Shown here piece after piece: positions 1 through 64,000 of a stretch of DNA of 64,000 nt (position 1 is its first letter; each line of letters starts with the position of its first letter). The stretch is taken from the NCBI RefSeq assembly GCF_002272245.1, contig NZ_NPDD01000021.1:1-64000 (forward strand), written 5' to 3'. Made by a program: the position numbers and the translations under genes. Source of the stretch: Bacillus sp. 7884-1. Lineage in GTDB: Bacteria; Bacillota; Bacilli; Bacillales; Cytobacillaceae. A model generated the notes under the pieces. That model did not search any database. It was given only the letters and a program-made list of their open reading frames with translations, and was not told where the DNA came from.

Positions 1-54
1 GCACAAATCAACAGAATGCCAAAATCAATATTAAGCTTTAACATAATCTAAATC

Positions 55-79
55 TAAAAAAGCCCTTTCGGCTGAAAGG
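55..79 (-). terminator. Rho-independent terminator of the His/Gly protein gene
   Basis: On the minus strand CCTTTC-AGCC-GAAAGG forms a hairpin followed by GC and a run of six T. It lies just after the stop of the His/Gly-repeat gene. Confidence 0.75.
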
Positions 80-96
80 ACTGATTGACATTGTTA

Positions 97-462
97 TTAA
101 TATGTTGGGTAGCCATATGGATAGTACCCTGTTGGATATGGCGTTGGTACTGGATATGGTGCTGGGTACGGATAGGGATATCCACCATAGCCTGGAGATG
201 CCCACGCTCCTGCTGCCAATCCCCCAACTAAACCTCCCACAAACGGAGCTCCACCATATCCTCCATAACCATATCCATGATAGTGACCATGATGCCCGCC
301 ATGATGTCCGCCATGGTGCCCGCCATGGTGCCCGCCATGGTGCCCGCCATGATGCCCGCCATGGTGCCCGCCATGATGCCCCCCATGATGACCTCCGTGG
401 TGGCCTCCATGATGCCCACCGTGATGTCCGCCGTGATGCCCACCGAACCTACTTACATCCAT
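97..462 (-). CDS. His/Gly tandem-repeat protein with Tyr/Pro-rich tail
   Basis: Low-complexity protein of about 121 residues. After a short head (MDVSRF) come about fifteen HHGG units encoded by a 12-nt DNA repeat, then a Gly/Tyr stretch, one short hydrophobic Gly/Ala segment and a Tyr/Pro-rich C terminus. It has no enzymatic motif. The His array should bind Zn, Ni or Cu, and such His/Gly/Tyr proteins are often coat or surface components; both points are inference. The start is uncertain. An extended SD (AAGGGGATGA) precedes ATG 462 with long spacing, while ATG 474 abuts the SD and ATG 543 has AAGGAAGG only 1 nt upstream. A terminator follows. I do not recognise a named family. Confidence 0.6.
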   Translation of the reverse strand: MDVSRFGGHHGGHHGGHHGGHHGGHHGGHHGGHHGGHHGGHHGGHHGGHHGGHHGGHHGHYHGYGYGGYGGAPFVGGLVGGLAAGAWASPGYGGYPYPYPAPYPVPTPYPTGYYPYGYPTY

Positions 463-574
463 CTTATTATTCATCCCCTTGCGAAAATCTTTCCTATTAC
501 TGTATGCAGGATAGGTGTCCAAGGGAATGGGCGCCCGCAGCATTCCTTCCTTAAATAATGGAAGGGGTGATATA

Positions 575-1183
575 ATGAAAGAAATCGTTAAAGAGGTCGG
601 TTCTATGAAAAAATCATTTCTAGTATCCTTGATTATATCTATCGTACTATTTCTAATATTGTCTCCTGTCCTATTTCAATTAATGGTTTATCTTCACCCA
701 GTTGGTCTAGGTGTTATTTTATTCTGTTTGGTATTGGCAGTCTTCTTCATAGTCTTATTAATTCGCAAACAAACCTTACATCTTCCCTATTCAAAAATTC
801 GTATTCTATTAGTACTTTACTCTATTGCTTTATTCATTTTGCTATTCTTTCGACCCAATGACCAAATCTATCAATCTATAAACCTTGTCCCCTTTTCCAC
901 CATTAGCTTTTATTTATCTGGTGAGGCGAACGGATTGGTTTCTTTTTATAATTTGGCAGCAAATATAGCCTTGTTCATTCCATTTGGAATTTTTCTGAAA
1001 ATGAAACAACGCAGTATTTTTCAATTAGTTTATATTCCTATTCTTTTCATTTCCTTGTTAGAGTTGCTTCAATATTTTACTTTAAGAGGCAGCCTGGATA
1101 TTGATGATTTTATCTTAAATTTACTAGGATTTTTTATTGGTTATCTTGAATATCCTCTTTTTTCAAAGATTTTTAAAATCTAA
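575..1183 (+). CDS. VanZ-like family membrane protein
   Basis: Protein of 202 aa with about five hydrophobic segments. The conserved VanZ blocks are present: NLVPF, then N-x4-FIPFG, then E-LLQ followed by R-x3-DIDD and N-LGFFIGY near the C terminus. VanZ of Tn1546 gives low-level teicoplanin resistance, and the chromosomal homologues have poorly known envelope roles. The start at ATG 575 is set by GGAAGGGGTGA at 559-569; an upstream in-frame start at 515 lacks an SD. It is divergent from the His/Gly gene and convergent with the permease gene. Confidence 0.85.
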   Translation: MKEIVKEVGSMKKSFLVSLIISIVLFLILSPVLFQLMVYLHPVGLGVILFCLVLAVFFIVLLIRKQTLHLPYSKIRILLVLYSIALFILLFFRPNDQIYQSINLVPFSTISFYLSGEANGLVSFYNLAANIALFIPFGIFLKMKQRSIFQLVYIPILFISLLELLQYFTLRGSLDIDDFILNLLGFFIGYLEYPLFSKIFKI

Positions 1184-1197
1184 AAATAAAGAAAAAT

Positions 1198-1223
1198 AAG
1201 GACCCCCCTGAAGGTGAATCCTT
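1198..1223. terminator. Bidirectional terminator between convergent genes
   Basis: AAGGA and TCCTT arms enclose ACC/GG pairing, with A/T-rich flanks on both sides. It sits between the convergent VanZ-like and permease genes and could serve both. Confidence 0.5.
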
Positions 1224-1233
1224 TACACTAATT

Positions 1234-2589
1234 TTAAACAAAGACGAGCAGTAACCATAGGTATAAACTTAGGAGTGTGAAGACTAATGTTGGCGGAATG
1301 ACAATAATGGTAACTTTAATATACTCCAACCAGGATATTTTAATATTATTCTTCTTGAGGATATCCATCCATAGTAATGTTGCCAGGGTCCCTATAGGCA
1401 GGATTAAGGAACCGATATCACTCCCAATAATGTTAGCCAAGTAGACGGTCTGGGTTAATAATGGTTTTAATCCCATTTCAGTTAATGCCAGTGTCGAAAC
1501 CATTAAGGCAGGATGGTTGTTAAAAATATTGGATAAGAAGGCTGTTATGATTCCCATGGTTACACTGGCGTGAAGTAAACTGCCATTAACAATGGAACTT
1601 AGTTGGTCCACCATCAGGGTCGTTAATCCAATATTGTGTAATCCATATATTAGAATATACATGCTGAAAGCGAAAATTAAGATATGCCAAGGAATTTTGG
1701 TTAAAACGTCTTTTGGATTTTTCTTTAAATGAATCCATCTCCAAATTAATAAAATGATTGAACCAAGAACAGCAACCAATGAAACAGAAATATTCAAAAA
1801 TGAGGCGACAAATAGGCTGATCCTAACGATAAATACAAAGATGAGCATTTGGACCATTAGTTTCTTTTGTTTTTCAAACATATCCTCGTTTTTTCTTTGT
1901 AGTGGATGAAAGCGGTTGTTATTTAACAATGGCAAGGTGAAGGAATGGAGTCGGATTTCTTTAGGGATGTCCTTCCTGAAAACGAGGAGGAGCAGATAAG
2001 CCAAAAATAGTAGTCCTATGGTAGCTGGAACAAACATCATGGCTGTTTGTAGATAGAGATCCATACCGATAATTTTCAGTGCAATTAAATTGACAATATT
2101 ACTTACTCCTATTGGTGCACTCGAAGCAGTTGCAATTAAGGCACCGCTTAATAAATAGGGAATCTTTTCGCGGTTCTTTAAACCGATATTTTTAAAAATT
2201 AAGATGAGTATTGGTGTGGTAATGAGAATACTGCCATCATTGTTAAAGAACATTGTCATCAAAAAACATAGTAATAATGTATACCAGAACAAACGAATTC
2301 CGGACCCTTTTGATACTTTTAACATTAGTGCTGCCGTCCATCTAAAGAAGCCGAAACTTTCCAGTACAATGGCCATAACGATGGTTGCGATAATCGTTAC
2401 CGCCGCTCCTGTTACTTTCGAGCTTATATCCAACAAATCAGTTAGCGAAACGCTGCCGCTTAACATTACGATGAATGCCCCAATCGTTGCTGGAATCGCT
2501 TCATTCATATTTTTCGGACGGATAAATATCATTACCATAGTTAGAAAAAAAGCAAATATGGTAATGATCACCGTCGTTGGATGATACAT
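1234..2589 (-). CDS. ArsB/NhaD (ion transporter superfamily) permease
   Basis: Integral membrane protein of 451 aa with about ten to twelve hydrophobic helices and a charged cytoplasmic loop near residues 205-240. The motif MTMFFNNDGSILITTP and a second half-repeat around SNIFNNHPALM are typical of the ArsB/NhaD/SLC13-like superfamily. Members export arsenite or exchange Na+/H+ or dicarboxylates. No arsenic genes (arsR, arsC) lie next to it, so the substrate is unknown. Start ATG 2589 is preceded by GAAAGGAGAG with 11-nt spacing; an upstream GTG-type start at 2616 lacks an SD. Confidence 0.8.
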   Translation of the reverse strand: MYHPTTVIITIFAFFLTMVMIFIRPKNMNEAIPATIGAFIVMLSGSVSLTDLLDISSKVTGAAVTIIATIVMAIVLESFGFFRWTAALMLKVSKGSGIRLFWYTLLLCFLMTMFFNNDGSILITTPILILIFKNIGLKNREKIPYLLSGALIATASSAPIGVSNIVNLIALKIIGMDLYLQTAMMFVPATIGLLFLAYLLLLVFRKDIPKEIRLHSFTLPLLNNNRFHPLQRKNEDMFEKQKKLMVQMLIFVFIVRISLFVASFLNISVSLVAVLGSIILLIWRWIHLKKNPKDVLTKIPWHILIFAFSMYILIYGLHNIGLTTLMVDQLSSIVNGSLLHASVTMGIITAFLSNIFNNHPALMVSTLALTEMGLKPLLTQTVYLANIIGSDIGSLILPIGTLATLLWMDILKKNNIKISWLEYIKVTIIVIPPTLVFTLLSLYLWLLLVFV

Positions 2590-2852
2590 ATAATTTATTT
2601 CTCTCCTTTCAACCATCTAAAATTTCATTCTAAAAATTCTCCTTTTTTCTGTCTTCTCTTGTCCTTTGCTTTATCATACGTAGTTCCTTAGGGGCTTGAA
2701 CTAAACGAATATCTTGAATTTATGTAAATCAGCAGGTATCTAGAAATTTTCTTGAAATAATGGTTGGATTAACGCCTACACTTTTAGTAGCTAAACCAGT
2801 GCCTAGAGGGTGCCTATATAGGCAACTATCTTACGGATTTTGTGGCAACCAC

Positions 2853-2880
2853 AAAAAACCGGTACTCCGTTAGTACCGGT
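2853..2880 (-). terminator. Terminator of the collagen-like gene
   Basis: A perfect 9-bp stem ACCGGTACT/AGTACCGGT with a 5-nt loop is followed on the minus strand by a T run. It sits 10 bp after the collagen-like stop codon. Confidence 0.85.
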
Positions 2881-2890
2881 TTGAGATTTA

Positions 2891-4171
2891 TTATTTTTTT
2901 CCTTTTGAGCCCTTGCTGCCGTGTGAGCCTTTACTGCCTTTAGATCCTTTGCTTCCGCCAGAACCCTTATTTCCCTTGGCCCCTTTGGAACCTTTGCTAC
3001 CGTGTGAGCCTTTATTGCCTTTGGAACCTTTGCTTCCGCCAGAACCCTTACTGCCCTTGGACCCTTTTGAGCCATGCGATCCTTTACTGCCTTTGGAACC
3101 ATTGGAGCCGTGTGAGCCTTTGCTGCCTTTGGAACCTTTGCTTCCGCCAGAACCCTTATTGCCCTTGGACCCTTTTGAGCCTTGCGATCCTTTCCCTCCT
3201 TTGGGACCTTTGCTACCGTGCGATCCTTTACTGCCTTTGGAACCATTGGAGCCATGTGAGCCTTTACTACCTTTGGAACCATTGGAGCCATGTGAGCCTT
3301 TACTGCCTTTGGAACCTTTGTTTCCATTAGAGCCCTTACTACCCTTAGATCCTTTTTTACCACCATAACCATAACCGCCATTAGAACCCTTACTTCCACC
3401 AGAACCATGAGAGCCTTTTGAACCCTTACTTCCGCCCGAACCATGAGAACCTCTGGAACCCTTACTTCCGCTAGAACCATGAGAGCCTTTGGAACCTTTG
3501 CTTCCGCCAGAGCCATGAGTGCCTTTGGAACCTTTGCTTCCGCCAGAGCCATGAGAACCCTTAGAACCTTTGCTTCCACCTGAACCATGTCTGCCTTTTC
3601 TACCCTTTGGTCCTTTTCGCCCCTTAGGTCCTTTAGGACCTTTGCTGCCACGAGATCCACTGGAACCACTGGATCCTTTGCTGCCTTTACTTCCGCCAGA
3701 GTTTTTACCGCCATAACCATAACCGCCGTTAGATCCTTTGTTTGAACCCCTAGAACCTTTGCTTCCGCCAGAGCCGCGTGAACCCCTAGAACCTTTGCTA
3801 CCGCCAGAACCCTGCGATCCTTTAGATCCTCTACTTCCATCAGATCCGCGTTTGCCTTTTCTTCCTTTTGGACCCTTTGGACCTTTTCGGCCTTTAGGAC
3901 CTTTTCGAGACCCACCCGAACCCCGTGAACCCTTGGACCCTCTAGTTCCATCAGATCCCTTGCTTCCTTTACTGCCGCAAGACCCATGACTACCGCTTGA
4001 CCCTTTACTTCCCCTACTTCCTTCTGACCCGCTGCTGCCTTTACTTCCACTAGAATCCGTACCATCACAGAAACATTTTTTGTCTTGCTTCTCATCTGGA
4101 TTGTTATTTAGAAATAAAACGACGCCATTATCCTTCGCTTTTGACAGCATCTGATTCATGTCCTTCTTCAT
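2891..4171 (-). CDS. Collagen-like Gly-X-Y spore-surface protein
   Basis: Protein of 426 aa. A short N-terminal head of about 40 residues with a CFC motif is followed by roughly 125 uninterrupted Gly-X-Y triplets, mostly GSK, GSH, GSG and GPK, with GRK/GPK patches near residues 85-105 and 190-210. Proline is rare; Ser and Lys dominate, making the domain very basic. Collagen-like proteins are known from Bacillus exosporium filaments (BclA), but no BclA-like C1q domain follows, since the protein ends within the repeats (KGKK). It is divergent from cotH, so phosphorylation of its serines by CotH is an attractive inference. Start ATG 4171 has only a moderate SD (GTGGTGG), and ATG 4150 is an alternative. 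Confidence 0.8.
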   Translation of the reverse strand: MKKDMNQMLSKAKDNGVVLFLNNNPDEKQDKKCFCDGTDSSGSKGSSGSEGSRGSKGSSGSHGSCGSKGSKGSDGTRGSKGSRGSGGSRKGPKGRKGPKGPKGRKGKRGSDGSRGSKGSQGSGGSKGSRGSRGSGGSKGSRGSNKGSNGGYGYGGKNSGGSKGSKGSSGSSGSRGSKGPKGPKGRKGPKGRKGRHGSGGSKGSKGSHGSGGSKGSKGTHGSGGSKGSKGSHGSSGSKGSRGSHGSGGSKGSKGSHGSGGSKGSNGGYGYGGKKGSKGSKGSNGNKGSKGSKGSHGSNGSKGSKGSHGSNGSKGSKGSHGSKGPKGGKGSQGSKGSKGNKGSGGSKGSKGSKGSHGSNGSKGSKGSHGSKGSKGSKGSGGSKGSKGNKGSHGSKGSKGAKGNKGSGGSKGSKGSKGSHGSKGSKGKK

Positions 4172-4213
4172 CTGGGTTTTCCACCACTTTCCATAAAAAT
4201 AGTATTTTCACTC

Positions 4214-4222
4214 TAATTTATG
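4214..4222 (-). promoter_or_regulatory. Sigma-K-like -10 box of the collagen-like gene
   Basis: CATAAATTA on the minus strand matches CATANNNTA exactly, about 43 nt upstream of the start codon. No clear -35 AC stands at 16-17 nt, so this is a partial match. Confidence 0.4.
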
Positions 4223-4331
4223 GTAATAAAGCGGTACTTGATATAGACAAACATATATTTTTAAAATTCATTTCACAAATATTTAAGTGTCCACATTTGT
4301 CCTATATCAAAATAGTGGATGTTTGTACTGC

Positions 4332-4359
4332 ACATTCAAACGGGAAGCTGCATACTATC
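4332..4359 (+). promoter_or_regulatory. Sigma-K-like promoter of cotH
   Basis: AC, then 17 nt, then CATACTATC, which is 5 of the 6 fixed bases of CATANNNTA. The predicted +1 near 4366 leaves the GTG start at 4390 with its own SD in the mRNA leader. Confidence 0.4.
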
Positions 4360-4389
4360 TAGAAAAAATGTATGTATAGGAGTATTTAC

Positions 4390-5457
4390 GTGTTAAAATA
4401 CGAAATTTTCATTAATCCAAAATGGCTTCAGAAAATGGAAGATGATATTTGGGAGAATGAGCATTTCCCTGCAGTCTTAAAAATTGACGATAATCGATAC
4501 AAGATCGGAATCACTTATCGGGGAAATGTGATTAGAAAGAAGAAGAAAAAGTCCTATAATATTATTTTTCAAAACCCTTATTTCGTCGAAGCTGCTCACG
4601 AAATTCATCTAAATGCAGAATACGATGACATTTCACTGAGCCGCAATAAGCTCTCTCTTGATTTTTTCGATCGTATTGGTGTAATTTCTCCACACTCTAA
4701 GCACGTACTTCTTTATATAAATGGTTTTTGTAAAGGAATATATTTAGAGCTGGAATCGTTTGATCAACATCTTTTGAAAAAAAGAAATCTTCCAGTTGGA
4801 CCCATCATATATGCCACCAATTATTTTGCAAACTTTTCCTTACTCTCGCCTGAGAACGAACTAAAAACCAGTTTAGATGAAGGATACACGATAAAATATG
4901 GAGAACCAAATGATCTATCTTTGTTAGAGGACTTCATTGAAATGATCAACACCTTTCCTAATGAGGAGTTTGAAAAGGAAGTTGGTAAAATCCTAGATAT
5001 TGAGAAATACCTAAGATGGCTTGCTGGTGTTGTTTGTACTCAGAACTTTGATGGCTTTATCCATAACTATGCTCTTTACCTAAATACCAAAAACAACCTG
5101 TTTGAAATAACCCCTTGGGACTATGATGGGACCTGGGGAAGAGACCTTCATGGAAGAACGCTAGAACACGATTTTGTTCCCCTTAGTGGCTATAATACAT
5201 TGACGGGCAGGATTCTCCATATTTACCCATATCGATCTAAATACAAGGAAATCATGTCTTCCATTTTAGAAAATCACTTTAATGTGGGAACATTGGAACC
5301 GATAATTAAAGACCAATTTCAAACATTAAAGCCGTTTATTAGGACAGATCCCTATATAAATATGGATGAGGAATATTTTGATAAAGAAATAGATGTCATT
5401 CTGAAGTTTATTATAAATAGAAATGGTTATTTAAAAAAAGAACTGGCATTTTTATGA
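4390..5457 (+). CDS. cotH: Spore coat protein kinase CotH
   Basis: Protein of 355 aa, the usual CotH length. It is collinear with B. subtilis CotH from recollection: an N-terminal YEIFINPKWL block, a basic RKKKKKSY segment near residue 50, EIHLNAEY, RNKLSLDFFDRIG, RWLAG near 209-213, and the catalytic WDYDGTWGRD at about 243-252. CotH is an atypical secretory-kinase-like enzyme that phosphorylates Ser in CotB and CotG and organises the outer coat. GTG 4390 is chosen because TAGGAG lies 7 nt upstream; an upstream ATG at 4372 has no SD. Its neighbours, collagen-like and CotB-like proteins, are plausible substrates. Confidence 0.95.
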   Translation: MLKYEIFINPKWLQKMEDDIWENEHFPAVLKIDDNRYKIGITYRGNVIRKKKKKSYNIIFQNPYFVEAAHEIHLNAEYDDISLSRNKLSLDFFDRIGVISPHSKHVLLYINGFCKGIYLELESFDQHLLKKRNLPVGPIIYATNYFANFSLLSPENELKTSLDEGYTIKYGEPNDLSLLEDFIEMINTFPNEEFEKEVGKILDIEKYLRWLAGVVCTQNFDGFIHNYALYLNTKNNLFEITPWDYDGTWGRDLHGRTLEHDFVPLSGYNTLTGRILHIYPYRSKYKEIMSSILENHFNVGTLEPIIKDQFQTLKPFIRTDPYINMDEEYFDKEIDVILKFIINRNGYLKKELAFL

Positions 5458-5469
5458 CCCTTTTAACAC

Positions 5470-5498
5470 GGTATATGAACTCCATATACCTTTTTTTT
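5470..5498 (+). terminator. Terminator of cotH
   Basis: GGTATATG-AACTC-CATATACC followed by eight T, 15 nt after the cotH stop. Confidence 0.9.
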
Positions 5499-5610
5499 GC
5501 CTATTTTTTCAAAAAGCTAAGAAAAAAGGCTCGTCGTTTAGTACAACATCACACCGTGACACATATAAATGCAGTGTAAAAGTTTATTTATTTAAAGGAG
5601 GATATATATT

Positions 5611-6156
5611 GTGAATAACGACATGTGGAAGTCTTTAGTGGGGAAGACGATCAAGGTTGACAGAGGTGGACCAGAATCAAGAATTGGGAAATTAATGGCT
5701 GTTCTTGACGATCACCTGGTAGTGTTAACAAAGGATGACGGGGTGATTTATTACAATACTCACCATGTCAAAAGTGTAACTGAAAATTCAAAGGACACGA
5801 TGGATATCGGGATTGAGGTCCCTGAAAACTTTGAATTTAAAAGCGCAGCTAACTTCCAAGGTCTTTTAGAAAGCCTAAAATTCCAATGGGTAAGAATTAA
5901 CCGTGGAGGTCCAGAAAAATTAGAGGGTGTAATTAGTGAAATCAACAAGGACTTCTTATCGTTAATTAGTAAAGAAGAAGTTGTTCGTGTATCTATGTGG
6001 CATATCCGAAATATTAGCTATGGTTTGAAAATCGAAAGTGAAAACAAAGAAGAAAGTAAAGATCAAGGTTCTGAGCAAAACACTATGTCTCAAACAGAAA
6101 AGCAAGTAGTGAGACAAAGAGTTGTCCGTGCAGAAAATTCTCAAGTAAGACAATGA
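5611..6156 (+). CDS. CotB-like spore coat protein
   Basis: Protein of 181 aa with two tandem small beta-barrel (LSM/KOW-like) units. Each carries the CotB signature RGGPE (residues about 18-22 and 98-102) and the YYNTHHVKS or WHIRNIS block that closes the barrel. The C terminus (about 140-181) is Gln/Arg/Lys-rich, much shorter than the Ser/Lys/Arg tail of B. subtilis CotB. Start is GTG 5611 with AAAGGAGG at 5594-5601. It stands just after cotH; CotB is a known CotH substrate in B. subtilis, so functional linkage is likely. Confidence 0.85.
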   Translation: MNNDMWKSLVGKTIKVDRGGPESRIGKLMAVLDDHLVVLTKDDGVIYYNTHHVKSVTENSKDTMDIGIEVPENFEFKSAANFQGLLESLKFQWVRINRGGPEKLEGVISEINKDFLSLISKEEVVRVSMWHIRNISYGLKIESENKEESKDQGSEQNTMSQTEKQVVRQRVVRAENSQVRQ

Positions 6157-6170
6157 CAAATAGAACTCTT

Positions 6171-6194
6171 GTCGCTTCTCTAAAGAGAAGCGAC
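6171..6194 (+). terminator. Strong hairpin between the two CotB-like genes
   Basis: GTCGCTTCTCT-AA-AGAGAAGCGAC is a perfect 11-bp inverted repeat, but only AAATTT follows it. It may be a weak terminator or an mRNA-stabilising or attenuating hairpin 27 nt before the next start. Confidence 0.6.
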
Positions 6195-6220
6195 AAATTT
6201 ACCCTAAGGAGGAAGTTTGA

Positions 6221-7438
6221 ATGGGATCAGATAATTTTTCATCAACTGTAGATTTACTAAAAGGCTTTTATGTGAATCTATACGTTGGTGAAGAAATTAT
6301 AAAAGGAAAATTAATGGGCGTAGAAACCGATCATATTATCATTGAAGATGAAAATCAATACGTCTATTACTATAGCATTGACAAAATTCAGGCGATAACA
6401 AAAAATACGAAACAGTATAAAGGTGAAGACATCACCACTGAATTTATGCAAACTCAAAGTTTAGCGGACTTATTAAGCTCATTAAAGAATTCATGGGTAT
6501 CTATACTGTGCTTAAATAAGCAATCATTTACCGGCGTTTTAAGTATCGTCGATGCTGACTTCGTTACCTTGATTAATGGCGAAGACCGCATTTTAATCAA
6601 AATCTCGCACATTTCAAATATATTAAAAGGCTATCGGAAAGAAGAAAAACAAGAAGAAAACAAAAATGAAACGGAATCAGCTGTTTCCGAAAGTAACACA
6701 GAAGATACAAATGACAATTATGTGGAAACTCAAGTTTTCGTGAAACAGGAGTCGAATCTTCAGCAGCCCGTAGTAGCGAATATAATAGAAAATGATGCAG
6801 TTGTCTCTCCAAAAGTAAGTGTGAATCAACCGGAAACGGAAAAAAGGGTTTGGACTGAACCTGTTAAAAACTCATTACCAGTCGCAAAGATTAGCAATGA
6901 CATAAAAATAGTTAAAGAAGAAAAAAAGCAAAATGCACACAATGAGAGCATTCCTCAAAATGTAAGGCAAAACAGCCACATCGAAAGTAAATGGTCAAAA
7001 ACTGAATTACCTCAAACGCATCAAGAGGAAGTTAAAAAACAAAAATCAGAAGTGGTCATTCAAAACATCGTTAAGCACGATAAAGAAAGTATCCAAAAAC
7101 CAACTAGTTCCAAGGTTGATAAAAGAGTCCAAGTAAAACAGCCTGTACGCGAGCAAAAGAAATCTGAACCTGAAACGAAAAATGAAGGAACGGCGAAATC
7201 TCCACAGGAGTTAATTAATAAAGTGAAACAAGTAAAAGAAACGATTGATACGAATCCTCTAATGAAAATAGAAAAGACAAAAAGAAACCAAGTAGAAAGT
7301 AAAAAAGAGGATAAAAAACCGAAGGCACAAGAAGTTGGGGCATCTCGTTTTTCTGGTGAACCAGCAACGCGTGATTTTGACCGCAGGTCCATCTTCTCTG
7401 GTTGGCCAAATCGGAATCAATCACAAAAACGTATTTAA
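6221..7438 (+). CDS. CotB-like coat protein with long charged tail
   Basis: Protein of 405 aa. Residues 1-135 hold two small-barrel units resembling the preceding CotB-like protein, with YYYSIDKIQAI and IKISHISNIL closing blocks, but the GGPE motif is replaced. Residues 140-405 form a long low-complexity Lys/Glu/Gln/Ser/Asn tail, probably disordered, ending in an aromatic/Arg cap (RRSIFSGWPNRN). SD AAGGAGG lies 8 nt before ATG. It probably arose by duplication of the upstream gene. A scaffolding or kinase-substrate role in the coat is inference. Confidence 0.75.
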   Translation: MGSDNFSSTVDLLKGFYVNLYVGEEIIKGKLMGVETDHIIIEDENQYVYYYSIDKIQAITKNTKQYKGEDITTEFMQTQSLADLLSSLKNSWVSILCLNKQSFTGVLSIVDADFVTLINGEDRILIKISHISNILKGYRKEEKQEENKNETESAVSESNTEDTNDNYVETQVFVKQESNLQQPVVANIIENDAVVSPKVSVNQPETEKRVWTEPVKNSLPVAKISNDIKIVKEEKKQNAHNESIPQNVRQNSHIESKWSKTELPQTHQEEVKKQKSEVVIQNIVKHDKESIQKPTSSKVDKRVQVKQPVREQKKSEPETKNEGTAKSPQELINKVKQVKETIDTNPLMKIEKTKRNQVESKKEDKKPKAQEVGASRFSGEPATRDFDRRSIFSGWPNRNQSQKRI

Positions 7439-7463
7439 TCACTCCCCTAACTTATGGCAGCAA

Positions 7464-7586
7464 ATGATTATCCGTAAACCAAAATTCCTTATTCCTGTGC
7501 CGAATATTACCCATCATAAATTTTACAATAAAGAGCAGGGCATCTATCCTAGTAGATTCCAATTATGCGGCCCTCTCTTATTGTAG
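7464..7586 (+). CDS. Possible 40-aa small protein
   Basis: An open frame beginning MIIRKPKFLIPVP and ending RFQLCGPLLL fills the gap between two coat genes. It is Pro/aromatic-rich and looks protein-like, but there is no convincing SD, so it could be non-coding or the remnant of a longer gene. Confidence 0.25.
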   Translation: MIIRKPKFLIPVPNITHHKFYNKEQGIYPSRFQLCGPLLL

Positions 7587-7615
7587 AATCATTTTACTAG
7601 AAAGGATGTGATAAA

Positions 7616-8287
7616 ATGAAAATAAAAGACCATATTGGTACCTATATTAAACTAGAAATCTCCGGAAATAAGCCTATAAGCGGAATCTTAATCGACATCG
7701 GCAGTGACTTGTGGGTTATTTACAATGGTTATGATTATTTATACATCCCTACCGTTCATATTCAAAATTGGAAGTTTCCGAAAGAAGAAGAAATTGATGA
7801 AATCATTACTCTATCAGATGACCAATCACCTATATTTAACCCTAATGAGGAAATTTCATTGCGAAAAACCCTCACGGCAGCAAAGGGCATTTTCACAGAA
7901 ATATATGTTACGAGTAAACAAGCCATTCACGGTTATATTATCAGCATCATGAACAATTATTTTGTTTTTTACTCTCCTATTTATAAAACGATGTTTATCT
8001 CCCTCAACCATTTAAAATGGTTAATTCCGTATACAAATAACCAGCGTCCCTATGGTTTAAGCAACGCGAATTTGCCAGTTAATCCATCTAACATAACATT
8101 CGCACGTTCATTTGAAGTCCAGATTGAAAAATTAGTTGGAACATTAATTGTATTTAATATTGGAGAAAATGAGAATGTTATGGGGAAAATCATGGGAATA
8201 AAAAATAATTTCATTGAATTGATCACGGCTAAAGGAAACCCGGTCTTTTTAAATCTTCAACATATCAAAACCGTCCATATGACGTAA
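7616..8287 (+). CDS. DUF2642/CotB-like small-barrel spore protein
   Basis: Protein of 223 aa built from three divergent small-barrel repeats (about 1-55, 80-140 and 165-223). Each has the G-x-I/L turn followed by a terminal block such as LYIPTVHIQN, MFISLNHLKW or VFLNLQHIKTV. The pattern fits the DUF2642/CotB-related family seen in Bacillus spore coats. The RGGPE motif is absent. SD AAAGGATGTGA precedes ATG 7616. It is the third member of a run of barrel proteins downstream of cotH and has its own terminator. Confidence 0.65.
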   Translation: MKIKDHIGTYIKLEISGNKPISGILIDIGSDLWVIYNGYDYLYIPTVHIQNWKFPKEEEIDEIITLSDDQSPIFNPNEEISLRKTLTAAKGIFTEIYVTSKQAIHGYIISIMNNYFVFYSPIYKTMFISLNHLKWLIPYTNNQRPYGLSNANLPVNPSNITFARSFEVQIEKLVGTLIVFNIGENENVMGKIMGIKNNFIELITAKGNPVFLNLQHIKTVHMT

Positions 8288-8320
8288 ATAATAAGATCAG
8301 TGCTCCACATTACTACCTAC

Positions 8321-8345
8321 AGAGTGTCTACGACACTCTTTATTT
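8321..8345 (+). terminator. Terminator after the third barrel protein
   Basis: AGAGTGTC-TAC-GACACTCT followed by TTATTTG, 34 nt after the stop codon. Confidence 0.7.
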
Positions 8346-8445
8346 GTTCGTAGTACTACACTAGAAATGCATGATAACTTACATAAAGGCTCACCTTCGA
8401 TGCATACATTTTTAATAATACCATTATGACCATCAGGAGGATTAC

Positions 8446-9636
8446 ATGGATATCTATGTGAGGCAAGGCGATTCTTTATGGTATTTCAGCCAACTGTATG
8501 GAATAAATCTTCAGCTGATAGTCGATTCTAATCGTGATATTCAACCAAACCAGCTTGCAGCAGGACAGCGGATTCGTATTCCCGGTTTTGTTGCCCAGAG
8601 TTATCAGATTAGACGTGGTGATTCTTTTTGGGGGATTGCCCAAAGGCGTAATCTTTCACTTGATGCATTGCTGCTTGCTAACCCTAATGTAAATCCGAAT
8701 CGATTGTCTATAGGGCAAACCATCAGGGTTCCACTTAGGATAACCTGGAGGCTGGTACAAGGAAAGCAGCATTATGATTTTAGCAGAATGATGAATGATA
8801 TCGCTCGTTTGCAAAATGTTTACCCATTTCTCCGTGTAACAAACGCTGGAAATTCAGTACTTGGCAATCGGATTCCTGAAGTTCTTATTGGCAATGGCGG
8901 AAAAAGAGTTCATTATAATGCTTCTTTTCATGCAAATGAATGGATCACGACTCCAATCTTAATGACGTTTTTGAATGATTACTGTTTATCGCTTACGAAT
9001 GGAAGCTCCATCCGTGGTCTATCTACTTCACCTCTATACCAACAAACGCTGCTCTCTCTTGTGCCAATGGTTAATCCTGATGGTGTTAGTCTAGTCATGA
9101 ATGGTCCTCCTGAAAATGAAACATGGAGAAATAGAGTGATAGAACTTAATCGTGGCAGTACTGATTTTTCAGGCTGGAAAGCCAATATTAGAGGTGTTGA
9201 TCTAAATGACCAGTTCCCTGCCCGTTGGGAATTAGAGAAAGCTAGGAATCCTACCCAACCTGGACCGCGGGATTATGTAGGTGAACACCCTTTATCGGAG
9301 CCTGAAGCCATTGCGATGGCTGATTTGACGAGAAGACGCGATTTTGCACGAGTATTGGCCTTCCATACCCAGGGTGAAGTCATTTACTGGGGATTCGAAA
9401 ACCTTGAACCGCCAGAATCCGAAATTCTAGTTAACGAGTTTGCCAGAGTCAGTGGGTACCAGCCTGTTAAAACCATTGAGAGTTATGCTGGATATAAGGA
9501 TTGGTTCATACAAGATTGGCGTCGGCCAGGATTTACCGTCGAGCTTGGCAGAGGAACAAACCCCCTCCCTCTGACCCAATTTGACGAAATTTATGAGGAG
9601 ACACTTGGAATCTTTTTGGCTGGATTATATATGTAA
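8446..9636 (+). CDS. LysM - M14 gamma-D-glutamyl-diaminoacid endopeptidase I-like
   Basis: Protein of 396 aa. Two LysM domains (about 2-46 and 51-96) bind peptidoglycan and are followed by a zinc carboxypeptidase-like M14 domain (105-396). Zinc ligands H162 and E165 (FHANEW) and H307 (FHTQG) and catalytic E366 (VELGRG) are present. The architecture matches endopeptidase I of Lysinibacillus sphaericus and B. subtilis YqgT, which cut the D-Glu to diaminopimelate bond in spore or cortex peptides. There is no signal peptide, as expected for a mother-cell enzyme. SD AGGAGG precedes ATG 8446. Confidence 0.9.
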   Translation: MDIYVRQGDSLWYFSQLYGINLQLIVDSNRDIQPNQLAAGQRIRIPGFVAQSYQIRRGDSFWGIAQRRNLSLDALLLANPNVNPNRLSIGQTIRVPLRITWRLVQGKQHYDFSRMMNDIARLQNVYPFLRVTNAGNSVLGNRIPEVLIGNGGKRVHYNASFHANEWITTPILMTFLNDYCLSLTNGSSIRGLSTSPLYQQTLLSLVPMVNPDGVSLVMNGPPENETWRNRVIELNRGSTDFSGWKANIRGVDLNDQFPARWELEKARNPTQPGPRDYVGEHPLSEPEAIAMADLTRRRDFARVLAFHTQGEVIYWGFENLEPPESEILVNEFARVSGYQPVKTIESYAGYKDWFIQDWRRPGFTVELGRGTNPLPLTQFDEIYEETLGIFLAGLYM

Positions 9637-9637
9637 T

Positions 9638-9681
9638 GAAGGATGGCCTATTTCTTATTTGAAATGGGTCTTCTTTTTTGA
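9638..9681 (+). terminator. Terminator of the M14 endopeptidase gene
   Basis: Arms around GGCCTATTTC and GAAATGGGTC pair with two wobbles and are followed by CTTCTTTTTT. Confidence 0.65.
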
Positions 9682-9712
9682 AAATGTTTTGGGAAATTGT
9701 GGGTAGAATTTT

Positions 9713-9966
9713 GTTATCCGAGAGTAATTCCGATTATCCGCCAGTATTTCTGGCTATCCGCCAGTATTTCTGGCTATCCGCCAGTATTTCTAGCTATCCG
9801 CCAGTATTTCTAGCTATCCGCCAGTATTTCTGGCTATCCGCCAGTATTTCTGGCCATCCGCCAGTATTTCTGGCTATCCGCCAGTAATTCCGGCCATCCG
9901 CCAGTATTTCTGGCTATCCGCCAGTATTTCTGGCTATCCGCCAGTATTTCTGGCTATCCGCCAGTA
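9713..9966. repeat. Tandem array of about 13 units of a 20-bp hairpin repeat
   Basis: The unit is close to CTATCCGCCAGTATTTCTGG. CCAGTA recurs exactly every 20 bp from 9741 to 9961 (12 copies), with one degenerate unit upstream at 9713. Each unit contains the inverted repeat GCCAG-TATTT-CTGGC. Variants are single changes (CTAGC, CTGGCC, TAATTCCGG). An open frame runs through it because 20-bp repeats cycle frames, but it has no SD and is not a credible gene. Confidence 0.95.
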
Positions 9967-10077
9967 ATAACGATAGCAATACTGAGGTTAAAGAAAATTT
10001 TGTTTTTAATTAAGCGATATTTTGAGATTTTTAATATAATATTATAAAAAGAATGTGTAAAAAGAAAAAGGTGAAGC

Positions 10078-10470
10078 ATGGAAAGTATCATATTATTTGA
10101 CGGGGTATGTAACCTTTGTAATAGCGGAGTACAATTCATAATCAAAAGAGATTTGAAGTGTCATTTTAAGTTCGCTTCTCTCCAAAGTGAAACGGGACAG
10201 ATGCTTTTAAACAAATACAGGGTTAATAATAAGATTGACAGTATTATCGTCATTGAAAATGAAAAAGTTTATATAAAATCTAGTGCAGCACTACATATTG
10301 CTCGGTACCTTGATGGATACTGGAGATACTTAACAATCTTGAAGGTCCTCCCTCCTTTTTTTAGAGATTTCCTATATGACATTTTGGCGAAAAATCGTTA
10401 CAAATGGTTTGGAAAAAAGGATTCCTGTATGCTGCCTACCTTGGAAATGAAAAAGAGGTTTTTAGAGTAA
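10078..10470 (+). CDS. DCC-family thiol-disulfide oxidoreductase (DUF393)
   Basis: Protein of 130 aa starting MESIILFDGVCNLCN. DGVCNLC at residues 8-14 is the hallmark DxxCxxC motif of the DCC family (B. subtilis YuxK type). The usual downstream elements RYLDGYWRY and a Phe/Lys-rich C terminus are present. Members have a thioredoxin-like fold and a redox role that is inferred rather than proven. SD AAAGGTGA precedes ATG, and a strong terminator follows. Confidence 0.9.
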   Translation: MESIILFDGVCNLCNSGVQFIIKRDLKCHFKFASLQSETGQMLLNKYRVNNKIDSIIVIENEKVYIKSSAALHIARYLDGYWRYLTILKVLPPFFRDFLYDILAKNRYKWFGKKDSCMLPTLEMKKRFLE

Positions 10471-10559
10471 AAAAAATTTGCAAGTATGGACATGTACACT
10501 ACATGCCTGTACAAAGATGTACATATATTATAGTAACCCATGATACAATACCTCCTTTA

Positions 10560-10589
10560 GAAAGTGGCCCCACCACTTTCTTTTTTTTT
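10560..10589 (+). terminator. Terminator of the DCC gene
   Basis: GAAAGTGG-CCCCA-CCACTTTC followed by nine T. Confidence 0.85.
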
Positions 10590-10595
10590 GCATTC

Positions 10596-10621
10596 AAAAA
10601 AGCACTCAAAAAAGTGCTTTT
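10596..10621 (-). terminator. Terminator of the VOC gene (works in both directions)
   Basis: AAAAAGCACT and AGTGCTTTT arms flank a short A-rich loop, 9 bp after the minus-strand VOC stop. Confidence 0.75.
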
Positions 10622-10629
10622 GCTAATTG

Positions 10630-11040
10630 TTATGATTTTTGATAATTCAATTCCCAAATAATCCCGAAGGAATCCTGGACCCTTCCATATTTCGCACCCC
10701 AAAAAGTATCCTCTAGCTCCATAAGCTGCTTGCCGCCCTTAGAAAGAGCATCGTATAGATTTTGAATTTCTTCATCACTCTCAGGCTCAAGCGTGAGCGA
10801 AATGTTAGACCCCACAACGACCGACTGACCTGGGAAGGTGTCCGAAAACATAATCGAAATGCCACCTTTTTTTAGCTGCGCATGCATGATTCGATCATCT
10901 GCTTCAGGTGGAGTTGGGTAATCTGCTTCACCAAATGTTTGAACTCCTGTAATTTCCGCACCTAATGCTTCCTTATAAAACTCCAATGCTTGTTTCGCAT
11001 TCCCGTTAAAAGATAAATATGGCGTAATTTGACCCTTCAT
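10630..11040 (-). CDS. VOC family (PhnB-like glyoxalase fold) protein
   Basis: Protein of 136 aa. The N-terminal TPYLSFNGNAKQALEFY and LGAEITGV, and the C-terminal WGAKYGRVQDSFGIIWEL, are the classic PhnB/YjdN-like vicinal-oxygen-chelate signature. HAQL and EL provide the usual metal-site positions. Substrate unknown; relatives are annotated as glyoxalase/bleomycin-resistance-like. ATG 11040 is chosen because GGAGA lies 8 nt upstream, while a GTG three codons earlier would abut the SD. Confidence 0.88.
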   Translation of the reverse strand: MKGQITPYLSFNGNAKQALEFYKEALGAEITGVQTFGEADYPTPPEADDRIMHAQLKKGGISIMFSDTFPGQSVVVGSNISLTLEPESDEEIQNLYDALSKGGKQLMELEDTFWGAKYGRVQDSFGIIWELNYQKS

Positions 11041-11355
11041 AATAAACACTCTCCTAAAATTTTAAATAAGCACCAATATATTAGTTTTTCACAAAATAGA
11101 GTTTTTAATCATAATACAAAAAAATACCTTTGAACAGATGTCAAAGGCAAAAGATGAGCTTAGTGGTCAAGGCTAAGCCCCAGTTTTAGGAGGTCTAAAC
11201 TCAGAAGAATTTAAACAAGTAAAGCATAACATTTTTTGAAATTTCTTTCAATAGTTTAAAGCGTTAAAGCTAAAAAGTTATGAACTTGTAATAATAGCTC
11301 CTATAATAAGTAAATCATTACTTACTCTTCTATAAAATTTTAAAAAAATAATTAG
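11041..11355. other. Intergenic region without a clear gene
   Basis: About 315 bp between the divergent VOC and treP genes. It contains a hairpin CCTTTGA/TCAAAGG at 11127-11147 with a T run on the minus strand, and an inverted repeat AAGTAA-ATCA-TTACTT near 11309-11324. No open frame with an SD was found. A short minus-strand RNA ending at 11120 is conceivable. Confidence 0.5.
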
Positions 11356-11384
11356 TTGACAGTCTTGTATATACAAGTTAATAT
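11356..11384 (+). promoter_or_regulatory. Sigma-A promoter of the trehalose operon
   Basis: TTGACA (11356-11361), a 17-nt spacer, then TAATAT (11379-11384). The spacer contains the first TreR operator-like palindrome. Confidence 0.85.
11364..11377. promoter_or_regulatory. TreR operator-like site 1
   Basis: CTTGTATATACAAG is a perfect 14-bp palindrome lying between the -35 and -10 boxes. It resembles the known tre operator type and is placed to block RNA polymerase. Confidence 0.8.
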
Positions 11385-11397
11385 GAAAACGTAATCA
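11384..11397 (+). promoter_or_regulatory. cre site (CcpA catabolite control)
   Basis: TGAAAACGTAATCA fits the consensus TGWAARCGYWWWCA at every position and overlaps the -10 and start region of the tre promoter. Confidence 0.7.
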
Positions 11398-11402
11398 AAA
11401 TA

Positions 11403-11416
11403 CTTGTATATACATG
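11403..11416. promoter_or_regulatory. TreR operator-like site 2
   Basis: CTTGTATATACATG is an imperfect copy of site 1, differing at one terminal base, and sits downstream of the predicted start of transcription. Confidence 0.65.
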
Positions 11417-11429
11417 TTTAAAGTTAAGG

Positions 11430-11443
11430 TGAAAACGTACACA
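11430..11443 (+). promoter_or_regulatory. Second cre-like site
   Basis: TGAAAACGTACACA departs from the cre consensus at one W position only. Confidence 0.45.
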
Positions 11444-11447
11444 TGAA

Positions 11448-11462
11448 CCTGTAAATACAAGG
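11448..11462. promoter_or_regulatory. TreR operator-like site 3
   Basis: CCTGTAAATACAAGG is a degenerate palindrome related to sites 1 and 2 in the treP leader. Confidence 0.45.
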
Positions 11463-11519
11463 TAATAATTAAATATATATAGAATTGGAGACTTCCAATT
11501 CCTACAGGGGGAAGAAATA

Positions 11520-12944
11520 ATGACGAAGTTCACTGAGTCAGCGAAGGAACTGCTCGAACACGTTGGAGGTAAGGAAAACATTGCGGCCGTTACCCATTGT
11601 GTAACGAGAATGCGCTTTGTTTTAAATGATCCAAGCAAAGCAGATGTAACAAAAATTGAAGCTATTAAACCTGTAAAAGGTACTTTTACCCAAGCAGGAC
11701 AATTCCAGGTAATCATTGGAAATGATGTTTCTACCTTCTACAATGATTTTGTTAAAGTAGCCGGAGTAAGTGAAACAACAAAAGATGAAGCAAAAGTTGC
11801 GGCAAAGCAAAATATGAACTGGCTGCAGCGAATGATTGCCCATCTAGCGGACATTTTCACACCATTAATTCCTGCCCTTGTTGTGGGTGGTTTAATACTA
11901 GGATTTAGAAATGTTATTGGCGATATTAAATTGCTTGAAGATGGGACGAAGACCATTGTTGAAGTTTCACAATTCTGGGCTGGTGTCCATGCATTTTTAT
12001 GGCTGATTGGCGAAGCGGTATTCCACTTCCTTCCAGTTGGAATTACTTGGTCCATTGCTAGAAAGATGGGTGCTACACCTATCCTTGGTATCGTTCTTGG
12101 TATTACCTTGGTTTCTCCACAATTGCTTAATGCCTATGGCGTTGCTGGTGCAGAAGAAATTCCAACTTGGGATTTCGGTTTTGCTCAAATTGAAATGATT
12201 GGTTATCAAGCTCAAGTTATCCCTGCTATTTTAGCCGGATTTGTACTTTCTTTCTTAGAATTAAGACTTAGAAAAATTGTTCCGAATTCAATCTCAATGA
12301 TTGTTGTTCCTTTCTTAGCATTAATTCCAACTGTATTGATTGCACATATCGTTTTAGGTCCTATCGGTTGGACAATCGGTTCTTGGATTTCTGATGTTGT
12401 GTATTCAAGCTTAACGTCTGCATTTGGCTGGTTATTTGCTGCTATTTTCGGCTTTGCTTATGCACCGCTTGTTATCACTGGCTTACACCATATGACAAAT
12501 GCGATTGACCTTCAATTAATGTCAGAGCTTGGCGGAACAAACCTATGGCCAATGATTGCATTATCAAATATTGCTCAAGGTTCAGCTGTACTTGCAATGA
12601 TCTATATCAATCGTAAAAATGAAGAAGAAAAGCAAGTCTCCATTCCTGCAGCTATCTCTTGTTACCTAGGTGTTACAGAGCCGGCTATGTTCGGTATAAA
12701 CTTAAAATACGGCTTCCCTTTCCTTGCAGCTATGATTGGCTCTCTCGTAGCAGCAGTTATTTCTGTAGGTAGTGATGTAATGGCTAACTCAATCGGTGTT
12801 GGCGGTCTTCCTGGATTCCTATCTATCCAGCCACAGCACATGATGATGTTTGCAATTGCTATGTTAGTCGCAATTGTGGTTCCATTTATTTTAACAATCA
12901 TCTTTGCGAAAACAGGTATGAACAAATTTTCTTTTAAAAAGTAA
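11520..12944 (+). CDS. treP: PTS trehalose-specific EIIBC component
   Basis: Protein of 474 aa. The EIIB domain (about 1-90) has the phosphorylated cysteine C27 in THCVTRMRF. A linker is followed by the EIIC domain (about 105-470) with some ten membrane helices and the ITGLHHMTNAID and GVTEPAMFGINL blocks of the glucose/sucrose/trehalose PTS family. No EIIA domain is present, so a EIIA encoded elsewhere must donate phosphate. It imports trehalose as trehalose-6-phosphate. It is the first gene of treP-treA-treR and is controlled by the upstream operators and cre sites. Confidence 0.95.
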   Translation: MTKFTESAKELLEHVGGKENIAAVTHCVTRMRFVLNDPSKADVTKIEAIKPVKGTFTQAGQFQVIIGNDVSTFYNDFVKVAGVSETTKDEAKVAAKQNMNWLQRMIAHLADIFTPLIPALVVGGLILGFRNVIGDIKLLEDGTKTIVEVSQFWAGVHAFLWLIGEAVFHFLPVGITWSIARKMGATPILGIVLGITLVSPQLLNAYGVAGAEEIPTWDFGFAQIEMIGYQAQVIPAILAGFVLSFLELRLRKIVPNSISMIVVPFLALIPTVLIAHIVLGPIGWTIGSWISDVVYSSLTSAFGWLFAAIFGFAYAPLVITGLHHMTNAIDLQLMSELGGTNLWPMIALSNIAQGSAVLAMIYINRKNEEEKQVSIPAAISCYLGVTEPAMFGINLKYGFPFLAAMIGSLVAAVISVGSDVMANSIGVGGLPGFLSIQPQHMMMFAIAMLVAIVVPFILTIIFAKTGMNKFSFKK

Positions 12945-12955
12945 TACTCCAATTT

Positions 12956-12982
12956 AGGAGGGAGACCATCTCCCTCCTTTTC
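12956..12982 (+). terminator. Hairpin between treP and treA (attenuator-like)
   Basis: AGGAGGGAGA-CCA-TCTCCCTCCT is a perfect 10-bp stem followed by TTTTCC. It may reduce read-through into treA or stabilise the treP message. Confidence 0.6.
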
Positions 12983-13020
12983 CATATTAGCGTCTCAAAA
13001 AATATAGGCAGGTGTGTATC

Positions 13021-14688
13021 ATGTTAACATCATGGTGGAAAAAAGCAGTAGTATATCAAATTTATCCGAAAAGCTTTAATGATACTTCCGGTAATGGTAC
13101 CGGCGATATCCAAGGAATCATCGAAAAGCTCGACTATTTAAAGGAGTTAGGTGTAGATGTTCTTTGGCTTACTCCGATTTATAAATCCCCCCAGCGTGAT
13201 AATGGTTATGATATAAGCGACTATTACAACATTCAAGAAGAATATGGCACGATGGCTGACTTTGACAAGCTTCTTGCTGAAGCACATAAGCGCGGAATCA
13301 AAATCATTATGGATATTGTCATCAACCATACATCCACTGAACATGAGTGGTTCAAGCAAGCAAAATCCTCAAAAGACAATCCATACCGTGATTTTTATAT
13401 TTGGAAGGATGCTAAAGACAGCCTCCCTCCTACCAATTGGGAATCAAAATTTGGCGGGTCAGCCTGGCAATGGGATGAAACTACTGGCCAGTACTACCTC
13501 CATTTATTCGACGTTACCCAGGTAGATTTAAACTGGGAAAACCCAAAAGTTCGTGAGTCATTATATGAAATGATGCATTTTTGGCTAAAAAAAGGTGTTG
13601 ATGGCTTCAGATTGGATGTTATTAATTTAATCTCTAAGGACCAACAGTTCCCTCAAGATGACAGTGATGGACGTAAATTTTATACCGACGGACCAAGAAT
13701 TCATGAGTTCCTCCATGAGATGAATGAAAAAGTATTTTCAAAATATGACATTATGACAGTTGGCGAAATGTCATCTACATCCATCGATAATTGCATTCGG
13801 TATACAAAACCAAGTGAAGAAGAGCTTAATATGACGTTCAGCTTTCATCATTTAAAAGTGGATTATCCTAAAGGGGACAAATGGACGAAAGCGGAATTTG
13901 ACTTCCGAGCGTTGAAAAATATTCTGTCAGAATGGCAAGTTGAAATGAATGAAGGCGGCGGTTGGAATGCCCTCTTCTGGTGCAACCATGATCAGCCTCG
14001 TGCGGTCTCAAGGTTTGGCGATGATCAACAGTACCACAAAGAATCAGCTAAAATGCTTGCGACGACTCTACATATGATGCAAGGAACTCCTTATATCTAC
14101 CAAGGGGAAGAATTCGGGATGACCAATCCGAAGTTCGACCAGATTGAAGAATACCGAGATGTGGAGTCACTTAATATCTTTGAAATTAAGAAAAATGAGG
14201 GGATGACGGAAAACGAAATTATCGAGATTTTAAAGCAAAAATCACGGGATAATTCTCGTACTCCAGTCCAATGGAATAAGTGTGAACATGCTGGCTTTAC
14301 TACCGGCACTCCGTGGATTCATACTGCGGCAAATTATAAGGAAATTAATGCTGAAAATGCAATAAAGGATTCAACTTCTATTTTTTATCATTATCAAGAA
14401 CTCATTCGCTTACGAAAAGAGTATGATGTCATCACGAACGGTGATTATGAAATGATTTCTGAGGATCATAAATCTATTTTTGCTTTTGTTCGAAAAATGG
14501 AAAATGAGATGCTCTTAGTTATAAATAATTTTTATGGAAAAGACACAACTTATGCGCTCCCAGTGAAGTTAGACATTGATGGTTTGTCAAAAACTGTGTT
14601 ACTCTCAAATTATGAGGACTCTGCTCCACTCGATAAAGAAATACAATTACGACCATACGAGTCCATTGTTTATCACTTGAAAAAATAA
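13021..14688 (+). CDS. treA: Alpha,alpha-phosphotrehalase (trehalose-6-phosphate hydrolase)
   Basis: Protein of 555 aa, GH13 family. It begins SWWKKAVVYQIYPKSF and carries the four GH13 regions: DIVINHTS, GFRLDVINLI with the nucleophile Asp, VGEMSS with the acid Glu, and CNHDQPR. It cleaves trehalose-6-P from TreP into glucose and glucose-6-P in the cytoplasm. ATG 13021 is preferred: AGGTGTG serves as SD, whereas the in-frame GTG at 13012 lies inside that SD. Known also as treC in other genera. Confidence 0.95.
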   Translation: MLTSWWKKAVVYQIYPKSFNDTSGNGTGDIQGIIEKLDYLKELGVDVLWLTPIYKSPQRDNGYDISDYYNIQEEYGTMADFDKLLAEAHKRGIKIIMDIVINHTSTEHEWFKQAKSSKDNPYRDFYIWKDAKDSLPPTNWESKFGGSAWQWDETTGQYYLHLFDVTQVDLNWENPKVRESLYEMMHFWLKKGVDGFRLDVINLISKDQQFPQDDSDGRKFYTDGPRIHEFLHEMNEKVFSKYDIMTVGEMSSTSIDNCIRYTKPSEEELNMTFSFHHLKVDYPKGDKWTKAEFDFRALKNILSEWQVEMNEGGGWNALFWCNHDQPRAVSRFGDDQQYHKESAKMLATTLHMMQGTPYIYQGEEFGMTNPKFDQIEEYRDVESLNIFEIKKNEGMTENEIIEILKQKSRDNSRTPVQWNKCEHAGFTTGTPWIHTAANYKEINAENAIKDSTSIFYHYQELIRLRKEYDVITNGDYEMISEDHKSIFAFVRKMENEMLLVINNFYGKDTTYALPVKLDIDGLSKTVLLSNYEDSAPLDKEIQLRPYESIVYHLKK

Positions 14689-14700
14689 TAGGAGATTTTT

Positions 14701-15417
14701 ATGACAAATAAGTACCAAATCATCTTTAATACGATTGTGGATCAAATTAAAAGCGGGGAAATCCCGCCGAACTCCCTTCTCCCCTCTGAAAATGAACTGA
14801 AGGAACAGTACGATACATCTAGAGAAACGATTAGGAAAGCGTTAAACCTCCTTGCTCAAAATGGTTATATCCAAAAGGTCAGGGGAAAAGGTTCGATTGT
14901 CATTGATATTAATAAGTTTGATTTTCCGGTTTCAGGCCTGGTGAGCTTTAAGGAACTCGCAGACAAAATGGAAAAAAAGCCACGAACGATTGTCAATGAA
15001 TTATCATTAATTATCAAGCCTGACGCCTATCTGAAGCAGCAGCTTCAGCTTTCCGGTAAAGATCAAGTATGGAAGGTTGTTCGTACGCGGGAAATTGGCG
15101 GCAAGAAAATCATTCTTGATAAAGATTATCTAGCGGTTAAATTTGTTCCATCTATTACAGAGGAAATTTGTGCGGATTCTATTTATGCCTACTTGGAGAA
15201 TGAACTAAATTTGAAGATTAGTTTTGCAAAAAAGGAAATTGTCGTAGAAGAACCAACTGCGGAAGATCGTACGTTTTTAGACCTCGATGGTTTTCATAAT
15301 ATTGTCGTCATCAAAAACTATGTATATTTAGAGGATGCCAGCCTTTTTCAATTTACGGAATCCCGGCATCGCCCAGATAAATTCAGATTTGTTGACTTTG
15401 CCCGCAGAACACACTAA
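14701..15417 (+). CDS. treR: GntR-family trehalose operon repressor TreR
   Basis: Protein of 238 aa. An N-terminal winged helix (residues 1-70, LLPSENELKEQY, SRETIRKALNLL, VRGKGSIV) is followed by a UTRA ligand-binding domain ending RFVDFARR. In B. subtilis TreR releases DNA on binding trehalose-6-P. It is the third gene of the operon, 12 bp after treA, with SD TAGGAGA. It likely acts on the palindromes at 11364-11462. Confidence 0.93.
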   Translation: MTNKYQIIFNTIVDQIKSGEIPPNSLLPSENELKEQYDTSRETIRKALNLLAQNGYIQKVRGKGSIVIDINKFDFPVSGLVSFKELADKMEKKPRTIVNELSLIIKPDAYLKQQLQLSGKDQVWKVVRTREIGGKKIILDKDYLAVKFVPSITEEICADSIYAYLENELNLKISFAKKEIVVEEPTAEDRTFLDLDGFHNIVVIKNYVYLEDASLFQFTESRHRPDKFRFVDFARRTH

Positions 15418-15445
15418 AAAACCTCAAAGCAATTTGAGGTTTTTC
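15416..15445. terminator. Bidirectional terminator between treR and a methyltransferase gene
   Basis: AAAAAACCTCAAA-GCAA-TTTGAGGTTTTT separates the convergent genes. Confidence 0.9.
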
Positions 15446-15446
15446 C

Positions 15447-16055
15447 TCATTGTTTATTTCTTAATACAGACACAGCAAAGAGATCTTTATAAAAATGTTC
15501 TACTCTCTCTATCTTCAAACCCTGATTTGTAAATTCCCTTAATGTCTCTCTATCCAAGCAACAGCCATCACAAACTTTTTTCCAAAAAGGCGTTAAGCTT
15601 TCCTGCATTTTACTAAGCGCAACATTTTCCATTTTTACATGTTCGAACAGGAGGACTTTCCCATTTGGTTTACATACTCTTTTTAACTCATTAATAGCCT
15701 TTTCAACATTTGGGATTGTACAAAATACCAATGTTGCCACTACGGTATCAAATGTACAATCTTCAAAGGGCAGATTCTCCGCGCTTGCTTTAACGATTTC
15801 TATCGGAACTACAGCTGCTTTCTTTTTTATTAAGGATCGGTCAATCATAGGCTGACTTGGTTCGATGGCGATAACTTTATCAACATTGTGATACAGTGGA
15901 AAATTAATTCCAGTCCCTGAACCAAGTTCAAGCACCTTCCCACTCGCACCTTTTAGTAACTCACTCCGAATCCTCTTAAACTTTCTTTGTTCCAAGGGTC
16001 TCATAAAAAAATCATACCATTTTGCAAATTTACTACTCAAAATTTTCAACTCCAA
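15447..16055 (-). CDS. Class I SAM-dependent methyltransferase
   Basis: Protein of 202 aa. Motif I VLELGSGTGINF (about 41-52) binds SAM, AIEPS gives the acidic loop, and ASAENLPF and VVATLVFCTI follow in the Methyltransf_11 order; LLFEH marks motif VI. Substrate unknown; the family includes small-molecule and quinone-like methyltransferases. TTG 16055 is the likely start with AGGATT as a weak SD about 8 nt upstream. Confidence 0.85.
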   Translation of the reverse strand: MELKILSSKFAKWYDFFMRPLEQRKFKRIRSELLKGASGKVLELGSGTGINFPLYHNVDKVIAIEPSQPMIDRSLIKKKAAVVPIEIVKASAENLPFEDCTFDTVVATLVFCTIPNVEKAINELKRVCKPNGKVLLFEHVKMENVALSKMQESLTPFWKKVCDGCCLDRETLREFTNQGLKIERVEHFYKDLFAVSVLRNKQ

Positions 16056-16245
16056 ATATATAATCCTATTTACCTAAATCTAGTATTAATAATGATAAAA
16101 ATTAATCATCATTTGAATGAAATAAATGGCATTTAAGGTAAAGTAGCCTAAATTGCACCCAAAATTTTGTTATTCTAAGAAAATAATCCAATCCAATTCT
16201 ACCCTTTTAACATATTTTAATAAAAAATATGGACGAGGTGTTGAA

Positions 16246-17514
16246 ATGAAAGATCTCCAAACTGTTATATCTATTTTCGGAAGTGCTGGAGGTGTGGCAA
16301 AATCTGTTCTTTCCATTTTAAATCAATCTGTACGGAATGATAAAGATCCGATTCATCAAATCATAATTAATAGTACCATTCACTTAATAGATTATAAACA
16401 AAAGGAAGCTTTGTACTATCAAAACTTATTTCCGAATTTAACACACAAGATGGTCTACCACCAGTTTAATCTAAAGGATAAAAAAAAGTTGATGAACCAC
16501 TTAACTAGTACTAATACGAGCATTGTTATTGATGTTTCATGGGCTGATACTGTTGAAATGCTGCAATGCTGTGATGCGCTTGGTATCAAATATGTTAATT
16601 CTGCTTTGGAAAATACCTATATCGATGATAATGAAGAACAATTTGCAGGTTTCCCACTCATCGAACGATTACATTATTTTGAAAAATATAAAGACACCTT
16701 TAAGAATATTACAGCTATTGTTTGCTCGGGAATGAATCCGGGAGTGGTGCAATGGATGGCGTTCAAACTGATGAATCAATATTCGAATGAAAAACCACTT
16801 GGCTGTTACATCGTCGAGCATGATACCTCTTTTTTCAAGGATAAGGCACAGGCAAAAAAAGATGTAATTTATACTACTTGGTCTCCAGAATGCTTCCTAG
16901 ATGAAGCCATTTTATGTTACCCCATGTTCATGAAGAATCGTACTCCGCTTTTTCTATATGAAGATGTCTACAATATAGAATTTCAAGTAACTTTAGGGAA
17001 TAAGCAATTTTTCGGTTGTTTAATGCCACATGAAGAAGTCTATACGCTGGGTAAATTATATGATATGGAAAGCGCTTTTTTGTACAAGGTGAATGACCAT
17101 ACCACAAAAATTATACGGAGCCATTTGGATGACACAGATGTTTTGTGGGACTTTGAAATGAAAGTTCTTGACCCCCTTGAGGCTCCGCTTGATGGTAAGG
17201 ACCTCGTTGGTGTATTGATGGTTTATCAGGACAAAGAGCGTTATATTTATAATGTTTTGGAAAATGAAAGAATCTTTGCTCAATATAAAACAAACGCTAC
17301 CTACTTCCAGGTTGCTTGCGGTATTTATGCTGCCCTATCCGTCCTTCTGCTCGATCAAATTCCTAAAGGCGTTTACTACGTGGACGAGCTATTACTAAAA
17401 ACAAACAATCGTTATGGGCAATACTTGACCTGCTATATGAAGGATTTTGTAGTTGGTGAAAATAAGAAAACCGATGGACTTCTTTTAAACCGAATGAGAG
17501 AATTTCGAGATTAA
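16246..17514 (+). CDS. Saccharopine-dehydrogenase/homospermidine-synthase-like protein
   Basis: Protein of 422 aa. It begins with an NAD(P)-binding strand and loop (ISIFGSAGGVAKS), and CSGMNPGVVQWMAF near residue 165 resembles homospermidine synthases. It lacks the full length of the classical enzyme, so the reaction is uncertain; polyamine or amino-acid condensation or dehydrogenation are candidates. ATG 16246 is preferred, with GAGGTG 6 nt upstream; an earlier in-frame start at 16153 has no SD. Confidence 0.6.
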   Translation: MKDLQTVISIFGSAGGVAKSVLSILNQSVRNDKDPIHQIIINSTIHLIDYKQKEALYYQNLFPNLTHKMVYHQFNLKDKKKLMNHLTSTNTSIVIDVSWADTVEMLQCCDALGIKYVNSALENTYIDDNEEQFAGFPLIERLHYFEKYKDTFKNITAIVCSGMNPGVVQWMAFKLMNQYSNEKPLGCYIVEHDTSFFKDKAQAKKDVIYTTWSPECFLDEAILCYPMFMKNRTPLFLYEDVYNIEFQVTLGNKQFFGCLMPHEEVYTLGKLYDMESAFLYKVNDHTTKIIRSHLDDTDVLWDFEMKVLDPLEAPLDGKDLVGVLMVYQDKERYIYNVLENERIFAQYKTNATYFQVACGIYAALSVLLLDQIPKGVYYVDELLLKTNNRYGQYLTCYMKDFVVGENKKTDGLLLNRMREFRD

Positions 17515-17544
17515 AAGCTTGGAGAAAATTCTCCAAGCTTTTCC
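17513..17544 (+). terminator. Terminator of the homospermidine-synthase-like gene
   Basis: A 12-bp stem AAGCTTGGAGAA/TTCTCCAAGCTT followed by TTCCTT. Confidence 0.85.
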
Positions 17545-17599
17545 TTAGTTAACCAATTATAATTAATACAGGAAGAATATCTATGAGAGGAGAATGATT

Positions 17600-18217
17600 T
17601 TGGAAAATATTATTAAGGAGTTTCTTTGTGTTCCAACCACTTGTATATCAGATGCCATGGATGGGTTGAATAATTTTCATCCAGCTATTAAACCACTTAA
17701 GGAAGAGTACAAGGTTGCCGGTAGAGCTTTCACCGTAAAGATTCCTGTTGGTGAAAATCTCTCGGTCCTAGAAGCTATTTCTAAGGCAAAACCTGGTGAT
17801 ATTTTAGTTGTGGATGCAAAGGGTGACCAATATAGAGCGATTGCTGGAGATTTTGTTGTGGGTATGGCACAAACATTGGGTATTGGCGGTTTAGTAGTGG
17901 ATGGTGTAATACGTGATATCGTAGGAGTTAAAGCGCTTAATTACCCTGTCTTCTCGAGGGGTACTACAGTTGCTGCAAGTAGTAAAGCTGGCGTTGGTGA
18001 AGTGAATGTACCGATTTCATGTGGTGGTGTTCCAGTAAATCCTGGGGACATCATTATAGGAGATGCAGATGGAGTGGTTGTGATTCCTCAAGCAAGGGAA
18101 CAAGAGATTTTGGCTAATTCCATAGAGAAAATGAAAAAAGACGAAATTAGAGAAGAAAGTATTTCCGGAAATCCTGAAGGTATACGGAAACATCTAGATC
18201 AATTACTCTCAAAATAA
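17600..18217 (+). CDS. RraA-like / HMG-type aldolase family protein
   Basis: Protein of 205 aa. It starts near TTCISDAMDG and includes GRAFTVK, the GDxxxxGMAQTLGIGGLVVDG core and GDIIIGDADGVVVIP, as in the RraA/4-hydroxy-4-methyl-2-oxoglutarate aldolase fold. Members are either metal-dependent aldolases/decarboxylases or RNase E regulators; Bacillus lacks RNase E, so an enzyme is more likely. TTG 17600 is preferred, with GAGGAG 7 nt upstream, over ATG 17594, which is too near the SD. Confidence 0.85.
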   Translation: MENIIKEFLCVPTTCISDAMDGLNNFHPAIKPLKEEYKVAGRAFTVKIPVGENLSVLEAISKAKPGDILVVDAKGDQYRAIAGDFVVGMAQTLGIGGLVVDGVIRDIVGVKALNYPVFSRGTTVAASSKAGVGEVNVPISCGGVPVNPGDIIIGDADGVVVIPQAREQEILANSIEKMKKDEIREESISGNPEGIRKHLDQLLSK

Positions 18218-18220
18218 GAA

Positions 18221-18343
18221 TTACTTTTTAATTACCCTAAATAGCTTACCAAACCAGTGGATAAATTTCCCCACCCATCGAATAACACCGTGAAAGAGTA
18301 CTTCAACAATGAAACTAATAATTATATCAAATAAAATGTGCAT
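18221..18343 (-). CDS. Small 40-aa amphipathic/membrane protein
   Basis: Reads MHILFDIIISFIVEV, then LFHGVIRWVGKFIHWF and a basic end (FRVIKK). One hydrophobic helix is followed by an aromatic/basic amphipathic stretch. AGGATGGG stands about 9 nt upstream of ATG 18343. It is convergent with the RraA-like gene. It is shorter than most automatic cut-offs, so the call rests on the SD and the composition only; function unknown. Confidence 0.45.
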   Translation of the reverse strand: MHILFDIIISFIVEVLFHGVIRWVGKFIHWFGKLFRVIKK

Positions 18344-18409
18344 ACAGGAATCCCATCCTATAAAGTTTCTTACAGACTATTCTGCACATTATTCCTTTCT
18401 TTATGTTAA

Positions 18410-18443
18410 AAAGGTATTGGTTCTGTTACAAACCAATACCTTT
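18410..18443 (-). terminator. Terminator of the cytochrome c gene
   Basis: AAAGGTATTGGTT and AACCAATACCTTT form a 13-bp stem; a T run follows on the minus strand. Confidence 0.9.
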
Positions 18444-18457
18444 ACTTGTAATCTATT

Positions 18458-18856
18458 TCATTTTTGATCCCATAAATAGTCTACTACTGCTTGATATTCA
18501 TCTTGTGATAAAGAACCAGGAGCACTTTTCGGCATATTCTTTCCGACAAATGCTAGGAGATCTTCTTTTGTTTTAAAGTCAGTATGAATTTTTGCTCCAT
18601 CAATCTTTGCTTGCCCTCCAGTGATATCACCAGAACTGTGACACGTGATGCAGCTCTTTTGAAATACCTCATTCCCTGCTAGAGATGTTGATGCTGGGTC
18701 CTCTGCAGTATCAGAGCCCTCGTTTCCGCTTGAATCTGCACTGCCAGCTGTTTCTTCCGTTGCTGGTTCCTCATTTGTTGTCTTGTCATCATTACCACAA
18801 GCAGCCAATAGCGCTAGTAATAAAATAAAAAATACAAAACCCAAAAACTTCTTCAA
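18458..18856 (-). CDS. Lipoprotein cytochrome c (c551/CccB type)
   Basis: Protein of 132 aa. A signal peptide ends in the lipobox LLAAC (Cys20), so the protein is lipid-anchored outside the membrane. An acidic Ser/Glu/Thr linker (21-60) is followed by a class I cytochrome c domain. C69-x2-C72-H73 (CITCH) binds haem and M108 (KNMPKS) is the likely axial ligand. The layout resembles B. subtilis CccB, an electron carrier to cytochrome oxidase. Confidence 0.88.
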   Translation of the reverse strand: MKKFLGFVFFILLLALLAACGNDDKTTNEEPATEETAGSADSSGNEGSDTAEDPASTSLAGNEVFQKSCITCHSSGDITGGQAKIDGAKIHTDFKTKEDLLAFVGKNMPKSAPGSLSQDEYQAVVDYLWDQK

Positions 18857-19004
18857 GCTAACACCTCAATTCAATTTTTTATAGAATTACCCATAATAGT
18901 GGAGTCAAAAAGCCTATGTAGTGCAACATTCATATAATGGGCAAAACCTACCTTCATCATATTTTCAGAAATTCCCTTTTATAACTATGATATTGGAATA
19001 TGGG

Positions 19005-19032
19005 ATTAAAAAAGAAGCTTGATTTCTCAAGC
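19005..19032 (-). terminator. Terminator of the acyl-CoA ligase gene
   Basis: GCTTGA-GAAA-TCAAGC followed by TTCTTTTTT on the minus strand. Confidence 0.8.
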
Positions 19033-19053
19033 CCCCTTCTCCTTCGTAATTCT

Positions 19054-20646
19054 TTAATTAACAAACCGTTCACTTTTCCCCTTCGAATTCCAATAATCAT
19101 TGCGGAGGTGAATCTTCTGGATTTTTCCTGAAGCTGTTTTGGGCAGCTCCTTAACAATGGTTACTCCTGTTACTGCTTTAAAATGAGCTAATTTTTCCCT
19201 TGAGAACAGGATAATCTCCTCTTCACTAACAATCTCATTTTCTCTTAAAACCACGTATGCATGTGGTGTTTCTCCCCATTTCTCGTGTGGGATTGCGATA
19301 ACCGCTGCCTCAAGAATTGCAGGATGCTCATATAGAGACCCCTCTACTTCAATGGATGATATGTTTTCCCCGCCGCTAATAATAATATCCTTTTTCCTAT
19401 CGACAATATCGATATGACCATATTCATCAACTGTTCCCATATCACCAGTATGCAGCCATCCGTTTCTGATTGCCTCCATCGTAGCTTCTGGATTTTTCCA
19501 ATAACCTAACATGACACCATGACCTCGTGTTACAACCTCACCAATCTGCGTTCCATCTTGGGTGACTTCATCTCCATTCTCATCGACAACTCTTACATCA
19601 CTGCCAATCATTGGGACTCCTGCTTTCGCCTTAATTTTAGACTTCTCCTCTGACGGTAAGTGTGAAAGCTGGGTTCGAATAGTAGAAATTAAGCTCAACG
19701 GGCTAGACTCCGTCATTCCGTATACTTGGATAAATTCCCAGCCTAGTTCCTTTTCCACACGGGTAATAAACGCTGGCGGTGGTGCAGAACCCGCAATGAC
19801 AACGCGTACATCTTGTTCTATCGTTGGTCTAGTTTTCTCATAATATTGTAAAAGTGAATTTAATACCGTTGGCGCCATATGCAGTACAGACACTTTAAAG
19901 GATTCAATTGCCTTAAAAATGGCTTCAGGTGTGGCTCTTTTTAAACAAATATGGGTAGCACCATTGGCAGTATAATAAAAAGGTGAACCCCAGCCATTTA
20001 CATGGAACATCGGAAGAACATGCAGATAAACATCTTTATCACTAACACGCAAATGGTGCATCGTGCTCAGAGCATGCAAATAATTGTTTCGGTGCGTCAG
20101 CATGACGCCTTTTGGATTTCCGGTTGTACCACTTGTATAAAGCAAGCTGCAAACATCATCTTCATCTAAATCAGCCCGCTTAATGGATGCACCGGAATAT
20201 CCTGCTAACCAGCTATCGTAATCTACCTCTGAAGTTTCCTTATTTTTATACTGAACGATGATATGTTCAACTGTGGTTAGCTTATCCTTGATTGGGGTGA
20301 TTAAATGATAGAGGTCCTGATCAACCAAAAGTATCTTTGACTTACTATGATTTAAGATAAATAAGTAATCTTCAGGAATCAGCCTTATATTTAATGGAAC
20401 CATGATCGCACCAAGCTGAAATACCCCATAAAATCCTTCCAGCATTTCAACCGTATTCGGTGCCAAATAGGCTACACGGTCCCCTTTTTCAACACCTAAT
20501 TCTCTTAAACCACGTGAAAGCTGATTCACTCTTGCATTCAATTCCTTGTACGTAAATACCCGTTCATCACAATATACCGCTGTCTTTTCTCCATATTGAG
20601 CGGCCGCTCGATCTAGGAAATGAGTTAGTACTAATGGTACGTTCAT
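19054..20646 (-). CDS. Long-chain acyl-CoA synthetase / AMP-dependent ligase
   Basis: Protein of 530 aa of the ANL superfamily. P-loop-like LLYTSGTTGNPKG, YGMTESSP, GWLHTGDMG and DRKKDIIISGGENIS follow in order, with the catalytic Lys in LPKTASGKIQK at the C terminus. It activates a carboxylic acid to acyl-AMP, then the CoA thioester; a medium- or long-chain fatty acid is the most likely substrate. ATG 20646 is chosen, with GGGGTG 6 nt upstream; a GTG three codons earlier lies within that SD. It is a single gene with its own terminator. Confidence 0.92.
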   Translation of the reverse strand: MNVPLVLTHFLDRAAAQYGEKTAVYCDERVFTYKELNARVNQLSRGLRELGVEKGDRVAYLAPNTVEMLEGFYGVFQLGAIMVPLNIRLIPEDYLFILNHSKSKILLVDQDLYHLITPIKDKLTTVEHIIVQYKNKETSEVDYDSWLAGYSGASIKRADLDEDDVCSLLYTSGTTGNPKGVMLTHRNNYLHALSTMHHLRVSDKDVYLHVLPMFHVNGWGSPFYYTANGATHICLKRATPEAIFKAIESFKVSVLHMAPTVLNSLLQYYEKTRPTIEQDVRVVIAGSAPPPAFITRVEKELGWEFIQVYGMTESSPLSLISTIRTQLSHLPSEEKSKIKAKAGVPMIGSDVRVVDENGDEVTQDGTQIGEVVTRGHGVMLGYWKNPEATMEAIRNGWLHTGDMGTVDEYGHIDIVDRKKDIIISGGENISSIEVEGSLYEHPAILEAAVIAIPHEKWGETPHAYVVLRENEIVSEEEIILFSREKLAHFKAVTGVTIVKELPKTASGKIQKIHLRNDYWNSKGKSERFVN

Positions 20647-20824
20647 TCTCTTCACCCCAATTTAGTAATTTGAATTTTCCAACTAATACTATTCTATCAT
20701 ATTATATTTTGAAAAAAATGCCATAAATAGTAACTTTTTTAAAAATAATGTAGAGAGTTAATCGTACTATTTCCCTTTGAAGGCTAATAAATTAGAATAT
20801 ACGTTCGATGAGGAGGAGAGGCTC

Positions 20825-21229
20825 TTGGGTAAACAGAATGATTCCTTCATAACAGATGAAATGTTGGTTAAATATTATGAGCTTAGTAAAAAGAAAAAGG
20901 AAATCGAGTTGGAAATGAATGAACTAAAAGACACTTTTCATGATTACTTTAATAAACTAGTCGGTCCTAATAATAAAGCCGAAGTTACGATAAATGGCTA
21001 TAAGCTGCAGCGGCAAATGAGGAAAATTGAAAAATATAATGAAGAAGTAACGGTAAAAAGGTTAGAGGAATTACAAATGACCGACCTCGTTCAAGTGGTA
21101 AAGAAACCGGATGATGCCAAAATTAAATCTGCACTTCAACTAGGGTTGTTAGATGAAAAGAATCTAGAGGGCTGTATTGTCACCTCCTATTCCCCTGCCA
21201 TTTCAGTCAAAACATTAACTCCGAGATAA
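20825..21229 (+). CDS. Uncharacterised charged protein
   Basis: Protein of 134 aa starting MGKQNDSFITDEMLVKYYE from TTG 20825, which follows GAGGAGGAG. Residues 13-45 form a charged helix (KKKKEIELEMNELKD) likely to be coiled coil, followed by a small mixed domain with GYKLQRQMRKIEKYNEE and ALQLGLLDEKNLEG. An upstream TTG at 20777 would add 16 residues. I do not recognise the family. The layout recalls small phage-type hypothetical proteins, but no phage genes are nearby. Confidence 0.6.
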   Translation: MGKQNDSFITDEMLVKYYELSKKKKEIELEMNELKDTFHDYFNKLVGPNNKAEVTINGYKLQRQMRKIEKYNEEVTVKRLEELQMTDLVQVVKKPDDAKIKSALQLGLLDEKNLEGCIVTSYSPAISVKTLTPR

Positions 21230-21231
21230 TA

Positions 21232-21272
21232 AGAAAGGCCATTAGCCATTTACTATGGTTAATGGCCTTTCT
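21232..21272 (+). terminator. Long hairpin after the uncharacterised gene
   Basis: AGAAAGGCCATTA and TAATGGCCTTTCT form a 13-bp stem with further pairing CCAT/ATGG. The T run is weak, so it is a probable but not certain terminator. Confidence 0.65.
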
Positions 21273-21364
21273 GATTGGAAAAGTTGTTAAATATTGGAGG
21301 GATTTTTCCAATGATAGCGAACTAATAATATGTAAAAATAATATTTTAATAGGAGGAAAAAGAA

Positions 21365-22264
21365 ATGCCAAGTCTAGAAAGTATTGCGGTAAAACAATAT
21401 TTAAAGGCTTATGCTGCATCTCAACCTGCAGGCTTTAATCTTGAAGCATCAAGAAAAGGATTGGAAATGTTAGCAAGCTTAACCCCTATTGCACCGGATG
21501 TAAAAGTAGAGAAAACCACAGTTGAAGGGATTCCAGCAGAATGGGTGGCAGCTCCAAACGCTGTAGAAGATCGAGTTTTCCTTTATTTACACGGTGGTGC
21601 CTATATTCTTGGCAATTGTAACACTCATAGAGGCATTGCAGCTAAGCTTTCCCGCTCAACGTCTTCGAAGGTATTATTGCCTGAATACAGGCTTGCACCA
21701 GAAAATCCATTTCCAGCTGCCATTGAGGATGCAGTTCAAGCCTATCACTGGTTAGTTTCCTCTGGGTATAAACCGGAACAAATCATTATTGGCGGTGACT
21801 CTGCTGGAGGCGGCCTTACTTTATCAACATTACTATCATTAAAAGAATCTGGGGATGAACTTCCTGCTTTGACTGTGCTTATTTCTCCTTGGACCGATTT
21901 GGAAGGTACAGGAGAATCTATGGAAACACGTGCTGATGCGGATCCATGGTTAAAATCAGAAGCTTCACGTGCAACTCCAGTCTTATATATTGGTGACTTA
22001 GATCGACGTACTCCCCTCGTTTCACCAATTTACGCTAACTTAGAAGGCCTTCCTCCGATGTTGGTACACGTTGGAAATGATGAGATACTTTTAAGTGACT
22101 CTGTCCGCCTTGTGGATCGTGCTTGTGCGGCAGGTGTGGAAGTAAGCTTTAAAGTCTGGGAGGATATGTGGCATGTATTCCATACATTTGAAATACCAGA
22201 AGCAAATCAGGCTATTGATGAAATCGGTGAATTTGTAAACCAAAAATTTAAGGTTAATGTATAA
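21365..22264 (+). CDS. Alpha/beta hydrolase (HSL-type esterase)
   Basis: Protein of 299 aa. The oxyanion motif HGGAY (76-80) and the nucleophile elbow GGDSAGGG with S146 define the hormone-sensitive-lipase family (Abhydrolase_3). An Asp in HVGNDEIL and the His in WHVFHTF complete the triad. Likely a cytoplasmic carboxylesterase for short acyl esters; there is no signal peptide. SD AGGAGGAAAA precedes ATG 21365. Confidence 0.93.
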   Translation: MPSLESIAVKQYLKAYAASQPAGFNLEASRKGLEMLASLTPIAPDVKVEKTTVEGIPAEWVAAPNAVEDRVFLYLHGGAYILGNCNTHRGIAAKLSRSTSSKVLLPEYRLAPENPFPAAIEDAVQAYHWLVSSGYKPEQIIIGGDSAGGGLTLSTLLSLKESGDELPALTVLISPWTDLEGTGESMETRADADPWLKSEASRATPVLYIGDLDRRTPLVSPIYANLEGLPPMLVHVGNDEILLSDSVRLVDRACAAGVEVSFKVWEDMWHVFHTFEIPEANQAIDEIGEFVNQKFKVNV

Positions 22265-22297
22265 AAAGGATTTTCCCAATAAATTTATATAAAAGAA

Positions 22298-22328
22298 GAA
22301 AAAGCCATCTATATTTTTAGATGGCTTC
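22298..22328 (-). terminator. Terminator of the subtilase gene
   Basis: AGCCATCT/AGATGGCT stem followed by TTTTTC on the minus strand. Confidence 0.8.
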
Positions 22329-22338
22329 CTCCCTAGTA

Positions 22339-23607
22339 TTATCTTACTCTTGCAAAACCAAATCCTGAAGCGTAGTCATCTCCTGTTGCAGCTCCGTATC
22401 CCCCCTTAATATCGTATAATTTAGCTCTTCTTTGTAACTCAGAACGAAGCTGTGCATTTGACCATGATAAATTAGATGACCAAATTTTTGCTGCTAGCCC
22501 TGATACGTGAGGAGTAGCCATTGAGGTCCCACTAATCGTATTGTAGTTTCCATCGTACCAAGTAGATTGAATGTCTTTACCAGGGGCTGAGATTTCTACA
22601 TCTCTTTCGTGGATGACAAAATCACCATCAGTTGATGGGTTTCCACGAGATGAGAAATCCGCTACACGATAAGTTCCATTTTGTTGAACATTTTCTAAAG
22701 CTGCTACAGCTACTGCATTCTTTAATGCTCCTGGATATCCAATGGTATTAGCAGCATATCCATCGTTACCTGCAGCGGCAACCACAAGCGTTCCCTTGCT
22801 ATATGCATAATCTACTGCACTAGCAATCATCGTATCCTTACCTGCAGAACCTAATGACATAGATATAATAACCTTTGAGCCAGTTCTAACAGCTTCATCG
22901 GCAGCATGACGAATCGCTCCAGCAATATCATCTGAGTATCCAGATCCACTGTCACTTAATACCTTATATGCCCAAAGCTTTGCTTGTGGTGCAACCCCGT
23001 AAAACCCTAAACCATCAGATGCTCCGTGTGCAAGTGCAGATCCTGCCACATGTGTACCGTGTCCGTTTCGATCCGTACACGTTCCATTTACAAGCGCTAA
23101 CGAGGATTGGGTAAAGTCTTTACATTGTTCACCGCTTCCTACTAAATCATAATGATTAATATAAACGCCAGTATCTAAAACGGCAATTTTAATTCCCGCT
23201 CCACCTGATGTACTTGTAATATTTGGATCATTGTAAATGGCTTGCATACCCCACGGTGTCCGGTCACTTGGAAGGGATGTAATTGCGGTTGTACCGATTG
23301 TATTTTTTGAAGCGCTTTCAATTCGATCCAATTGAACTTCTGGTACTTTTTCAATTGTTAGGTTCTTATTTTTTAATAATGCTTGATATTGCTTCGCATT
23401 CACCGTAGTTGAATAGCCTTCAGAACCGAAATCCCATCGTACTCCCGTACTTTCTTTTGCTTTTTCCTTATCAGAACTCGATCCTTTAATAATGACCCGG
23501 TAAGTTTCCTTTGAGTCTGTTACCTCACCATACGCAGCTGAGGCAAACAGTGAAACTCCCATTGTAAGTGCTAGTAATGCAGAGGCAATCCTTTTTTTCT
23601 TTTTCAT
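22339..23607 (-). CDS. Secreted subtilisin-like serine protease (S8)
   Basis: Protein of 422 aa. A signal peptide (about 1-26), an inhibitor-I9-like prodomain (about 35-95, YRVIIKG to VPEVQLDRI) and a mature S8 domain follow. The triad is D145 (VLDTGVY), H183 (NGHGTHVAG) and S362 (GTSMATPHVSG), with oxyanion N281 (AAGND). Cys pairs around 162/177 (GEQCKDF, NGTCTDR) resemble thermostable Bacillus Ak.1-type proteases. Extracellular nutrient protease. Promoter region lies in the 200 bp before opuAC. Confidence 0.95.
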   Translation of the reverse strand: MKKKKRIASALLALTMGVSLFASAAYGEVTDSKETYRVIIKGSSSDKEKAKESTGVRWDFGSEGYSTTVNAKQYQALLKNKNLTIEKVPEVQLDRIESASKNTIGTTAITSLPSDRTPWGMQAIYNDPNITSTSGGAGIKIAVLDTGVYINHYDLVGSGEQCKDFTQSSLALVNGTCTDRNGHGTHVAGSALAHGASDGLGFYGVAPQAKLWAYKVLSDSGSGYSDDIAGAIRHAADEAVRTGSKVIISMSLGSAGKDTMIASAVDYAYSKGTLVVAAAGNDGYAANTIGYPGALKNAVAVAALENVQQNGTYRVADFSSRGNPSTDGDFVIHERDVEISAPGKDIQSTWYDGNYNTISGTSMATPHVSGLAAKIWSSNLSWSNAQLRSELQRRAKLYDIKGGYGAATGDDYASGFGFARVR

Positions 23608-23761
23608 CTTATTTCCCCTCTCAATTTTCTTATGTACAGCTTTTTTGCGGCTGTAATATTGAGTTTATTTAGAAATTTCAAATTAATCAATATATCATTC
23701 ATCATAGGAAGTTGGGAAATAATTTGGGGTAATTACTAAAATTTTTAGTGCCTATAACGAA

Positions 23762-23791
23762 TAAAGAGACCCCCATTTTTGAGGGTCCCTT
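23762..23791 (-). terminator. Terminator of the opuA operon
   Basis: GGGACCCTC-AAAAAT-GGGGGTCTC followed by TTTATT on the minus strand. Confidence 0.8.
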
Positions 23792-23805
23792 CCATTCTAA
23801 ATCTT

Positions 23806-24690
23806 TTATTCTTTTAAATCTTCAATTGAATCAATATCCATATAAGCAGGAACTACTAGTCCTAGTTTTGTACCTTTAAGGTTTTCTCCCAAATCCTCAA
23901 AATCACCTTCGTACTTGTCATAGTAATCTGCATGTGTCGATGGCAGCCATCCTGCCACATGAGCATCTAAGCTTCCATCTGCAACGCCAGTCCACATCGG
24001 TCCTGCTTCAACTTGAGTAAGTGTTACGTCATATCCTAAATCGGTTAACACCTTACCGATGACATTTGTACTGGCAATTTCACTATCCCAGGCAACGTAA
24101 CCAAGCTTGATTTTTTCTCCGGAAGCTTTCTCTACTCCATCTGTCCATTCAGCCACTTTGTCAGCATTTTCCTCTACCCATTTAGCCGCTGCGGCTTCAG
24201 GATCTTCTCCATTAACGATATCATTCATAACAACATTCATATCATCAGGTGTCCACGTAAACTGATCAAGAACTTGATAGGCACCTGGATGATCATCCTT
24301 TAAACCATTTCTTGCAATACTATGAATGTTTTCGTCTTCACCAAAGACCCCTTTTGGATCCTCTAAGTATTTTAAATCGAATGAAGCAAATTTCCAATGT
24401 GGTGTCCAGCCGGTGACAATAATAGGCTCTTCTTTTTCATATGCCTTTTTTAATGCTGCCGTCATAGCAGCACTAGATCCTTCGACTAGAGTCCAATCCT
24501 CTAAGGCATATTCCTCAACTACTTTAGCTGAAGCCTTCATTAGACCGGCACCTGGGTCAATTCCAATAATCTCATAATCTACCTTTTCTCCTACTGTTCC
24601 TGCCTCGTTACTTGTTTTATCTGAACCACAAGCTGCAAGACCTACTGTTAATAAAGCTGCCGATAACGTTACCATCCATTTTTTCTTCAT
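23806..24690 (-). CDS. opuAC: Glycine betaine ABC transporter substrate-binding lipoprotein
   Basis: Protein of 294 aa, matching OpuAC length. Signal peptide and lipobox LAAC put the mature protein on the outer membrane face. The Trp-rich cage positions (GWTPHW, MWTGV and AGWLPS) are those that hold the quaternary ammonium of glycine betaine. ATG 24690 has SD AAGGGGGAA 10 nt upstream, lying within the 3' end of opuAB; an in-frame start 12 codons earlier has no SD. Third gene of opuAA-AB-AC. Confidence 0.93.
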   Translation of the reverse strand: MKKKWMVTLSAALLTVGLAACGSDKTSNEAGTVGEKVDYEIIGIDPGAGLMKASAKVVEEYALEDWTLVEGSSAAMTAALKKAYEKEEPIIVTGWTPHWKFASFDLKYLEDPKGVFGEDENIHSIARNGLKDDHPGAYQVLDQFTWTPDDMNVVMNDIVNGEDPEAAAAKWVEENADKVAEWTDGVEKASGEKIKLGYVAWDSEIASTNVIGKVLTDLGYDVTLTQVEAGPMWTGVADGSLDAHVAGWLPSTHADYYDKYEGDFEDLGENLKGTKLGLVVPAYMDIDSIEDLKE

Positions 24691-24691
24691 A

Positions 24692-25543
24692 TTAAACAGT
24701 TCCCCCTTGTTTTTTACTTTTTCCAATATTTTGAGTAATTCGGTCGAGAATTATCGCAATCACGACTATGGATAGCCCTGCTTCAAACCCTTTACCAATC
24801 TGAATTTGTGTGACGGCACGGTAAACATCTGCACCAAGACCTGGTGCACCGACCATGGAAGCGATAACCACCATTGATAAAGCGAGCATAATACTTTGGT
24901 TGATCCCCGCCATAATTGTTGGCATTGCCAGTGGCAATTGAACCTTTAGTAATCTTTGACTGGTTGTTGAACCAAATGCTTCTGTTGCTTCAATAATATC
25001 CGCCGGTACTTGTTGAATACCCAAGATAGTTAAACGAATCGTCGGCGGCATAGCAAAAATGACGGATGCCACTACTCCTGGAACCACACCGATATTAAAA
25101 AAGAAAATAGCAGGAATTAAGTAGACAAAAGCAGGCATGGTTTGCATAAAATCAAGAACTGGTACCACAACGTTTTTTACCATTTGTTTTTGTGAAGCCC
25201 ATATACCCATAGGAATCCCTAATAAAATGGAGATAAATACAGCGGTTAACACAAGTGCAAGTGTCTCAAGCATTGGCTCCCAGTAACCAAGGTTATCTAC
25301 TAAAAATAAACCAATCAGTGTAAATAGGCCAATGCCTTTATTCGACACCTTCCAAGCAATGAGCGTTAATAAAATGATAAATACATAGGATGGTATAAAA
25401 CCAAATCCAGCCACCATTCCTTCTACTACCGACTCTAAAATGATGGTGACCCCATCAAAACCTACCTCTAAATTTGTCGTCAGCCAATTAACAAAATCAT
25501 CTACCCAAACAGCTATTGGGAGTTTTGGGAGCCATTGTTCCAT
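24692..25543 (-). CDS. opuAB: Glycine betaine ABC transporter permease
   Basis: Protein of 283 aa with about six to seven membrane helices. The BPD permease loop with [20 protein letters not shown] is the EAA motif that docks on the ATPase. It begins 31 bp inside the end of opuAA and ends next to the opuAC start, which indicates translational coupling. Confidence 0.95.
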
Positions 25544-26799
25544 GTTATTTTCACCTCCTTGCCTGATTGACCTGCCGCTGCCTCAGACTTTGCGGTATGT
25601 ATTTGGTTGATGTCCTGATTGTTCCCTGCCAGGGCGCCGATGACGGCTCCTCTAACCAGAATTCCTTTTAGTCTGTTGTTATCGTCTACGACCGCAACGG
25701 GTATGGAGGCTGTTGAGACCTTATCGAATAAATCAGTAAGTAACGTATCCGGTGAAACTGTCGTTACCTCCTCTTTTAAAATATCCGTTAGACCTTGGCG
25801 GCTATCGATTGCTCGATTTGCCTCCGAGGCAGTCACTGCCCCAAGCAAGGTTTTCTTCTTATCAACGACATAAATACTCGAAATTCCTAGGTCTTTCATA
25901 ATTTGAAGCGCAACCCTCGGACCTTTTTCAAGCGAAACCGTTTCCGCTCGTTTCATGACATGACCGGCAGTCAAGACTTTGGATAAGTCGACATCTTCTA
26001 CGAATCTCTCAACATAGTCGTTGGAAGGGTTCATTAATATCTCTTCAGGCGTTCCAATTTGGACAATTACACCATCCTTCATCAAAGCAATGCGGTCGCC
26101 AATTCTTAGTGCTTCATCTAAATCATGCGTGATGAATACAATGGTTTTCTTCATTGTTGACTGAAGATCAAGAAGTTCATCCTGCATATCTTTTCGAATT
26201 AATGGATCTAATGCACTAAATGCCTCGTCCATTAATAAAATATCAGAGTCATTTGCTAAGGCTCTCGCTAATCCAACCCTTTGCTGCATACCGCCGCTTA
26301 ATTGTTTAGGATATTGATGTTCATACCCTTCCAGCCCAACCAGTTTCAATGCATCCATTGCTTGTTTTGAGCGCGTTTCTTTCTGTATTCCCTGTACCTC
26401 CAAACCATACTCTACATTCTCAAGTATCGTTCGATGAGGAAGCAGAGCAAACTTTTGAAATACCATACTAATTTTCTTACGGCGAACCTCTCTTAATTGT
26501 TCTTTGTTCATTTTTACAATATCCTCACCATCAATGTACACTTCCCCAATGGATGGATCAATGAGACGATTAAGCATCCGGACGAGCGTTGACTTACCAC
26601 TTCCGGATAAACCCATAATGACAAAGATTTCGCCAGCTTCCACCTCAAAGCTAGCTTTACTAACCCCAACCGTTGCCCCGGTTTTTTTTAGAATAGCTGC
26701 TTTCGATTCGCCTTCATTTAAAAGTTGAATGGCCTTTTTGGACTTTCCAAAAACTTTTGTGACATTTTGAACCCTAATTTTTATTGGATTACTAGTCAT
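25513..26799 (-). CDS. opuAA: Glycine betaine ABC transporter ATPase with CBS domains
   Basis: Protein of 428 aa. Walker [10 protein letters not shown], signature LSGGMQQR, Walker [13 protein letters not shown] and the switch His in FITHD are intact. Two CBS domains (about 280-400) follow; in OpuA-type importers these sense ionic strength or nucleotides and gate transport. First gene of the operon, expected to be osmotically induced, and divergent from a GbsR-type regulator gene. Confidence 0.95.
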
Positions 26800-26856
26800 T
26801 TGTTCACCCCTATCTATCTATGTTGCTAGTAACACCACTTTCTGGTCTACCTGCCT

Positions 26857-26886
26857 ATTATAGTACCAATTTCATGTAACGGGCAA
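26857..26886 (-). promoter_or_regulatory. Sigma-A-like promoter of opuA
   Basis: On the minus strand TTGCCC, 18 nt, TATAAT, about 60 nt upstream of opuAA. The exact -10 with a relaxed -35 fits an inducible promoter. Confidence 0.65.
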
Positions 26887-26915
26887 AGTTGGTAATTAGC
26901 CATATTCGGTCGTAA

Positions 26916-26943
26916 AGTGTGTACAGAAAAAACTGTACACACT
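26916..26943. promoter_or_regulatory. 11-bp inverted repeat between opuAA and the GbsR-type gene
   Basis: AGTGTGTACAG-AAAAAA-CTGTACACACT is perfect over 11 bp and lies upstream of the opuA -35 box. It lacks a T run, so it reads better as an operator for the divergent regulator than as a terminator. Confidence 0.6.
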
Positions 26944-27068
26944 GCACATACAATATCCTTAATATTCCTCTAAAATGCTTCCATTTCCTTCGAATGTGAG
27001 TTCTTTACTTTTTATCGAAACATGATAGTCTAATAAAAGGACACGTTTAAGATAGGTGTGATGACAGG

Positions 27069-27611
27069 ATGAACGGAGAAAAAGAGCTAGAACTCGCTCG
27101 TGAACGGGTAATTGATGCGATTTCTAAAAATATGAATTTATATGGAGTTACGGAATCTATCGGCCGATTATATGGGGCCATGTACTTTCAGGAAGGTCCG
27201 TTAACACTTGATGAAATGAAGGAAGAGCTTGGAATGAGTAAGACGAGTATGAGTACCTCTGTCCGAAGCTTATTGGAGTTGAAAATGGTGGGAAAGGTTT
27301 GGAAAAAAGGGGTCAGGAAAGATCTCTATCAGGCGGAGCCAGATTGGTATCAAACCTTCATCGATTTCTTTACCATAAAGTGGCGCGCAGGTATATCCCT
27401 TAATATAAGCGCTATGCAGAAATCTCTTAGTGAAATTCAAACCCTAGTAGATAATGACCGAGTGGACACTCATGTAAAAAACCAAGCAAACATGGATATT
27501 GAAAAACTAACTTCGGCAATAGAATATTATGAATGGCTCAACCGATTAGTGGATAGTTTTGAATCCAAGGAGATTTTTGAATTTATTCCCAAAAAAACGG
27601 AGAAATCATAA
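27069..27611 (+). CDS. GbsR/OpcR-type MarR-like transcriptional regulator
   Basis: Protein of 180 aa. A winged helix (about 20-85, GAMYFQEGPLTLDEM, LGMSKTSMSTSVRSL) is followed by a helical dimer region. The sequence type matches GbsR of B. subtilis, a repressor of choline and betaine genes that senses choline. Its divergent position to opuA suggests it controls betaine uptake. The start at 27069 has SD AGGTGTGA somewhat upstream and could move a codon or two. Confidence 0.85.
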   Translation: MNGEKELELARERVIDAISKNMNLYGVTESIGRLYGAMYFQEGPLTLDEMKEELGMSKTSMSTSVRSLLELKMVGKVWKKGVRKDLYQAEPDWYQTFIDFFTIKWRAGISLNISAMQKSLSEIQTLVDNDRVDTHVKNQANMDIEKLTSAIEYYEWLNRLVDSFESKEIFEFIPKKTEKS

Positions 27612-27628
27612 GATTCCTCCGTTTTTTT
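27591..27628 (+). terminator. Terminator of the GbsR-type gene
   Basis: AAAAAAACGGAG and CCTCCGTTTTTTT arms surround the stop codon region. Confidence 0.75.
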
Positions 27629-27637
27629 GACATCGTT

Positions 27638-27868
27638 TTAAGATGTGAAAGATTGAACTAAGATGGCTAAAACAAATACAGATAGAAAAATGCTTATATA
27701 TCCACGGCTTTTTTTTCCTTTTTTAAGTTCGTCTAACCCGCCGACCAAAATAAAGGCACTTAATCCCAGCATCATAAAAGGCTGTGCCACGAAGTTTTTT
27801 GTCAGTAATCCAAATCCAGCTAATAATAAAACAACAAACCCTAATGTAATTCTTATCTTTTTTAACAA
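27638..27868 (-). CDS. DUF3953 small membrane protein
   Basis: Protein of 76 aa with three hydrophobic helices (about 7-24, 32-45 and 55-72) separated by a basic loop (ELKKGKKSRGY). The length and pattern match Bacillus DUF3953 proteins. TTG 27868 follows GGAGGG by about 8 nt. Function unknown. Confidence 0.75.
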   Translation of the reverse strand: MLKKIRITLGFVVLLLAGFGLLTKNFVAQPFMMLGLSAFILVGGLDELKKGKKSRGYISIFLSVFVLAILVQSFTS

Positions 27869-27917
27869 GGTATATCCCTCCTGTTCTTATTGTACAATAC
27901 TGTACTAGAAGCACAAT

Positions 27918-27946
27918 AAGAAAAAGCTGCCATGTGACAGCTTTCT
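27918..27946 (-). terminator. Terminator of the flavin reductase gene
   Basis: AAAGCTG/CAGCTTT stem with TTTTTCTTATT on the minus strand. Confidence 0.75.
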
Positions 27947-27956
27947 GGAAAGTAAG

Positions 27957-28418
27957 TTATTCTTCTAACTTGCGATATTGGCCTCCGAAATATAATAACG
28001 GGTCCCCTTCGTTCACCTTTAGATCAGTAACCTCACCGATAAATAAAATATGGTCCCCTGCCTCAACTTCGTTGTAAAGATTGCAAGTCAGGTTCGCAAG
28101 TGCCCCCTTGATAACAGGTAATTCACCAAATTGTTCAAAGTTATATGGAGTTTCCTCTTTGATTTGCCCGGCAAAACGCATGGATTCTGTTTGCTGATCA
28201 GCGGATAAGAAGCTTACTCCAAATTTTTTGGATTGTTGGATGAGAGGCAGCATTCTTGCTCTTTTATCAATTGATACAAGTACTAATTTCGGATCTAAAG
28301 AGACAGAAACGAATGCATTTGCCGTCATTCCATGTGCTTCACCATCAACTTCAGTTGAAACAACGGTTATCCCTGTTGCAAACTTCCCCATTGCATTTCG
28401 AAAAAAACGATCATCCAT
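27957..28418 (-). CDS. Flavin reductase-like protein
   Basis: Protein of 153 aa. The N-terminal FRNAMGKFATGITVVST and GMTANAFVSVSLDPKLVLVS blocks are diagnostic of the flavin reductase-like (HpaC type) FMN-binding fold, with GEVTDL and LLYFGGQYR near the C terminus. It would supply reduced flavin to a partner monooxygenase, but none is adjacent. SD AGGGGTG precedes ATG 28418. Confidence 0.9.
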   Translation of the reverse strand: MDDRFFRNAMGKFATGITVVSTEVDGEAHGMTANAFVSVSLDPKLVLVSIDKRARMLPLIQQSKKFGVSFLSADQQTESMRFAGQIKEETPYNFEQFGELPVIKGALANLTCNLYNEVEAGDHILFIGEVTDLKVNEGDPLLYFGGQYRKLEE

Positions 28419-28781
28419 TTCTCGACACCCCTACTCTTTTTTACGAATCTCTGATTGCTCTTTTATTAACTAGGTAACCTAGAAAACAAACACTCTTTCC
28501 TAATTTTATTATTTTTGTTATCTTGTGTCTAATTTTATGATTTTCCTATCTTGATAGGTATCAAAAGAGCGGTCAACTTTCCAATTACGACATATCGCAA
28601 ATTTATGTATTCTATTGGTGAAAATAAAGTCACCCAGAAGAATATCTATCATGGTTCTTAAAAATATTCTTCGAGGTTTTGTTAAAAGGACTATAATCGT
28701 GTTTGGAGCGCCTATCAATAGGCGCCCCTCGTTTTAAAAAAGTCAATTCTATTTGATCGAGTTAGCTAATTCTTTAGCAAA
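28419..28781. other. Intergenic region with two palindromes
   Basis: About 360 bp. It contains the palindrome CCTATC-TT-GATAGG near 28545-28558 and, at about 28707-28735, the hairpin GCGCCTAT-CA-ATAGGCGC followed by CCCTCGTTTT, terminator-like for a plus-strand transcript. A 66-codon minus-strand open frame is present but has no SD and runs through the hairpin. A plus-strand small RNA ending at the hairpin is possible. Confidence 0.4.
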
Positions 28782-29537
28782 TTAATTGCCTGGTCCAACA
28801 ATCCCATTAGTTGATGATGGGATTACACGGTTTCCTTCTACTTCAAATTGTTGAACTTGTAATACTTTAAGTGTAAGATCTAGTACAATTTTTTCACGTA
28901 AAAGGTTAAAGGCAGCTCCCGGCTTTTTAATGTTCGGTGAAAAATCGAGCTCAAAGAAATTTGCACGGATTAACTCGCCATAAGGTTGTTCATTATAATT
29001 GACTTGATTTTGAAAGAAATATTTATCAAAGCGTGGAGATAAGTCATCTTTATCATCTAGAAATTGTGCTGTAGCGTCTGATGATGCGGCAAGAATTGGA
29101 AATGCAAGGAAGTCTCCAGCAGTTAATTCTGCATAGCCTGAAAATGGGATTGTAGCAATTTTATCAACTAGTGGTCCATTACAAGCAACGGAAGCATACT
29201 CAATATTTTTACGAATTGTCCCAGCAACAAATAATTTTGCTCTTGTTACATTAAAAAAGTCTGTCCCTGGAATAGGTGCAAAGGCCACAGGCACGAGTTT
29301 AACTTGAGTTAGACTCACATTTTTATGAACTCTTTTAATCTCTGTTGCTGCAGGGAAAAGAGGAACATTTGCTTCAACTACAATTTGCAGAGTTCTCTCG
29401 GCTAATACAACTGGAACCTTAAGAGTTGCTGTACTAGGAATAAGAACACGTCCTACTGGAGAGTCACCAAACGCACCTTGTTGGTCTGAAACAACTGGAC
29501 AGACCAGCGGTTGATCTTGATCTTTATTTTTACACAT
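28782..29537 (-). CDS. CsxC/SPOCS-like spore-surface protein
   Basis: Protein of 251 aa. Two related modules (about 35-125 and 215-240) contain strands such as LKVPVVLAERTLQIVVEA and KIVLDLTLKVLQVQQFEV. This resembles the SPOCS/DUF3794-like beta domain of exosporium proteins of the CsxC type; the family name is from memory and not certain. There is no signal peptide. SD AAGGATGA precedes ATG 29537. The downstream gene at 29754-31295 is a longer, diverged relative. Confidence 0.55.
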   Translation of the reverse strand: MCKNKDQDQPLVCPVVSDQQGAFGDSPVGRVLIPSTATLKVPVVLAERTLQIVVEANVPLFPAATEIKRVHKNVSLTQVKLVPVAFAPIPGTDFFNVTRAKLFVAGTIRKNIEYASVACNGPLVDKIATIPFSGYAELTAGDFLAFPILAASSDATAQFLDDKDDLSPRFDKYFFQNQVNYNEQPYGELIRANFFELDFSPNIKKPGAAFNLLREKIVLDLTLKVLQVQQFEVEGNRVIPSSTNGIVGPGN

Positions 29538-29699
29538 GAAAAAATCATCCTTTCAATTATATTGTTTTATTTGTATACACCAATATAGTATTCAGCATAT
29601 ACAAGCAGGTATAGGTTTTAAGAGTGGTGAAAGAGCCTTTTTTGAAAAATAGGACAGGTGTACTGTATTAAGTATCTATTAAGGATTGTCCATGGTGAG

Positions 29700-29750
29700 G
29701 AATAAAAAAAGACTACTAATGAAAAGTTACTTCACCAGTAGGCTTGTTCT
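29700..29750 (-). terminator. Probable terminator of the long CsxC-like gene
   Basis: CTACT/AGTAG and TGAA/TTCA nested arms end in a run of seven T on the minus strand, 10 to 50 nt after the stop. Confidence 0.55.
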
Positions 29751-29753
29751 CGT

Positions 29754-31295
29754 TTAAATCCAATTTTTAAGCATTTGAACTTGAACAGACTGTTCTTGGA
29801 GTAAATGAATCCCTAATTCCAATACGATAAATTGTTTTAGTTTGATTCTAGGGGTCTTTATATATTTTTGTTCATGCTTAAAAATATTAATATTTTGATG
29901 AATTTTAGAATAAATTAATTTGCCATGTGTATTTTCGGGATAATAGGAAGTCTTGATTAATTGTGTTTGATCGGCAGCAGATTTTTGTTGGTCAAGATTG
30001 TTTTGAAAGATGAATGATTTTTCCTCAATAGAACCGAAAAGAGGCGGGTGCAGGAAATGATTAATTTCTACTATACTGCCAAAGGGAATCGTTTTACTCA
30101 TGGAATTAATCAGCCGTTCAGAGTATTGGCCATGATTTGTTTGAGTTGGGTTAGGACTATTTGTAGGGTAAGGTTGTGGCACATAACTATATCTATCGAA
30201 ATTATGTTTTCTTAGGTACATTGAATTCTTTTTGTTCATTTTGTTGAAAGGTGATTGATTTTGCACATAATTCGGAGTTTGCTGATTTTCAAAAATATAC
30301 TTAATATCTTGTTGAATGAATCCTTCAATTATTAATTTCCCCTTTAAAGCTTTGCAAGAACCGTTATCTAACACTGGCGACAATTCAGAAGGTATAAATT
30401 TACAAGTTTTCAATACTACTTTTTTAGAAATCTCTCTTATTTCTTTTACCTTTTCTGTGAAAATTTCTTCGTCCTCTAAACAAATTTCAATATTATATTT
30501 TTCAAGAATAACAGGAATTTGTATACCCAAGAAATCATTAGCCGTAATCATGTTATTTTCTTTCAAATCATTGGTACCAAAAAAATCTTTAGAAAAGGTC
30601 AATTGTTCCTCTTTATGATCATTAGATATTTTTTGCGATTCTTGATCTTCAAGGTATGTTTTTACTTTATCACTGGAAACAGGTATTTTTAGTTCCATTT
30701 CTTTTCCACCAACTGTTCCACCATGAGAGGTGTGCTCTTGACTAGATTCATCTGAAAGGGGTGGGATTGTCTGAGCATATCCCATTTCAACGTTTGTTTC
30801 GATAGGGGGGGTCTCTACAAAAGTTCCTTTTGCCGTAACCTCTGTTTGTTGGAATGAAGACGGTTCCTCTTCCCTTGCGGTTATTACGTTCTCCTCAGGA
30901 AATGAAGGCAGCTCTTCGTCCGCTTCAGTGACCATATTCTCTTCGAAAAGAGAGATCTGCTCAGAAATATTATTTAATTTTTCATTAAAAATTTTCGAGT
31001 ATTTAATTTTTCTATCTATCGTAAAGGTAATCCGGTCATTTGCTGTTACTCGATTCTCATCTTTTACTGGTTCATTTTTTTTCATTCGATCCTTGTTCCT
31101 TTTTGAATCTCCTGTTTGTTTTGATTGATTTTCCCGGTTAATGGACCTTCTGCTGTTCTCTATGTTTTCTTCAATCTCGCATACACATTCCAATACAATC
31201 GGTTTTATTGGAAATCTCATAATTGTATTAGTTTGATTAGATACTAGTTCTTCCATTTTCTTTTTGTTTATCCATGGAGTCTGCACATTTTTCAA
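29754..31295 (-). CDS. Large CsxC/SPOCS-like protein with disordered insert
   Basis: Protein of 513 aa. The N-terminal strand MRFPIKPIVLECVCEIEE is followed by a charged low-complexity stretch (about 45-245). A module with IQIPVILEKYNIEICLEDEE, KVVLKTCKFIPSE and KGKLIIEGFIQQDIKYI parallels the 28782-29537 protein segment by segment. The C terminus (KQFIVLELGIHLLQEQSVQV) also matches that paralogue. The middle is Asn/Gln/Tyr/Pro-rich. Probably a coat or exosporium protein. Divergent from cwlC. Confidence 0.5.
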   Translation of the reverse strand: MKNVQTPWINKKKMEELVSNQTNTIMRFPIKPIVLECVCEIEENIENSRRSINRENQSKQTGDSKRNKDRMKKNEPVKDENRVTANDRITFTIDRKIKYSKIFNEKLNNISEQISLFEENMVTEADEELPSFPEENVITAREEEPSSFQQTEVTAKGTFVETPPIETNVEMGYAQTIPPLSDESSQEHTSHGGTVGGKEMELKIPVSSDKVKTYLEDQESQKISNDHKEEQLTFSKDFFGTNDLKENNMITANDFLGIQIPVILEKYNIEICLEDEEIFTEKVKEIREISKKVVLKTCKFIPSELSPVLDNGSCKALKGKLIIEGFIQQDIKYIFENQQTPNYVQNQSPFNKMNKKNSMYLRKHNFDRYSYVPQPYPTNSPNPTQTNHGQYSERLINSMSKTIPFGSIVEINHFLHPPLFGSIEEKSFIFQNNLDQQKSAADQTQLIKTSYYPENTHGKLIYSKIHQNINIFKHEQKYIKTPRIKLKQFIVLELGIHLLQEQSVQVQMLKNWI

Positions 31296-31537
31296 CTCCT
31301 TAATTGCAAATCCTTACTTTATTTATGTATGCTTATTACTCATTAATGTGCCCGGATAGCTGATTAACAAAAGGCGGTACACTAGCCCAATTTTTCTATT
31401 CCTTTTTTGTAAAGGAAATCGGAGTTTCGTTCCTTTTGATTATTGCTTTTTGAGCATAATTTTATCTTTAATGTTGTTATTAGTCCAAGCATATCAGTAC
31501 TTTTATAATATGTTATTAATGGAGGTGATGAATTTAG

Positions 31538-32299
31538 ATGGTTAAACTCTTTATCGACCCCGGACATGGCGGTTCAGATCCTGGAGCTTTGGGGTATGGT
31601 CTGCAAGAAAAGAATCTTACTTTACCAATAGCCACGACTCTAAGGGATATATTATTAAATGAATATGAAGGTGTATCAGTCCTAATGAGTAGGACAAGCG
31701 ATCAGACTGTCAGCTTAAGCGAAAGAACAAATGCCGCAAACAATTGGGGAGCAGACTATTATCTCTCCATCCATATCAATGCAGGTGGAGGTACAGGGTT
31801 TGAAAGCTATATTTATCCAGGAGTTGGCTCCCCTACAACGACATACCAGGATATCATTCATGATGAGATTCTAAAGGTAGTAGATTTTGCTAATCGTGGT
31901 AAAAAATCAGCTAACTTCCATGTTTTAAGGGAAACAATGATGCCAGCTTTGTTAACCGAAAATGGGTTTATAGATAACCCTAATGACGCTAACAAATTAA
32001 AATCATCAAGTTTCTTAGTAAGTATTGCCAGAGGACATGCTAATGGATTAGCAAGGGCATTTAATTTAACGAGAAAACCAACTGTTCTGTATAAGGTTCA
32101 GATTGGTGCATTTCGTATCAAGTCTAATGCAGACAACCTTGCATCAGAGGCAATGTCGAAAGGTTTCGATGCCGTTGTTTTACTTAGAGATGGTCTATAT
32201 AAAGTCCAAATTGGCGCTTTCACATCAAAAGAAAATGCAGAATCCCTAGCTGCTAAAGCTAGGAATGCCGGATTTGATGCCATTGTGTTTATAGAATAA
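31538..32299 (+). CDS. cwlC: N-acetylmuramoyl-L-alanine amidase CwlC (mother-cell lysis)
   Basis: Protein of 253 aa, collinear with B. subtilis CwlC. The Amidase_3 domain (1-175) begins MVKLFIDPGHGGSDPGA with zinc ligands H10 and E24 and the SIHINAG histidine. Two SPOR repeats follow (about 182-213 and 218-250, each YKVQIGAF). In B. subtilis CwlC is made under sigma-K and lyses the mother cell with CwlH. There is no signal peptide. SD GGAGGTGATG lies upstream of ATG 31538. Confidence 0.93.
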   Translation: MVKLFIDPGHGGSDPGALGYGLQEKNLTLPIATTLRDILLNEYEGVSVLMSRTSDQTVSLSERTNAANNWGADYYLSIHINAGGGTGFESYIYPGVGSPTTTYQDIIHDEILKVVDFANRGKKSANFHVLRETMMPALLTENGFIDNPNDANKLKSSSFLVSIARGHANGLARAFNLTRKPTVLYKVQIGAFRIKSNADNLASEAMSKGFDAVVLLRDGLYKVQIGAFTSKENAESLAAKARNAGFDAIVFIE

Positions 32300-32351
32300 T
32301 TCAGTTGCCCTAGCTAATTAAACTTTTAAGCGTGGGTAGTAGAGCAAGATT

Positions 32352-32398
32352 TAACATACCCCCGCCAGAAATACCTATTTAAAGTGGGGGTATGTTAT
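32352..32398. terminator. Terminator-like hairpin between cwlC and the PAPS synthetase gene
   Basis: AACATACCCCC and GGGGGTATGTT form an 11-bp stem with a long loop between the convergent genes. T runs are weak on both sides. Confidence 0.5.
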
Positions 32399-32430
32399 AA
32401 GAATCTTCTCTCTCAATCCCATACATTTAA

Positions 32431-34197
32431 CTAGGTTTCTATTAATTGTTTTTCCTCTAAATACTTGATTACTAGCGCAACGCATTCTTGAATTGAATAC
32501 TTGTTTGTATCGATAATCAATTCTGGATTAACCGGTTCTTCATAAACAGAATCCACACCTGAAAACTCTTTTATCTTTCCCTCTCTTAGCTTTTGGTAAA
32601 GGCCTTTGGGATCCCGTTTCTCGCAAACATCCAACGGACAATTAACAAAAACCTCGATAAATTCATTTTTTTCAACTAATTGACGTACTTGATCTCGATC
32701 TCTTTGAAATGGAGAAATAAAGGCTGCAAGGACCACCTGACCACTATCTACGAATAATTTTGAAACTTCACCGATACGCCGAATATTTTCCTGTCTGTCT
32801 TCTTTTGAAAAACCTAAATCTTTATTCAGACCGAACCGGATATTATCCCCATCTAATATATAATTTCTAATTTTACGATCAAATAATCTTTTAGCTATTT
32901 CATTGGCGAGCGTAGATTTCCCTGAGCCCGATAATCCCGTAAACCAAAGGATAAAGCTTTTATGACCATTTTGTTCTCTCCGGTCTTTTTTTGTAATACT
33001 GGGATCATGCCATGTGATGTTCGTTGCCTGTGATTTTTTTTCTTCCACATGCACAATCTCCGTTTGTTTTTGTATACCTTTTATTAATACATCAACGACC
33101 TCTTTACGACTAAAGGTGCTTGGAGGATAAATACCGTTACGTAATAAGTTCCTTACTTTAGTCCCAGAAAGAACTACATGATTGTCTTTACCATGTGGGC
33201 ATGTTTTGGTTGAAGCCATTGCCTTACACTTTAAGCAATAAAAACTATGTTCAAAGAAAAGAATGTTGATTCCAAGTTCCTCATTAGTGAAGTTTTTAAA
33301 GATTTCTTGTGCTTCATAGGTGCTGTAATAGTTACCTACCCCTGCATGATCACGTCCAACAATAAAATGTGTACATCCATAATTTTTACGAACGAGAGCA
33401 TGAAAAACTGCCTCACGCGGGCCGGCATAACGCATTGCTGCAGGGAAAACAGATAGTAAAACCCTGTCTTTTGGATAATAATGATTTAACAAGACTTGAT
33501 AACTTTCCATTCGAATTTTTGCTGGTATATCATCAAGCTTCGTCTCACCAACAAGTGGATGTAAAAAAAGGCCATCTACAATTTCAAGTGCTGATTTTTG
33601 GATATATTCATGGGCACGATGAATAGGATTCCTTGTTTGGAACCCAACCACCATATTCCATCCTAGCTCTCTAAATTTTCTTCTTGTCTCAGCTGGATTA
33701 ATATGGAAAGAAGAAAATTCCCCTTTTTCAATTTTGTGAACTAATTTGATTTCTCCACCAGCAAAAATATCAGGCCGTTCATATAGTTTTTTCACTCCTG
33801 GATGCATTAGGTCACTTGTTTTATAAACGTTCTTTGCCTCTTTCTGTTTATTGGGTGTGTATAATTGATCTAATTTTAAGACACCATACACAACCCCCTC
33901 TTTAACTAGCTTTATCCACTCACCAACAGTTAAATCTTCCGCTTGCTTCTCATTTACTGGGAGTGTTATCGGAATACTCCAAACAGTACCATCCATAAGA
34001 CGCATATTCTCAACTACGGATTCATAATCTTCTTTTGTTAAAAATCCTTTTAATGGACTGTAAGCCCCATTAGCTATAAGTTCGAGATCACTTAATGATA
34101 TGTTATCTAGTTCTATTTCATTTTTTAGAGATTGATATTCAAAATCTGGATCAAATAAATTTACCAATGATCCTCCATGAGGAATACTCTGACTCAT
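32431..34197 (-). CDS. Bifunctional sulfate adenylyltransferase/APS kinase (PAPS synthetase)
   Basis: Protein of 588 aa. The N-terminal ATP sulfurylase has [12 protein letters not shown] (about 188-199), [19 protein letters not shown] and VGRDHAG, and a zinc-type cluster [13 protein letters not shown] near 321-336. After a linker comes APS kinase with P-loop GLSGSGKST (about 422-430), DGDNIRFGL and ISPFQRDR. It turns sulfate and two ATP into PAPS, the donor for sulfotransferases. Bacillus usually carries sat and cysC as separate genes within the cys operon; here they are fused and stand alone among glycan and coat genes. Start ATG 34197 follows AAGGAAGG. Confidence 0.93.
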
Positions 34198-34200
34198 CAC

Positions 34201-34536
34201 GAATACCTTCCTTTACTTTTATAATATTGGTAGAAGTCACCTCTTAGCTCAGGAACGTTGTTAATTTTGGTAAGGGATACCAACTTGTACATATTTTAAG
34301 TTGACAATTTTTGAGGGATTTAAATAGGGAAACATCCAATTTCATCCAAGATAAATATGCAAAATTATGATTAAAAAATAGATATATTCTTTTACAAATA
34401 GATTCAAATTGTCACCAAGATAGTAGCAAATAAAGAAATATGTCAATAATGGATGGTTATTATCATTAAGTTCGGGCAATCACTACACTTCCTATCCCTT
34501 TTGCTTTTAATAAAAAGCATTTAGTGGAATTTTTAT
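34201..34536. other. Intergenic region upstream of the PAPS synthetase gene
   Basis: 336 bp, AT-rich. It holds a terminator-like inverted repeat TGCTTTT/AAAAGCA near 34498-34520, serving the epimerase gene. No open frame with an SD was seen, and I could not fix a promoter. Confidence 0.4.
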
Positions 34537-35460
34537 TTAAGATTTATCCCTCTGCCATACATAAGCATATGTTTCCTCTAAACCTTGTAGAATATCAAAA
34601 GTAGGATGCCATTCAAGTGACTGAAGAGCACTTTGATTATTAAGACAACTATGTTTAATATCACCCTTTTTACCATCGACAAAAACATATCCAATAGGGG
34701 AACCGTGTATTTTATTTAAAAAGCCAATCAATTGGTTAATGGAGGTTGTCTTTGAGGTGCTGATATTGAAAGTTTGGCGGTCACCACTTTTAATTGCAGC
34801 GATATTGGCTAAAACAATATCCTTTACATAAATAAAGTCCCTAGTTTGTTCGCCATCCCCATGTATTAACAACATCTCATTCCTCTTTATGCGATTAAGA
34901 AATACTGCTATAACCCCTCCTTCTCCCTTTGGTAATTGCCTTGGACCATATACGTTTCCGTATCGAAGAATGGTGAATGGAAGTTTATAAAGATGAGAAA
35001 ATATACGGATATAGGATTCGGCAGTTAATTTTGATAATCCGTAATACGAAATTGGTACAGTCAAATCGGTTTCCGATAATAAATCGGTCTCCAAATCTCC
35101 ATAAACTGCTGATGTCGAAGCAAAGATGATTCTCTTTACCCGCGCTTCATGACATGCTTCCAAAATATTAATTGTTCCATTAATATTGACACTTGCATCA
35201 TAATTTGGTTCGCTGATAGATTTTCCAACATCAGCCTGGGCAGCTAAATGGAATACTATATCCGGCTTTTCCTGGTTAATAATTTGTTTAGCCTTTGTAC
35301 CCCGAATATCCTCTACATGAATAATGGCAGAAGGATGAACATTTTCCAATCGTCCCGCTATAAGGTTATCGAGTACATGAACTTCAAATCCTCGTTTAAC
35401 AAGCTCTTCCACTAAATGGGAACCAATGAAACCAGCGCCTCCAGTAACGATCGCCTTCAT
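34537..35460 (-). CDS. NAD-dependent UDP-glucose 4-epimerase-like protein
   Basis: Protein of 307 aa, extended SDR. The NAD motif TGGAGFIGSHL at 7-17, FHLAAQADVG, the Ser/Tyr/Lys triad in ASTSAVYGD and YYGLSKL, and RYGNVYGPRQ follow the GalE order. Most likely it interconverts UDP-hexoses or UDP-HexNAc epimers for surface glycans. SD GAGGTGA lies upstream of ATG 35460. It precedes the PAPS synthetase on the same strand, separated by 336 bp. Confidence 0.88.
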   Translation of the reverse strand: MKAIVTGGAGFIGSHLVEELVKRGFEVHVLDNLIAGRLENVHPSAIIHVEDIRGTKAKQIINQEKPDIVFHLAAQADVGKSISEPNYDASVNINGTINILEACHEARVKRIIFASTSAVYGDLETDLLSETDLTVPISYYGLSKLTAESYIRIFSHLYKLPFTILRYGNVYGPRQLPKGEGGVIAVFLNRIKRNEMLLIHGDGEQTRDFIYVKDIVLANIAAIKSGDRQTFNISTSKTTSINQLIGFLNKIHGSPIGYVFVDGKKGDIKHSCLNNQSALQSLEWHPTFDILQGLEETYAYVWQRDKS

Positions 35461-35656
35461 AATATATAAGTCACCTCTTTTTTCTAACCATCTTATTCTC
35501 GAAAATTAGAAAAGGTATAAGACATGTACCCCTTTTTTTGTTTAGGGGTCTACTTTCAACATTTCCTGAAAATTTTTTTATTTGCCTTAGGACAGGTTCA
35601 CTACATTCAATAACTAGAATTTGAATACCCTTTAATAATCCATGAAAAATTCATTT

Positions 35657-35690
35657 TAAAGAAAGTGGTTTTCTCCCACTTTCTTTTTTT
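35657..35690. terminator. Terminator of the DUF1360 gene
   Basis: AAAGAAAGTGG-TTTTCTC-CCACTTTCTTTTTTT is symmetric and could act in both directions. Confidence 0.8.
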
Positions 35691-35738
35691 GGATACCCCT
35701 TTTTTAAAAATAAAGATGGAAAAGGAAAAACACACAAG

Positions 35739-36077
35739 TTAAATTTTCGATTCTATAATGGCAGCAGCCCCTGCTACGGCTAGAACAAGAAAAAATGGAT
35801 AAGTAATAGGAAAATAGAGATAGATAAACACTACAGTTATGGAGGACCAAAATCCTACACACCAAAAACAGCTTAGAAGAGAACCGATAAAATGCCTTAT
35901 CCCCGTACCCTTTATGTCAATCGTCTCTTCTAGTTGACCGAAATTATTTTCTACTATATTCACAGAAAAGAATGGGCGTCTAATAAAAGAAGTAATTTTA
36001 TCAAAGACAATTAAATGGGTTAAACGAAAGGAAGCAAAAATGATAATAAATAAATCCATCCAATCCAAACTGTACAT
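35739..36077 (-). CDS. DUF1360 membrane protein (YjcA-like, sporulation)
   Basis: Protein of 112 aa. FRLTHLIVFDKI near the N terminus and SCFWCVGFW in the middle are the DUF1360 signature; hydrophobic helices cover about 8-20, 62-85 and 90-108. In B. subtilis the DUF1360 protein YjcA is encoded beside cotVWXYZ and is a sigma-E-controlled sporulation protein, which fits this neighbourhood. SD GAGGTGATT precedes ATG 36077. Confidence 0.8.
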   Translation of the reverse strand: MYSLDWMDLFIIIFASFRLTHLIVFDKITSFIRRPFFSVNIVENNFGQLEETIDIKGTGIRHFIGSLLSCFWCVGFWSSITVVFIYLYFPITYPFFLVLAVAGAAAIIESKI

Positions 36078-36231
36078 ACAATCACCTCATTTCTCACATA
36101 AATTTGATTCATTGTATGTTTAGACCCTTCAAACGTTCCTTAGATACCCTTATCAATTTATTGAATGAATGCAACAGGTAACGAATATAGTGAAATGACA
36201 TAATATGTACTACAACTGGAGGGGATTTTTT

Positions 36232-36492
36232 ATGGAGAACGATAAAATGCCAAAAGAAAAGCCGATAGTTTGTTCGGTTGTAACGGAATTACAAGCAGCA
36301 CAAGTTGCTAAATTATGCGAGAGCTATGACATTCAAGCAATAATCCGAATGAAGCCTTTTGTTGATATTTCTCACCTGAAAAAAACTGTAAAGGCTAAGA
36401 TGAAAGAAAAATTATACGAACCATGTCCGTGCGGTAAAGGAAAGAAGTTTAAGTTTTGCTGTTACCAAACAGAAGTTGATATAAAGCTATAG
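36232..36492 (+). CDS. SEC-C motif small protein
   Basis: Protein of 86 aa. The C-terminal PCPCGKGKKFKFCC (about 64-77) is a SEC-C zinc-binding motif, as at the SecA C terminus. The N-terminal 55 residues (IVCSVVTELQAAQVAKLCE) look like a small helical domain of unknown role. Start ATG 36232 follows GGAGGGG; the frame extends nine codons upstream without an SD. Confidence 0.75.
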   Translation: MENDKMPKEKPIVCSVVTELQAAQVAKLCESYDIQAIIRMKPFVDISHLKKTVKAKMKEKLYEPCPCGKGKKFKFCCYQTEVDIKL

Positions 36493-36644
36493 AAGAAACA
36501 GTCTTCCTTTTGGAGGGCCTTTTTTTGTGAGAGGACAACCGTATTTCCCAGACTTAAACAATACTTATCCTTAAGGGAGTGGACTAGGAATACATATTTT
36601 GTAACTACTTATAAATTTAGGGTTATCAAGAGAGGAAAAATAAT

Positions 36645-36668
36645 TCAGACCGCAAGAAGCGGTCTTAT
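36645..36668 (-). terminator. Terminator-like hairpin after the Gly/Cys small gene
   Basis: AGACCGC-AAGAA-GCGGTCT is a perfect 7-bp stem, with a mixed A/T run on the minus strand (TGAATTATTTTT). Confidence 0.5.
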
Positions 36669-36694
36669 AAAGTAAAAATTTGACGGATTTTTAT

Positions 36695-36898
36695 TTATTT
36701 TAATTTATTTTTTACTCCCACCTGTTTGGGTTTTCCGCACCCGCATCCCCCAGAATCAGATTTCACCCTTTTATTGGAGACAACTCCCTGTGATAAATAA
36801 TTGTCAGCTATTTTACGTCCCATATACACTTTTGATTGCGGTGAAAATTTTGGAGTAAGAGATCGACTTACGTTTTGCCCACCCCGTCTGGTTTTCAA
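36695..36898 (-). CDS. Small basic protein with GGCGCG motif
   Basis: Protein of 67 aa starting MKTRRGGQNVSRSL and ending in a Cys/Gly motif (SGGCGCGKP) and Lys residues. TTG 36898 has AAGGAGGT 7 nt upstream, so expression is likely strong. I do not recognise the family. The composition suits a small coat or cross-linked spore protein, but this is inference from neighbours. Confidence 0.6.
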   Translation of the reverse strand: MKTRRGGQNVSRSLTPKFSPQSKVYMGRKIADNYLSQGVVSNKRVKSDSGGCGCGKPKQVGVKNKLK

Positions 36899-37012
36899 AT
36901 TAACTACCTCCTTGCTAAGTAGGGTTCCATAAATTATATGTATCTATGAATTACGATGTGTTCCCATTTAAAGGGGAGAGGATGGTTTAAAAAATAAGTT
37001 TAATAGAACAAC

Positions 37013-37042
37013 AAAAAACGGCGTTCTGCTGGGACGCCGTTT
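37013..37042 (-). terminator. Terminator of the JAMM protease gene
   Basis: AAACGGCGT and ACGCCGTTT arms followed by TTTTGTTG on the minus strand, 5 nt after the stop. Confidence 0.85.
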
Positions 37043-37046
37043 AAGT

Positions 37047-37583
37047 TCACTCATCAATTATATTTAATTTCACTGGGATGACTTTTTTGTTATTTAGTTT
37101 AAAACAACCCACGTCTACTTTTCCTTTATAAAACGAAACAATAAAGTAAGCGATCTGGTCGTAAGGATTATTTTCAATATCTTGTGATGAAGGAAAGGCA
37201 GGTGATGTGGGATGCGAATGGAAAATGCCTGTAAGTTTTTCATCCTTCTCATTCATTTCCATAACTGCACGTTTAATAGCCTCTTGGGACATATAAAACC
37301 GATTTAGACGAACTGATTCATTTTTTATTTTCCATAAAGTGTTGCCTGTTTCATTAATACCTGAAAGTAATCCACATGCTTCATACGGTAATGCCTGTTT
37401 GCAATAAGCAATCATTTCCTCATATACAGACTTCTTTATATAAAAAGCTTGATAATTCTCTTTTTTGTTCTTAATCCCTTTAGTTTCAACACTTCGATCA
37501 GGGAGACGAGGGCTGGGTTGTTTTACTTCGTAATGTGAAAAAATCCATCGGCGCGGGACTTGAGTTTGTACTTTTTTGTACAT
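37047..37583 (-). CDS. M67 family (JAMM/MPN) metallopeptidase
   Basis: Up to 178 aa. The JAMM zinc site is present: E in YEACGLLSG, then HSHPTSPAFPSSQD near residues 123-136 with both His, the Ser and the Asp. Prokaryotic JAMM enzymes cut isopeptide or sulfur-carrier tails. The frame begins inside the 3' end of the preceding coiled-coil gene (86-bp overlap), and the true start may be internal because no strong SD precedes 37583. The two genes are probably translated from one mRNA. Confidence 0.75.
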   Translation of the reverse strand: MYKKVQTQVPRRWIFSHYEVKQPSPRLPDRSVETKGIKNKKENYQAFYIKKSVYEEMIAYCKQALPYEACGLLSGINETGNTLWKIKNESVRLNRFYMSQEAIKRAVMEMNEKDEKLTGIFHSHPTSPAFPSSQDIENNPYDQIAYFIVSFYKGKVDVGCFKLNNKKVIPVKLNIIDE

Positions 37584-39819
37584 TCTGATATTGTACTTGC
37601 TGTTGAGATATATTTCGTTGAAACCAATCTCCTGATTGTTGGCCCTGAGGTAAGGATGGATTGTTTTCTACGGGTATTGGCTGCTCCAAATTCTTTATGG
37701 TTTCTTCCACAGCTGGCTGTACTGCCTTTTGGATTCCGGATGTCATAGGCGGTTGAGTGATAAACTGTCTAATAAAATTTTCCTTTTCTTTCAAGTTTGA
37801 TTCTATTACGGCAAACTTAGCTTTCATTTCTTTCATTTGGTTCTCTGCATACACTCTGTCCTTTTCGTATTGATCAATTTTTTCTTGATGCAATTTCAGC
37901 TTTGAATTAAATTGTATCATCTGATTTTGGAGGGCCAGTTCACTTTCCTTTTGGATTTTATAAATTTCTACTTTTTTGTCCTCTAGTTCTGCCGTTATTC
38001 TTTCATTTTTCTTCTCAAGCTCCTCCATTTTCACGAGGGTAGCCTTTGTTTCAGCTAATTCAGATTTTAATTCATCAATTTGTTTGGACCATGATCCTTT
38101 TTCTGAATCAAAAAACTCTGATTTTTCTTTATACACGTTCACTTGATCCTGGACGTGTTCTAGTACCTGCAGGTAGGAGTCTTTTTCACGCTGATAGTTA
38201 TGGGTTAGATTATTAAATTCTTCAATTTTTGTTTCCAATTCATCTTTCAACTTGAGTTTTTCCGTTTCAAAAAGTTCGAGGCGAATCAAGGAATCCTGAG
38301 CTTTCAGTAACTCAGTTTTCATTACTTCAATCTGATTTTCAAGCTCACTTTTTCGAGCCTCCGACTTTTCAAAGTCATCATTAAGCTGAATTAAATCTTG
38401 CATAAGTTTCTCATTCTCCTTTTTCATTTGATTAATCTTCCTATTTTTTGCCTCCAATTGGTCTTGCAGTGAAGATGCCGTCCTAATGATTGTCTTTGTT
38501 TGAGTAAAAACTTCATTTAGTTCGGACGTTATATTATCAAGCCTCTTTTCGTCCAACTCCCTTTGTATTGAGAATTGTAAAACACTGTCTCGAATTGAAG
38601 TGTTTTCCTCATCGAGAATGGCAATCCTTTTAAGAAGGCCTGCTCTTTCTTCCATAAATTGATGATTTTCTTTCTCTAGTCTTCTGACCTCTTTCAGCCT
38701 ATATTTTAGACGAGCAAATAATTTGCTTTTTAATGTTTTTAATTCCATTATTTGCGTTTTTGCATTCGACAATTCTGCTTCATGTTTACCAAACACTTCA
38801 AGATCGGAATGCTTCTCTGAGTCCAATTGGGTAATCTTCTGTAGATAGATTACGTTTTTCTGAGTTATTTGTTCCATATTTTCTTTTAAAACTTCCAATT
38901 GCTGAACAAAATCTTTATTCTGTGCTGTTACATCGTCTAAAACCCTTTGTTTCAAATGCAACTCATTTTGAAATTTACTTTTATCCTTTTTCAACTGGTT
39001 TAATACTTTTTGCACCTCAGATAATTCAACACTCATTTCTTTATTTTCTTGAATTAAAGTTTCTTCTCTTTTCTTCAACGACTCAACATTTTTTTTATAT
39101 TCCTCGGTCTCCTTTTGGAGCAGTGCAATCCCCTGTTGCAAACTCCCAATGTTTTCATCTTTTTCAGTTATTTTTTGACTCAATTCATTATGCCTATCTT
39201 GTAATGCTTGGTTATCTTTAAAGATTTCTTCTCTCTCTTTAATTGCTTTTTTCAATAAAGGTTCAAGTTTTTGGAATTTAGCCTCCCATTCATTTTCTTT
39301 TGAGGATTTCTGGTGAGATTCTTTATATTCTTTCCTCATGAGAGATATTTCTTTTTTTAAATCCTCCAATTGGACTTCCATAATTTGTTTTTCTTTAAAA
39401 AGTTTTTCTGAGTTTTCCTCATGCATTTGGGCTTCTTTTCTTAAGTTTTCTGTCAATTTGACAAGATTGGTATTTTCAGCCGCAAACTGATCAGTTTTTT
39501 TAAGCGATTCCGCTGCTTCATTGCTCTCTTTTAGTTGAGCTAATTTGGTTTTATAGGCCATATTTTTTTGGAGTACCTTATTGTATTCATGAATGAGTTT
39601 ATTTCTATCCTGATAATACGTCTTATGCTCATTGAAGATCTCTTGCATTTCCCTTCTCAAATTAACATTTTCTTGTTGCAGCCTAACCATTTGCTCACGG
39701 TAACTTCGATCATTTGTTTGACTATTGGAGTGGCAATGTACGAGTTCTGACTCCAGATGAATCACTTTCTGCTGCAGCTGCAAGTGGGTTAGTTTTTCAA
39801 AGCGCTGCCTTTTTGACAT
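37498..39819 (-). CDS. Long coiled-coil protein
   Basis: Protein of 773 aa. Residues about 10-690 are almost continuous Glu/Lys/Leu/Gln heptads, predicted to be coiled coil. The C-terminal 80 residues are Pro/Gln/Ser-rich (QPPMTSG, SLPQGQQSGDWFQRN) and end in TQPSSP. There is no signal peptide or membrane helix. ATG 39819 is preferred, with GGGGAGGG 7 nt upstream; an in-frame start 18 codons earlier has no SD. Likely a scaffold or fibre protein, possibly of the spore coat; the family was not recognised. Confidence 0.75.
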   Translation of the reverse strand: MSKRQRFEKLTHLQLQQKVIHLESELVHCHSNSQTNDRSYREQMVRLQQENVNLRREMQEIFNEHKTYYQDRNKLIHEYNKVLQKNMAYKTKLAQLKESNEAAESLKKTDQFAAENTNLVKLTENLRKEAQMHEENSEKLFKEKQIMEVQLEDLKKEISLMRKEYKESHQKSSKENEWEAKFQKLEPLLKKAIKEREEIFKDNQALQDRHNELSQKITEKDENIGSLQQGIALLQKETEEYKKNVESLKKREETLIQENKEMSVELSEVQKVLNQLKKDKSKFQNELHLKQRVLDDVTAQNKDFVQQLEVLKENMEQITQKNVIYLQKITQLDSEKHSDLEVFGKHEAELSNAKTQIMELKTLKSKLFARLKYRLKEVRRLEKENHQFMEERAGLLKRIAILDEENTSIRDSVLQFSIQRELDEKRLDNITSELNEVFTQTKTIIRTASSLQDQLEAKNRKINQMKKENEKLMQDLIQLNDDFEKSEARKSELENQIEVMKTELLKAQDSLIRLELFETEKLKLKDELETKIEEFNNLTHNYQREKDSYLQVLEHVQDQVNVYKEKSEFFDSEKGSWSKQIDELKSELAETKATLVKMEELEKKNERITAELEDKKVEIYKIQKESELALQNQMIQFNSKLKLHQEKIDQYEKDRVYAENQMKEMKAKFAVIESNLKEKENFIRQFITQPPMTSGIQKAVQPAVEETIKNLEQPIPVENNPSLPQGQQSGDWFQRNISQQQVQYQNVQKSTNSSPAPMDFFTLRSKTTQPSSP

Positions 39820-40217
39820 TCGTTTCCCTCCCCTAGGCAAAAGCCCATTTCTGCTCTTAACATGTTTATGCAAGTTTAAGACTAACGTTTACCAACCGAT
39901 GAATAAAATTATCTTTTAAAGGATTCCTCACCAATAATAATAGTACTAAATATAAGCGGACTAGCGACCTTAATTTGTAAAGACATCCAATCATACATAA
40001 GAGAAAAAATATTCAGGCTTGGTTACTGGAATTTTAGAGAACATTCACACACTTTAGGAATATATTGTAATGGGTGAACTATTGATTTTATTTTGTTCTT
40101 TCCTGATATTTTATAAAATATAAAACAAAATTCAAACACTTTTCAGGAAAGCAGCATAGTATACAATAGGCTCAACCAAAAAAAGAAAAGAAATATAAGA
40201 GAGAGGATGATTTTTTC
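39820..40217. other. Divergent intergenic region
   Basis: About 400 bp between the coiled-coil gene and the Cys-rich spore gene. It contains the sigma-K-like promoter described separately and an AT-rich palindrome (ATATTTTATAAAATAT) near 40107-40122. No gene with an SD was found. Confidence 0.5.
40136..40163 (+). promoter_or_regulatory. Sigma-K-like promoter of the Cys-rich gene
   Basis: AC, 17 nt, then CATAGTATA, an exact CATANNNTA. It lies 55 nt upstream of ATG 40218. Confidence 0.6.
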
Positions 40218-40970
40218 ATGGATTTTAAAGCGATAAGCGGTGGTCAGGAGACTCTTTGTATCAAAGTGAACAAAGTCTACGACTGGGTAACTCGCCAAGT
40301 AGATGTTCCTCTATTGGCCTTTGATAGAGGTGACCTTGGAACCACATTGTTCTTTGATTGCCCCGGGGGTATTACACCAACACCAGGTTCTGATGACCCT
40401 TGTGCTATTCTCGGTGGAAACTATACAGTAGAATGTTTCCCTTCAGATGAGGACGGAACCCCTATTGATCCTTTAGCACCTGGTGCTATTCTTTGTACAG
40501 AAATCCCGCAGCCAGAAGGTCGTGCAAGCGGGCAGTTTCAATTGCCTGATGGATCTACAGTTACTCTTCAAAAGGTAAAGGTATTAAAAAAGGGATTTAT
40601 TGTTGTTCGTGTGACAAATGCAGCAGGTGAGGTTTGTACATCCTTACCAATTCCTTGGGCTGTATCCGAGAAGTTTTTCCTTTGTGCACCTCCTGGCACG
40701 TTCCTTCAATGCGAAATAACTGACTTTGAATGTGATGCTAACTTAATCTGTCGACCATTAGCTACACCTGGAACTTTCGAATTCCAACAACTCGATATCT
40801 CTATCAATCTTTGCCAAAATGTTCAAATGGAGGCACTGGTAAAGCTTGAAATTACAGCTGACTTCTGTCAGCCGCGGACGGATATGCCGTTTGTTTGTCC
40901 GCCACTTGCATTCCCCCCACAATGTCCAACAATTTTCCCAGGAGTAGGACCAACTCCCACTCCTCTATAG
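40218..40970 (+). CDS. Cys-rich putative spore-surface protein
   Basis: Protein of 250 aa beginning MDFKAISGGQETLCIKVNK. It has eleven or more Cys spread over beta-type segments (FFLCAPP, QCEITDFECDANLIC, ISINLCQNVQ) and Pro-rich ends (TPTPGSDDPC, FPGVGPTPTPL). KVYDWVTRQVDVPL recalls motifs in Firmicute spore-surface proteins, but I cannot name the family. No signal peptide. SD GAGAGGATGA. A strong sigma-K-like promoter precedes it. Confidence 0.6.
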   Translation: MDFKAISGGQETLCIKVNKVYDWVTRQVDVPLLAFDRGDLGTTLFFDCPGGITPTPGSDDPCAILGGNYTVECFPSDEDGTPIDPLAPGAILCTEIPQPEGRASGQFQLPDGSTVTLQKVKVLKKGFIVVRVTNAAGEVCTSLPIPWAVSEKFFLCAPPGTFLQCEITDFECDANLICRPLATPGTFEFQQLDISINLCQNVQMEALVKLEITADFCQPRTDMPFVCPPLAFPPQCPTIFPGVGPTPTPL

Positions 40971-40996
40971 AAATAGGGAATATGACTAAGTTCTAC

Positions 40997-41022
40997 AGAG
41001 GAGTTCACCTCCTCTTTTTTTT
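40997..41022 (+). terminator. Terminator of the Cys-rich gene
   Basis: AGAGGAG-TTCAC-CTCCTCT followed by seven T. Confidence 0.85.
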
Positions 41023-41107
41023 GTTCTGTAAGCAGAAAAACAAAACTGTGACGATTCAATTTATTCTTTTTGAAAAGGCTTTACTAACATGGAAAAAGAA
41101 TTGTAGG

Positions 41108-41116
41108 CATAGAATA
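41108..41116 (+). promoter_or_regulatory. Sigma-K-like -10 box before the 41154 gene
   Basis: CATAGAATA matches CATANNNTA exactly, 38 nt upstream of the start. The -35 AC is at a non-ideal distance. Confidence 0.4.
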
Positions 41117-41153
41117 TTAGGAATATTCGGGCTAACCAGAGGAGGAGATTCGC

Positions 41154-41645
41154 TTGTTCTGGAAAAAAAGAGAACAGGTAAATGCAGAGGCACTAGCATG
41201 GTTCAGCTATACTGTAATGCTTCCGGATACGGAGGAACAAGAGAAGGAAATGACCATCATTGGAAACTTCATCATTAAAAATAACGGAGGAAAAACACTG
41301 AATAACCCGATCATCTGTATACGAACCAAACCACCACAAAATGTTCGTCTCGGCGGAAAAATCGGTTCATTATCCCATACTGCCCTAATGATTGATGGGG
41401 CTAATACTGAAGCATGGCATTATATTTATGATAATTGGAAAGAAAAAACCTTGGAAACGGGAGAACACATACTAAAACCCAACCATTGCAAGCATATAGA
41501 ACCTGGTGAAAATCTAACATTTGCAAACGAGGTACGTATTTCAACCACAAGTGACCATAAGTTCATGGCAGTTGAAGGTTTTTTTTATTGTGATGAAATA
41601 AAAAACGGAATTCCGGCATTAAACACTATTACAGTAAACTATTAG
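41154..41645 (+). CDS. Uncharacterised protein paired with the CgeB-like enzyme
   Basis: Protein of 163 aa. Predominantly beta (WFSYTVMLPD, TIIGNFIIKNNG, NPIICIRTKPP, GENLTFANEVRI), with an embedded Ser/His-rich turn. It looks like a compact beta-sandwich. TTG 41154 follows AGAGGAGGAG. It ends 11 bp before the CgeB-like gene and is clearly in the same operon. The family was not recognised; it might be a partner or acceptor of the glycosyltransferase. Confidence 0.65.
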   Translation: MFWKKREQVNAEALAWFSYTVMLPDTEEQEKEMTIIGNFIIKNNGGKTLNNPIICIRTKPPQNVRLGGKIGSLSHTALMIDGANTEAWHYIYDNWKEKTLETGEHILKPNHCKHIEPGENLTFANEVRISTTSDHKFMAVEGFFYCDEIKNGIPALNTITVNY

Positions 41646-41656
41646 GGGATGGAATA

Positions 41657-42628
41657 TTGAAAATATTATTTATAACTTCCAGTTATAAAGGCATTTATGA
41701 TCATTTTGAAGCGTGGATCATTAGAGCGCTAAAAAAAAATCATGAGGTAAAATTTTTCCATTTTAAAGATGGGCTTTCTACTTTACAGTCGCTTACAAGA
41801 GAATTTAAACCGGAAGTGGCCCTTACGTTAGTTGGTTTTAAGTTACCCATTCAAATGGTTCACTGGTTAAAGAAACAGCAAGTTAAGACAGCGGTGTGGT
41901 TAACAGAAGATCCCTATTTTATGGATCGGACAAAAGTACTTTCTCAATATTTTGATTTTGTTTTCACCATTGATTCCGCAGCACTTGAATATTATAAAAC
42001 CAACGGGCATTTGCATGCTTACCAACTACCGCTTGCTACAGAACCTCAAGTCTTTAAACCAAAGCCTGTGGAAGCAAAATACAGAAGCGATATTTGCCTG
42101 GTCGGGTTTCCCTATCCGGATCGAATACAATTTATTCAGTTTCTTTTACAGAATACAGGCTACAAAATTAAAGTTGTGGGTAAATGGTCCAATTCTTTAT
42201 TTCGCTTCCGAAGCAACCCCAAATTAATGATTCATGAAGGATGGGTAAATCCATCAGTGGTAGCTGATCTTTATAACGGTGCGAAGGTCGTGTTAAATAC
42301 ACATCGGCCATTTAACCTGAAGCAGAACCAAAATAAGCTGGGTATTATCGGCAAAAGTATTAACAACAGAACCTTCGATGTCGCGGCATGCGGCTCATTT
42401 CAACTGATTCAATTCAAAGAGGATTTACCAAACCATTTTATAGAAGATGAGGAAATCGTGTCATTCAAAAATAACCTGGAACTACGCCAAAAGATTGATT
42501 ATTATTTGAAATCTGAAGAAGAACGACAATGGATTGCGGACAATGCAAGAAATCGTGTATTGAAGGACCATACTTTTGAGCAGAGGCTAGAAAAAATGTT
42601 GGAATTGATTAAGGATTCAACCAAATAA
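41657..42628 (+). CDS. CgeB-like glycosyltransferase (spore maturation)
   Basis: Protein of 323 aa with a GT-B fold. N-terminal MKILFITSSYKGIYDHFE, middle VWLTEDPYF and FTIDSAALEYY, then the C-terminal block with LNTHRPFN, NRTFDVAACGSFQLIQFKED and the closing helix ARNRVLKDHTFEQRL. This is the order of CgeB/GT1-2-like proteins that glycosylate the spore crust in B. subtilis under sigma-K and GerE. TTG 41657 follows AGGGGATGG. Gene context is entirely spore glycan. Confidence 0.82.
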   Translation: MKILFITSSYKGIYDHFEAWIIRALKKNHEVKFFHFKDGLSTLQSLTREFKPEVALTLVGFKLPIQMVHWLKKQQVKTAVWLTEDPYFMDRTKVLSQYFDFVFTIDSAALEYYKTNGHLHAYQLPLATEPQVFKPKPVEAKYRSDICLVGFPYPDRIQFIQFLLQNTGYKIKVVGKWSNSLFRFRSNPKLMIHEGWVNPSVVADLYNGAKVVLNTHRPFNLKQNQNKLGIIGKSINNRTFDVAACGSFQLIQFKEDLPNHFIEDEEIVSFKNNLELRQKIDYYLKSEEERQWIADNARNRVLKDHTFEQRLEKMLELIKDSTK

Positions 42629-42629
42629 T

Positions 42630-42660
42630 AGAGCTGTTCAGACATGGATAGCTCTTTTTA
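42630..42660 (+). terminator. Terminator of the CgeB-like gene
   Basis: AGAGCT/AGCTCT arms followed by TTTTTAG. Confidence 0.65.
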
Positions 42661-42721
42661 GTCATAATAAATAAGTATAGTATGAAAAACCATTTTAAAG
42701 AGTTAGAAGGGGATGTTACAT

Positions 42722-43384
42722 TTGGAAGAAAAAAGCAAGCTTTTCCTTGTTTTATGCCTTCACCGTTCTGGATCTAGCGCTACTGCGGGTGTTATGCATC
42801 TTTTAGGTATTCATATGGGAGATAGACTCCTCCAGGCAACCAAGCATAATCAAAAAGGACATTTTGAAAATGTTGAATTTGTCCAATTGAATCAGGAGAT
42901 TCTGAGAAGTGTCAACAGTTCATGGAACAAACCACCCCTCCAAGGAAAAATCACGGAAACCAAGATTTCAGTTTCAAAAATCCGTACATTTATTGAAAAA
43001 AATCAGAAACCTATATGGGGACTTAAAGATCCACGCACATTGTTAACGTTTGAACTCTGGAAAACATATTTAGAAGAGGCAGCGGATATCACCTATGTGT
43101 TTGTCCATCGGCCATTCGAAGCCTCCGTCCGATCCCTTGCCAACCGGGATCGGAACACGATCGGAACAGCAAACCTGATTTTAATACCATATTTAAAAAA
43201 CCTCTATCACTACCGTCATAATTACGGCCTGCCTCCTGAAAAGATAATTGATGTTTCTTTTCAAGATTTTTTAAATAATCCAGAAGATTTTGTTAGTCAA
43301 ATCAATAAAATAAACGGTAACCCCCCAGATCATCGTCTCAAGGAGGTTAAAGAATTTCTAGATAAGAAGTTAAAAACTTATTAA
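42722..43384 (+). CDS. Sulfotransferase family protein (1)
   Basis: Protein of 220 aa. The 5'-phosphosulfate binding loop is LHRSGSSAT (about 13-21), as in Sulfotransfer families. GLKDPRT and the 3'-phosphate site VFVHRPFEASVRSL follow in the expected order. It would transfer sulfate from PAPS to a hydroxyl, probably on a glycan made by neighbouring enzymes; the acceptor is unknown. TTG 42722 is preferred, with AAGGGG 9 nt upstream; ATG 42713 abuts the SD. Confidence 0.85.
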   Translation: MEEKSKLFLVLCLHRSGSSATAGVMHLLGIHMGDRLLQATKHNQKGHFENVEFVQLNQEILRSVNSSWNKPPLQGKITETKISVSKIRTFIEKNQKPIWGLKDPRTLLTFELWKTYLEEAADITYVFVHRPFEASVRSLANRDRNTIGTANLILIPYLKNLYHYRHNYGLPPEKIIDVSFQDFLNNPEDFVSQINKINGNPPDHRLKEVKEFLDKKLKTY

Positions 43385-43410
43385 TGACAATAATTCCTTC
43401 CAATTTTACA

Positions 43411-44775
43411 CTACTCCTTTGACTGCAATACACTTGCTAAATACCTTTTTAATCGTTCATTAAAGAGAATAATCCGATTATTCGTGTATGGATTTTTAGA
43501 AATGTGTTTTATAAATCCTGTTTCATCATTCATTTTGTGATAGTGAATGATAACTGGGTCACATCGTTTCATCTCGTTACTTATGTTGAGAGTTAAATGA
43601 AAGTTCATTTGTAGAGGCAATCTTGCAAAAGGTAAAGGATGAGCTGCGAAGGCGATGGTTAAAGAGGCCTGCTCACAGAAAAAGTATTGCTTGCCTAACA
43701 AATATCTTTTGTGCGACAGGTCCAGTGTGTAACTTTTCCAAATAGGGAAAAAAGACTGTATTAAGGCTCTTGGGAAAACTAATACACCTGCATTACAATA
43801 CCAGATTGTTTTTTGTTTTGTTATGGCTGTGAGATAATTTTGCTTTGGCAGCGGGAGACGGTAATGGGCAAAAAGATTATTGAAAGTAGTATAAGGAACC
43901 GTTAACCCCGCTGCCATTTCTGCCTGGAAATGATCACCATCAATAAAAGGAGAAGGGTCTTGGACAATAATCGTATCACAATCCAAAAGCATAATCGTGT
44001 CGTAAGAAGACACTTCAGGCAATTCAAAAAGCCTGAGCTTATTAGAAGGAGGATGCGATATACTAAAACGTTTCACAATTCGTACGTACACACCCCATTT
44101 TTCTAACTCTTTAACAAATTCAGGATCTGCTTCATCAACCATACAGACGAAAATATTAGCTCCTGCCATCGTTTTGCCGAACCAACGGATGGATTGTACC
44201 AGTCTGAGGGCCTGTGTTTGATATTTCTTATTGTTTTCTGCTACACATCCAATCATCATGCGGCCAGCTCCGGGTACCAAATGGCGATATTCCTCTTCCA
44301 CATATTTTTCCTTTATTTCTAGACCATATTGGTTTAACCACTTTTTATGATGATTGACGAATTGTTCCTTTTGTTCATTACTAAATAAAGAAAGGTCTTC
44401 TTGCCTCACGAGCGCAAACCACTCTTCCTCATTTGAAGCCATAATCAAATCATGTCGAAGGCAATCCCGTAACATTGTCCCTCCTGTTTGTTTGTTGCAA
44501 CGGATCCTAACGGAATCTATTTCATCCTCCCCAAGTTCATTAGGATTGTCATATAGAACCGTTTTAATGATAATCAAACCGCCAGGACAAAGGGTTTTTT
44601 TTATTTCCCCCCATACCGCTTCCATTTCAAAGACAGGGATATATTCCAAAAAGTTTGAAAGAATAATAACTTTATATAGGTCGTTACCATTTAGGTCGTT
44701 TAAATTGCAACAATGTAACACTTTATCCTCTTCAACATTTGAAATTAAAGAATCAATAAAATTACTCTGATTCAC
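43411..44775 (-). CDS. Truncated methyltransferase domain fused to GT8-like glycosyltransferase
   Basis: Protein of 454 aa. Residues about 20-80 match only the second half of a class I methyltransferase (VIILSNFLEYIP, then LCPGGLIIIKT); the SAM-binding GxGxG motif is missing. From about 170 the glycogenin-like GT-A domain begins with GCVAENNKKYQTQALRLV and contains the metal-binding DCD (265-267 in IMLLDCDTIIV), WYCNAGVLVFP and IIHYHK. GTG 44775 is the likely start, with AAAGGAGG 7 nt upstream. It probably transfers a sugar to a protein or glycan. Confidence 0.8.
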   Translation of the reverse strand: MNQSNFIDSLISNVEEDKVLHCCNLNDLNGNDLYKVIILSNFLEYIPVFEMEAVWGEIKKTLCPGGLIIIKTVLYDNPNELGEDEIDSVRIRCNKQTGGTMLRDCLRHDLIMASNEEEWFALVRQEDLSLFSNEQKEQFVNHHKKWLNQYGLEIKEKYVEEEYRHLVPGAGRMMIGCVAENNKKYQTQALRLVQSIRWFGKTMAGANIFVCMVDEADPEFVKELEKWGVYVRIVKRFSISHPPSNKLRLFELPEVSSYDTIMLLDCDTIIVQDPSPFIDGDHFQAEMAAGLTVPYTTFNNLFAHYRLPLPKQNYLTAITKQKTIWYCNAGVLVFPRALIQSFFPIWKSYTLDLSHKRYLLGKQYFFCEQASLTIAFAAHPLPFARLPLQMNFHLTLNISNEMKRCDPVIIHYHKMNDETGFIKHISKNPYTNNRIILFNERLKRYLASVLQSKE

Positions 44776-44809
44776 ACAATTTCCTCCTTTCATTTAGAAA
44801 CACTTCTCC

Positions 44810-45496
44810 TTAGTTTTGATTGCTAGGTGATGTTTCCATTTTAGTAAAGCAAATCATTTTTTGATTCCTTGGGTGTCCCCAATCACCTATATATTCAAGC
44901 TGTAGGGAAGTATCCTTAATTAAATATTCAAATATGGAAAAATGATAATGGTATGGATCTTTGTCAAGGTAAGTAGTTAGCCCTCCCGGATGGTTGATGG
45001 GATTATCATTGAACTTTTCTGTAGTTTCAAAAAACGTAGCGTAAAATTCCCCCCCTGGATTTAATACTTTTTCAATATTGACTAGGCACCTTTGGATAAC
45101 ATTTACTGGTAAATGAGTTAAAACCGACTGAGCAATTGCATAATCAAACTTCTTTTTGAAAAGATGGAAATGAAAGTTATCGTTAACCAAAAGAATTGGT
45201 TTCTTTCCAGTTAAATTGGCCTTTTTAAGTTCTGACTGTCCTGCTCGTATAAGCGAAGGATTGATGTCCAAACCGCTGTACTTGCCTGCATTTAAATATT
45301 TAATAAAGTAAATTCCGCCTCGCAGACTGCCGCACCCTACATCCAGGAGTTCGTGATGCGGCTTTAGCCCCTTCTCTTTCAAAAATTCAATTTGTTTCTC
45401 TCCCATTTCTTCCCACATTCCGCCTATTATACCGCGATGGCGCCCTTTTTGTATATCCAGTTCGGTAAGCTTTAAATTATAATATTGATTCCACAC
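44810..45496 (-). CDS. Class I SAM methyltransferase (glycan modifying?)
   Basis: Protein of 228 aa. Motif I LLDVGCGSLRGG (about 50-61), SGLDINPS as the acidic loop, and AIAQSVLTHLP then LNPGGEFYATFFE follow the usual order. It probably methylates a sugar or small molecule. GTG 45496 follows GGGAGGG. It is the first gene of a two-gene minus-strand unit with the methyltransferase/GT8 fusion. Confidence 0.85.
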   Translation of the reverse strand: MWNQYYNLKLTELDIQKGRHRGIIGGMWEEMGEKQIEFLKEKGLKPHHELLDVGCGSLRGGIYFIKYLNAGKYSGLDINPSLIRAGQSELKKANLTGKKPILLVNDNFHFHLFKKKFDYAIAQSVLTHLPVNVIQRCLVNIEKVLNPGGEFYATFFETTEKFNDNPINHPGGLTTYLDKDPYHYHFSIFEYLIKDTSLQLEYIGDWGHPRNQKMICFTKMETSPSNQN

Positions 45497-45560
45497 TTCT
45501 AGTTCCCTCCCCCGACAGTTACTTTTAATATATTACATGCATATGTATTTGGTTCTTGGT

Positions 45561-45704
45561 GGTTTCGAATACCAATTTCTTCATTATATATGTAAATTAA
45601 CCTATTCAATGTCTTTTTTGCGGGTTAAACCAATTCCTTCATTATATATATGTTTGATACACTCAAGATATTATTGGCGGGTTAAACCAATTTCCTTCAT
45701 TATA
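45561..45704. repeat. Three imperfect direct repeats
   Basis: GGTTAAACCAATTCCTTCAT-type units start near 45561, 45622 and 45679 (about 57-61 bp apart); the first is degenerate (GGTTTCGAATACCAATTTC). The 400-bp gap (45497-45897) before a glycosyltransferase gene holds no other obvious gene. Confidence 0.65.
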
Positions 45705-45897
45705 AATTATTTAATAAAATTTGAATCATACTGTATGGATATCAGATTCAAGCCAAGTGCAACTTCCTATCCTTAAAGATTTAAATATTGTGAAAAAAAT
45801 AGATAAATTCGTCTATGACACTTGCCTTTTTACTGAATACTTATAAAGAGATAATGGAATCTTTATTGTCTAAGAAATTACAAAGGGAGATGTATGC

Positions 45898-47124
45898 ATG
45901 AAAATACTGCTTGCTACGTTTTGGAGTATTCCACATGTGGGTGGAGTATGGAATTATATGAAGCAGTTAAAAGAAAGGCTTGAATCTCTTGGGCATGAAG
46001 TGGACTTACTAGGGTATGGAGAGGATAATAACTATTTACACATTGTAACGAAAAAGCAGGTTATTGAAAACAATCGTTTTCTTCCGGTCATTACAAAAGT
46101 ATATGAACAAACAGAATCGTCATTTTACCATAAAAATCCGATATTATATCATTATGAGAATTTAAGATACTGCTTTGAATTAGGAGCTGCTTATTTCGAC
46201 TTAGAAAAATATGACTTAATTCATACTCAAGATGTCCTTTCAACTGCATGTATCAATAGAATAAGACCGCAAGGAACGGCTTTGGTCGCTACTCTCCATG
46301 GAAGTGTTGCTCATGAAATGAAACACTATGCCACTACCGTTAATGATAACGCCTTATCTAACTCAATAAAAAACTATTTTGACAAAATGGAATATAGCGG
46401 GGCTACGGCGGCGGAATTTACAATAGTAGCAAATAATTGGATGAAGGACAGCTTAACAAATGATTTCCATGTACCCGTTGAACAGCTAAAGGTGCTTCAC
46501 TATGGATACGATATAGATACCTTTGTTAAACGAATGAATAGAGCTTCTTCTATACAGCGTTCTGCTGACAAGAAAGTGATTCTTTATGCCGGCCGGCTTG
46601 TTGAGATAAAAGGAGTCCAAAATTTAATCCAGGCTCTCAGCCAATTAAAAAGGTTAAGAAACGATTGGGTTTGCTGGATTGCAGGAGATGGAAATAAAAA
46701 AGCTGATTTACAGCATCAAAGTAAGGCTTTAGGTCTAGAAAAAGATATTTTATTTTTAGGGAAGCGGGATGATATCCCAAGCTTATTGTCCATATCGGAT
46801 ATCTTCGTTCATCCAAGCCTCCTTGATAACCAACCGTTATCCGTAATCGAAGCTCAAATTGCAGGAAAACCTGTTATTGTCAGTGACGCAGGCGGATTAC
46901 CTGAGATGATTGAACATGGGGTTACTGGCTTAATAACACCTGCTGGAAAAGATAGGTCCCTTTGCCTCCACTTAGACTCTTTACTGACAAACGATCAACT
47001 GAGGAAGACTCTTGGTTCCAATGCTAAAAAATGGGCGCTTACGTATTGGTCTATTGATACAGCAGTCAAAAACGTATTAGAAGTATACCAAAGCGCGCTT
47101 ACTAAAAAGAAAAATGCATTATAA
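45898..47124 (+). CDS. GT4-type glycosyltransferase (paralogue A)
   Basis: Protein of 408 aa with GT-B fold. N-terminal MKILLATFWSIPHVGG, then DLIHTQDVLST, ATLHGSV, the nucleotide-sugar region LYAGRLVEIKGVQNLI, IAGDGNKK and VIEAQIAGKPVIVSDAGGLPE with the E-x7-E motif. It shares a distinctive RNDWVCWIAGDG stretch with the proteins at 54624 and 60713, so the three arose by duplication. Likely extends a surface polysaccharide in the mother cell. SD AAGGGAGA precedes ATG. Confidence 0.88.
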   Translation: MKILLATFWSIPHVGGVWNYMKQLKERLESLGHEVDLLGYGEDNNYLHIVTKKQVIENNRFLPVITKVYEQTESSFYHKNPILYHYENLRYCFELGAAYFDLEKYDLIHTQDVLSTACINRIRPQGTALVATLHGSVAHEMKHYATTVNDNALSNSIKNYFDKMEYSGATAAEFTIVANNWMKDSLTNDFHVPVEQLKVLHYGYDIDTFVKRMNRASSIQRSADKKVILYAGRLVEIKGVQNLIQALSQLKRLRNDWVCWIAGDGNKKADLQHQSKALGLEKDILFLGKRDDIPSLLSISDIFVHPSLLDNQPLSVIEAQIAGKPVIVSDAGGLPEMIEHGVTGLITPAGKDRSLCLHLDSLLTNDQLRKTLGSNAKKWALTYWSIDTAVKNVLEVYQSALTKKKNAL

Positions 47125-47191
47125 AATCCATTGCTTTCGTTATGGTAATTTTGTTTCATTTGGTAGCATCTATAGAAAATTTATTCATTTT

Positions 47192-47224
47192 AAACTCACG
47201 GGCACTAGTTTGTGAGTTTTTTTA
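47192..47224 (+). terminator. Terminator of GT4 paralogue A
   Basis: AAACTCAC/GTGAGTTT arms followed by seven T. Confidence 0.8.
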
Positions 47225-47395
47225 TACCCTTATGCTGTTATACCTAAAGAACTGCTGCAAATTATGCCCTTTTTCTAAGATACTTGTTTTCTGCCCTTTC
47301 ATTTATAGATTTATTGCATTTAATAAATTAATAAATAGAGATAAAAAATCTGGAGGATTGGTAGAAACTTATAAATTTTTTTAGGAGAGAGGAAA

Positions 47396-48022
47396 ATGAC
47401 TTTAGAAAAGATAAAAGGTTCTTATGACGCCATTTTCAGTTTAGGGCATCTTTGTCTGGCAGCTATTCAGCTTAAAAAATTCAATTTAAGACCCTTTTCG
47501 GGAGTACTGGACTGGGTAGCATCCTATTCTTTAACAGATGTTAATCGGCTTTTACAGAATCAATTTGTTGGTTTTATGGAACTATCCAACTTGAAAGTAG
47601 TTGGACATGCTTCTGCATTGGATCTCCTGGTATTGGATGAAGCCTATAATATCGCTTTCAACCATGATTTTAAAACAAACCAAAATACAGTGTCCCATTT
47701 AGCCGCTTACCATGAAGTTAAGAAGAAATATGACAGACGTGTTCAGCGGTTCTTAGAAAAAATGGCCACCTGTAAACGCATTCTCTTTATTAGAACAGAA
47801 GGTACTTTTCCAGAGGTCTCAGAACTTGAATCTATTTTATTAAAAATGGTTAAAAATGATTTTCGGATTCTCGTTGTAAATCATACAAATGTTAGTAGCA
47901 TGGTTGAAATCAATTTGCCATCACAGAAGGTCTCAGCGGTTGAACTCCCTAATAAAGAGATATGGGATTCCAATGATCATTTTTGGGCAGAAATATTTAA
48001 AGGGGTTCATCTAAGTAAATAG
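47396..48022 (+). CDS. DUF1796 putative papain-like cysteine peptidase (1)
   Basis: Protein of 208 aa. FSLGHLCLAAIQLKKF carries the predicted nucleophile Cys, with FSGVLDWV and the later FNHDFK supplying the conserved Asp/Trp and His of DUF1796. RVQRFLEKM and ILFIRTEG follow in family order. A protease fold is predicted in the database description I remember, but activity is unproven. SD AGGAGAGAGG precedes ATG 47396. Paralogous to 49754-50404. Confidence 0.8.
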   Translation: MTLEKIKGSYDAIFSLGHLCLAAIQLKKFNLRPFSGVLDWVASYSLTDVNRLLQNQFVGFMELSNLKVVGHASALDLLVLDEAYNIAFNHDFKTNQNTVSHLAAYHEVKKKYDRRVQRFLEKMATCKRILFIRTEGTFPEVSELESILLKMVKNDFRILVVNHTNVSSMVEINLPSQKVSAVELPNKEIWDSNDHFWAEIFKGVHLSK

Positions 48023-48065
48023 ACGTATTCCCGAAAAACTTTTTAAGTTTGATGTTTATAAGGAA

Positions 48066-48112
48066 CCTTTTAACCAATCACGTAAGTACTGAAATGGTTT
48101 AAGGGTTTTTTT
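48066..48112 (+). terminator. Terminator of the first DUF1796 gene
   Basis: CCTTTTAACCA pairs with TGGTTTAAGGG (one mismatch and one wobble) and is followed by seven T. Confidence 0.75.
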
Positions 48113-48253
48113 CTTGTATTGAGAATGTAAGTTAAGAATATTAACAGCAATTTTTCATAAAATTGAATAAGTTGATTTCAGGCCTATTATTCTCTTCTTA
48201 ATTTTATAGCTACGTAGCAATGTGAAATATAAAAGACATTGAGGGGGAAATGA

Positions 48254-49330
48254 ATGAATATCTTATTTGTATTTTATGTTCCTAGCGGTGGAGTGGAGAC
48301 TTTAAATCGTCAAAGATGTTCTGCACTTAAAAAGTATAATATCAATGGTCATTGCCTTTATTATGAAAACAGAAGAGCATCCATTAATGATCACAACGTT
48401 CCAACGTATATAACTAATAAAGATGGCGAAATAAAAAAAATATTAGAAACTGGAAATTATAGTGCTATTGTTGTCGTTTCAGATTTCCAAGCACTGCCAA
48501 GATTTAGAAATATGGGTTACAAAGGAAAAATAATTGTAGAAATTCAAGGATATGGTCCAAAAGAAACAGCAAGAACAGCACTTCGCAATGCCATACCCAT
48601 TGTAACTGCCCATGCAAACGGATTCCTTAATCCAAAAACTCCTCATATTATGCAATTATTAGATGAATTATATCCCTCTTTTCCAAAATTTAGTTTCAAT
48701 AACTGTTTTGATACAAGTCAATTTTCTTACCGATCGTTAGCATTGAGCAATGTCCCTATGATTGCTTGGATTGGCAGAATTGAAGATAACAAAAATTGGA
48801 GAGAATTTCTTCATATTGGGCACCAACTTATTCAGCAATACAATTCAAACCTACAGTTACATATGTTTGAAGATCCGACAATAAGCGATCCTAAACAAAG
48901 GATTGAGTTTGAAAAGTTAATTAATCAATTAAGTTTGAAAAAAAATCTTACTCTGCATTCAAATGTACTTAATTCCCAAATGGCTGATTATTTCTCCATG
49001 ATTGGGGATTCGGGAGGCTTTCTATGCTCAACCTCTAAGGTAGAAGGATCACCTTACTCCTTACTCGAAGCAATGAGCTGCAGATGCCCTGTGCTGACTA
49101 CCGATTCCGATGGTGTTAGAAGTTCCATCATTCATAACCAAACTGGAAAATATTATACATTAGGGAATATTACCGAAGCAATTATTCAAGCAAAAGAGTT
49201 AATGACAAACCAGATATTAAGAGAACAAATTCGTTCAAATGCCCTTGAATATGTAAACAAAAATTTTAATCCTGATCAATATTGTGTGAATTTTATCAAC
49301 ATGCTTAGATCACTTGGAGTAAGTATTTAG
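48254..49330 (+). CDS. GT-B glycosyltransferase (GT4-like)
   Basis: Protein of 358 aa. MNILFVFYVPSGGVETLNRQR gives the N-terminal donor-loop region; PMIAWIGRIEDNKNWREFL, CSTSKVEGSPYSLLEAMSCR and the acidic motif in SPYSLLEAM mark the nucleotide-sugar domain. It is clearly different from the 45898/54624/60713 trio. SD GAGGGGGAAA. Likely a sugar transferase for the same spore glycan. Confidence 0.85.
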   Translation: MNILFVFYVPSGGVETLNRQRCSALKKYNINGHCLYYENRRASINDHNVPTYITNKDGEIKKILETGNYSAIVVVSDFQALPRFRNMGYKGKIIVEIQGYGPKETARTALRNAIPIVTAHANGFLNPKTPHIMQLLDELYPSFPKFSFNNCFDTSQFSYRSLALSNVPMIAWIGRIEDNKNWREFLHIGHQLIQQYNSNLQLHMFEDPTISDPKQRIEFEKLINQLSLKKNLTLHSNVLNSQMADYFSMIGDSGGFLCSTSKVEGSPYSLLEAMSCRCPVLTTDSDGVRSSIIHNQTGKYYTLGNITEAIIQAKELMTNQILREQIRSNALEYVNKNFNPDQYCVNFINMLRSLGVSI

Positions 49331-49753
49331 CAATCAATTGAGTAATGGATTAAAAATTTTTGTGTAAAATCAAAAATCACTTGGCAGAGATTCCTAATTT
49401 AATCAAAACAACCCCTGCACTCCACGGAGCTTGCCGGGGTTGGGTATAAACGGTTTTATTGACTGCACCAAAATCATTCTATCAGCTAACATATGTATAA
49501 ATGTTCAAAATGGTATGGAGATAAGTGGTTTTTATTTTAGGTTCTACGAACCAATTAATATTTATTTTATGAAATTATTTTGTTTTAAGAACCAATTTAT
49601 TATTAATTACATATGCTAAATATATAACAGCAGGTGGTGTCCGCCTCCTCCCCCCCCCACCGTAGGCCTGATTTGGTTTATAATCGTTCAATTGCAGTTC
49701 TTTCATTCATTTTTTTATAAACCTTTTATACAGACGAGTTATGTGGGGAATTT
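49331..49753. other. Intergenic region with hairpin, palindrome and C-tract
   Basis: About 420 bp between convergent genes. CAACCCC/GGGGTTG arms at 49409-49442 form a long hairpin with TTTTG on the minus strand. GGTTC-TAC-GAACC is a palindrome at 49540-49552. A run of nine C occurs at 49650-49658. No gene with an SD was found. Confidence 0.5.
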
Positions 49754-50404
49754 CTAATTTGTTAAGGTTATTCCATTAAACACATAATTCCAAGTTGAAT
49801 CATCATAGGGAAGATTAGGAACTGTAACAGCACATACCTGATTTAAATTCCAATTTAACTCCTTAACACCCTGAAAGCCTTCTACCGGGACAAGAATAAG
49901 GATCTTAAACTGTCCATTGACCATCCCGGACAAAACAGATTGAAGTTCGACTGCTTGTTCATAACTGCCTGCCCATCTAACAAACAAAATGGCTCGACTA
50001 TTTGTGATTTTTTCTAGGAATCTATCTATTCGGTAATGAAGTTTATTTTTAAAAGCTGGGTATGTTGCAGCCCAATCTTGATTTGGCAGTACAGGGAAAT
50101 CATGAAAGGAAATAATATTATAATAGGTATCATTTACAATATGTGATTTAGCTGGTTGAAGATCTACTCCATTATCTAAACCATAGCCTGATCCATCCAT
50201 CAAACGCATATTTTCAAGCTCCATAAAACCCTTAAATTTATTTTTTAACAATCGATTGACATCAGATAGCGATCCGGAAACCTTCCAATCAAGTGGACCT
50301 GAAAACCTTCTTAAGTTGTGTTGTCTTAATTTCATTGCTGTATTACATGCACTGCCTAAACTAACGATTTCATCATAAGATCCTTTAATTTGTTGTAAAT
50401 ACAT
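49754..50404 (-). CDS. DUF1796 putative papain-like cysteine peptidase (2)
   Basis: Protein of 216 aa. Same blocks as the first copy: VSLGSACNTAMKLRQ with the predicted Cys, FSGPLDWKVSGSLSDVNRLL, ISFHDFPVLPNQDW with the His, RIDRFLEKI and ILFVRWAG. SD AGGAGAGAGAT precedes ATG 50404. It faces the first copy across about 1.7 kb, flanking a glycosyltransferase gene. Confidence 0.82.
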   Translation of the reverse strand: MYLQQIKGSYDEIVSLGSACNTAMKLRQHNLRRFSGPLDWKVSGSLSDVNRLLKNKFKGFMELENMRLMDGSGYGLDNGVDLQPAKSHIVNDTYYNIISFHDFPVLPNQDWAATYPAFKNKLHYRIDRFLEKITNSRAILFVRWAGSYEQAVELQSVLSGMVNGQFKILILVPVEGFQGVKELNWNLNQVCAVTVPNLPYDDSTWNYVFNGITLTN

Positions 50405-50458
50405 CTCAATCTCTCCTCTCTTTTACTCATCATTTTAGGAAGTGTTCACATTCCCATT

Positions 50459-50519
50459 AAAAAAGGAAAACGTTCGTCCTCATTTAACATAATAAGAATT
50501 ATGTGTCAGAGGAACGAAC
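50459..50519 (-). terminator. Long two-part terminator of the 50582 gene
   Basis: Outer arms GTTCGTCCTC/GAGGAACGAAC enclose an inner stem ACATAAT/ATTATGT; GTTTTCCTTTTTT follows on the minus strand. Confidence 0.8.
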
Positions 50520-50581
50520 TCTTAAAAACCCTTTAACCTCTGTTTATTAAATTTTAAAGGTATTGACTGAAGTGTATTCGA

Positions 50582-51022
50582 TTAGTCGGAATAGGCAGAC
50601 GCGTTAAAGCTTTCGGGTCCAGTCCGCGTAGGTGCTACCGCTACTCCGCCTTCCGTGTTTACGAACGCTTGGTAAATCAAGAATCCTGGGTTAGGTGGTT
50701 GGTAGTCAGAACCTGTTACAGTTATGATTCTTCTATTTAAAGCGCCTACAGCTCCTAAAGCAATCGGTAATTCCGTAGCTCTATAAACAAGAACAGCATC
50801 AGGTCCTACTCCTCTGAAAATGGTAATAGTGATTGGTACCGCAATTGTTGCTAAAGAGCTAATGCTAACGGTTGCAGTGAATTGAACACGGAGATTCGGT
50901 CCGGCGCCTGTTGTGTTAAGACCGAGTGTTCCAAAAAGGGCTGGTGTAGCAGTAACCGGTATCCCTGTAGCATTACTCGTACTTATATTTTGCGATGTTC
51001 GTGCATCTAAAAAGTTCACCAT
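50582..51022 (-). CDS. Putative exosporium/spore-surface beta-sandwich protein
   Basis: Protein of 146 aa, Ala/Thr/Val/Gly-rich, with alternating hydrophobic strands (RVQFTATVSISSLATIAV, ITITIFRGVG) and few charged residues. The pattern is that of a jelly-roll or C1q-like exosporium protein; I cannot name the family. SD AAAGGAGGAAA 5 nt before ATG 51022. An exact sigma-K-type promoter stands upstream. Confidence 0.6.
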   Translation of the reverse strand: MVNFLDARTSQNISTSNATGIPVTATPALFGTLGLNTTGAGPNLRVQFTATVSISSLATIAVPITITIFRGVGPDAVLVYRATELPIALGAVGALNRRIITVTGSDYQPPNPGFLIYQAFVNTEGGVAVAPTRTGPESFNASAYSD

Positions 51023-51053
51023 AAAATGTTTCCTCCTTTCTATCGAACTACTT

Positions 51054-51081
51054 TATTTTATGAAGAGGTATAAATTGTGGT
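51054..51081 (-). promoter_or_regulatory. Sigma-K-like promoter of the 50582 gene
   Basis: On the minus strand AC, 17 nt, CATAAAATA: exact match to the -10 consensus with ideal spacing, 32 nt before the start codon. Confidence 0.65.
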
Positions 51082-51246
51082 ATGGACAAGTTATTCATTT
51101 TAAAAAAAAATAATAATTTTCACCCTATTTCCGAGGGGAATCAGTATTTCATCACTCTCCTTTCTAAAAAAGTACATAAGCCGTTACTATTAAAAATTAA
51201 CAGAATACGATGGATGGCAAGCATTTTTTAAAAAAGGGTGATAGAT

Positions 51247-52665
51247 ATGGGCAACGCATGTAATCGAACTTCAAGCGGAGCATGTTCTGAGGCAGAAGGC
51301 TTTCAAACACATGCATCCGGCGGAGCCTCTCATGCTGAGGGCGCTAATACACTTGCGGAAGGAACAGCATCTCATGCGGAAGGGCTTCAAACAAGTGCAA
51401 GAGGAGGCTCCTCCCACACGGAAGGATCAAATACGGTGGCAGAGGGTTCCGCATCCCATGCAGAGGGGTATTTTACTAGAGCCAGTGCAAATACATCACA
51501 TTCGGAAGGCAGCGGATCCTTAGCCTCCGGTTATGCCTCCCATGCAGAGGGATCGAGCACACGAGCATTGAATTTTTATGCCCATGCTGAGGGAAATCTA
51601 ACAACTGCCTCTGGCCTCGCAGCCCATGCCGAGGGCGAAAATACCATTGCCAGTGGACTCGTCTCTCATGCAGAAGGACAAGGTACAAGGGCTCAGGGGG
51701 AATCTTCACATGCAGAAGGTGATACGACTCAAGCTAACGGAAGAGCCTCTCATGCAGAAGGAAATTTGACAGTTGCTTTCGGTAGTTTTGCCCATGCGGA
51801 GGGACAGAGCTCCCTCGCTGGTGAACTTGCCCATGCAGAAGGGAATGGGACGCAAGCGCTTGGACAAAGTTCTCATGCTGAAGGGGCATTTACCATTGCG
51901 AGCGGTATCACCTCGCATGCGGAGGGAGTAAACACGGTTGCCTCCGGAATTTTTTCCCACACGGAGGGAGAATCGACAAATGCAAACAATATTGTAGGAG
52001 TTCATGTCATGGGGCGATTTGGTTCCGCAAATGAGCTGCCCTATTCCTGGTACTTGGCTAATGGTATGGATGCATCAACGCCAGGATTAGCTGCGAAAAT
52101 ATTAAGTAACGGAAATGTCAAAATTGACGGTACTGTCACTACCCCTGCAGCAGATTATGCAGAAATGTTTGAAACAACAGATGGGAATCCTATTGAATTT
52201 GGCTACTTCGTCACATTGGAAGAAGATAAGGTTCGCATAGCAAATGGACAAGATGATTACATTCTTGGAATCACAAGCGCAAAACCTGCTTTTCTGGCCG
52301 ATAGCGGAGAGCTAAGATGGAAACACAAATATATGACGACTGAGTGGGGAGAAATTTTGTACGAGGACATCTTTGTTCCTCCTATAATGGACAATTCCGG
52401 GAATGAAATCGTACCGCAGCGGGTAGAACGCCGGCCGGTTCTTAACCCTGCTTGGGACGCTACCCGTGATTACCTGCCCCGCGGCAACAGACCTGAATGG
52501 GTTGCAATTGGGCTATTAGGGAAATTGTTGGTAAGAGATAATGGCCTCTGTAAAAGCAACAGATTCTGCAAACCGAATGACAAGGGAATTGCGATACCTT
52601 CCGATACCGGATACCGAGTCTTAAGGCGTACAGCCCCGAACCAGATATTAATTCTGTTTCGATAA
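51247..52665 (+). CDS. YadA-head repeat protein with peptidase G2 self-cleavage domain
   Basis: Protein of 472 aa. Residues about 1-255 hold some seventeen 14-residue repeats of the SHAEGxxTxASG type, which form left-handed parallel beta-roll trimers in YadA-family adhesin heads. A short link (GVHVMGRFGS) is followed by a C-terminal domain (about 275-472) containing TPAADYAEMFE and a NRPEWVAIGLLGKLLVRDNG block, typical of peptidase G2 intramolecular chaperone/autoproteolytic domains of phage tail proteins. No signal peptide. ATG 51247 follows GGGTGA. Likely a trimeric surface fibre on spores. Confidence 0.82.
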   Translation: MGNACNRTSSGACSEAEGFQTHASGGASHAEGANTLAEGTASHAEGLQTSARGGSSHTEGSNTVAEGSASHAEGYFTRASANTSHSEGSGSLASGYASHAEGSSTRALNFYAHAEGNLTTASGLAAHAEGENTIASGLVSHAEGQGTRAQGESSHAEGDTTQANGRASHAEGNLTVAFGSFAHAEGQSSLAGELAHAEGNGTQALGQSSHAEGAFTIASGITSHAEGVNTVASGIFSHTEGESTNANNIVGVHVMGRFGSANELPYSWYLANGMDASTPGLAAKILSNGNVKIDGTVTTPAADYAEMFETTDGNPIEFGYFVTLEEDKVRIANGQDDYILGITSAKPAFLADSGELRWKHKYMTTEWGEILYEDIFVPPIMDNSGNEIVPQRVERRPVLNPAWDATRDYLPRGNRPEWVAIGLLGKLLVRDNGLCKSNRFCKPNDKGIAIPSDTGYRVLRRTAPNQILILFR

Positions 52666-52692
52666 TGATAAGCCAAAACCGCTGAAGCATAG

Positions 52693-52728
52693 AAAAAAGC
52701 TGGAACAGATAAACATTCCAGCTTTTTT
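52693..52728. terminator. Bidirectional terminator
   Basis: AAAAAAGCTGGAA and TTCCAGCTTTTTT arms between the convergent YadA-like and sulfotransferase genes. Confidence 0.9.
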
Positions 52729-52741
52729 CTAAATTTCGTGA

Positions 52742-53512
52742 TCATATTGTAATAATCGTTTGATTATAACCATATTTTTCAAAATCTTTTTTAAATAGCT
52801 CTCTAACTAAATCTTTTGTTTCATTATCATAAAAGCTCTCATAGGTCGGTAAAGTTCTACCATATGGTTTTAAAGACATTTTAACATCTGCAAATGCACC
52901 CTTATCAACCATTTGCCCCGACAAATGATGTGATGAATTAGAGATACTTAAAATAGGAGAATCTAATAAGCGATATTTATTTTCAATAGCTTTCATTTCC
53001 GTGCTGAAATTTTCCAGTCTTACATAATTTTTAATAATTACTTCCTCTCCCTCATCATATTGTTGGGCAATGTGACTATTTAACCGATCTTTACTGACTC
53101 CCATTTTCCTAACGAGATATAAGAATTCTTTAAAAGATAATCCATTATGATAATTAGGAGAAATCTCTTTCATGATTTTATCATTGTCTATGGAAGCCAA
53201 AAAGGAACTGACAGCCCTTCTATAAGGATTACGAACAAGTTTATAGGTATCTTTTTCCCCAGTCAAAAGTTGATCAATTATGCCAGCTTTGTAATGATTC
53301 CCTTTTTCAAATACCTCCATTCTATAGGAATGCACCCAGGGATTATAATCCATTGCTTTTTGAAGTAATCCATTTTGGAAGAAGAACCATCTGATTAGTG
53401 TTGTGCATCCACTTCTAGGGGTCCAAAAAAAAATAATTGGAAATTCTTTTTTATATAAAGGTAATAAATAGGTTGTTAATTTTGCAATCTGCAATTCTTG
53501 TTCTTTTGACAT
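52742..53512 (-). CDS. Sulfotransferase family protein (2)
   Basis: Protein of 256 aa, unrelated in detail to the one at 42722. The 5'-phosphosulfate loop is WTPRSGCTT (30-38) and the 3'-phosphate site LVRNPYRRAVSSF (about 92-104), as in the Sulfotransfer_2 (carbohydrate) group. It would use PAPS from the Sat-CysC protein. ATG 53512 has GAAAGGAAG about 12-15 nt upstream, so the start is fair rather than certain. It is downstream of a GT2 gene on the same strand. Confidence 0.85.
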   Translation of the reverse strand: MSKEQELQIAKLTTYLLPLYKKEFPIIFFWTPRSGCTTLIRWFFFQNGLLQKAMDYNPWVHSYRMEVFEKGNHYKAGIIDQLLTGEKDTYKLVRNPYRRAVSSFLASIDNDKIMKEISPNYHNGLSFKEFLYLVRKMGVSKDRLNSHIAQQYDEGEEVIIKNYVRLENFSTEMKAIENKYRLLDSPILSISNSSHHLSGQMVDKGAFADVKMSLKPYGRTLPTYESFYDNETKDLVRELFKKDFEKYGYNQTIITI

Positions 53513-53593
53513 GCTTTTCTTATCTTCCTTTCTATAAAAATTTATTATCAAAAAATACTGAACTATAAAAATTAATTGTTTGTTAATCAATTA

Positions 53594-54307
53594 TTACGAC
53601 AAATGTTTAATGTATTCGGCTAAGATCGGGCGATAATGACTTTCAATGATAGCCATTTCCTTTTTCATTTCTGCTTGATGCTTGTTTGTGCCAGAATCTT
53701 TGTGTGTCCTGAATTTCGTGAGATTTTCATCTAAATAATACATCTTATAGCCATTAACTAGTAATCGAAACCACATTTCATAATCATGTGTATAACGGTA
53801 AATAGGATTGAAGAATCCCAGTTTCTTGAATATATCCTTCTTGATAATTACTGTACAGCCATTAACAACGTTATATTGTAGATAAGCATTGTAAAATTCT
53901 TTTTGGTTTGAAAAACGCCAGCCGCACCATGGGATTAACACTTGATTATTTTCATCAATGTAATCGTAATTTGTAAAACTCGCTTCTGCGTTGTGTTTAA
54001 GCATAAAGGACATTTGTTTAGAGATTTTTTCAGGAAGAAAATAGTCATCTGAACTTAACCACGCTATATATTCTCCCGTAGCAGCACTTATACCATAGTT
54101 TAATGCGGTGGCAGTACCTCCATTCTCCTTCCGCAAATAACCAATTTTCCCTTTAAACGGAGTAATCTTTTCTGTGAAAAGTGTCGACCCGTCATCTACA
54201 AGAATAATCTCTATATTTTTGTAGGTTTGACTTAATGCACTTTGAATGGCTTGGTCTACAAAGGAACAGTTGTAAAATGGAATAATAATAGACACTTTTG
54301 GTCCCAT
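53594..54307 (-). CDS. GT2 glycosyltransferase
   Basis: Protein of 237 aa with GT-A fold. KVSIIIPFYNCSFVDQAI, the UDP-binding ILVDDGST, and the WLSSDDYF metal site (S-D-D) are canonical. NYDYIDENNQV and YEMWFRLL mark the acceptor part. Likely adds a sugar that the following sulfotransferase (81 bp away) modifies. SD GGAGG precedes ATG 54307. Confidence 0.92.
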   Translation of the reverse strand: MGPKVSIIIPFYNCSFVDQAIQSALSQTYKNIEIILVDDGSTLFTEKITPFKGKIGYLRKENGGTATALNYGISAATGEYIAWLSSDDYFLPEKISKQMSFMLKHNAEASFTNYDYIDENNQVLIPWCGWRFSNQKEFYNAYLQYNVVNGCTVIIKKDIFKKLGFFNPIYRYTHDYEMWFRLLVNGYKMYYLDENLTKFRTHKDSGTNKHQAEMKKEMAIIESHYRPILAEYIKHLS

Positions 54308-54623
54308 CGCTTAGCCTCCTGAAAAATAAGTTTTAGATCAATATAATATAACAATGATTAGAACTATTATTCTAAAATCTATTATCGCCCAATGAAATAG
54401 TTGTCCTTAGTAATGTATGTAACTTCAATTAAAATGGTCATTCAAATAATAATAATTTTTGTTATACCTTCTCTCCACCCAAAAACATAAAGCAGAGCAT
54501 AAATTATAAGGTTTTAGAGCATCGAACACATGTAATGAATACGGCTCAGAAAAAGCGGCACCCGCCCAGTCTTTTTTTTGTCTGTGCCATAGCATATTGT
54601 AACGTGTAAAAGAGGTGTCAGAT
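54308..54623. other. Divergent intergenic region
   Basis: About 315 bp between the GT2 gene and GT4 paralogue B. It includes the CATAGCATA box described separately; the rest is AT-rich with no gene seen. Confidence 0.5.
54588..54596 (+). promoter_or_regulatory. Sigma-K-like -10 box of GT4 paralogue B
   Basis: CATAGCATA matches CATANNNTA exactly, 28 nt before the TTG start. No AC at ideal distance. Confidence 0.4.
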
Positions 54624-55862
54624 TTGAAAATTTTATTATCCACTTTTTGGAGGCACCCTGTTATAGGGGGATCAGCCATGTACATCGAACAATTAAAACA
54701 CGGCTTGGAAAATGAAGGACATGAGGTTGATATTCTCGCAAAACATCCAACTTTAAATGGATATCATATGGTAAATACCGACAAGTATATTGACCTTACA
54801 AAAATAAATATGGTAATAAATAAATGTTTTCAAAATTATTTTCATAATCTTGATCCCATTTATAAAAATGGTGAAAAGGACCGACATTGTTTTGAAATGG
54901 CCGCCAGTTATTTTAATCTGGAAACTTATGATTTAATTCATACCCAAGATATTTTTTCAACACGATTATTATCACGTGTTAAACCAAACAATACACCACT
55001 CGTTGCAAGTATTCACGGCTGTATAGCGACTGAATATCTCATACAAAAAGGAAATTCCTTTACTAAAAATCGACTGTCTAATAGCAAAAAAAATTTTGAA
55101 TGGGAATATATCCAATGGCAAGAGCATATCGGTGCTGTATCAAGTGATGTAACAATTGTTGCAACCAAGTGGCTAAAGGATCTGTTAACAAACGATTTCA
55201 ATGTTGAAGCCAACCATTTAAAAATTATTCCATATGCACAGGATATCAATGAGTTTCAAAAAAGAATGACTGAAATGTCCCCTGTCATTGCTCCCACTGG
55301 AAAAACCGTTATCGTATGCCCGGCTCGATTGGTTTTTATTAAAGGGCACAAATTTCTATTAGAGGCTTTGGCCAAACTTAAACGCCGGCGTACTGATTGG
55401 GTTTGCTGGCTTGTCGGAGACGGGAATTTAAGAACTCAATTAGTAAACATAACCAGAAAATTAAACCTAGATCAAAATGTAAAGTTTCTAGGCCCCCAAG
55501 AGAATATTCCAGCTATCTTAAAACATGCGGATATTTGCGTGCTGCCAAGCTTACAAGAATCCTTCCCGTATGCCATTATGGAAGCTCAAATAGCCGGCAA
55601 ACCTGTAGTGGTTACGGATGCAGGCGGAATGCCCGAAGCAGTCATCCATGGGCAAACTGGTTTAATATCTCCAAGAGGAAACAGCGAATCCTTATTTCAT
55701 AATATAAATGAATTGTTGGAAAACGGGCATCTTCGAAATGTCATGGCCTCAAACGCTCTAAAGTGTGGGAAAGAGAATTGGGCCTTGGAGAAAATGATTG
55801 ACAAAACATTAGCTATCTATGAACAGGTTATTAAAATAAAAAGAGGGGGAGATGTTGGGTGA
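54624..55862 (+). CDS. GT4-type glycosyltransferase (paralogue B)
   Basis: Protein of 412 aa. MKILLSTFWRHPVIGG, LIHTQDIFST, VASIHGC, VCPARLVFIKGHKFLLEAL, RRRTDWVCWLVGDG, SLQESFPYAIMEAQIAGKPV and VTDAGGMPE align block for block with the 45898 protein. TTG 54624 follows AGAGGTG by 6 nt; a GTG at 54615 lies in the SD. Its stop overlaps the start of the Arg/Gln repeat gene by 3-4 nt, so the two are co-translated. Confidence 0.9.
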   Translation: MKILLSTFWRHPVIGGSAMYIEQLKHGLENEGHEVDILAKHPTLNGYHMVNTDKYIDLTKINMVINKCFQNYFHNLDPIYKNGEKDRHCFEMAASYFNLETYDLIHTQDIFSTRLLSRVKPNNTPLVASIHGCIATEYLIQKGNSFTKNRLSNSKKNFEWEYIQWQEHIGAVSSDVTIVATKWLKDLLTNDFNVEANHLKIIPYAQDINEFQKRMTEMSPVIAPTGKTVIVCPARLVFIKGHKFLLEALAKLKRRRTDWVCWLVGDGNLRTQLVNITRKLNLDQNVKFLGPQENIPAILKHADICVLPSLQESFPYAIMEAQIAGKPVVVTDAGGMPEAVIHGQTGLISPRGNSESLFHNINELLENGHLRNVMASNALKCGKENWALEKMIDKTLAIYEQVIKIKRGGDVG

Positions 55863-56533
55863 AAATAAATAAAACAAATTTCAATCATGGATGGAAGAAG
55901 ATGCAGAATTGGCCGCAGCAAAATCAATTGAAAACAAGACTTATTCAGCAATCGCTGCATTACAATCAATACGGAAGACCGATTAAGCAATTTAGAAAGA
56001 TGCAACCATCACAGACACTTCAACAACGAAGACAACCTGGAAAATCATCACTGATTAATCAACAGCGAAGACAGCCCATTAGACCATTACGGACACTTCA
56101 ACAGCAAAGACAACCCGGTAGACCATCACGGACGCTTCAACAGCAAAGACAACCTGTTAGACCATCACGGACACTTCAACAGCAAAGACAACCTGTTAGA
56201 CCATCACAGACACTTCAACAGCAAAGACAACCCGTTAGACCATCACGGACACTTCAACAGCAAAGACAACCTGTTAGACCGTCACACATGAATAATCAGC
56301 AAAGACAGAGGGTAAAACCTTCTCTCCCCAGTCCAAGGATTAGAAGAAGAAGTCAGCTAGAAAAAACGGTAAATAGAAAGAGATTTTTTACTCCACAGGA
56401 CCTTTTAATGTTGGCTCCAAAACAAGACAAAGCAATGTGGGAATTGATTATCAGCAGGCTTCCTAGCAATTATTCTATTCCTGATCCTGAATTTATTCAT
56501 ATCTATAATTCTTATAATAACCGTAAACAGTAA
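55859..56533 (+). CDS. Arg/Gln-rich 13-aa repeat protein
   Basis: Protein of 224 aa. Seven 13-residue units close to TLQQQRQPVRPSR run from about residue 53 to 143 and are encoded by a 39-nt DNA repeat (56015-56287), with an eighth degenerate unit. The head (1-50) and tail (160-224, ending FIHIYNSYNNRKQ) are not repeated. The protein is extremely basic. GTG 55859 overlaps the GT4 stop and is served by GGGGGAG. Probably a spore-coat structural protein and possible acceptor for CotH phosphorylation or glycosylation; this is inference. Confidence 0.75.
   Translation: MKINKTNFNHGWKKMQNWPQQNQLKTRLIQQSLHYNQYGRPIKQFRKMQPSQTLQQRRQPGKSSLINQQRRQPIRPLRTLQQQRQPGRPSRTLQQQRQPVRPSRTLQQQRQPVRPSQTLQQQRQPVRPSRTLQQQRQPVRPSHMNNQQRQRVKPSLPSPRIRRRSQLEKTVNRKRFFTPQDLLMLAPKQDKAMWELIISRLPSNYSIPDPEFIHIYNSYNNRKQ
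56015..56287 (+). repeat. 39-nt in-frame tandem repeat, seven units
   Basis: Units begin ACACTTCAACAGCAAAGACA and keep near identity in units 3-7, which suggests recent expansion. Unit length is exactly 13 codons. Confidence 0.9.
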
Positions 56534-56553
56534 CAAATCGAATAATACTTGCG

Positions 56554-56600
56554 GCCCCTGTCAGCAACAGCAGTCGATGACGGGGGCATTTTATTTTTTC
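56554..56600 (+). terminator. Terminator of the GT4-B/repeat-protein operon
   Basis: GCCCCTGTCA and TGACGGGGGC arms (one wobble) followed by ATTTTATTTTTT, 20 nt after the stop. Confidence 0.85.
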
Positions 56601-56784
56601 GAAAGATTTTTGCCCCTATTACACTCCCCCTTGCCCTGCTTTTTAACATTAAGCTATCAAAATGATGTTAAAAATCGTACAAGCTGGCCTATGTATTTCA
56701 ACTAAATAATAGAAAATTGGTAAATATATCAAATTCAATTGGTGAACATAGCAATAGGTTGCCATTGCAACATGAAGATAGCCG

Positions 56785-56793
56785 CATAATCTA
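56785..56793 (+). promoter_or_regulatory. Sigma-K-like -10 box of the nucleotide-sugar operon
   Basis: CATAATCTA matches CATANNNTA exactly, 70 nt before the 2-epimerase start. The rest of the 56534-56862 gap holds the terminator and no other gene. Confidence 0.4.
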
Positions 56794-56862
56794 TTAAGAA
56801 AAGAAAAGGCCAAGCATGAAATGAAAACCAAAAATCCTATTCCACTAAGGGGTGATAATACA

Positions 56863-57954
56863 GTGAAAGTAATGACCATTTTAGGGACTCGGCCTGAAAT
56901 TATTCGTCTAAGCCTCATTATAAAAAAATTAGATTATTTTGCTGAACAGCACACTTTAGTTCATACAGGACAAAATTTCACTTCGTCATTGAGTGATATA
57001 TTTTTTGAGCAGTTAGGGATTAGAAAACCTGATTTTGTATTGCAGGATCATCAGCAAACCTTTGGACAGCAGCTATCGGAAATGTTTAAAAATCTTGAGA
57101 CCATCCTACTGAAGGAAAAACCAGATAAAGTTTTAGTTTTAGGTGACACAAACAGCGGATTAAGTGCTATTTTAGCGGAAAGAATGGGAATCCCAGTTAT
57201 CCATATGGAAGCTGGCAACCGCTGTTTTGATCTTGAAGTACCAGAGGAAAAGAACCGTCGTGTGATCGACGCCATTTCAAGTTTCAATTTGCCCTATACT
57301 CCTCAAAGCAAAGAGAATTTAGTAAAGGAAGGGATTCCTTCAAATCGAATTATTCTGTCCGGCAATCCCATTTATGAGGTATTAGAGAATTACAAAAAAC
57401 AAATAGAACAAAGTGATATCCTTAGCAAGCTATCGTTAAAAAAGGAAAACTACTTTTTAGTCACGACTCACCGTGCTGAAAATGTCGACCATGAAGACCG
57501 ATTTCTAGAAATTATAAAGGGAATTAATTTGGTGGCTGAGAACTATCAAAAAAGGGTAATTTGCAGTATTCATCCTCGAACAAAATCGAGATTAGAAAGC
57601 AATTTATCTATAACGGTTCATCCATTAGTTGAATTTCATGAACCCTTTGGCTTTTTTGATTTTGTCAAACTAGAAAAAAACGCTTTTTGTGTGTTAACAG
57701 ATAGTGGAACAGTCCAGGAAGAATGCTGCTTATTTTTCGTACCTACAGTAACCATTCGTAAAACCACAGAAAGACCCGAAACAATTGAATGTGGAAGCAA
57801 CATGCTATCAGGGATAAATGCAAATAAGATACTTGATTGTGTTCATGTTATGGTAACTCAGCCAAAAACATGGTCCTACCCTGAAGGATACGACCATAAA
57901 AACGTTTCGGATAAAGTGATTAAAATTTTATTAGGAGGCATGGAAATTGTTTAA
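56863..57954 (+). CDS. UDP-N-acetylglucosamine 2-epimerase family protein
   Basis: Protein of 363 aa. MTILGTRPEIIRLSLII, HTGQN, VLGDTNSG, HMEAGNRCFDLEVPEEKNRR and TDSGTVQEEC are canonical for the WecB/MnaA/WbjD family. NRCFDLEVPEE rather than the LRT-type motif is usual for the subgroup acting on 6-deoxy sugars (CapG, WbjD, WbvD), as I recall. It inverts C2 of a UDP-HexNAc. GTG 56863 follows AAGGGGTGA. First gene of a six-gene operon. Confidence 0.88.
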   Translation: MKVMTILGTRPEIIRLSLIIKKLDYFAEQHTLVHTGQNFTSSLSDIFFEQLGIRKPDFVLQDHQQTFGQQLSEMFKNLETILLKEKPDKVLVLGDTNSGLSAILAERMGIPVIHMEAGNRCFDLEVPEEKNRRVIDAISSFNLPYTPQSKENLVKEGIPSNRIILSGNPIYEVLENYKKQIEQSDILSKLSLKKENYFLVTTHRAENVDHEDRFLEIIKGINLVAENYQKRVICSIHPRTKSRLESNLSITVHPLVEFHEPFGFFDFVKLEKNAFCVLTDSGTVQEECCLFFVPTVTIRKTTERPETIECGSNMLSGINANKILDCVHVMVTQPKTWSYPEGYDHKNVSDKVIKILLGGMEIV

Positions 57955-58933
57955 AGATAAAATTATTTTCGTTACAGGCGGGACAGGTTCGTGGGGACAT
58001 GAATTAGTTAAACAGCTTTTGACATACAATCCGAAGGAAATCCGTATTTTTTCAAGAAATGAGACCAGTCAATTTGCCATGAAACAAGAGTTCGACCATA
58101 ATCCAACATTGCATTTTATTATTGGAGATATAAAAGAGAAAGACACATTAATCGAAGCATGCCAAGGTGTCGATTATATTTTTCATTTAGCTGCTTTAAA
58201 GCATGTTCCGGTATGCGAGGATCAACCCATCGAAGCATTAAAATCAAACGTAATTGGAACGCAGAATGTAATAGATGCTGCTATTAGCTCCAATGTTAAA
58301 AAAGTGATTTATATTTCTACTGATAAAGCCTCAGACCCTTCCAACTTCTATGGGTTATCAAAAGCAATGGGCGAAAAACTAATTATTCATGCGAATACAT
58401 TAAATACCGATACGAGGTTTGTATGTATCAGAGGAGGAAATGTATTAGGGACAAATGGGAGTGTCATCCATGTGTTTAAAAGGCAAATTCAAGAAAAGCA
58501 AAAAGTTGGAATTACAGATATAAGAATGACACGTTTTTTCTTAACCGTACAGGATGCAATTAAACTATTATTTAAGGCAACTTTTGAAAGCATCGGGGGG
58601 GAAATCTATGTCATGAAGATGCCTGCCTGCAGGATTATTGACATTGCCCAGGTATTAATAGAGGCTTCTAATAAGGAAAATATTAAGGTTGAGACCCTCG
58701 GGATCCGACCAGGAGAGAAAATACATGAATTACTTCTTTCTGCATATGAAAGTACAATGACAGTTGCTTATGACGAAGAATATTTTGTTATTTTGCCAGC
58801 CATTAATATTAATGGTTTAAAAGAACATTATGCACAATATCCCCCTGTAAATTTAGAAAGTTATAATTCTAGTACAGGATTAATGAGCAAAGAGGAAATT
58901 AAAGAGATGTTAATAAAAGGCGGGTTTATCTAA
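57947..58933 (+). CDS. UDP-HexNAc 4,6-dehydratase/5-epimerase-like (CapE/WbjB/WbvB type)
   Basis: Protein of 328 aa, extended SDR. VTGGTGSWGHELVKQL at the N terminus, FHLAALKHVPVCEDQP, the catalytic ISTDKASDPSNFYGLSKAMGEK (with M/Y-x3-K) and IRGGNVLG are the CapE/FlaA1 hallmarks. It converts UDP-GlcNAc to a 4-keto-6-deoxy intermediate. TTG 57947 follows AGGAGGC and overlaps the previous gene by 8 bp, so translation is coupled. Confidence 0.9.
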   Translation: MFKDKIIFVTGGTGSWGHELVKQLLTYNPKEIRIFSRNETSQFAMKQEFDHNPTLHFIIGDIKEKDTLIEACQGVDYIFHLAALKHVPVCEDQPIEALKSNVIGTQNVIDAAISSNVKKVIYISTDKASDPSNFYGLSKAMGEKLIIHANTLNTDTRFVCIRGGNVLGTNGSVIHVFKRQIQEKQKVGITDIRMTRFFLTVQDAIKLLFKATFESIGGEIYVMKMPACRIIDIAQVLIEASNKENIKVETLGIRPGEKIHELLLSAYESTMTVAYDEEYFVILPAININGLKEHYAQYPPVNLESYNSSTGLMSKEEIKEMLIKGGFI

Positions 58934-59757
58934 TGAAACTATTGATTCTTGGTGGAAAAGGAATGGCAGGACATGTAATGACAGCCTATTTCACACAAAA
59001 AGCGTATGAAGTATTCTATACATCAAGAGTTAGAAAAGATCAAAACAGCCATTATCTCGACGTTACTGATTTTGCAAGACTAGAAGAAATTATTGAAACG
59101 ATAAAACCTGATATTATCATCAATTGTGTGGGCATTTTAAATGAACATGCTAGTAATGACCCCTTATTGGCTTTCCAAATAAACAGCTTATTACCCCACC
59201 AATTGATGAAACTGATTGAGCGCCATCAAGGAAAACTAATTCATATTAGTACAGACTGTGTTTTTTCTGGAAAAAAAGGTGATTATATTGAAGATGATAT
59301 CCCTGATGGTACTTCTGTTTATGCGCAATCAAAACGTTTAGGAGAAATTATTAGTGATAACCATTTAACCATTCGTACTTCTATCATAGGGCCGGAATTA
59401 AAAGAAGATGGGATTGGATTATTTTTGTGGTTTATGAAACAAGCCGGGGAAATTAAAGGATATACGAAAGCCTTATGGAATGGTGTAACAACACTTGAGC
59501 TAGCCAAAGCAACGGAAAAAATGATTATGCACAAGGTTACTGGCCTTTATCATCTAGGTTCAGAAACAAAAGTTTCAAAGTATGAACTATTAAAAATGAT
59601 ACAAAAGGTCTTTGAAAAGAATGATGTGAAAATCATTCCAGATCATGAAGTAGTGCTCGATCGAACGATTAAAAGCACAAGATCAGATTTTCAATACTTC
59701 GTTCCATCTTATGAAGAAATGTTAGTGGAATTAAGAGATTGGATGCAAAAGGAATGA
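58933..59757 (+). CDS. RmlD-like NDP-4-keto-sugar reductase
   Basis: Protein of 274 aa. LILGGKGMAGHVM, INCVGILNEHA, HISTDCVFSGKKGDY and YAQSKRLGE match RmlD/WbvR-type reductases; no cupin is attached as in CapF. It probably reduces C4 of the intermediate from the preceding dehydratase. Overlaps the previous stop by 1 base. Confidence 0.85.
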   Translation: MKLLILGGKGMAGHVMTAYFTQKAYEVFYTSRVRKDQNSHYLDVTDFARLEEIIETIKPDIIINCVGILNEHASNDPLLAFQINSLLPHQLMKLIERHQGKLIHISTDCVFSGKKGDYIEDDIPDGTSVYAQSKRLGEIISDNHLTIRTSIIGPELKEDGIGLFLWFMKQAGEIKGYTKALWNGVTTLELAKATEKMIMHKVTGLYHLGSETKVSKYELLKMIQKVFEKNDVKIIPDHEVVLDRTIKSTRSDFQYFVPSYEEMLVELRDWMQKE

Positions 59758-60656
59758 ATCCACAGCACAAATTGTTAATTACAGGGGCAAGTGGATTTAC
59801 AGGTCAGCATGCATGCAAACATTTCGTGAATGCGGGTTTTGATGTTACAGCTATAATAAATAACAACGCTTATGAAAATGACGACGTTCATATAGAACGT
59901 TGTGATCTAACAAATAAAGATGAAGTTAATAATTTAATAAAAAAAGTCAACCCCCACTACCTTCTTCATTTAGCAGGACAAAATCACGTTGGACAATCAT
60001 GGATAGATCCAATTTTTTCATTGGAAGCAAACTCCCTATCTACTGCCTATTTAATCGATGCACTTCGTCAAGAATATCCAGCTTGTAAAATCGTCGTTGC
60101 AGGTTCAGCCCTTCAATTTAACCCAGCAAATATGTCCACTCTTACTCACCCATATAGTTTAAGCAAGACACTGCAAGTATTAATCGCTCAATCATGGGGA
60201 GTTTTATACAATATGCATATTGTAATTGCTAAACCCTCCAATTTAATTGGACCAGGCTACTCAAACGGTGTATGTTCTATTTTTGCAAAAAAGGTAGCAG
60301 ACATGGAAAATAATAAAGCAGAAAAGGTCCTTGAAGTGAATAACCCAAATGTCCAACGGGATTTTATCGACGTCAGGGATGCTGTGAGTGCTTATGAAAC
60401 CCTCCTATTGAGGGGTGAGTCTGGAGAGATATATGATATAGCCTCAGGAAAGAACCACTCGCTGAAGGATATCCTTAACAGGTTGGAATCATTAACAACG
60501 GTGAAATTTGAGCTGAAATCTCAGTCAAATGAGATATTAGAAAGAAAGGCTGAAATAATTCCGATAAAACTAATGGAATTGGGCTGGAAACCATCATTTT
60601 CATTTGAATCGTCATTGCTTGATATTCTAAATTTTTACCGTGGAAATTTGAAATAA
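59754..60656 (+). CDS. NAD-dependent epimerase/dehydratase (RMD/GMD-like)
   Basis: Protein of 300 aa, extended SDR. ITGASGFTGQHACKHF, HLAGQNHVGQSW, GSALQF with PYSLSKTLQ for the catalytic set, and RDFIDVRDAVSAYE resemble GDP-6-deoxy-mannose reductase/GMD-like enzymes. It would be an additional 4-reductase or 3-/4-epimerase step. ATG 59754 overlaps the previous stop (ATGA); an in-frame TTG at 59739 is a possible alternative. Confidence 0.8.
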   Translation: MNPQHKLLITGASGFTGQHACKHFVNAGFDVTAIINNNAYENDDVHIERCDLTNKDEVNNLIKKVNPHYLLHLAGQNHVGQSWIDPIFSLEANSLSTAYLIDALRQEYPACKIVVAGSALQFNPANMSTLTHPYSLSKTLQVLIAQSWGVLYNMHIVIAKPSNLIGPGYSNGVCSIFAKKVADMENNKAEKVLEVNNPNVQRDFIDVRDAVSAYETLLLRGESGEIYDIASGKNHSLKDILNRLESLTTVKFELKSQSNEILERKAEIIPIKLMELGWKPSFSFESSLLDILNFYRGNLK

Positions 60657-60712
60657 CTAAGCAAGGAAAGTCACATAAAACGCATTAATTTCTATTAAAG
60701 AGGGAGAAATAC

Positions 60713-61819
60713 ATGAAAATTCTCATTACTTCGATTACCTATTCAGGAAAAATCGGTGTTTCAACCTATATTGAACAACTTGTACAAGGATTGGAATCTC
60801 AAGGACACCTTGTCGATGTTTTTTTCTATAATCCTTTCGTAAAGAACCAGAAAAAACGAATGACTACCCAAAACCAGGTTGCCGTTTATCGAGCAGCGGC
60901 TGCTCGGTTGTCTTTTGAAAGGTACGACCTCATTCATTCACAGGGGATCATACCCACAGTAGCTATTTCAGAAATAAGACCCAAAAATGTCCCTTTAGTC
61001 AGTTCATTACATGGCGCATTAGCTTTTAATATGTTAATCAATGGTGCAATAACAAAAAATACCGCTGTCTGGCGGCAAATGATGGATGTTGAGTCTAAAG
61101 CGGTCTCTTCAAGTGATATTTGCATTATTTCATCACACTGGTTAAAAAATGTTTTTCAAAGTCAATATAAAATCCAGCAGAATCAACCCTTTGCCATCGT
61201 TCCCTATGGGATCGATGCAGTAGAGTTTACCCGAAAGATGGAATTGCCTTCCCCAATTACAAAGCCAATAAATAAATTTATACTCGCCTGTACAGCCCGC
61301 TTAATTCCATTAAAAGGACAGCTATTTCTAATCGACGCGCTTGCCAAATTAAAACGCCAGCGGCAAGATTGGGTTTGCTGGCTTATTGGTGATGGACCTC
61401 TTCGTAATCAACTCACAAAAAAAGTAAATAGCCTGGGACTTAGAGAACAAGTGAAATTTCTTGGAAATCAAGAAAATGTCCCTTCCATATTAAAGGAGGC
61501 AGATTTATTTGTTTTCCCCAGTTTGCAGGATAACATGCCCTATGCCGTAATGGAAGCACAACTTGCAGGAGTCCCAGTTGCTGTTTCCGACGCCGGAGGG
61601 ATACCTGAAATGGTCCAAAATGGCATAACTGGACTGATCTCCCCCAAGAAAGACAGCCATGCTCTTTATATAAACATAAAGAACCTTATGGAAAATAAAC
61701 CACTGCGGGATAGCTTATCACAAAACGCGAAAATTTGGGCAATCGACAATTGGTCTATAGAGAAAATGATTCATCATACAATAACTGTTTATCATCAAGC
61801 ATTACAGATGAGAAATTAA
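60713..61819 (+). CDS. GT4-type glycosyltransferase (paralogue C)
   Basis: Protein of 368 aa. MKILITSITYSGKIGVSTYI, DLIHSQGIIPTV, SSLHGAL, KLKRQRQDWVCWLIGDG, SLQDNMPYAVMEAQLAGVPV and VSDAGGIPEMVQNG align with paralogues A and B, with a shorter N-terminal insert. SD GAGGGAGAAA precedes ATG. Probably uses the sugar produced by the four upstream enzymes. Confidence 0.9.
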   Translation: MKILITSITYSGKIGVSTYIEQLVQGLESQGHLVDVFFYNPFVKNQKKRMTTQNQVAVYRAAAARLSFERYDLIHSQGIIPTVAISEIRPKNVPLVSSLHGALAFNMLINGAITKNTAVWRQMMDVESKAVSSSDICIISSHWLKNVFQSQYKIQQNQPFAIVPYGIDAVEFTRKMELPSPITKPINKFILACTARLIPLKGQLFLIDALAKLKRQRQDWVCWLIGDGPLRNQLTKKVNSLGLREQVKFLGNQENVPSILKEADLFVFPSLQDNMPYAVMEAQLAGVPVAVSDAGGIPEMVQNGITGLISPKKDSHALYINIKNLMENKPLRDSLSQNAKIWAIDNWSIEKMIHHTITVYHQALQMRN

Positions 61820-61848
61820 TTAAATTGACAACAACGAGGTGGAATATT

Positions 61849-62817
61849 TTGGAAAAGTTTTATATTGTCGGTGGTGAACAAAAGGACAGGGTAGAAGATG
61901 AATGGCACCAGTATCAAAAAGGGATAATTATACAATTGGATATTGACAGCCAGCAATTCATAGACCGTCTAGAATATGTCTCTCCCCCAGAGGTTTGCCC
62001 TACTAATGACCCTTCTATCGTCTTTAAAGCAGGAACTGTAAAAAACAAACAGTTATACGTATGCACACAAACAGAAATACTTATTTTTTCTCTGCCAAAT
62101 CTAAAACAGAAGGAATATTTGTCATTACCATGCTTTAATGATATCCATCATATCCGGCCAAACCATAATGGAAATTACCTTGTCGTTAATACTGGTTTGG
62201 ATATGGTAATCGAGGTTAATAAAAAAGGAACTATTCTAAACGAGTGGAATGTTCTGGGACAAAATCCATGGGAACGCTTTTCCAGAACAGTCGATTATCG
62301 AAAGATTCTTACTACAAAACCCCATCAATCGCACCCTAATTATGTGTTCCAAATCGGTAAGGATATATGGGTGACCCGGTGCTTACAAAAAGACGCCATA
62401 TGTTTAACTAAACCAAATCAACAAATTAAAATCGGTGGAGCAATTATACATGATGGGGTTTTGGTTGGAGACACCCTTTATTTCACAAAAGTAAGTGGAC
62501 ATATAGTAACGGTTGATGTTAAAACCCTTAAAGTAAAAAATGAATATAATTTAAATAGTTTTACCAATGTTGGTAAGAATTTAGGATGGTGCAGAGGGAT
62601 TAAAGTGCTTGATAATCAAACCGTGATTGTAGGTTTTACAAGAGTAAGACCCTCCAGTAATCCATTGGATGGTAGCGATTTTTTTACACAGGAGCATGAT
62701 GTTTTACCAACAAGGATTGCTTGTTATCATTTATCCCTACAAAAATTGTTATGGGAAATTCCTCTCGAACAGTATGGCATGAATGCTGTCTTTTCCATAC
62801 ACAGCGAGGATGAATAA
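61849..62817 (+). CDS. Uncharacterised beta-propeller-like protein
   Basis: Protein of 322 aa. MEKFYIVGGEQKDRVEDEW is followed by repeated beta strands in propeller-like order (LYVCTQTEILIFSLPN, YLVVNTGLDMVIEVNKKG, DTLYFTKVSGHIVTVDV, LDNQTVIVGFTRVRPS). TTG 61849 has GAGGTGG 6 nt upstream; a longer frame from 61735 overlaps the previous gene and lacks an SD. Last gene of the nucleotide-sugar operon. Family not recognised; a glycan-handling or lyase-like propeller is one guess. Confidence 0.65.
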   Translation: MEKFYIVGGEQKDRVEDEWHQYQKGIIIQLDIDSQQFIDRLEYVSPPEVCPTNDPSIVFKAGTVKNKQLYVCTQTEILIFSLPNLKQKEYLSLPCFNDIHHIRPNHNGNYLVVNTGLDMVIEVNKKGTILNEWNVLGQNPWERFSRTVDYRKILTTKPHQSHPNYVFQIGKDIWVTRCLQKDAICLTKPNQQIKIGGAIIHDGVLVGDTLYFTKVSGHIVTVDVKTLKVKNEYNLNSFTNVGKNLGWCRGIKVLDNQTVIVGFTRVRPSSNPLDGSDFFTQEHDVLPTRIACYHLSLQKLLWEIPLEQYGMNAVFSIHSEDE

Positions 62818-62904
62818 AATGGATACTCAAAAAGATATCTACGCCATTTTGTGCGAATATAAGATTATATTCAAAATAAATTATCCAAGCCCATGTCGAA
62901 GTGA

Positions 62905-63099
62905 CGGTCCATTAACCGTTCAAAGAATACATGGGTCTTGGACCGCTTTTCTCACTGTAAGATATCCAAAGCCACCACACCGACACCAGTGGAAACGCCC
63001 GAGCAAAACCTCGGCAAATTTCATAAAGTTAAAGTGGGAGCCTTTATAGAGCGGGTGAAGGCGGAAGCATTAGCTGAAAAGCTAAGAAGCGATGGTTAA
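62905..63099 (+). pseudogene. Remnant of a SPOR-domain protein
   Basis: An open stretch without its own start (TGA at 62902) ends at TAA 63097. The last part reads EQNLGKFHKVKVGAFIERV and ALAEKLRSDG, a typical SPOR repeat as in CwlC-type amidases, preceded by a Thr/Pro linker (TTPTPVET). Frames upstream are broken. Likely a decayed cell-wall amidase gene. Confidence 0.5.
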
Positions 63100-63203
63100 A
63101 ATGTTTAAATTGTATAAGAATAATAGGGTTACGATTTTCACTCCTCAACAAGGACCCTGACAAATGTTGAACACGTCTAAGTCGAACTCCCTCTAGAGGA
63201 CGT

Positions 63204-63404
63204 CTATTTCGGGCCTTCATCTTCAGTAAAATTATGGCGGGCAATTTGATCCAGCCAATCATCGCAATCAAGACAGACCCAATGCAAGAAATGGCCTGTA
63301 ATACCTCCACGAAGCCAGCCGCCCTCAAATCCATAATTTTGTTTACATATAGAGCACCGATAACCCATCGCAGAAAAAGAGTCGGACATAACATAAACAA
63401 ACAA
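63204..63404 (-). CDS. Small double-CxxC zinc-ribbon protein
   Basis: Up to 66 aa. YRCSICKQNYG and WVCLDCDDWL give two CxxC knuckles for one zinc, and the tail is acidic (TEDEGPK). TTG 63404 has GGAGG 9 nt upstream; ATG 63389 (MSDSFSAMG) is the next start. Family not recognised. Confidence 0.55.
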   Translation of the reverse strand: MFVYVMSDSFSAMGYRCSICKQNYGFEGGWLRGGITGHFLHWVCLDCDDWLDQIARHNFTEDEGPK

Positions 63405-63555
63405 AGTAACCAACCTCCACTTAAACCTACATCGCAAAATCACCGTTATCTCTAATTGGGTTGCATAGTTGTGTATAATTTAGAACACTTCATATTACCA
63501 AGTCTTCTTGAACTTCAAGTTTTTATTGCATTTTACTGCGAGTGATTTGCCGATA

Positions 63556-64000
63556 TCAGTTGATTTCACTTCCCCTTCCCAACTTATTTAAAGATAAGAG
63601 CATCTCGTTATATCTTGAGAAAAAATTGCCCTCTGGAAAAATATAATTTAAAGAATCACCATATTCCTGAACAAAATTTAACAGTGAATAAATCTCAATC
63701 TCTGTTAGTCTTTTACTCCACAGTTCATTCCGATTCCTATCAATTTTCCTAATGATATTTGTGGGGAGATTGATTGGAATACCTAAAAAGGATTGACAAT
63801 CTGTTAATACTTTTTCTGGCTCTCTTATTAACTCTTCTTCTTTGATTAAGAAAATCCGATTTGATGAAATAGAATGGGAAAAATCTGAAATGGCTTTGTT
63901 AGTTTCGTACCAATATTCTGCTAAATAATTAATGTCTCCCCCTGGAAAACAGCGGTTTCGATCGAGTTGGGATGGAATACCATTAAAGAAACATTCCCAG
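63556..64000 (-). CDS. Sulfotransferase family protein (3), cut by the window end
   Basis: The C-terminal 147 codons of a minus-strand gene that continues past 64000. It reads WECFFNGIPSQLDRNRC, then YLAEYWYETNKAISDF, NRIFLIKEEELIREPEKVL and CQSFLGIPINLP. The layout, a Trp/Asn helix followed by a Glu-Glu-Leu loop with x4-PEKVL and FLGIP, is that of the C terminus of PAPS-dependent sulfotransferases. The PAPS-binding loop should lie beyond the window. The protein ends at TGA 63556-63558. Confidence 0.75.
   Translation of the reverse strand, partial: WECFFNGIPSQLDRNRCFPGGDINYLAEYWYETNKAISDFSHSISSNRIFLIKEEELIREPEKVLTDCQSFLGIPINLPTNIIRKIDRNRNELWSKRLTEIEIYSLLNFVQEYGDSLNYIFPEGNFFSRYNEMLLSLNKLGRGSEIN

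Follow-up and report, generated by a model that had tools for sequence, protein, structure and literature searches.

In rhizobia, NodPQ provide the PAPS supply that serves the sulfotransferases NodH and NoeE; both this Nod system and the Rax system are Gram-negative, and they serve a peptide or lipo-oligosaccharide signal. The Xanthomonas genes for RaxP/RaxQ (ATP sulfurylase and APS kinase) serve the sulfotransferase RaxST (PMC4216712). For Bacillus subtilis, a study of sps and the crust describes rhamnose-containing spore glycans made by the mother cell under sigma-K, and among the components that it names are rhamnose, galactose, quinovose, glucosamine, muramic lactam and legionaminic acid; words beginning "sulfate" number zero in that text (PMC7439481). 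Our literature search found no report of sulfated sugar chains on bacterial endospores.

Here we describe a gene island in a 64,000-nucleotide stretch of DNA, analysed as a whole (the window; positions 1 to 64,000 of contig C21). Like RaxP/RaxQ-RaxST and NodPQ-NodH/NoeE, it has PAPS-supply genes plus sulfotransferase; unlike them, it encodes a Bacillaceae-type single-ORF Sat-CysC and three sulfotransferases, and adds coat genes and a putative sulfate transporter. The product that we propose would resemble that of B. subtilis sps/crust in being a spore glycan with rhamnose made by the mother cell. The likely role of the island, in our view, is to sulfate a spore-surface glycan in the mother cell, as a self-contained module with its own dedicated PAPS supply.

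Results

Gene content of the accessory block

The host contig is from Neobacillus and carries an optional gene block of about 43 kb (42.6 kb; C21 28543 to 71162), most of which lies inside the window (Table 1). In the same-species genome G074, which is without the block, DNA aligns up to C21:28543 and resumes at 71162, with 92-97% identity, and about 3.1 kb is carried between the equivalents of these points; the block is accessory in this species. The host assembly is rated 4.63% contaminated. The block contains the single-ORF Sat-CysC, three P-loop sulfotransferases (ST_A, ST_B and ST_C), sugar-nucleotide genes, a BMQ_0737 gene and six glycosyltransferases recognised by Pfam (starting at 41657, 45898, 48254, 53597, 54615 and 60713). 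Sat-CysC and the three sulfotransferases are under purifying selection, with dN/dS of 0.08-0.29 across all 10 comparisons (Sat-CysC 0.10-0.19 in three; ST_A 0.08-0.27 in four; ST_B 0.29 in one; ST_C 0.13-0.19 in two).

A preliminary description of the window had counted at least six glycosyltransferases, and this number stands, with the 43414 product as a possible seventh, seen by eye and without a Pfam match. The two SAM methyltransferase domains that it listed are reduced to one by Pfam, at 44813; the second would be a stretch of the 43414 product that resembles a methyltransferase by eye and again has no Pfam match. The 41657 product is CgeB-like, and the conserved protein encoded just before it has orthologues in G007, G073, G083 and G004. 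The TauE family, to which the transporter beyond the window belongs, is annotated as sulfite exporter; that its cargo here is sulfate is our guess.

Table 1. Features of the island, with window coordinates unless the contig is named
Feature	Position	Strand	Basis
Accessory block, part inside window	28543..64000	.	G074 DNA comparison
CsxC-family protein	28785..29537	-	NF045794 176 bits, cut-off 135
BC_2427/CsxC-like protein, SPOCS-like match	29757..31295	-	NF045793 158 bits, below cut-off 200
N-acetylmuramoyl-L-alanine amidase with SPOR domain	31538..32296	+	Amidase_3, SPOR
Fused ATP sulfurylase-APS kinase, Sat-CysC (predicted PAPS synthetase)	32434..34200	-	Pfam, NCBIfam; one open frame, 589 aa
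UDP-sugar epimerase/dehydratase	34540..35460	-	Epimerase 209 bits
DUF1360 small membrane protein	35742..36077	-	Pfam; 3 hydrophobic segments
JAB-type protease and 791-aa coiled-coil protein, overlapping frames	37050..39873	-	Pfam scan
-10 of sigma-K-like site before BMQ_0737	40155..40163	+	AC at 40138-40139, 15 bases, CATAGTATA
BMQ_0737 family morphogenetic spore coat protein	40218..40967	+	NF052457 233 bits, cut-off 71
Conserved protein, presumed coat-CgeB-ST_A unit	41154..41642	+	No family; conserved CATAGAATA upstream
CgeB-like glycosyltransferase	41657..42625	+	Glyco_trans_1_2 111 bits, DUF3880 41 bits
Sulfotransferase A (ST_A)	42713..43381	+	Sulfotransfer_3 23.5 bits, below curated cut-off 27
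Probable glycosyltransferase, GT8-like by eye	43414..44793	-	No Pfam match; weak relatives by phmmer, BLAST
SAM methyltransferase	44813..45496	-	Methyltransf_12 49 bits
GT4 glycosyltransferase	45898..47121	+	Pfam
DUF1796 protein	47396..48019	+	Pfam
GT4-type glycosyltransferase	48254..49327	+	Pfam
DUF1796 protein	49757..50404	-	Pfam
Small protein, sigma-K-like site upstream	50585..51022	-	No family; site p 0.01
YadA-head repeat protein with Peptidase_G2 autoproteolytic domain	51238..52662	+	Pfam
Sulfotransferase B (ST_B)	52745..53590	-	Sulfotransfer_2 37.3 bits, cut-off 22
GT2 glycosyltransferase, first in presumed GT2-ST_B unit	53597..54307	-	Pfam
GT4 glycosyltransferase	54615..55859	+	Pfam
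Q/R-rich repeat protein	55859..56530	+	Sequence
UDP-GlcNAc 2-epimerase (WecB)	56821..57951	+	TIGR00236 293 bits, cut-off 210
UDP-GlcNAc 4,6-dehydratase family (PseB/FnlA-like)	57947..58930	+	Polysacc_synt_2 327 bits; TIGR models below cut-off
RmlD-like reductase	58933..59754	+	Pfam
NDP-sugar epimerase/dehydratase	59739..60653	+	Pfam
GT4 glycosyltransferase	60713..61816	+	Pfam
Conserved protein kept with glycan genes	61735..62814	+	Orthologues in G007, G016
Sulfotransferase C (ST_C), 3' part	63556..64000	-	Whole gene contig 63556-64491, 311 aa
RfbABCD (rhamnose)	contig 66254-69621		Beyond window
TauE family transporter, putative sulfate carrier	contig 69825-70679		Beyond window

Spore proteins, promoters and export

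Of the several spore-type proteins reported earlier, those at 40218 (BMQ_0737) and 28785 (CsxC, a family that presumably acts at the spore surface) pass their cut-offs, and these two families are the coat genes by which the locus resembles a spore-glycan locus; the 29757 protein falls below its family cut-off, and matches SipL at 23.9 bits (cut-off 23.6). Sigma-K-like sites at p<=0.05 precede 5/34 island upstreams versus 0/23 in the flanks, while sigma-E-like sites are little enriched (3/34 versus 1/23). The sites are conserved before the coat-CgeB-ST_A unit, at its BMQ_0737 gene, and before TauE. At BMQ_0737 the CATA core with AC 15 or 17 bases upstream is kept in all five aligned genomes, and the full CATAnnnTA in four, the last base differing in G073; the site of the GT2-ST_B unit (p 0.02) is present in G007 and absent in G073. 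None was recognisable upstream of Sat-CysC or ST_C, and the second cluster type has none before its cysC in any of four genomes. The spore context first proposed is supported by coat-family genes, conserved sigma-K-like sites and the finding of no recognisable export system; Sat-CysC itself is without a recognisable sigma-K site.

Among the 39 island ORFs of at least 100 aa, three or more hydrophobic segments occur in TauE and DUF1360 only, the putative sulfate transporter being the one large polytopic protein, and the island ORFs scanned gave no Pfam match to a flippase, polymerase or exporter. The transporter is likewise the sole polytopic protein in the G005, G020, G065, G243 and G427 stretches, with DUF1360 added in G243 and G427. 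G067 shows a third sulfation arrangement; its cluster encodes a further polytopic protein of 397 aa with 8 segments besides the first, and may be a capsule locus.

A sulfated capsule or exopolysaccharide on vegetative cells, in place of a spore layer, is an unlikely product of the island. Capsule-type clusters of G303 and G325 do share ST_A- and ST_C-like proteins, RfbABCD and sugar-nucleotide genes with it, and that of G325 also has a CysNC-like fusion and the transporter; the region of the extra cysC-sat in G062 contains ORFs that look flippase-like by eye; and both the G067 polytopic protein and the lack of a recognisable sporulation promoter at Sat-CysC would suit such a product. However, the G303 and G325 clusters encode Wzx/Wzy-sized polytopic proteins, of which the island has none, and its short list of membrane proteins, repeated in the five related stretches, argues for a spore layer, as do the spore coat family genes inside the island and adjoining the G243 module and the conserved sites before the ST_A unit and TauE.

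Sulfotransferases

Two complete sulfotransferases (at 42722 and 52742) and a partial third (63556-64000) had been described. ST_B exceeds its Pfam cut-off; ST_A remains subthreshold, as does, just, its orthologue in G243, a genome of another family (Sulfotransfer_3 positions 4 to 211, almost the full model, 26.9 bits). The third gene is completed on the contig, and whole ST_C is above cut-off for both Sulfotransfer_3 (83.4 bits, cut-off 27) and Sulfotransfer_1 (40.8 bits). The 5'-PSB and 3'-PB motifs, first noted in the two complete proteins, were found by eye in all three, as a 5'-PSB loop and a 3'-PB Arg...Ser eight residues apart: LHRSGSS and HRPFEASVRS are invariant in five aligned ST_A orthologues, and ST_B has TPRSGCTT and RNPYRRAVS. 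The three belong to different sulfotransferase families. With a five-row ST_A profile a solved relative was not found, comparison with ST_C-type profiles gave 21% probability, and a single-sequence AlphaFold model of ST_A (pLDDT 33) was uninformative. The ST_B copy of G067 has a stop codon inside it.

We think it quite improbable that the module sulfates coat or appendage proteins (on tyrosine or other residues) and not sugars. The best solved relatives of ST_C are protein-tyrosine sulfotransferases (E 3e-8), and the island also encodes structural-looking proteins, but sugar enzymes are most of the neighbours, and ST_C has a weak match, at 30 bits and well under the cut-off, to NoeE, a sulfotransferase acting on Nod factor. 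Two G427 proteins exceed the Galactose-3-O-sulfotransferase cut-off of 27 (32 and 35 bits), being relatives of the G073 enzyme at the ST_B position that say nothing on the acceptor of the window's ST_B; a third such relative, in L079, is below it (24.5 bits).

Sat-CysC and sulfur assimilation

The single fused Sat-CysC, first placed at 32431-34197, is indeed one open frame in which both enzyme domains are complete (Pfam: ATP-sulfurylase 327 bits, PUA_2 170 bits, APS_kinase 233 bits), and the expected motif stretches were found by eye. It has two domains per chain, like the bifunctional Sat/APS kinases (Aquifex 2gks, fungal ATP sulfurylase and human PAPSS), and is ordered Sat first, as in 2gks; it differs from them in that its nearest relatives are unfused and it is below the cut-off of the bifunctional model PRK05537 (548 versus 669 bits). 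Single-frame fusions occur in 4 of 61 genus genomes (the host, G007, G073 and G083), other sulfation loci having cysC and sat as separate genes. The fusion looks local, because the best relatives of Sat-CysC have separate sat and cysC ORFs in 80/80 loci retained from 584 candidates.

As first described, no cys operon surrounds Sat-CysC: cysH is absent nearby, and host CysH matches lie only on two other contigs, C236 and C223. The genome search that had been suggested finds a cysH-sat-cysC operon on each, so that Sat-CysC is not the sole PAPS source. The C223 operon has a counterpart in G074, where the sole Sat and the sole CysH correspond to it; that on C236 could be accessory or a contaminant.

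Across the 61 genus genomes we counted 97 Sat copies, 84 with CysH within 10 kb. None of these 84 has a Pfam-detected sulfotransferase within 35 kb, as against seven of the 13 copies without CysH (Fisher p 1.3e-7, kinship between genomes ignored); an eighth such Sat, on G083 C134, has a sulfotransferase found by context. Sulfotransfer_3 or Sulfotransfer_2 matches occur in 8/61 genomes (9/61 counting one by context), Sulfotransfer_1 having been searched in the host genome. The co-occurrence with sulfotransferases in the genus is more than chance, and the host's PAPS genes here are both extra to assimilation and linked to sulfotransferase, as in a dedicated module. In G005, a single contig without a CysH match, the only sat-cysC pair has two sulfotransferase matches within 5 kb, TauE adjoining and YheC/D-type genes near. 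This genome and the genus-wide split support the original proposal that Sat-CysC serves sulfation, not sulfur assimilation. Although the Sats closest to it, beyond its own small clade, come from cysH operons, it is very improbable that Sat-CysC is a third assimilatory copy located here by accident, given the absence of cysH nearby, the complete operons elsewhere in the host, the genus-wide split and G005.

Discussion

The preferred reading, a mother-cell module for a sulfated spore-surface glycan, builds on directly established gene content, separation of such Sat from assimilation loci, purifying selection, no recognisable export system and accessory nature. Which ion is transported, what accepts the sulfuryl group, when the genes act (Sat-CysC in particular) and where the product ends up are inferred. 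The TauE family transporter would bring sulfate into the mother cell, where Sat-CysC would convert sulfate and ATP to PAPS, leaving the assimilatory pool untouched. The three sulfotransferases may then sulfate one or more glycans, at different positions or on different sugars. Six or seven glycosyltransferases would build these glycans from rhamnose (RfbABCD) and UDP-GlcNAc-derived sugars, and the sulfated chains would finish on proteins of the coat or outer layer, for example those encoded alongside. A flippase, polymerase or exporter would be dispensable because synthesis would take place in the cytoplasm of the mother cell, which surrounds the forespore and eventually lyses.

If this is true, spores would carry a strong negative charge from sulfate esters across a wide pH range, which bears on how they adhere, hydrate, bind metals and interact with host and soil; PAPS would gain a use new to Firmicutes; and a Sat that lacks CysH and neighbours a sulfotransferase would be a simple genomic marker for sulfated surfaces. 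The idea is directly testable, because a natural island-plus/island-minus pair in one species and a CysH-less genome exist.

More broadly, we lean towards the view that some Bacillaceae carry a sulfated glycan on their endospores, made by mother-cell modules equipped with a sulfate transporter, PAPS synthesis and sulfotransferases of their own; that assimilatory sat-cysC genes gave rise to such modules more than once; and that one lineage lost the CysH route, apparently reserving PAPS solely for the spore coat. In a quick tree of 53 Sats, four changes are needed between sulfation-associated and other rows, at least two of them forced by starred branches. Against the preferred reading, extra Sat genes occur in glycan clusters of G016 and G062, where a sulfotransferase was not detected, and ST_A is kept in G004 without the island Sat-CysC. 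In its favour, BMQ_0737, CgeB, the transporter, cysC and sat of G243 lie within about 6.5 kb, the cysC-sat pair adjoining the BMQ_0737 coat gene and ST_A following 12 kb on; sets resembling that of G005 are found in Lederbergia citrea and N. mesonae.

An accessory island with sulfation genes

Contig C21 (82,529 bases, within a 6.0-Mb genome) carries a block that is absent from the one-contig genome G074 of the same species (G004 to G083 denote genomes of the host genus, probably Neobacillus): G074 aligns with C21 up to the left edge of the block and resumes at its right edge, with 3.1 kb replacing 42.6 kb. The block contains CsxC-family genes, glycosyltransferases, rfbABCD, the gene for a putative sulfate transporter (TauE), the fused ATP sulfurylase-APS kinase Sat-CysC, which is a true and complete reading frame by Pfam, and the sulfotransferases ST_A, ST_B and ST_C. 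The preliminary description had claimed two complete sulfotransferases with PAPS-binding motifs and a third, partial one; all three are present and belong to different Pfam families, ST_A by a match below the curated cut-off, both motifs are visible by eye in each, and the third crosses the window edge and is whole in the contig. Purifying selection acts on Sat-CysC and the three sulfotransferases (dN/dS 0.08-0.29 in 10/10 comparisons). Contamination as the origin of C21 is unlikely, since its flanks are 92-97% identical to G074.

The block is also present in G007, with all three sulfotransferases, and in G073, where another Sulfotransfer_2 enzyme occupies the ST_B position; its left part, including ST_A, lies on a 21.6-kb contig of G083. 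The differing enzymes at the ST_B position look as though strains swap sulfation specificity. The gap of G074 holds genes for an FAD-binding protein and a YyaC-type spore protease, and an ABC-transporter stretch of the window is also missing from that genome. Inside the block, a YadA-head repeat protein with a Peptidase_G2 autoproteolytic domain may form a surface fibre, and a JAB-type protease gene overlaps a gene for a 791-aa coiled-coil protein, with orthologues in G004, G007, G073 and G083.

Locations of the island, its sulfation genes and the loci compared with them
Feature	Location	Strand
Accessory block	C21:28543-71162	
Sat-CysC	C21:32434-34200	-
ST_A	C21:42713-43381	+
ST_B	C21:52745-53590	-
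ST_C	C21:63556-64491	-
ABC-transporter stretch	C21:23754-27630	
JAB-type protease and coiled-coil genes	C21:37050-39873	
YadA-head repeat protein	C21:51238-52662	
Sulfotransfer_2 enzyme at the ST_B position (L145)	G073:C31:21072-21842	
Gap of the island-minus genome (L161)	G074:C1:3405876-3408982	
Glycan cluster with extra Sat (L126-L127)	G016:C1:401947-429237	
Two ST_A homologues (L179-L180)	G093:C1:2957324-2960509	
Capsule-type cluster (L186-L187)	G325:C9:3292-28405	

Sat-CysC is a single ORF in four genomes (the host, G007, G073 and G083), and separate sat and cysC ORFs are found in all 80 related named loci kept from 584 candidates, which makes the fusion look like a local event. A stop codon interrupting it in G073 and G083 was considered and rejected: the flagged TAA is the frame end, outside the linker, and these relatives carry uninterrupted frames of 586 and 589 aa. 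An Rfam scan of the window gave no family at gathering score, and hence no sign of a known riboswitch ahead of Sat-CysC.

Sulfation versus assimilation

We propose that sulfate would be imported first, that PAPS would be synthesised from it, and that the three enzymes would transfer sulfate to a glycan derived from rhamnose and UDP-GlcNAc, which would be built in the mother cell and attached to the outer spore layers. Judged from gene neighbourhoods, the predicted PAPS synthetase is not one for assimilation. The separate cysH/sat/cysC operon that the preliminary description proposed to seek was found in the host assembly, as cysH-sat-cysC on contig C236 and as cysH, a permease-like ORF, sat and cysC on C223. 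The C236 set might be foreign, and so not part of the host genome, as contamination of the assembly is put at 4.63%; G074 has one set of the cysH-sat-cysC type.

We placed 97 Sat copies from 61 genomes against CysH, the marker of assimilatory sat loci, and against sulfotransferases that Pfam detects in two families. In 84 of the 97, CysH lay at most 10 kb away and sulfotransferases were absent out to 35 kb; seven had a sulfotransferase nearby without CysH, six had neither and none had both (p 1.3e-7 over the 61 genomes, kinship among them being ignored). Among the six with neither, ST_A is actually present at G083 contig C134, where the Pfam screen overlooked it; the extra Sats of G016 and G062 lie within glycan clusters; at G083 C482 a cysC-sat pair has a PHP-like gene next to it, as is also seen in clusters of the second type; the copy at G083 C480 is at the end of its contig, and the surroundings of its cysC look assimilatory by eye; and G083 C234 is a fragment. 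Of the 80 named loci, 68 had CysH within 10 kb; among the remaining 12, those of Lederbergia citrea and N. mesonae are cysC-sat pairs with sulfotransferases alongside, and the other 10 are not.

G005, a single contig of 5,588,297 bases, is the sole genome among the 61 of the genus with no CysH match, and its one sat-cysC pair lies at most 5 kb from two sulfotransferase hits, of which one is short (an open frame of 177 aa) and may be a remnant. One counter-case is G004, which has kept ST_A and its neighbours, yet its sole sat-cysC is assimilatory. A tree of 53 Sats, made by a quick method from 40 hand-picked loci of the 80 named, the host genome's two assimilatory copies and 11 others, sets the window Sat apart from those assimilatory copies; with 12 rows labelled sulfation-associated, including G016 although it is without a sulfotransferase, it requires four changes of label against a shuffled mean of 10.9, at least two of them forced by starred branches.

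Recurrent cluster designs

Three arrangements of sulfation loci were observed. The window type has Sat-CysC, three sulfotransferases and TauE. In the second, cysC-sat stands beside TauE, sulfotransferases and ATP-grasp genes of the coat-associated YheC/D type; it was recognised in G005 by Pfam and in G065 and L. citrea by BLAST to G005, the TauE and sulfotransferases of L. citrea also by Pfam. Genes for cysC-sat, TauE, GT8 and a sulfotransferase are present in G020, with no YheC/D homologue by BLAST in a 60-kb stretch. The third joins a CitMHS/Na-sulfate-type transporter to sat and cysC, in G067, whose sulfotransferase copy contains a stop codon, and in G243 (90% complete), which additionally has a coat gene of the morphogenetic BMQ_0737 family, a CgeB-like glycosyltransferase and ST_A. 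In G427 the transporter, sat and ST_A occur with four more sulfotransferase-like ORFs (three tested by Pfam), and with no cysC in a 40-kb stretch. The two TauE groups have no mutual BLAST match at 1e-8, which suggests separate recruitment.

The glycan cluster of G016 has a truncated TauE beside its extra Sat, and no cysC or sulfotransferase nearby. A PNP gene flanks it on one side and a 290-bp copy (91%) of that gene's 3′ part on the other; the cluster contains an MrpR/recombinase-like and a DndB-like gene, and looks like a mobile island.

Spore surface or capsule

Several observations favour the spore: the BMQ_0737 and CsxC-family genes of the island score over cut-off, and a sigma-K-like site precedes BMQ_0737, the first gene of a presumed unit ending with ST_A. 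This site has a CATA core with AC 15 or 17 bases upstream in 5/5 aligned genomes, and the full CATAnnnTA in 4/5; that before TauE is identical in 4/4. Enrichment of such sites is modest, with scores at p<=0.05 for 5/34 island upstreams versus 0/23 control upstreams (100 resamplings each). Counting against the spore reading, no sigma-K-like promoter is recognisable at Sat-CysC, ST_C or the cysC genes of the second arrangement, and the G067 stretch has a second polytopic protein.

A capsule would be the other destination. Hydrophobic segments, counted on hand-chosen stretches, revealed no recognisable exporter in the island, a further point for the spore; here only TauE and DUF1360, of 39 ORFs of at least 100 aa, have three or more; the capsule-type sulfotransferase clusters of G303 and G325 each have two large Wzx/Wzy-sized proteins with 10-13 segments, G325 a transporter as well.

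Acceptor and sulfotransferase relatives

We favour a glycan rather than a protein as the probable acceptor, because of the neighbouring genes and, indirectly, because two G427 proteins related to the enzyme that G073 has at the ST_B position give carbohydrate-sulfotransferase matches. ST_C, which resembles protein-tyrosine sulfotransferases, may instead sulfate protein. Matches of ST_B to designed repeat proteins and S100 proteins were taken as noise. At E<=1, no protein of solved structure matched the ST_A orthologue profile, and AlphaFold of ST_A alone gave a pLDDT of 33. Profile matches to ST_A occur in 14 of 397 genomes sampled from the order, host included, and the surroundings of six were read; G093 has two homologues (~50% identity) among many small ORFs, phage-like by eye.

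Relation to known systems

Gene sets joining PAPS supply to sulfotransferases are known from rhizobia. One is also known in Xanthomonas (PMC4216712), and spore glycans made by the mother cell are known in B. subtilis (PMC7439481). The island has PAPS supply and sulfotransferases in common with the former two and, as proposed, a mother-cell spore glycan in common with B. subtilis. A search on sulfation of spore surfaces, in literature that included a minority of subscription papers, gave no sulfated endospore glycan among the matches listed, and among these we found no paper uniting the two kinds of system. The G325 capsule-type cluster, with rfbABCD, sulfotransferase-like genes and a CitMHS-type transporter, also carries a CysNC-like fusion, preceded by a 302-aa ORF that position alone marks as CysD; this is a Bacillales example of a NodPQ-like layout.
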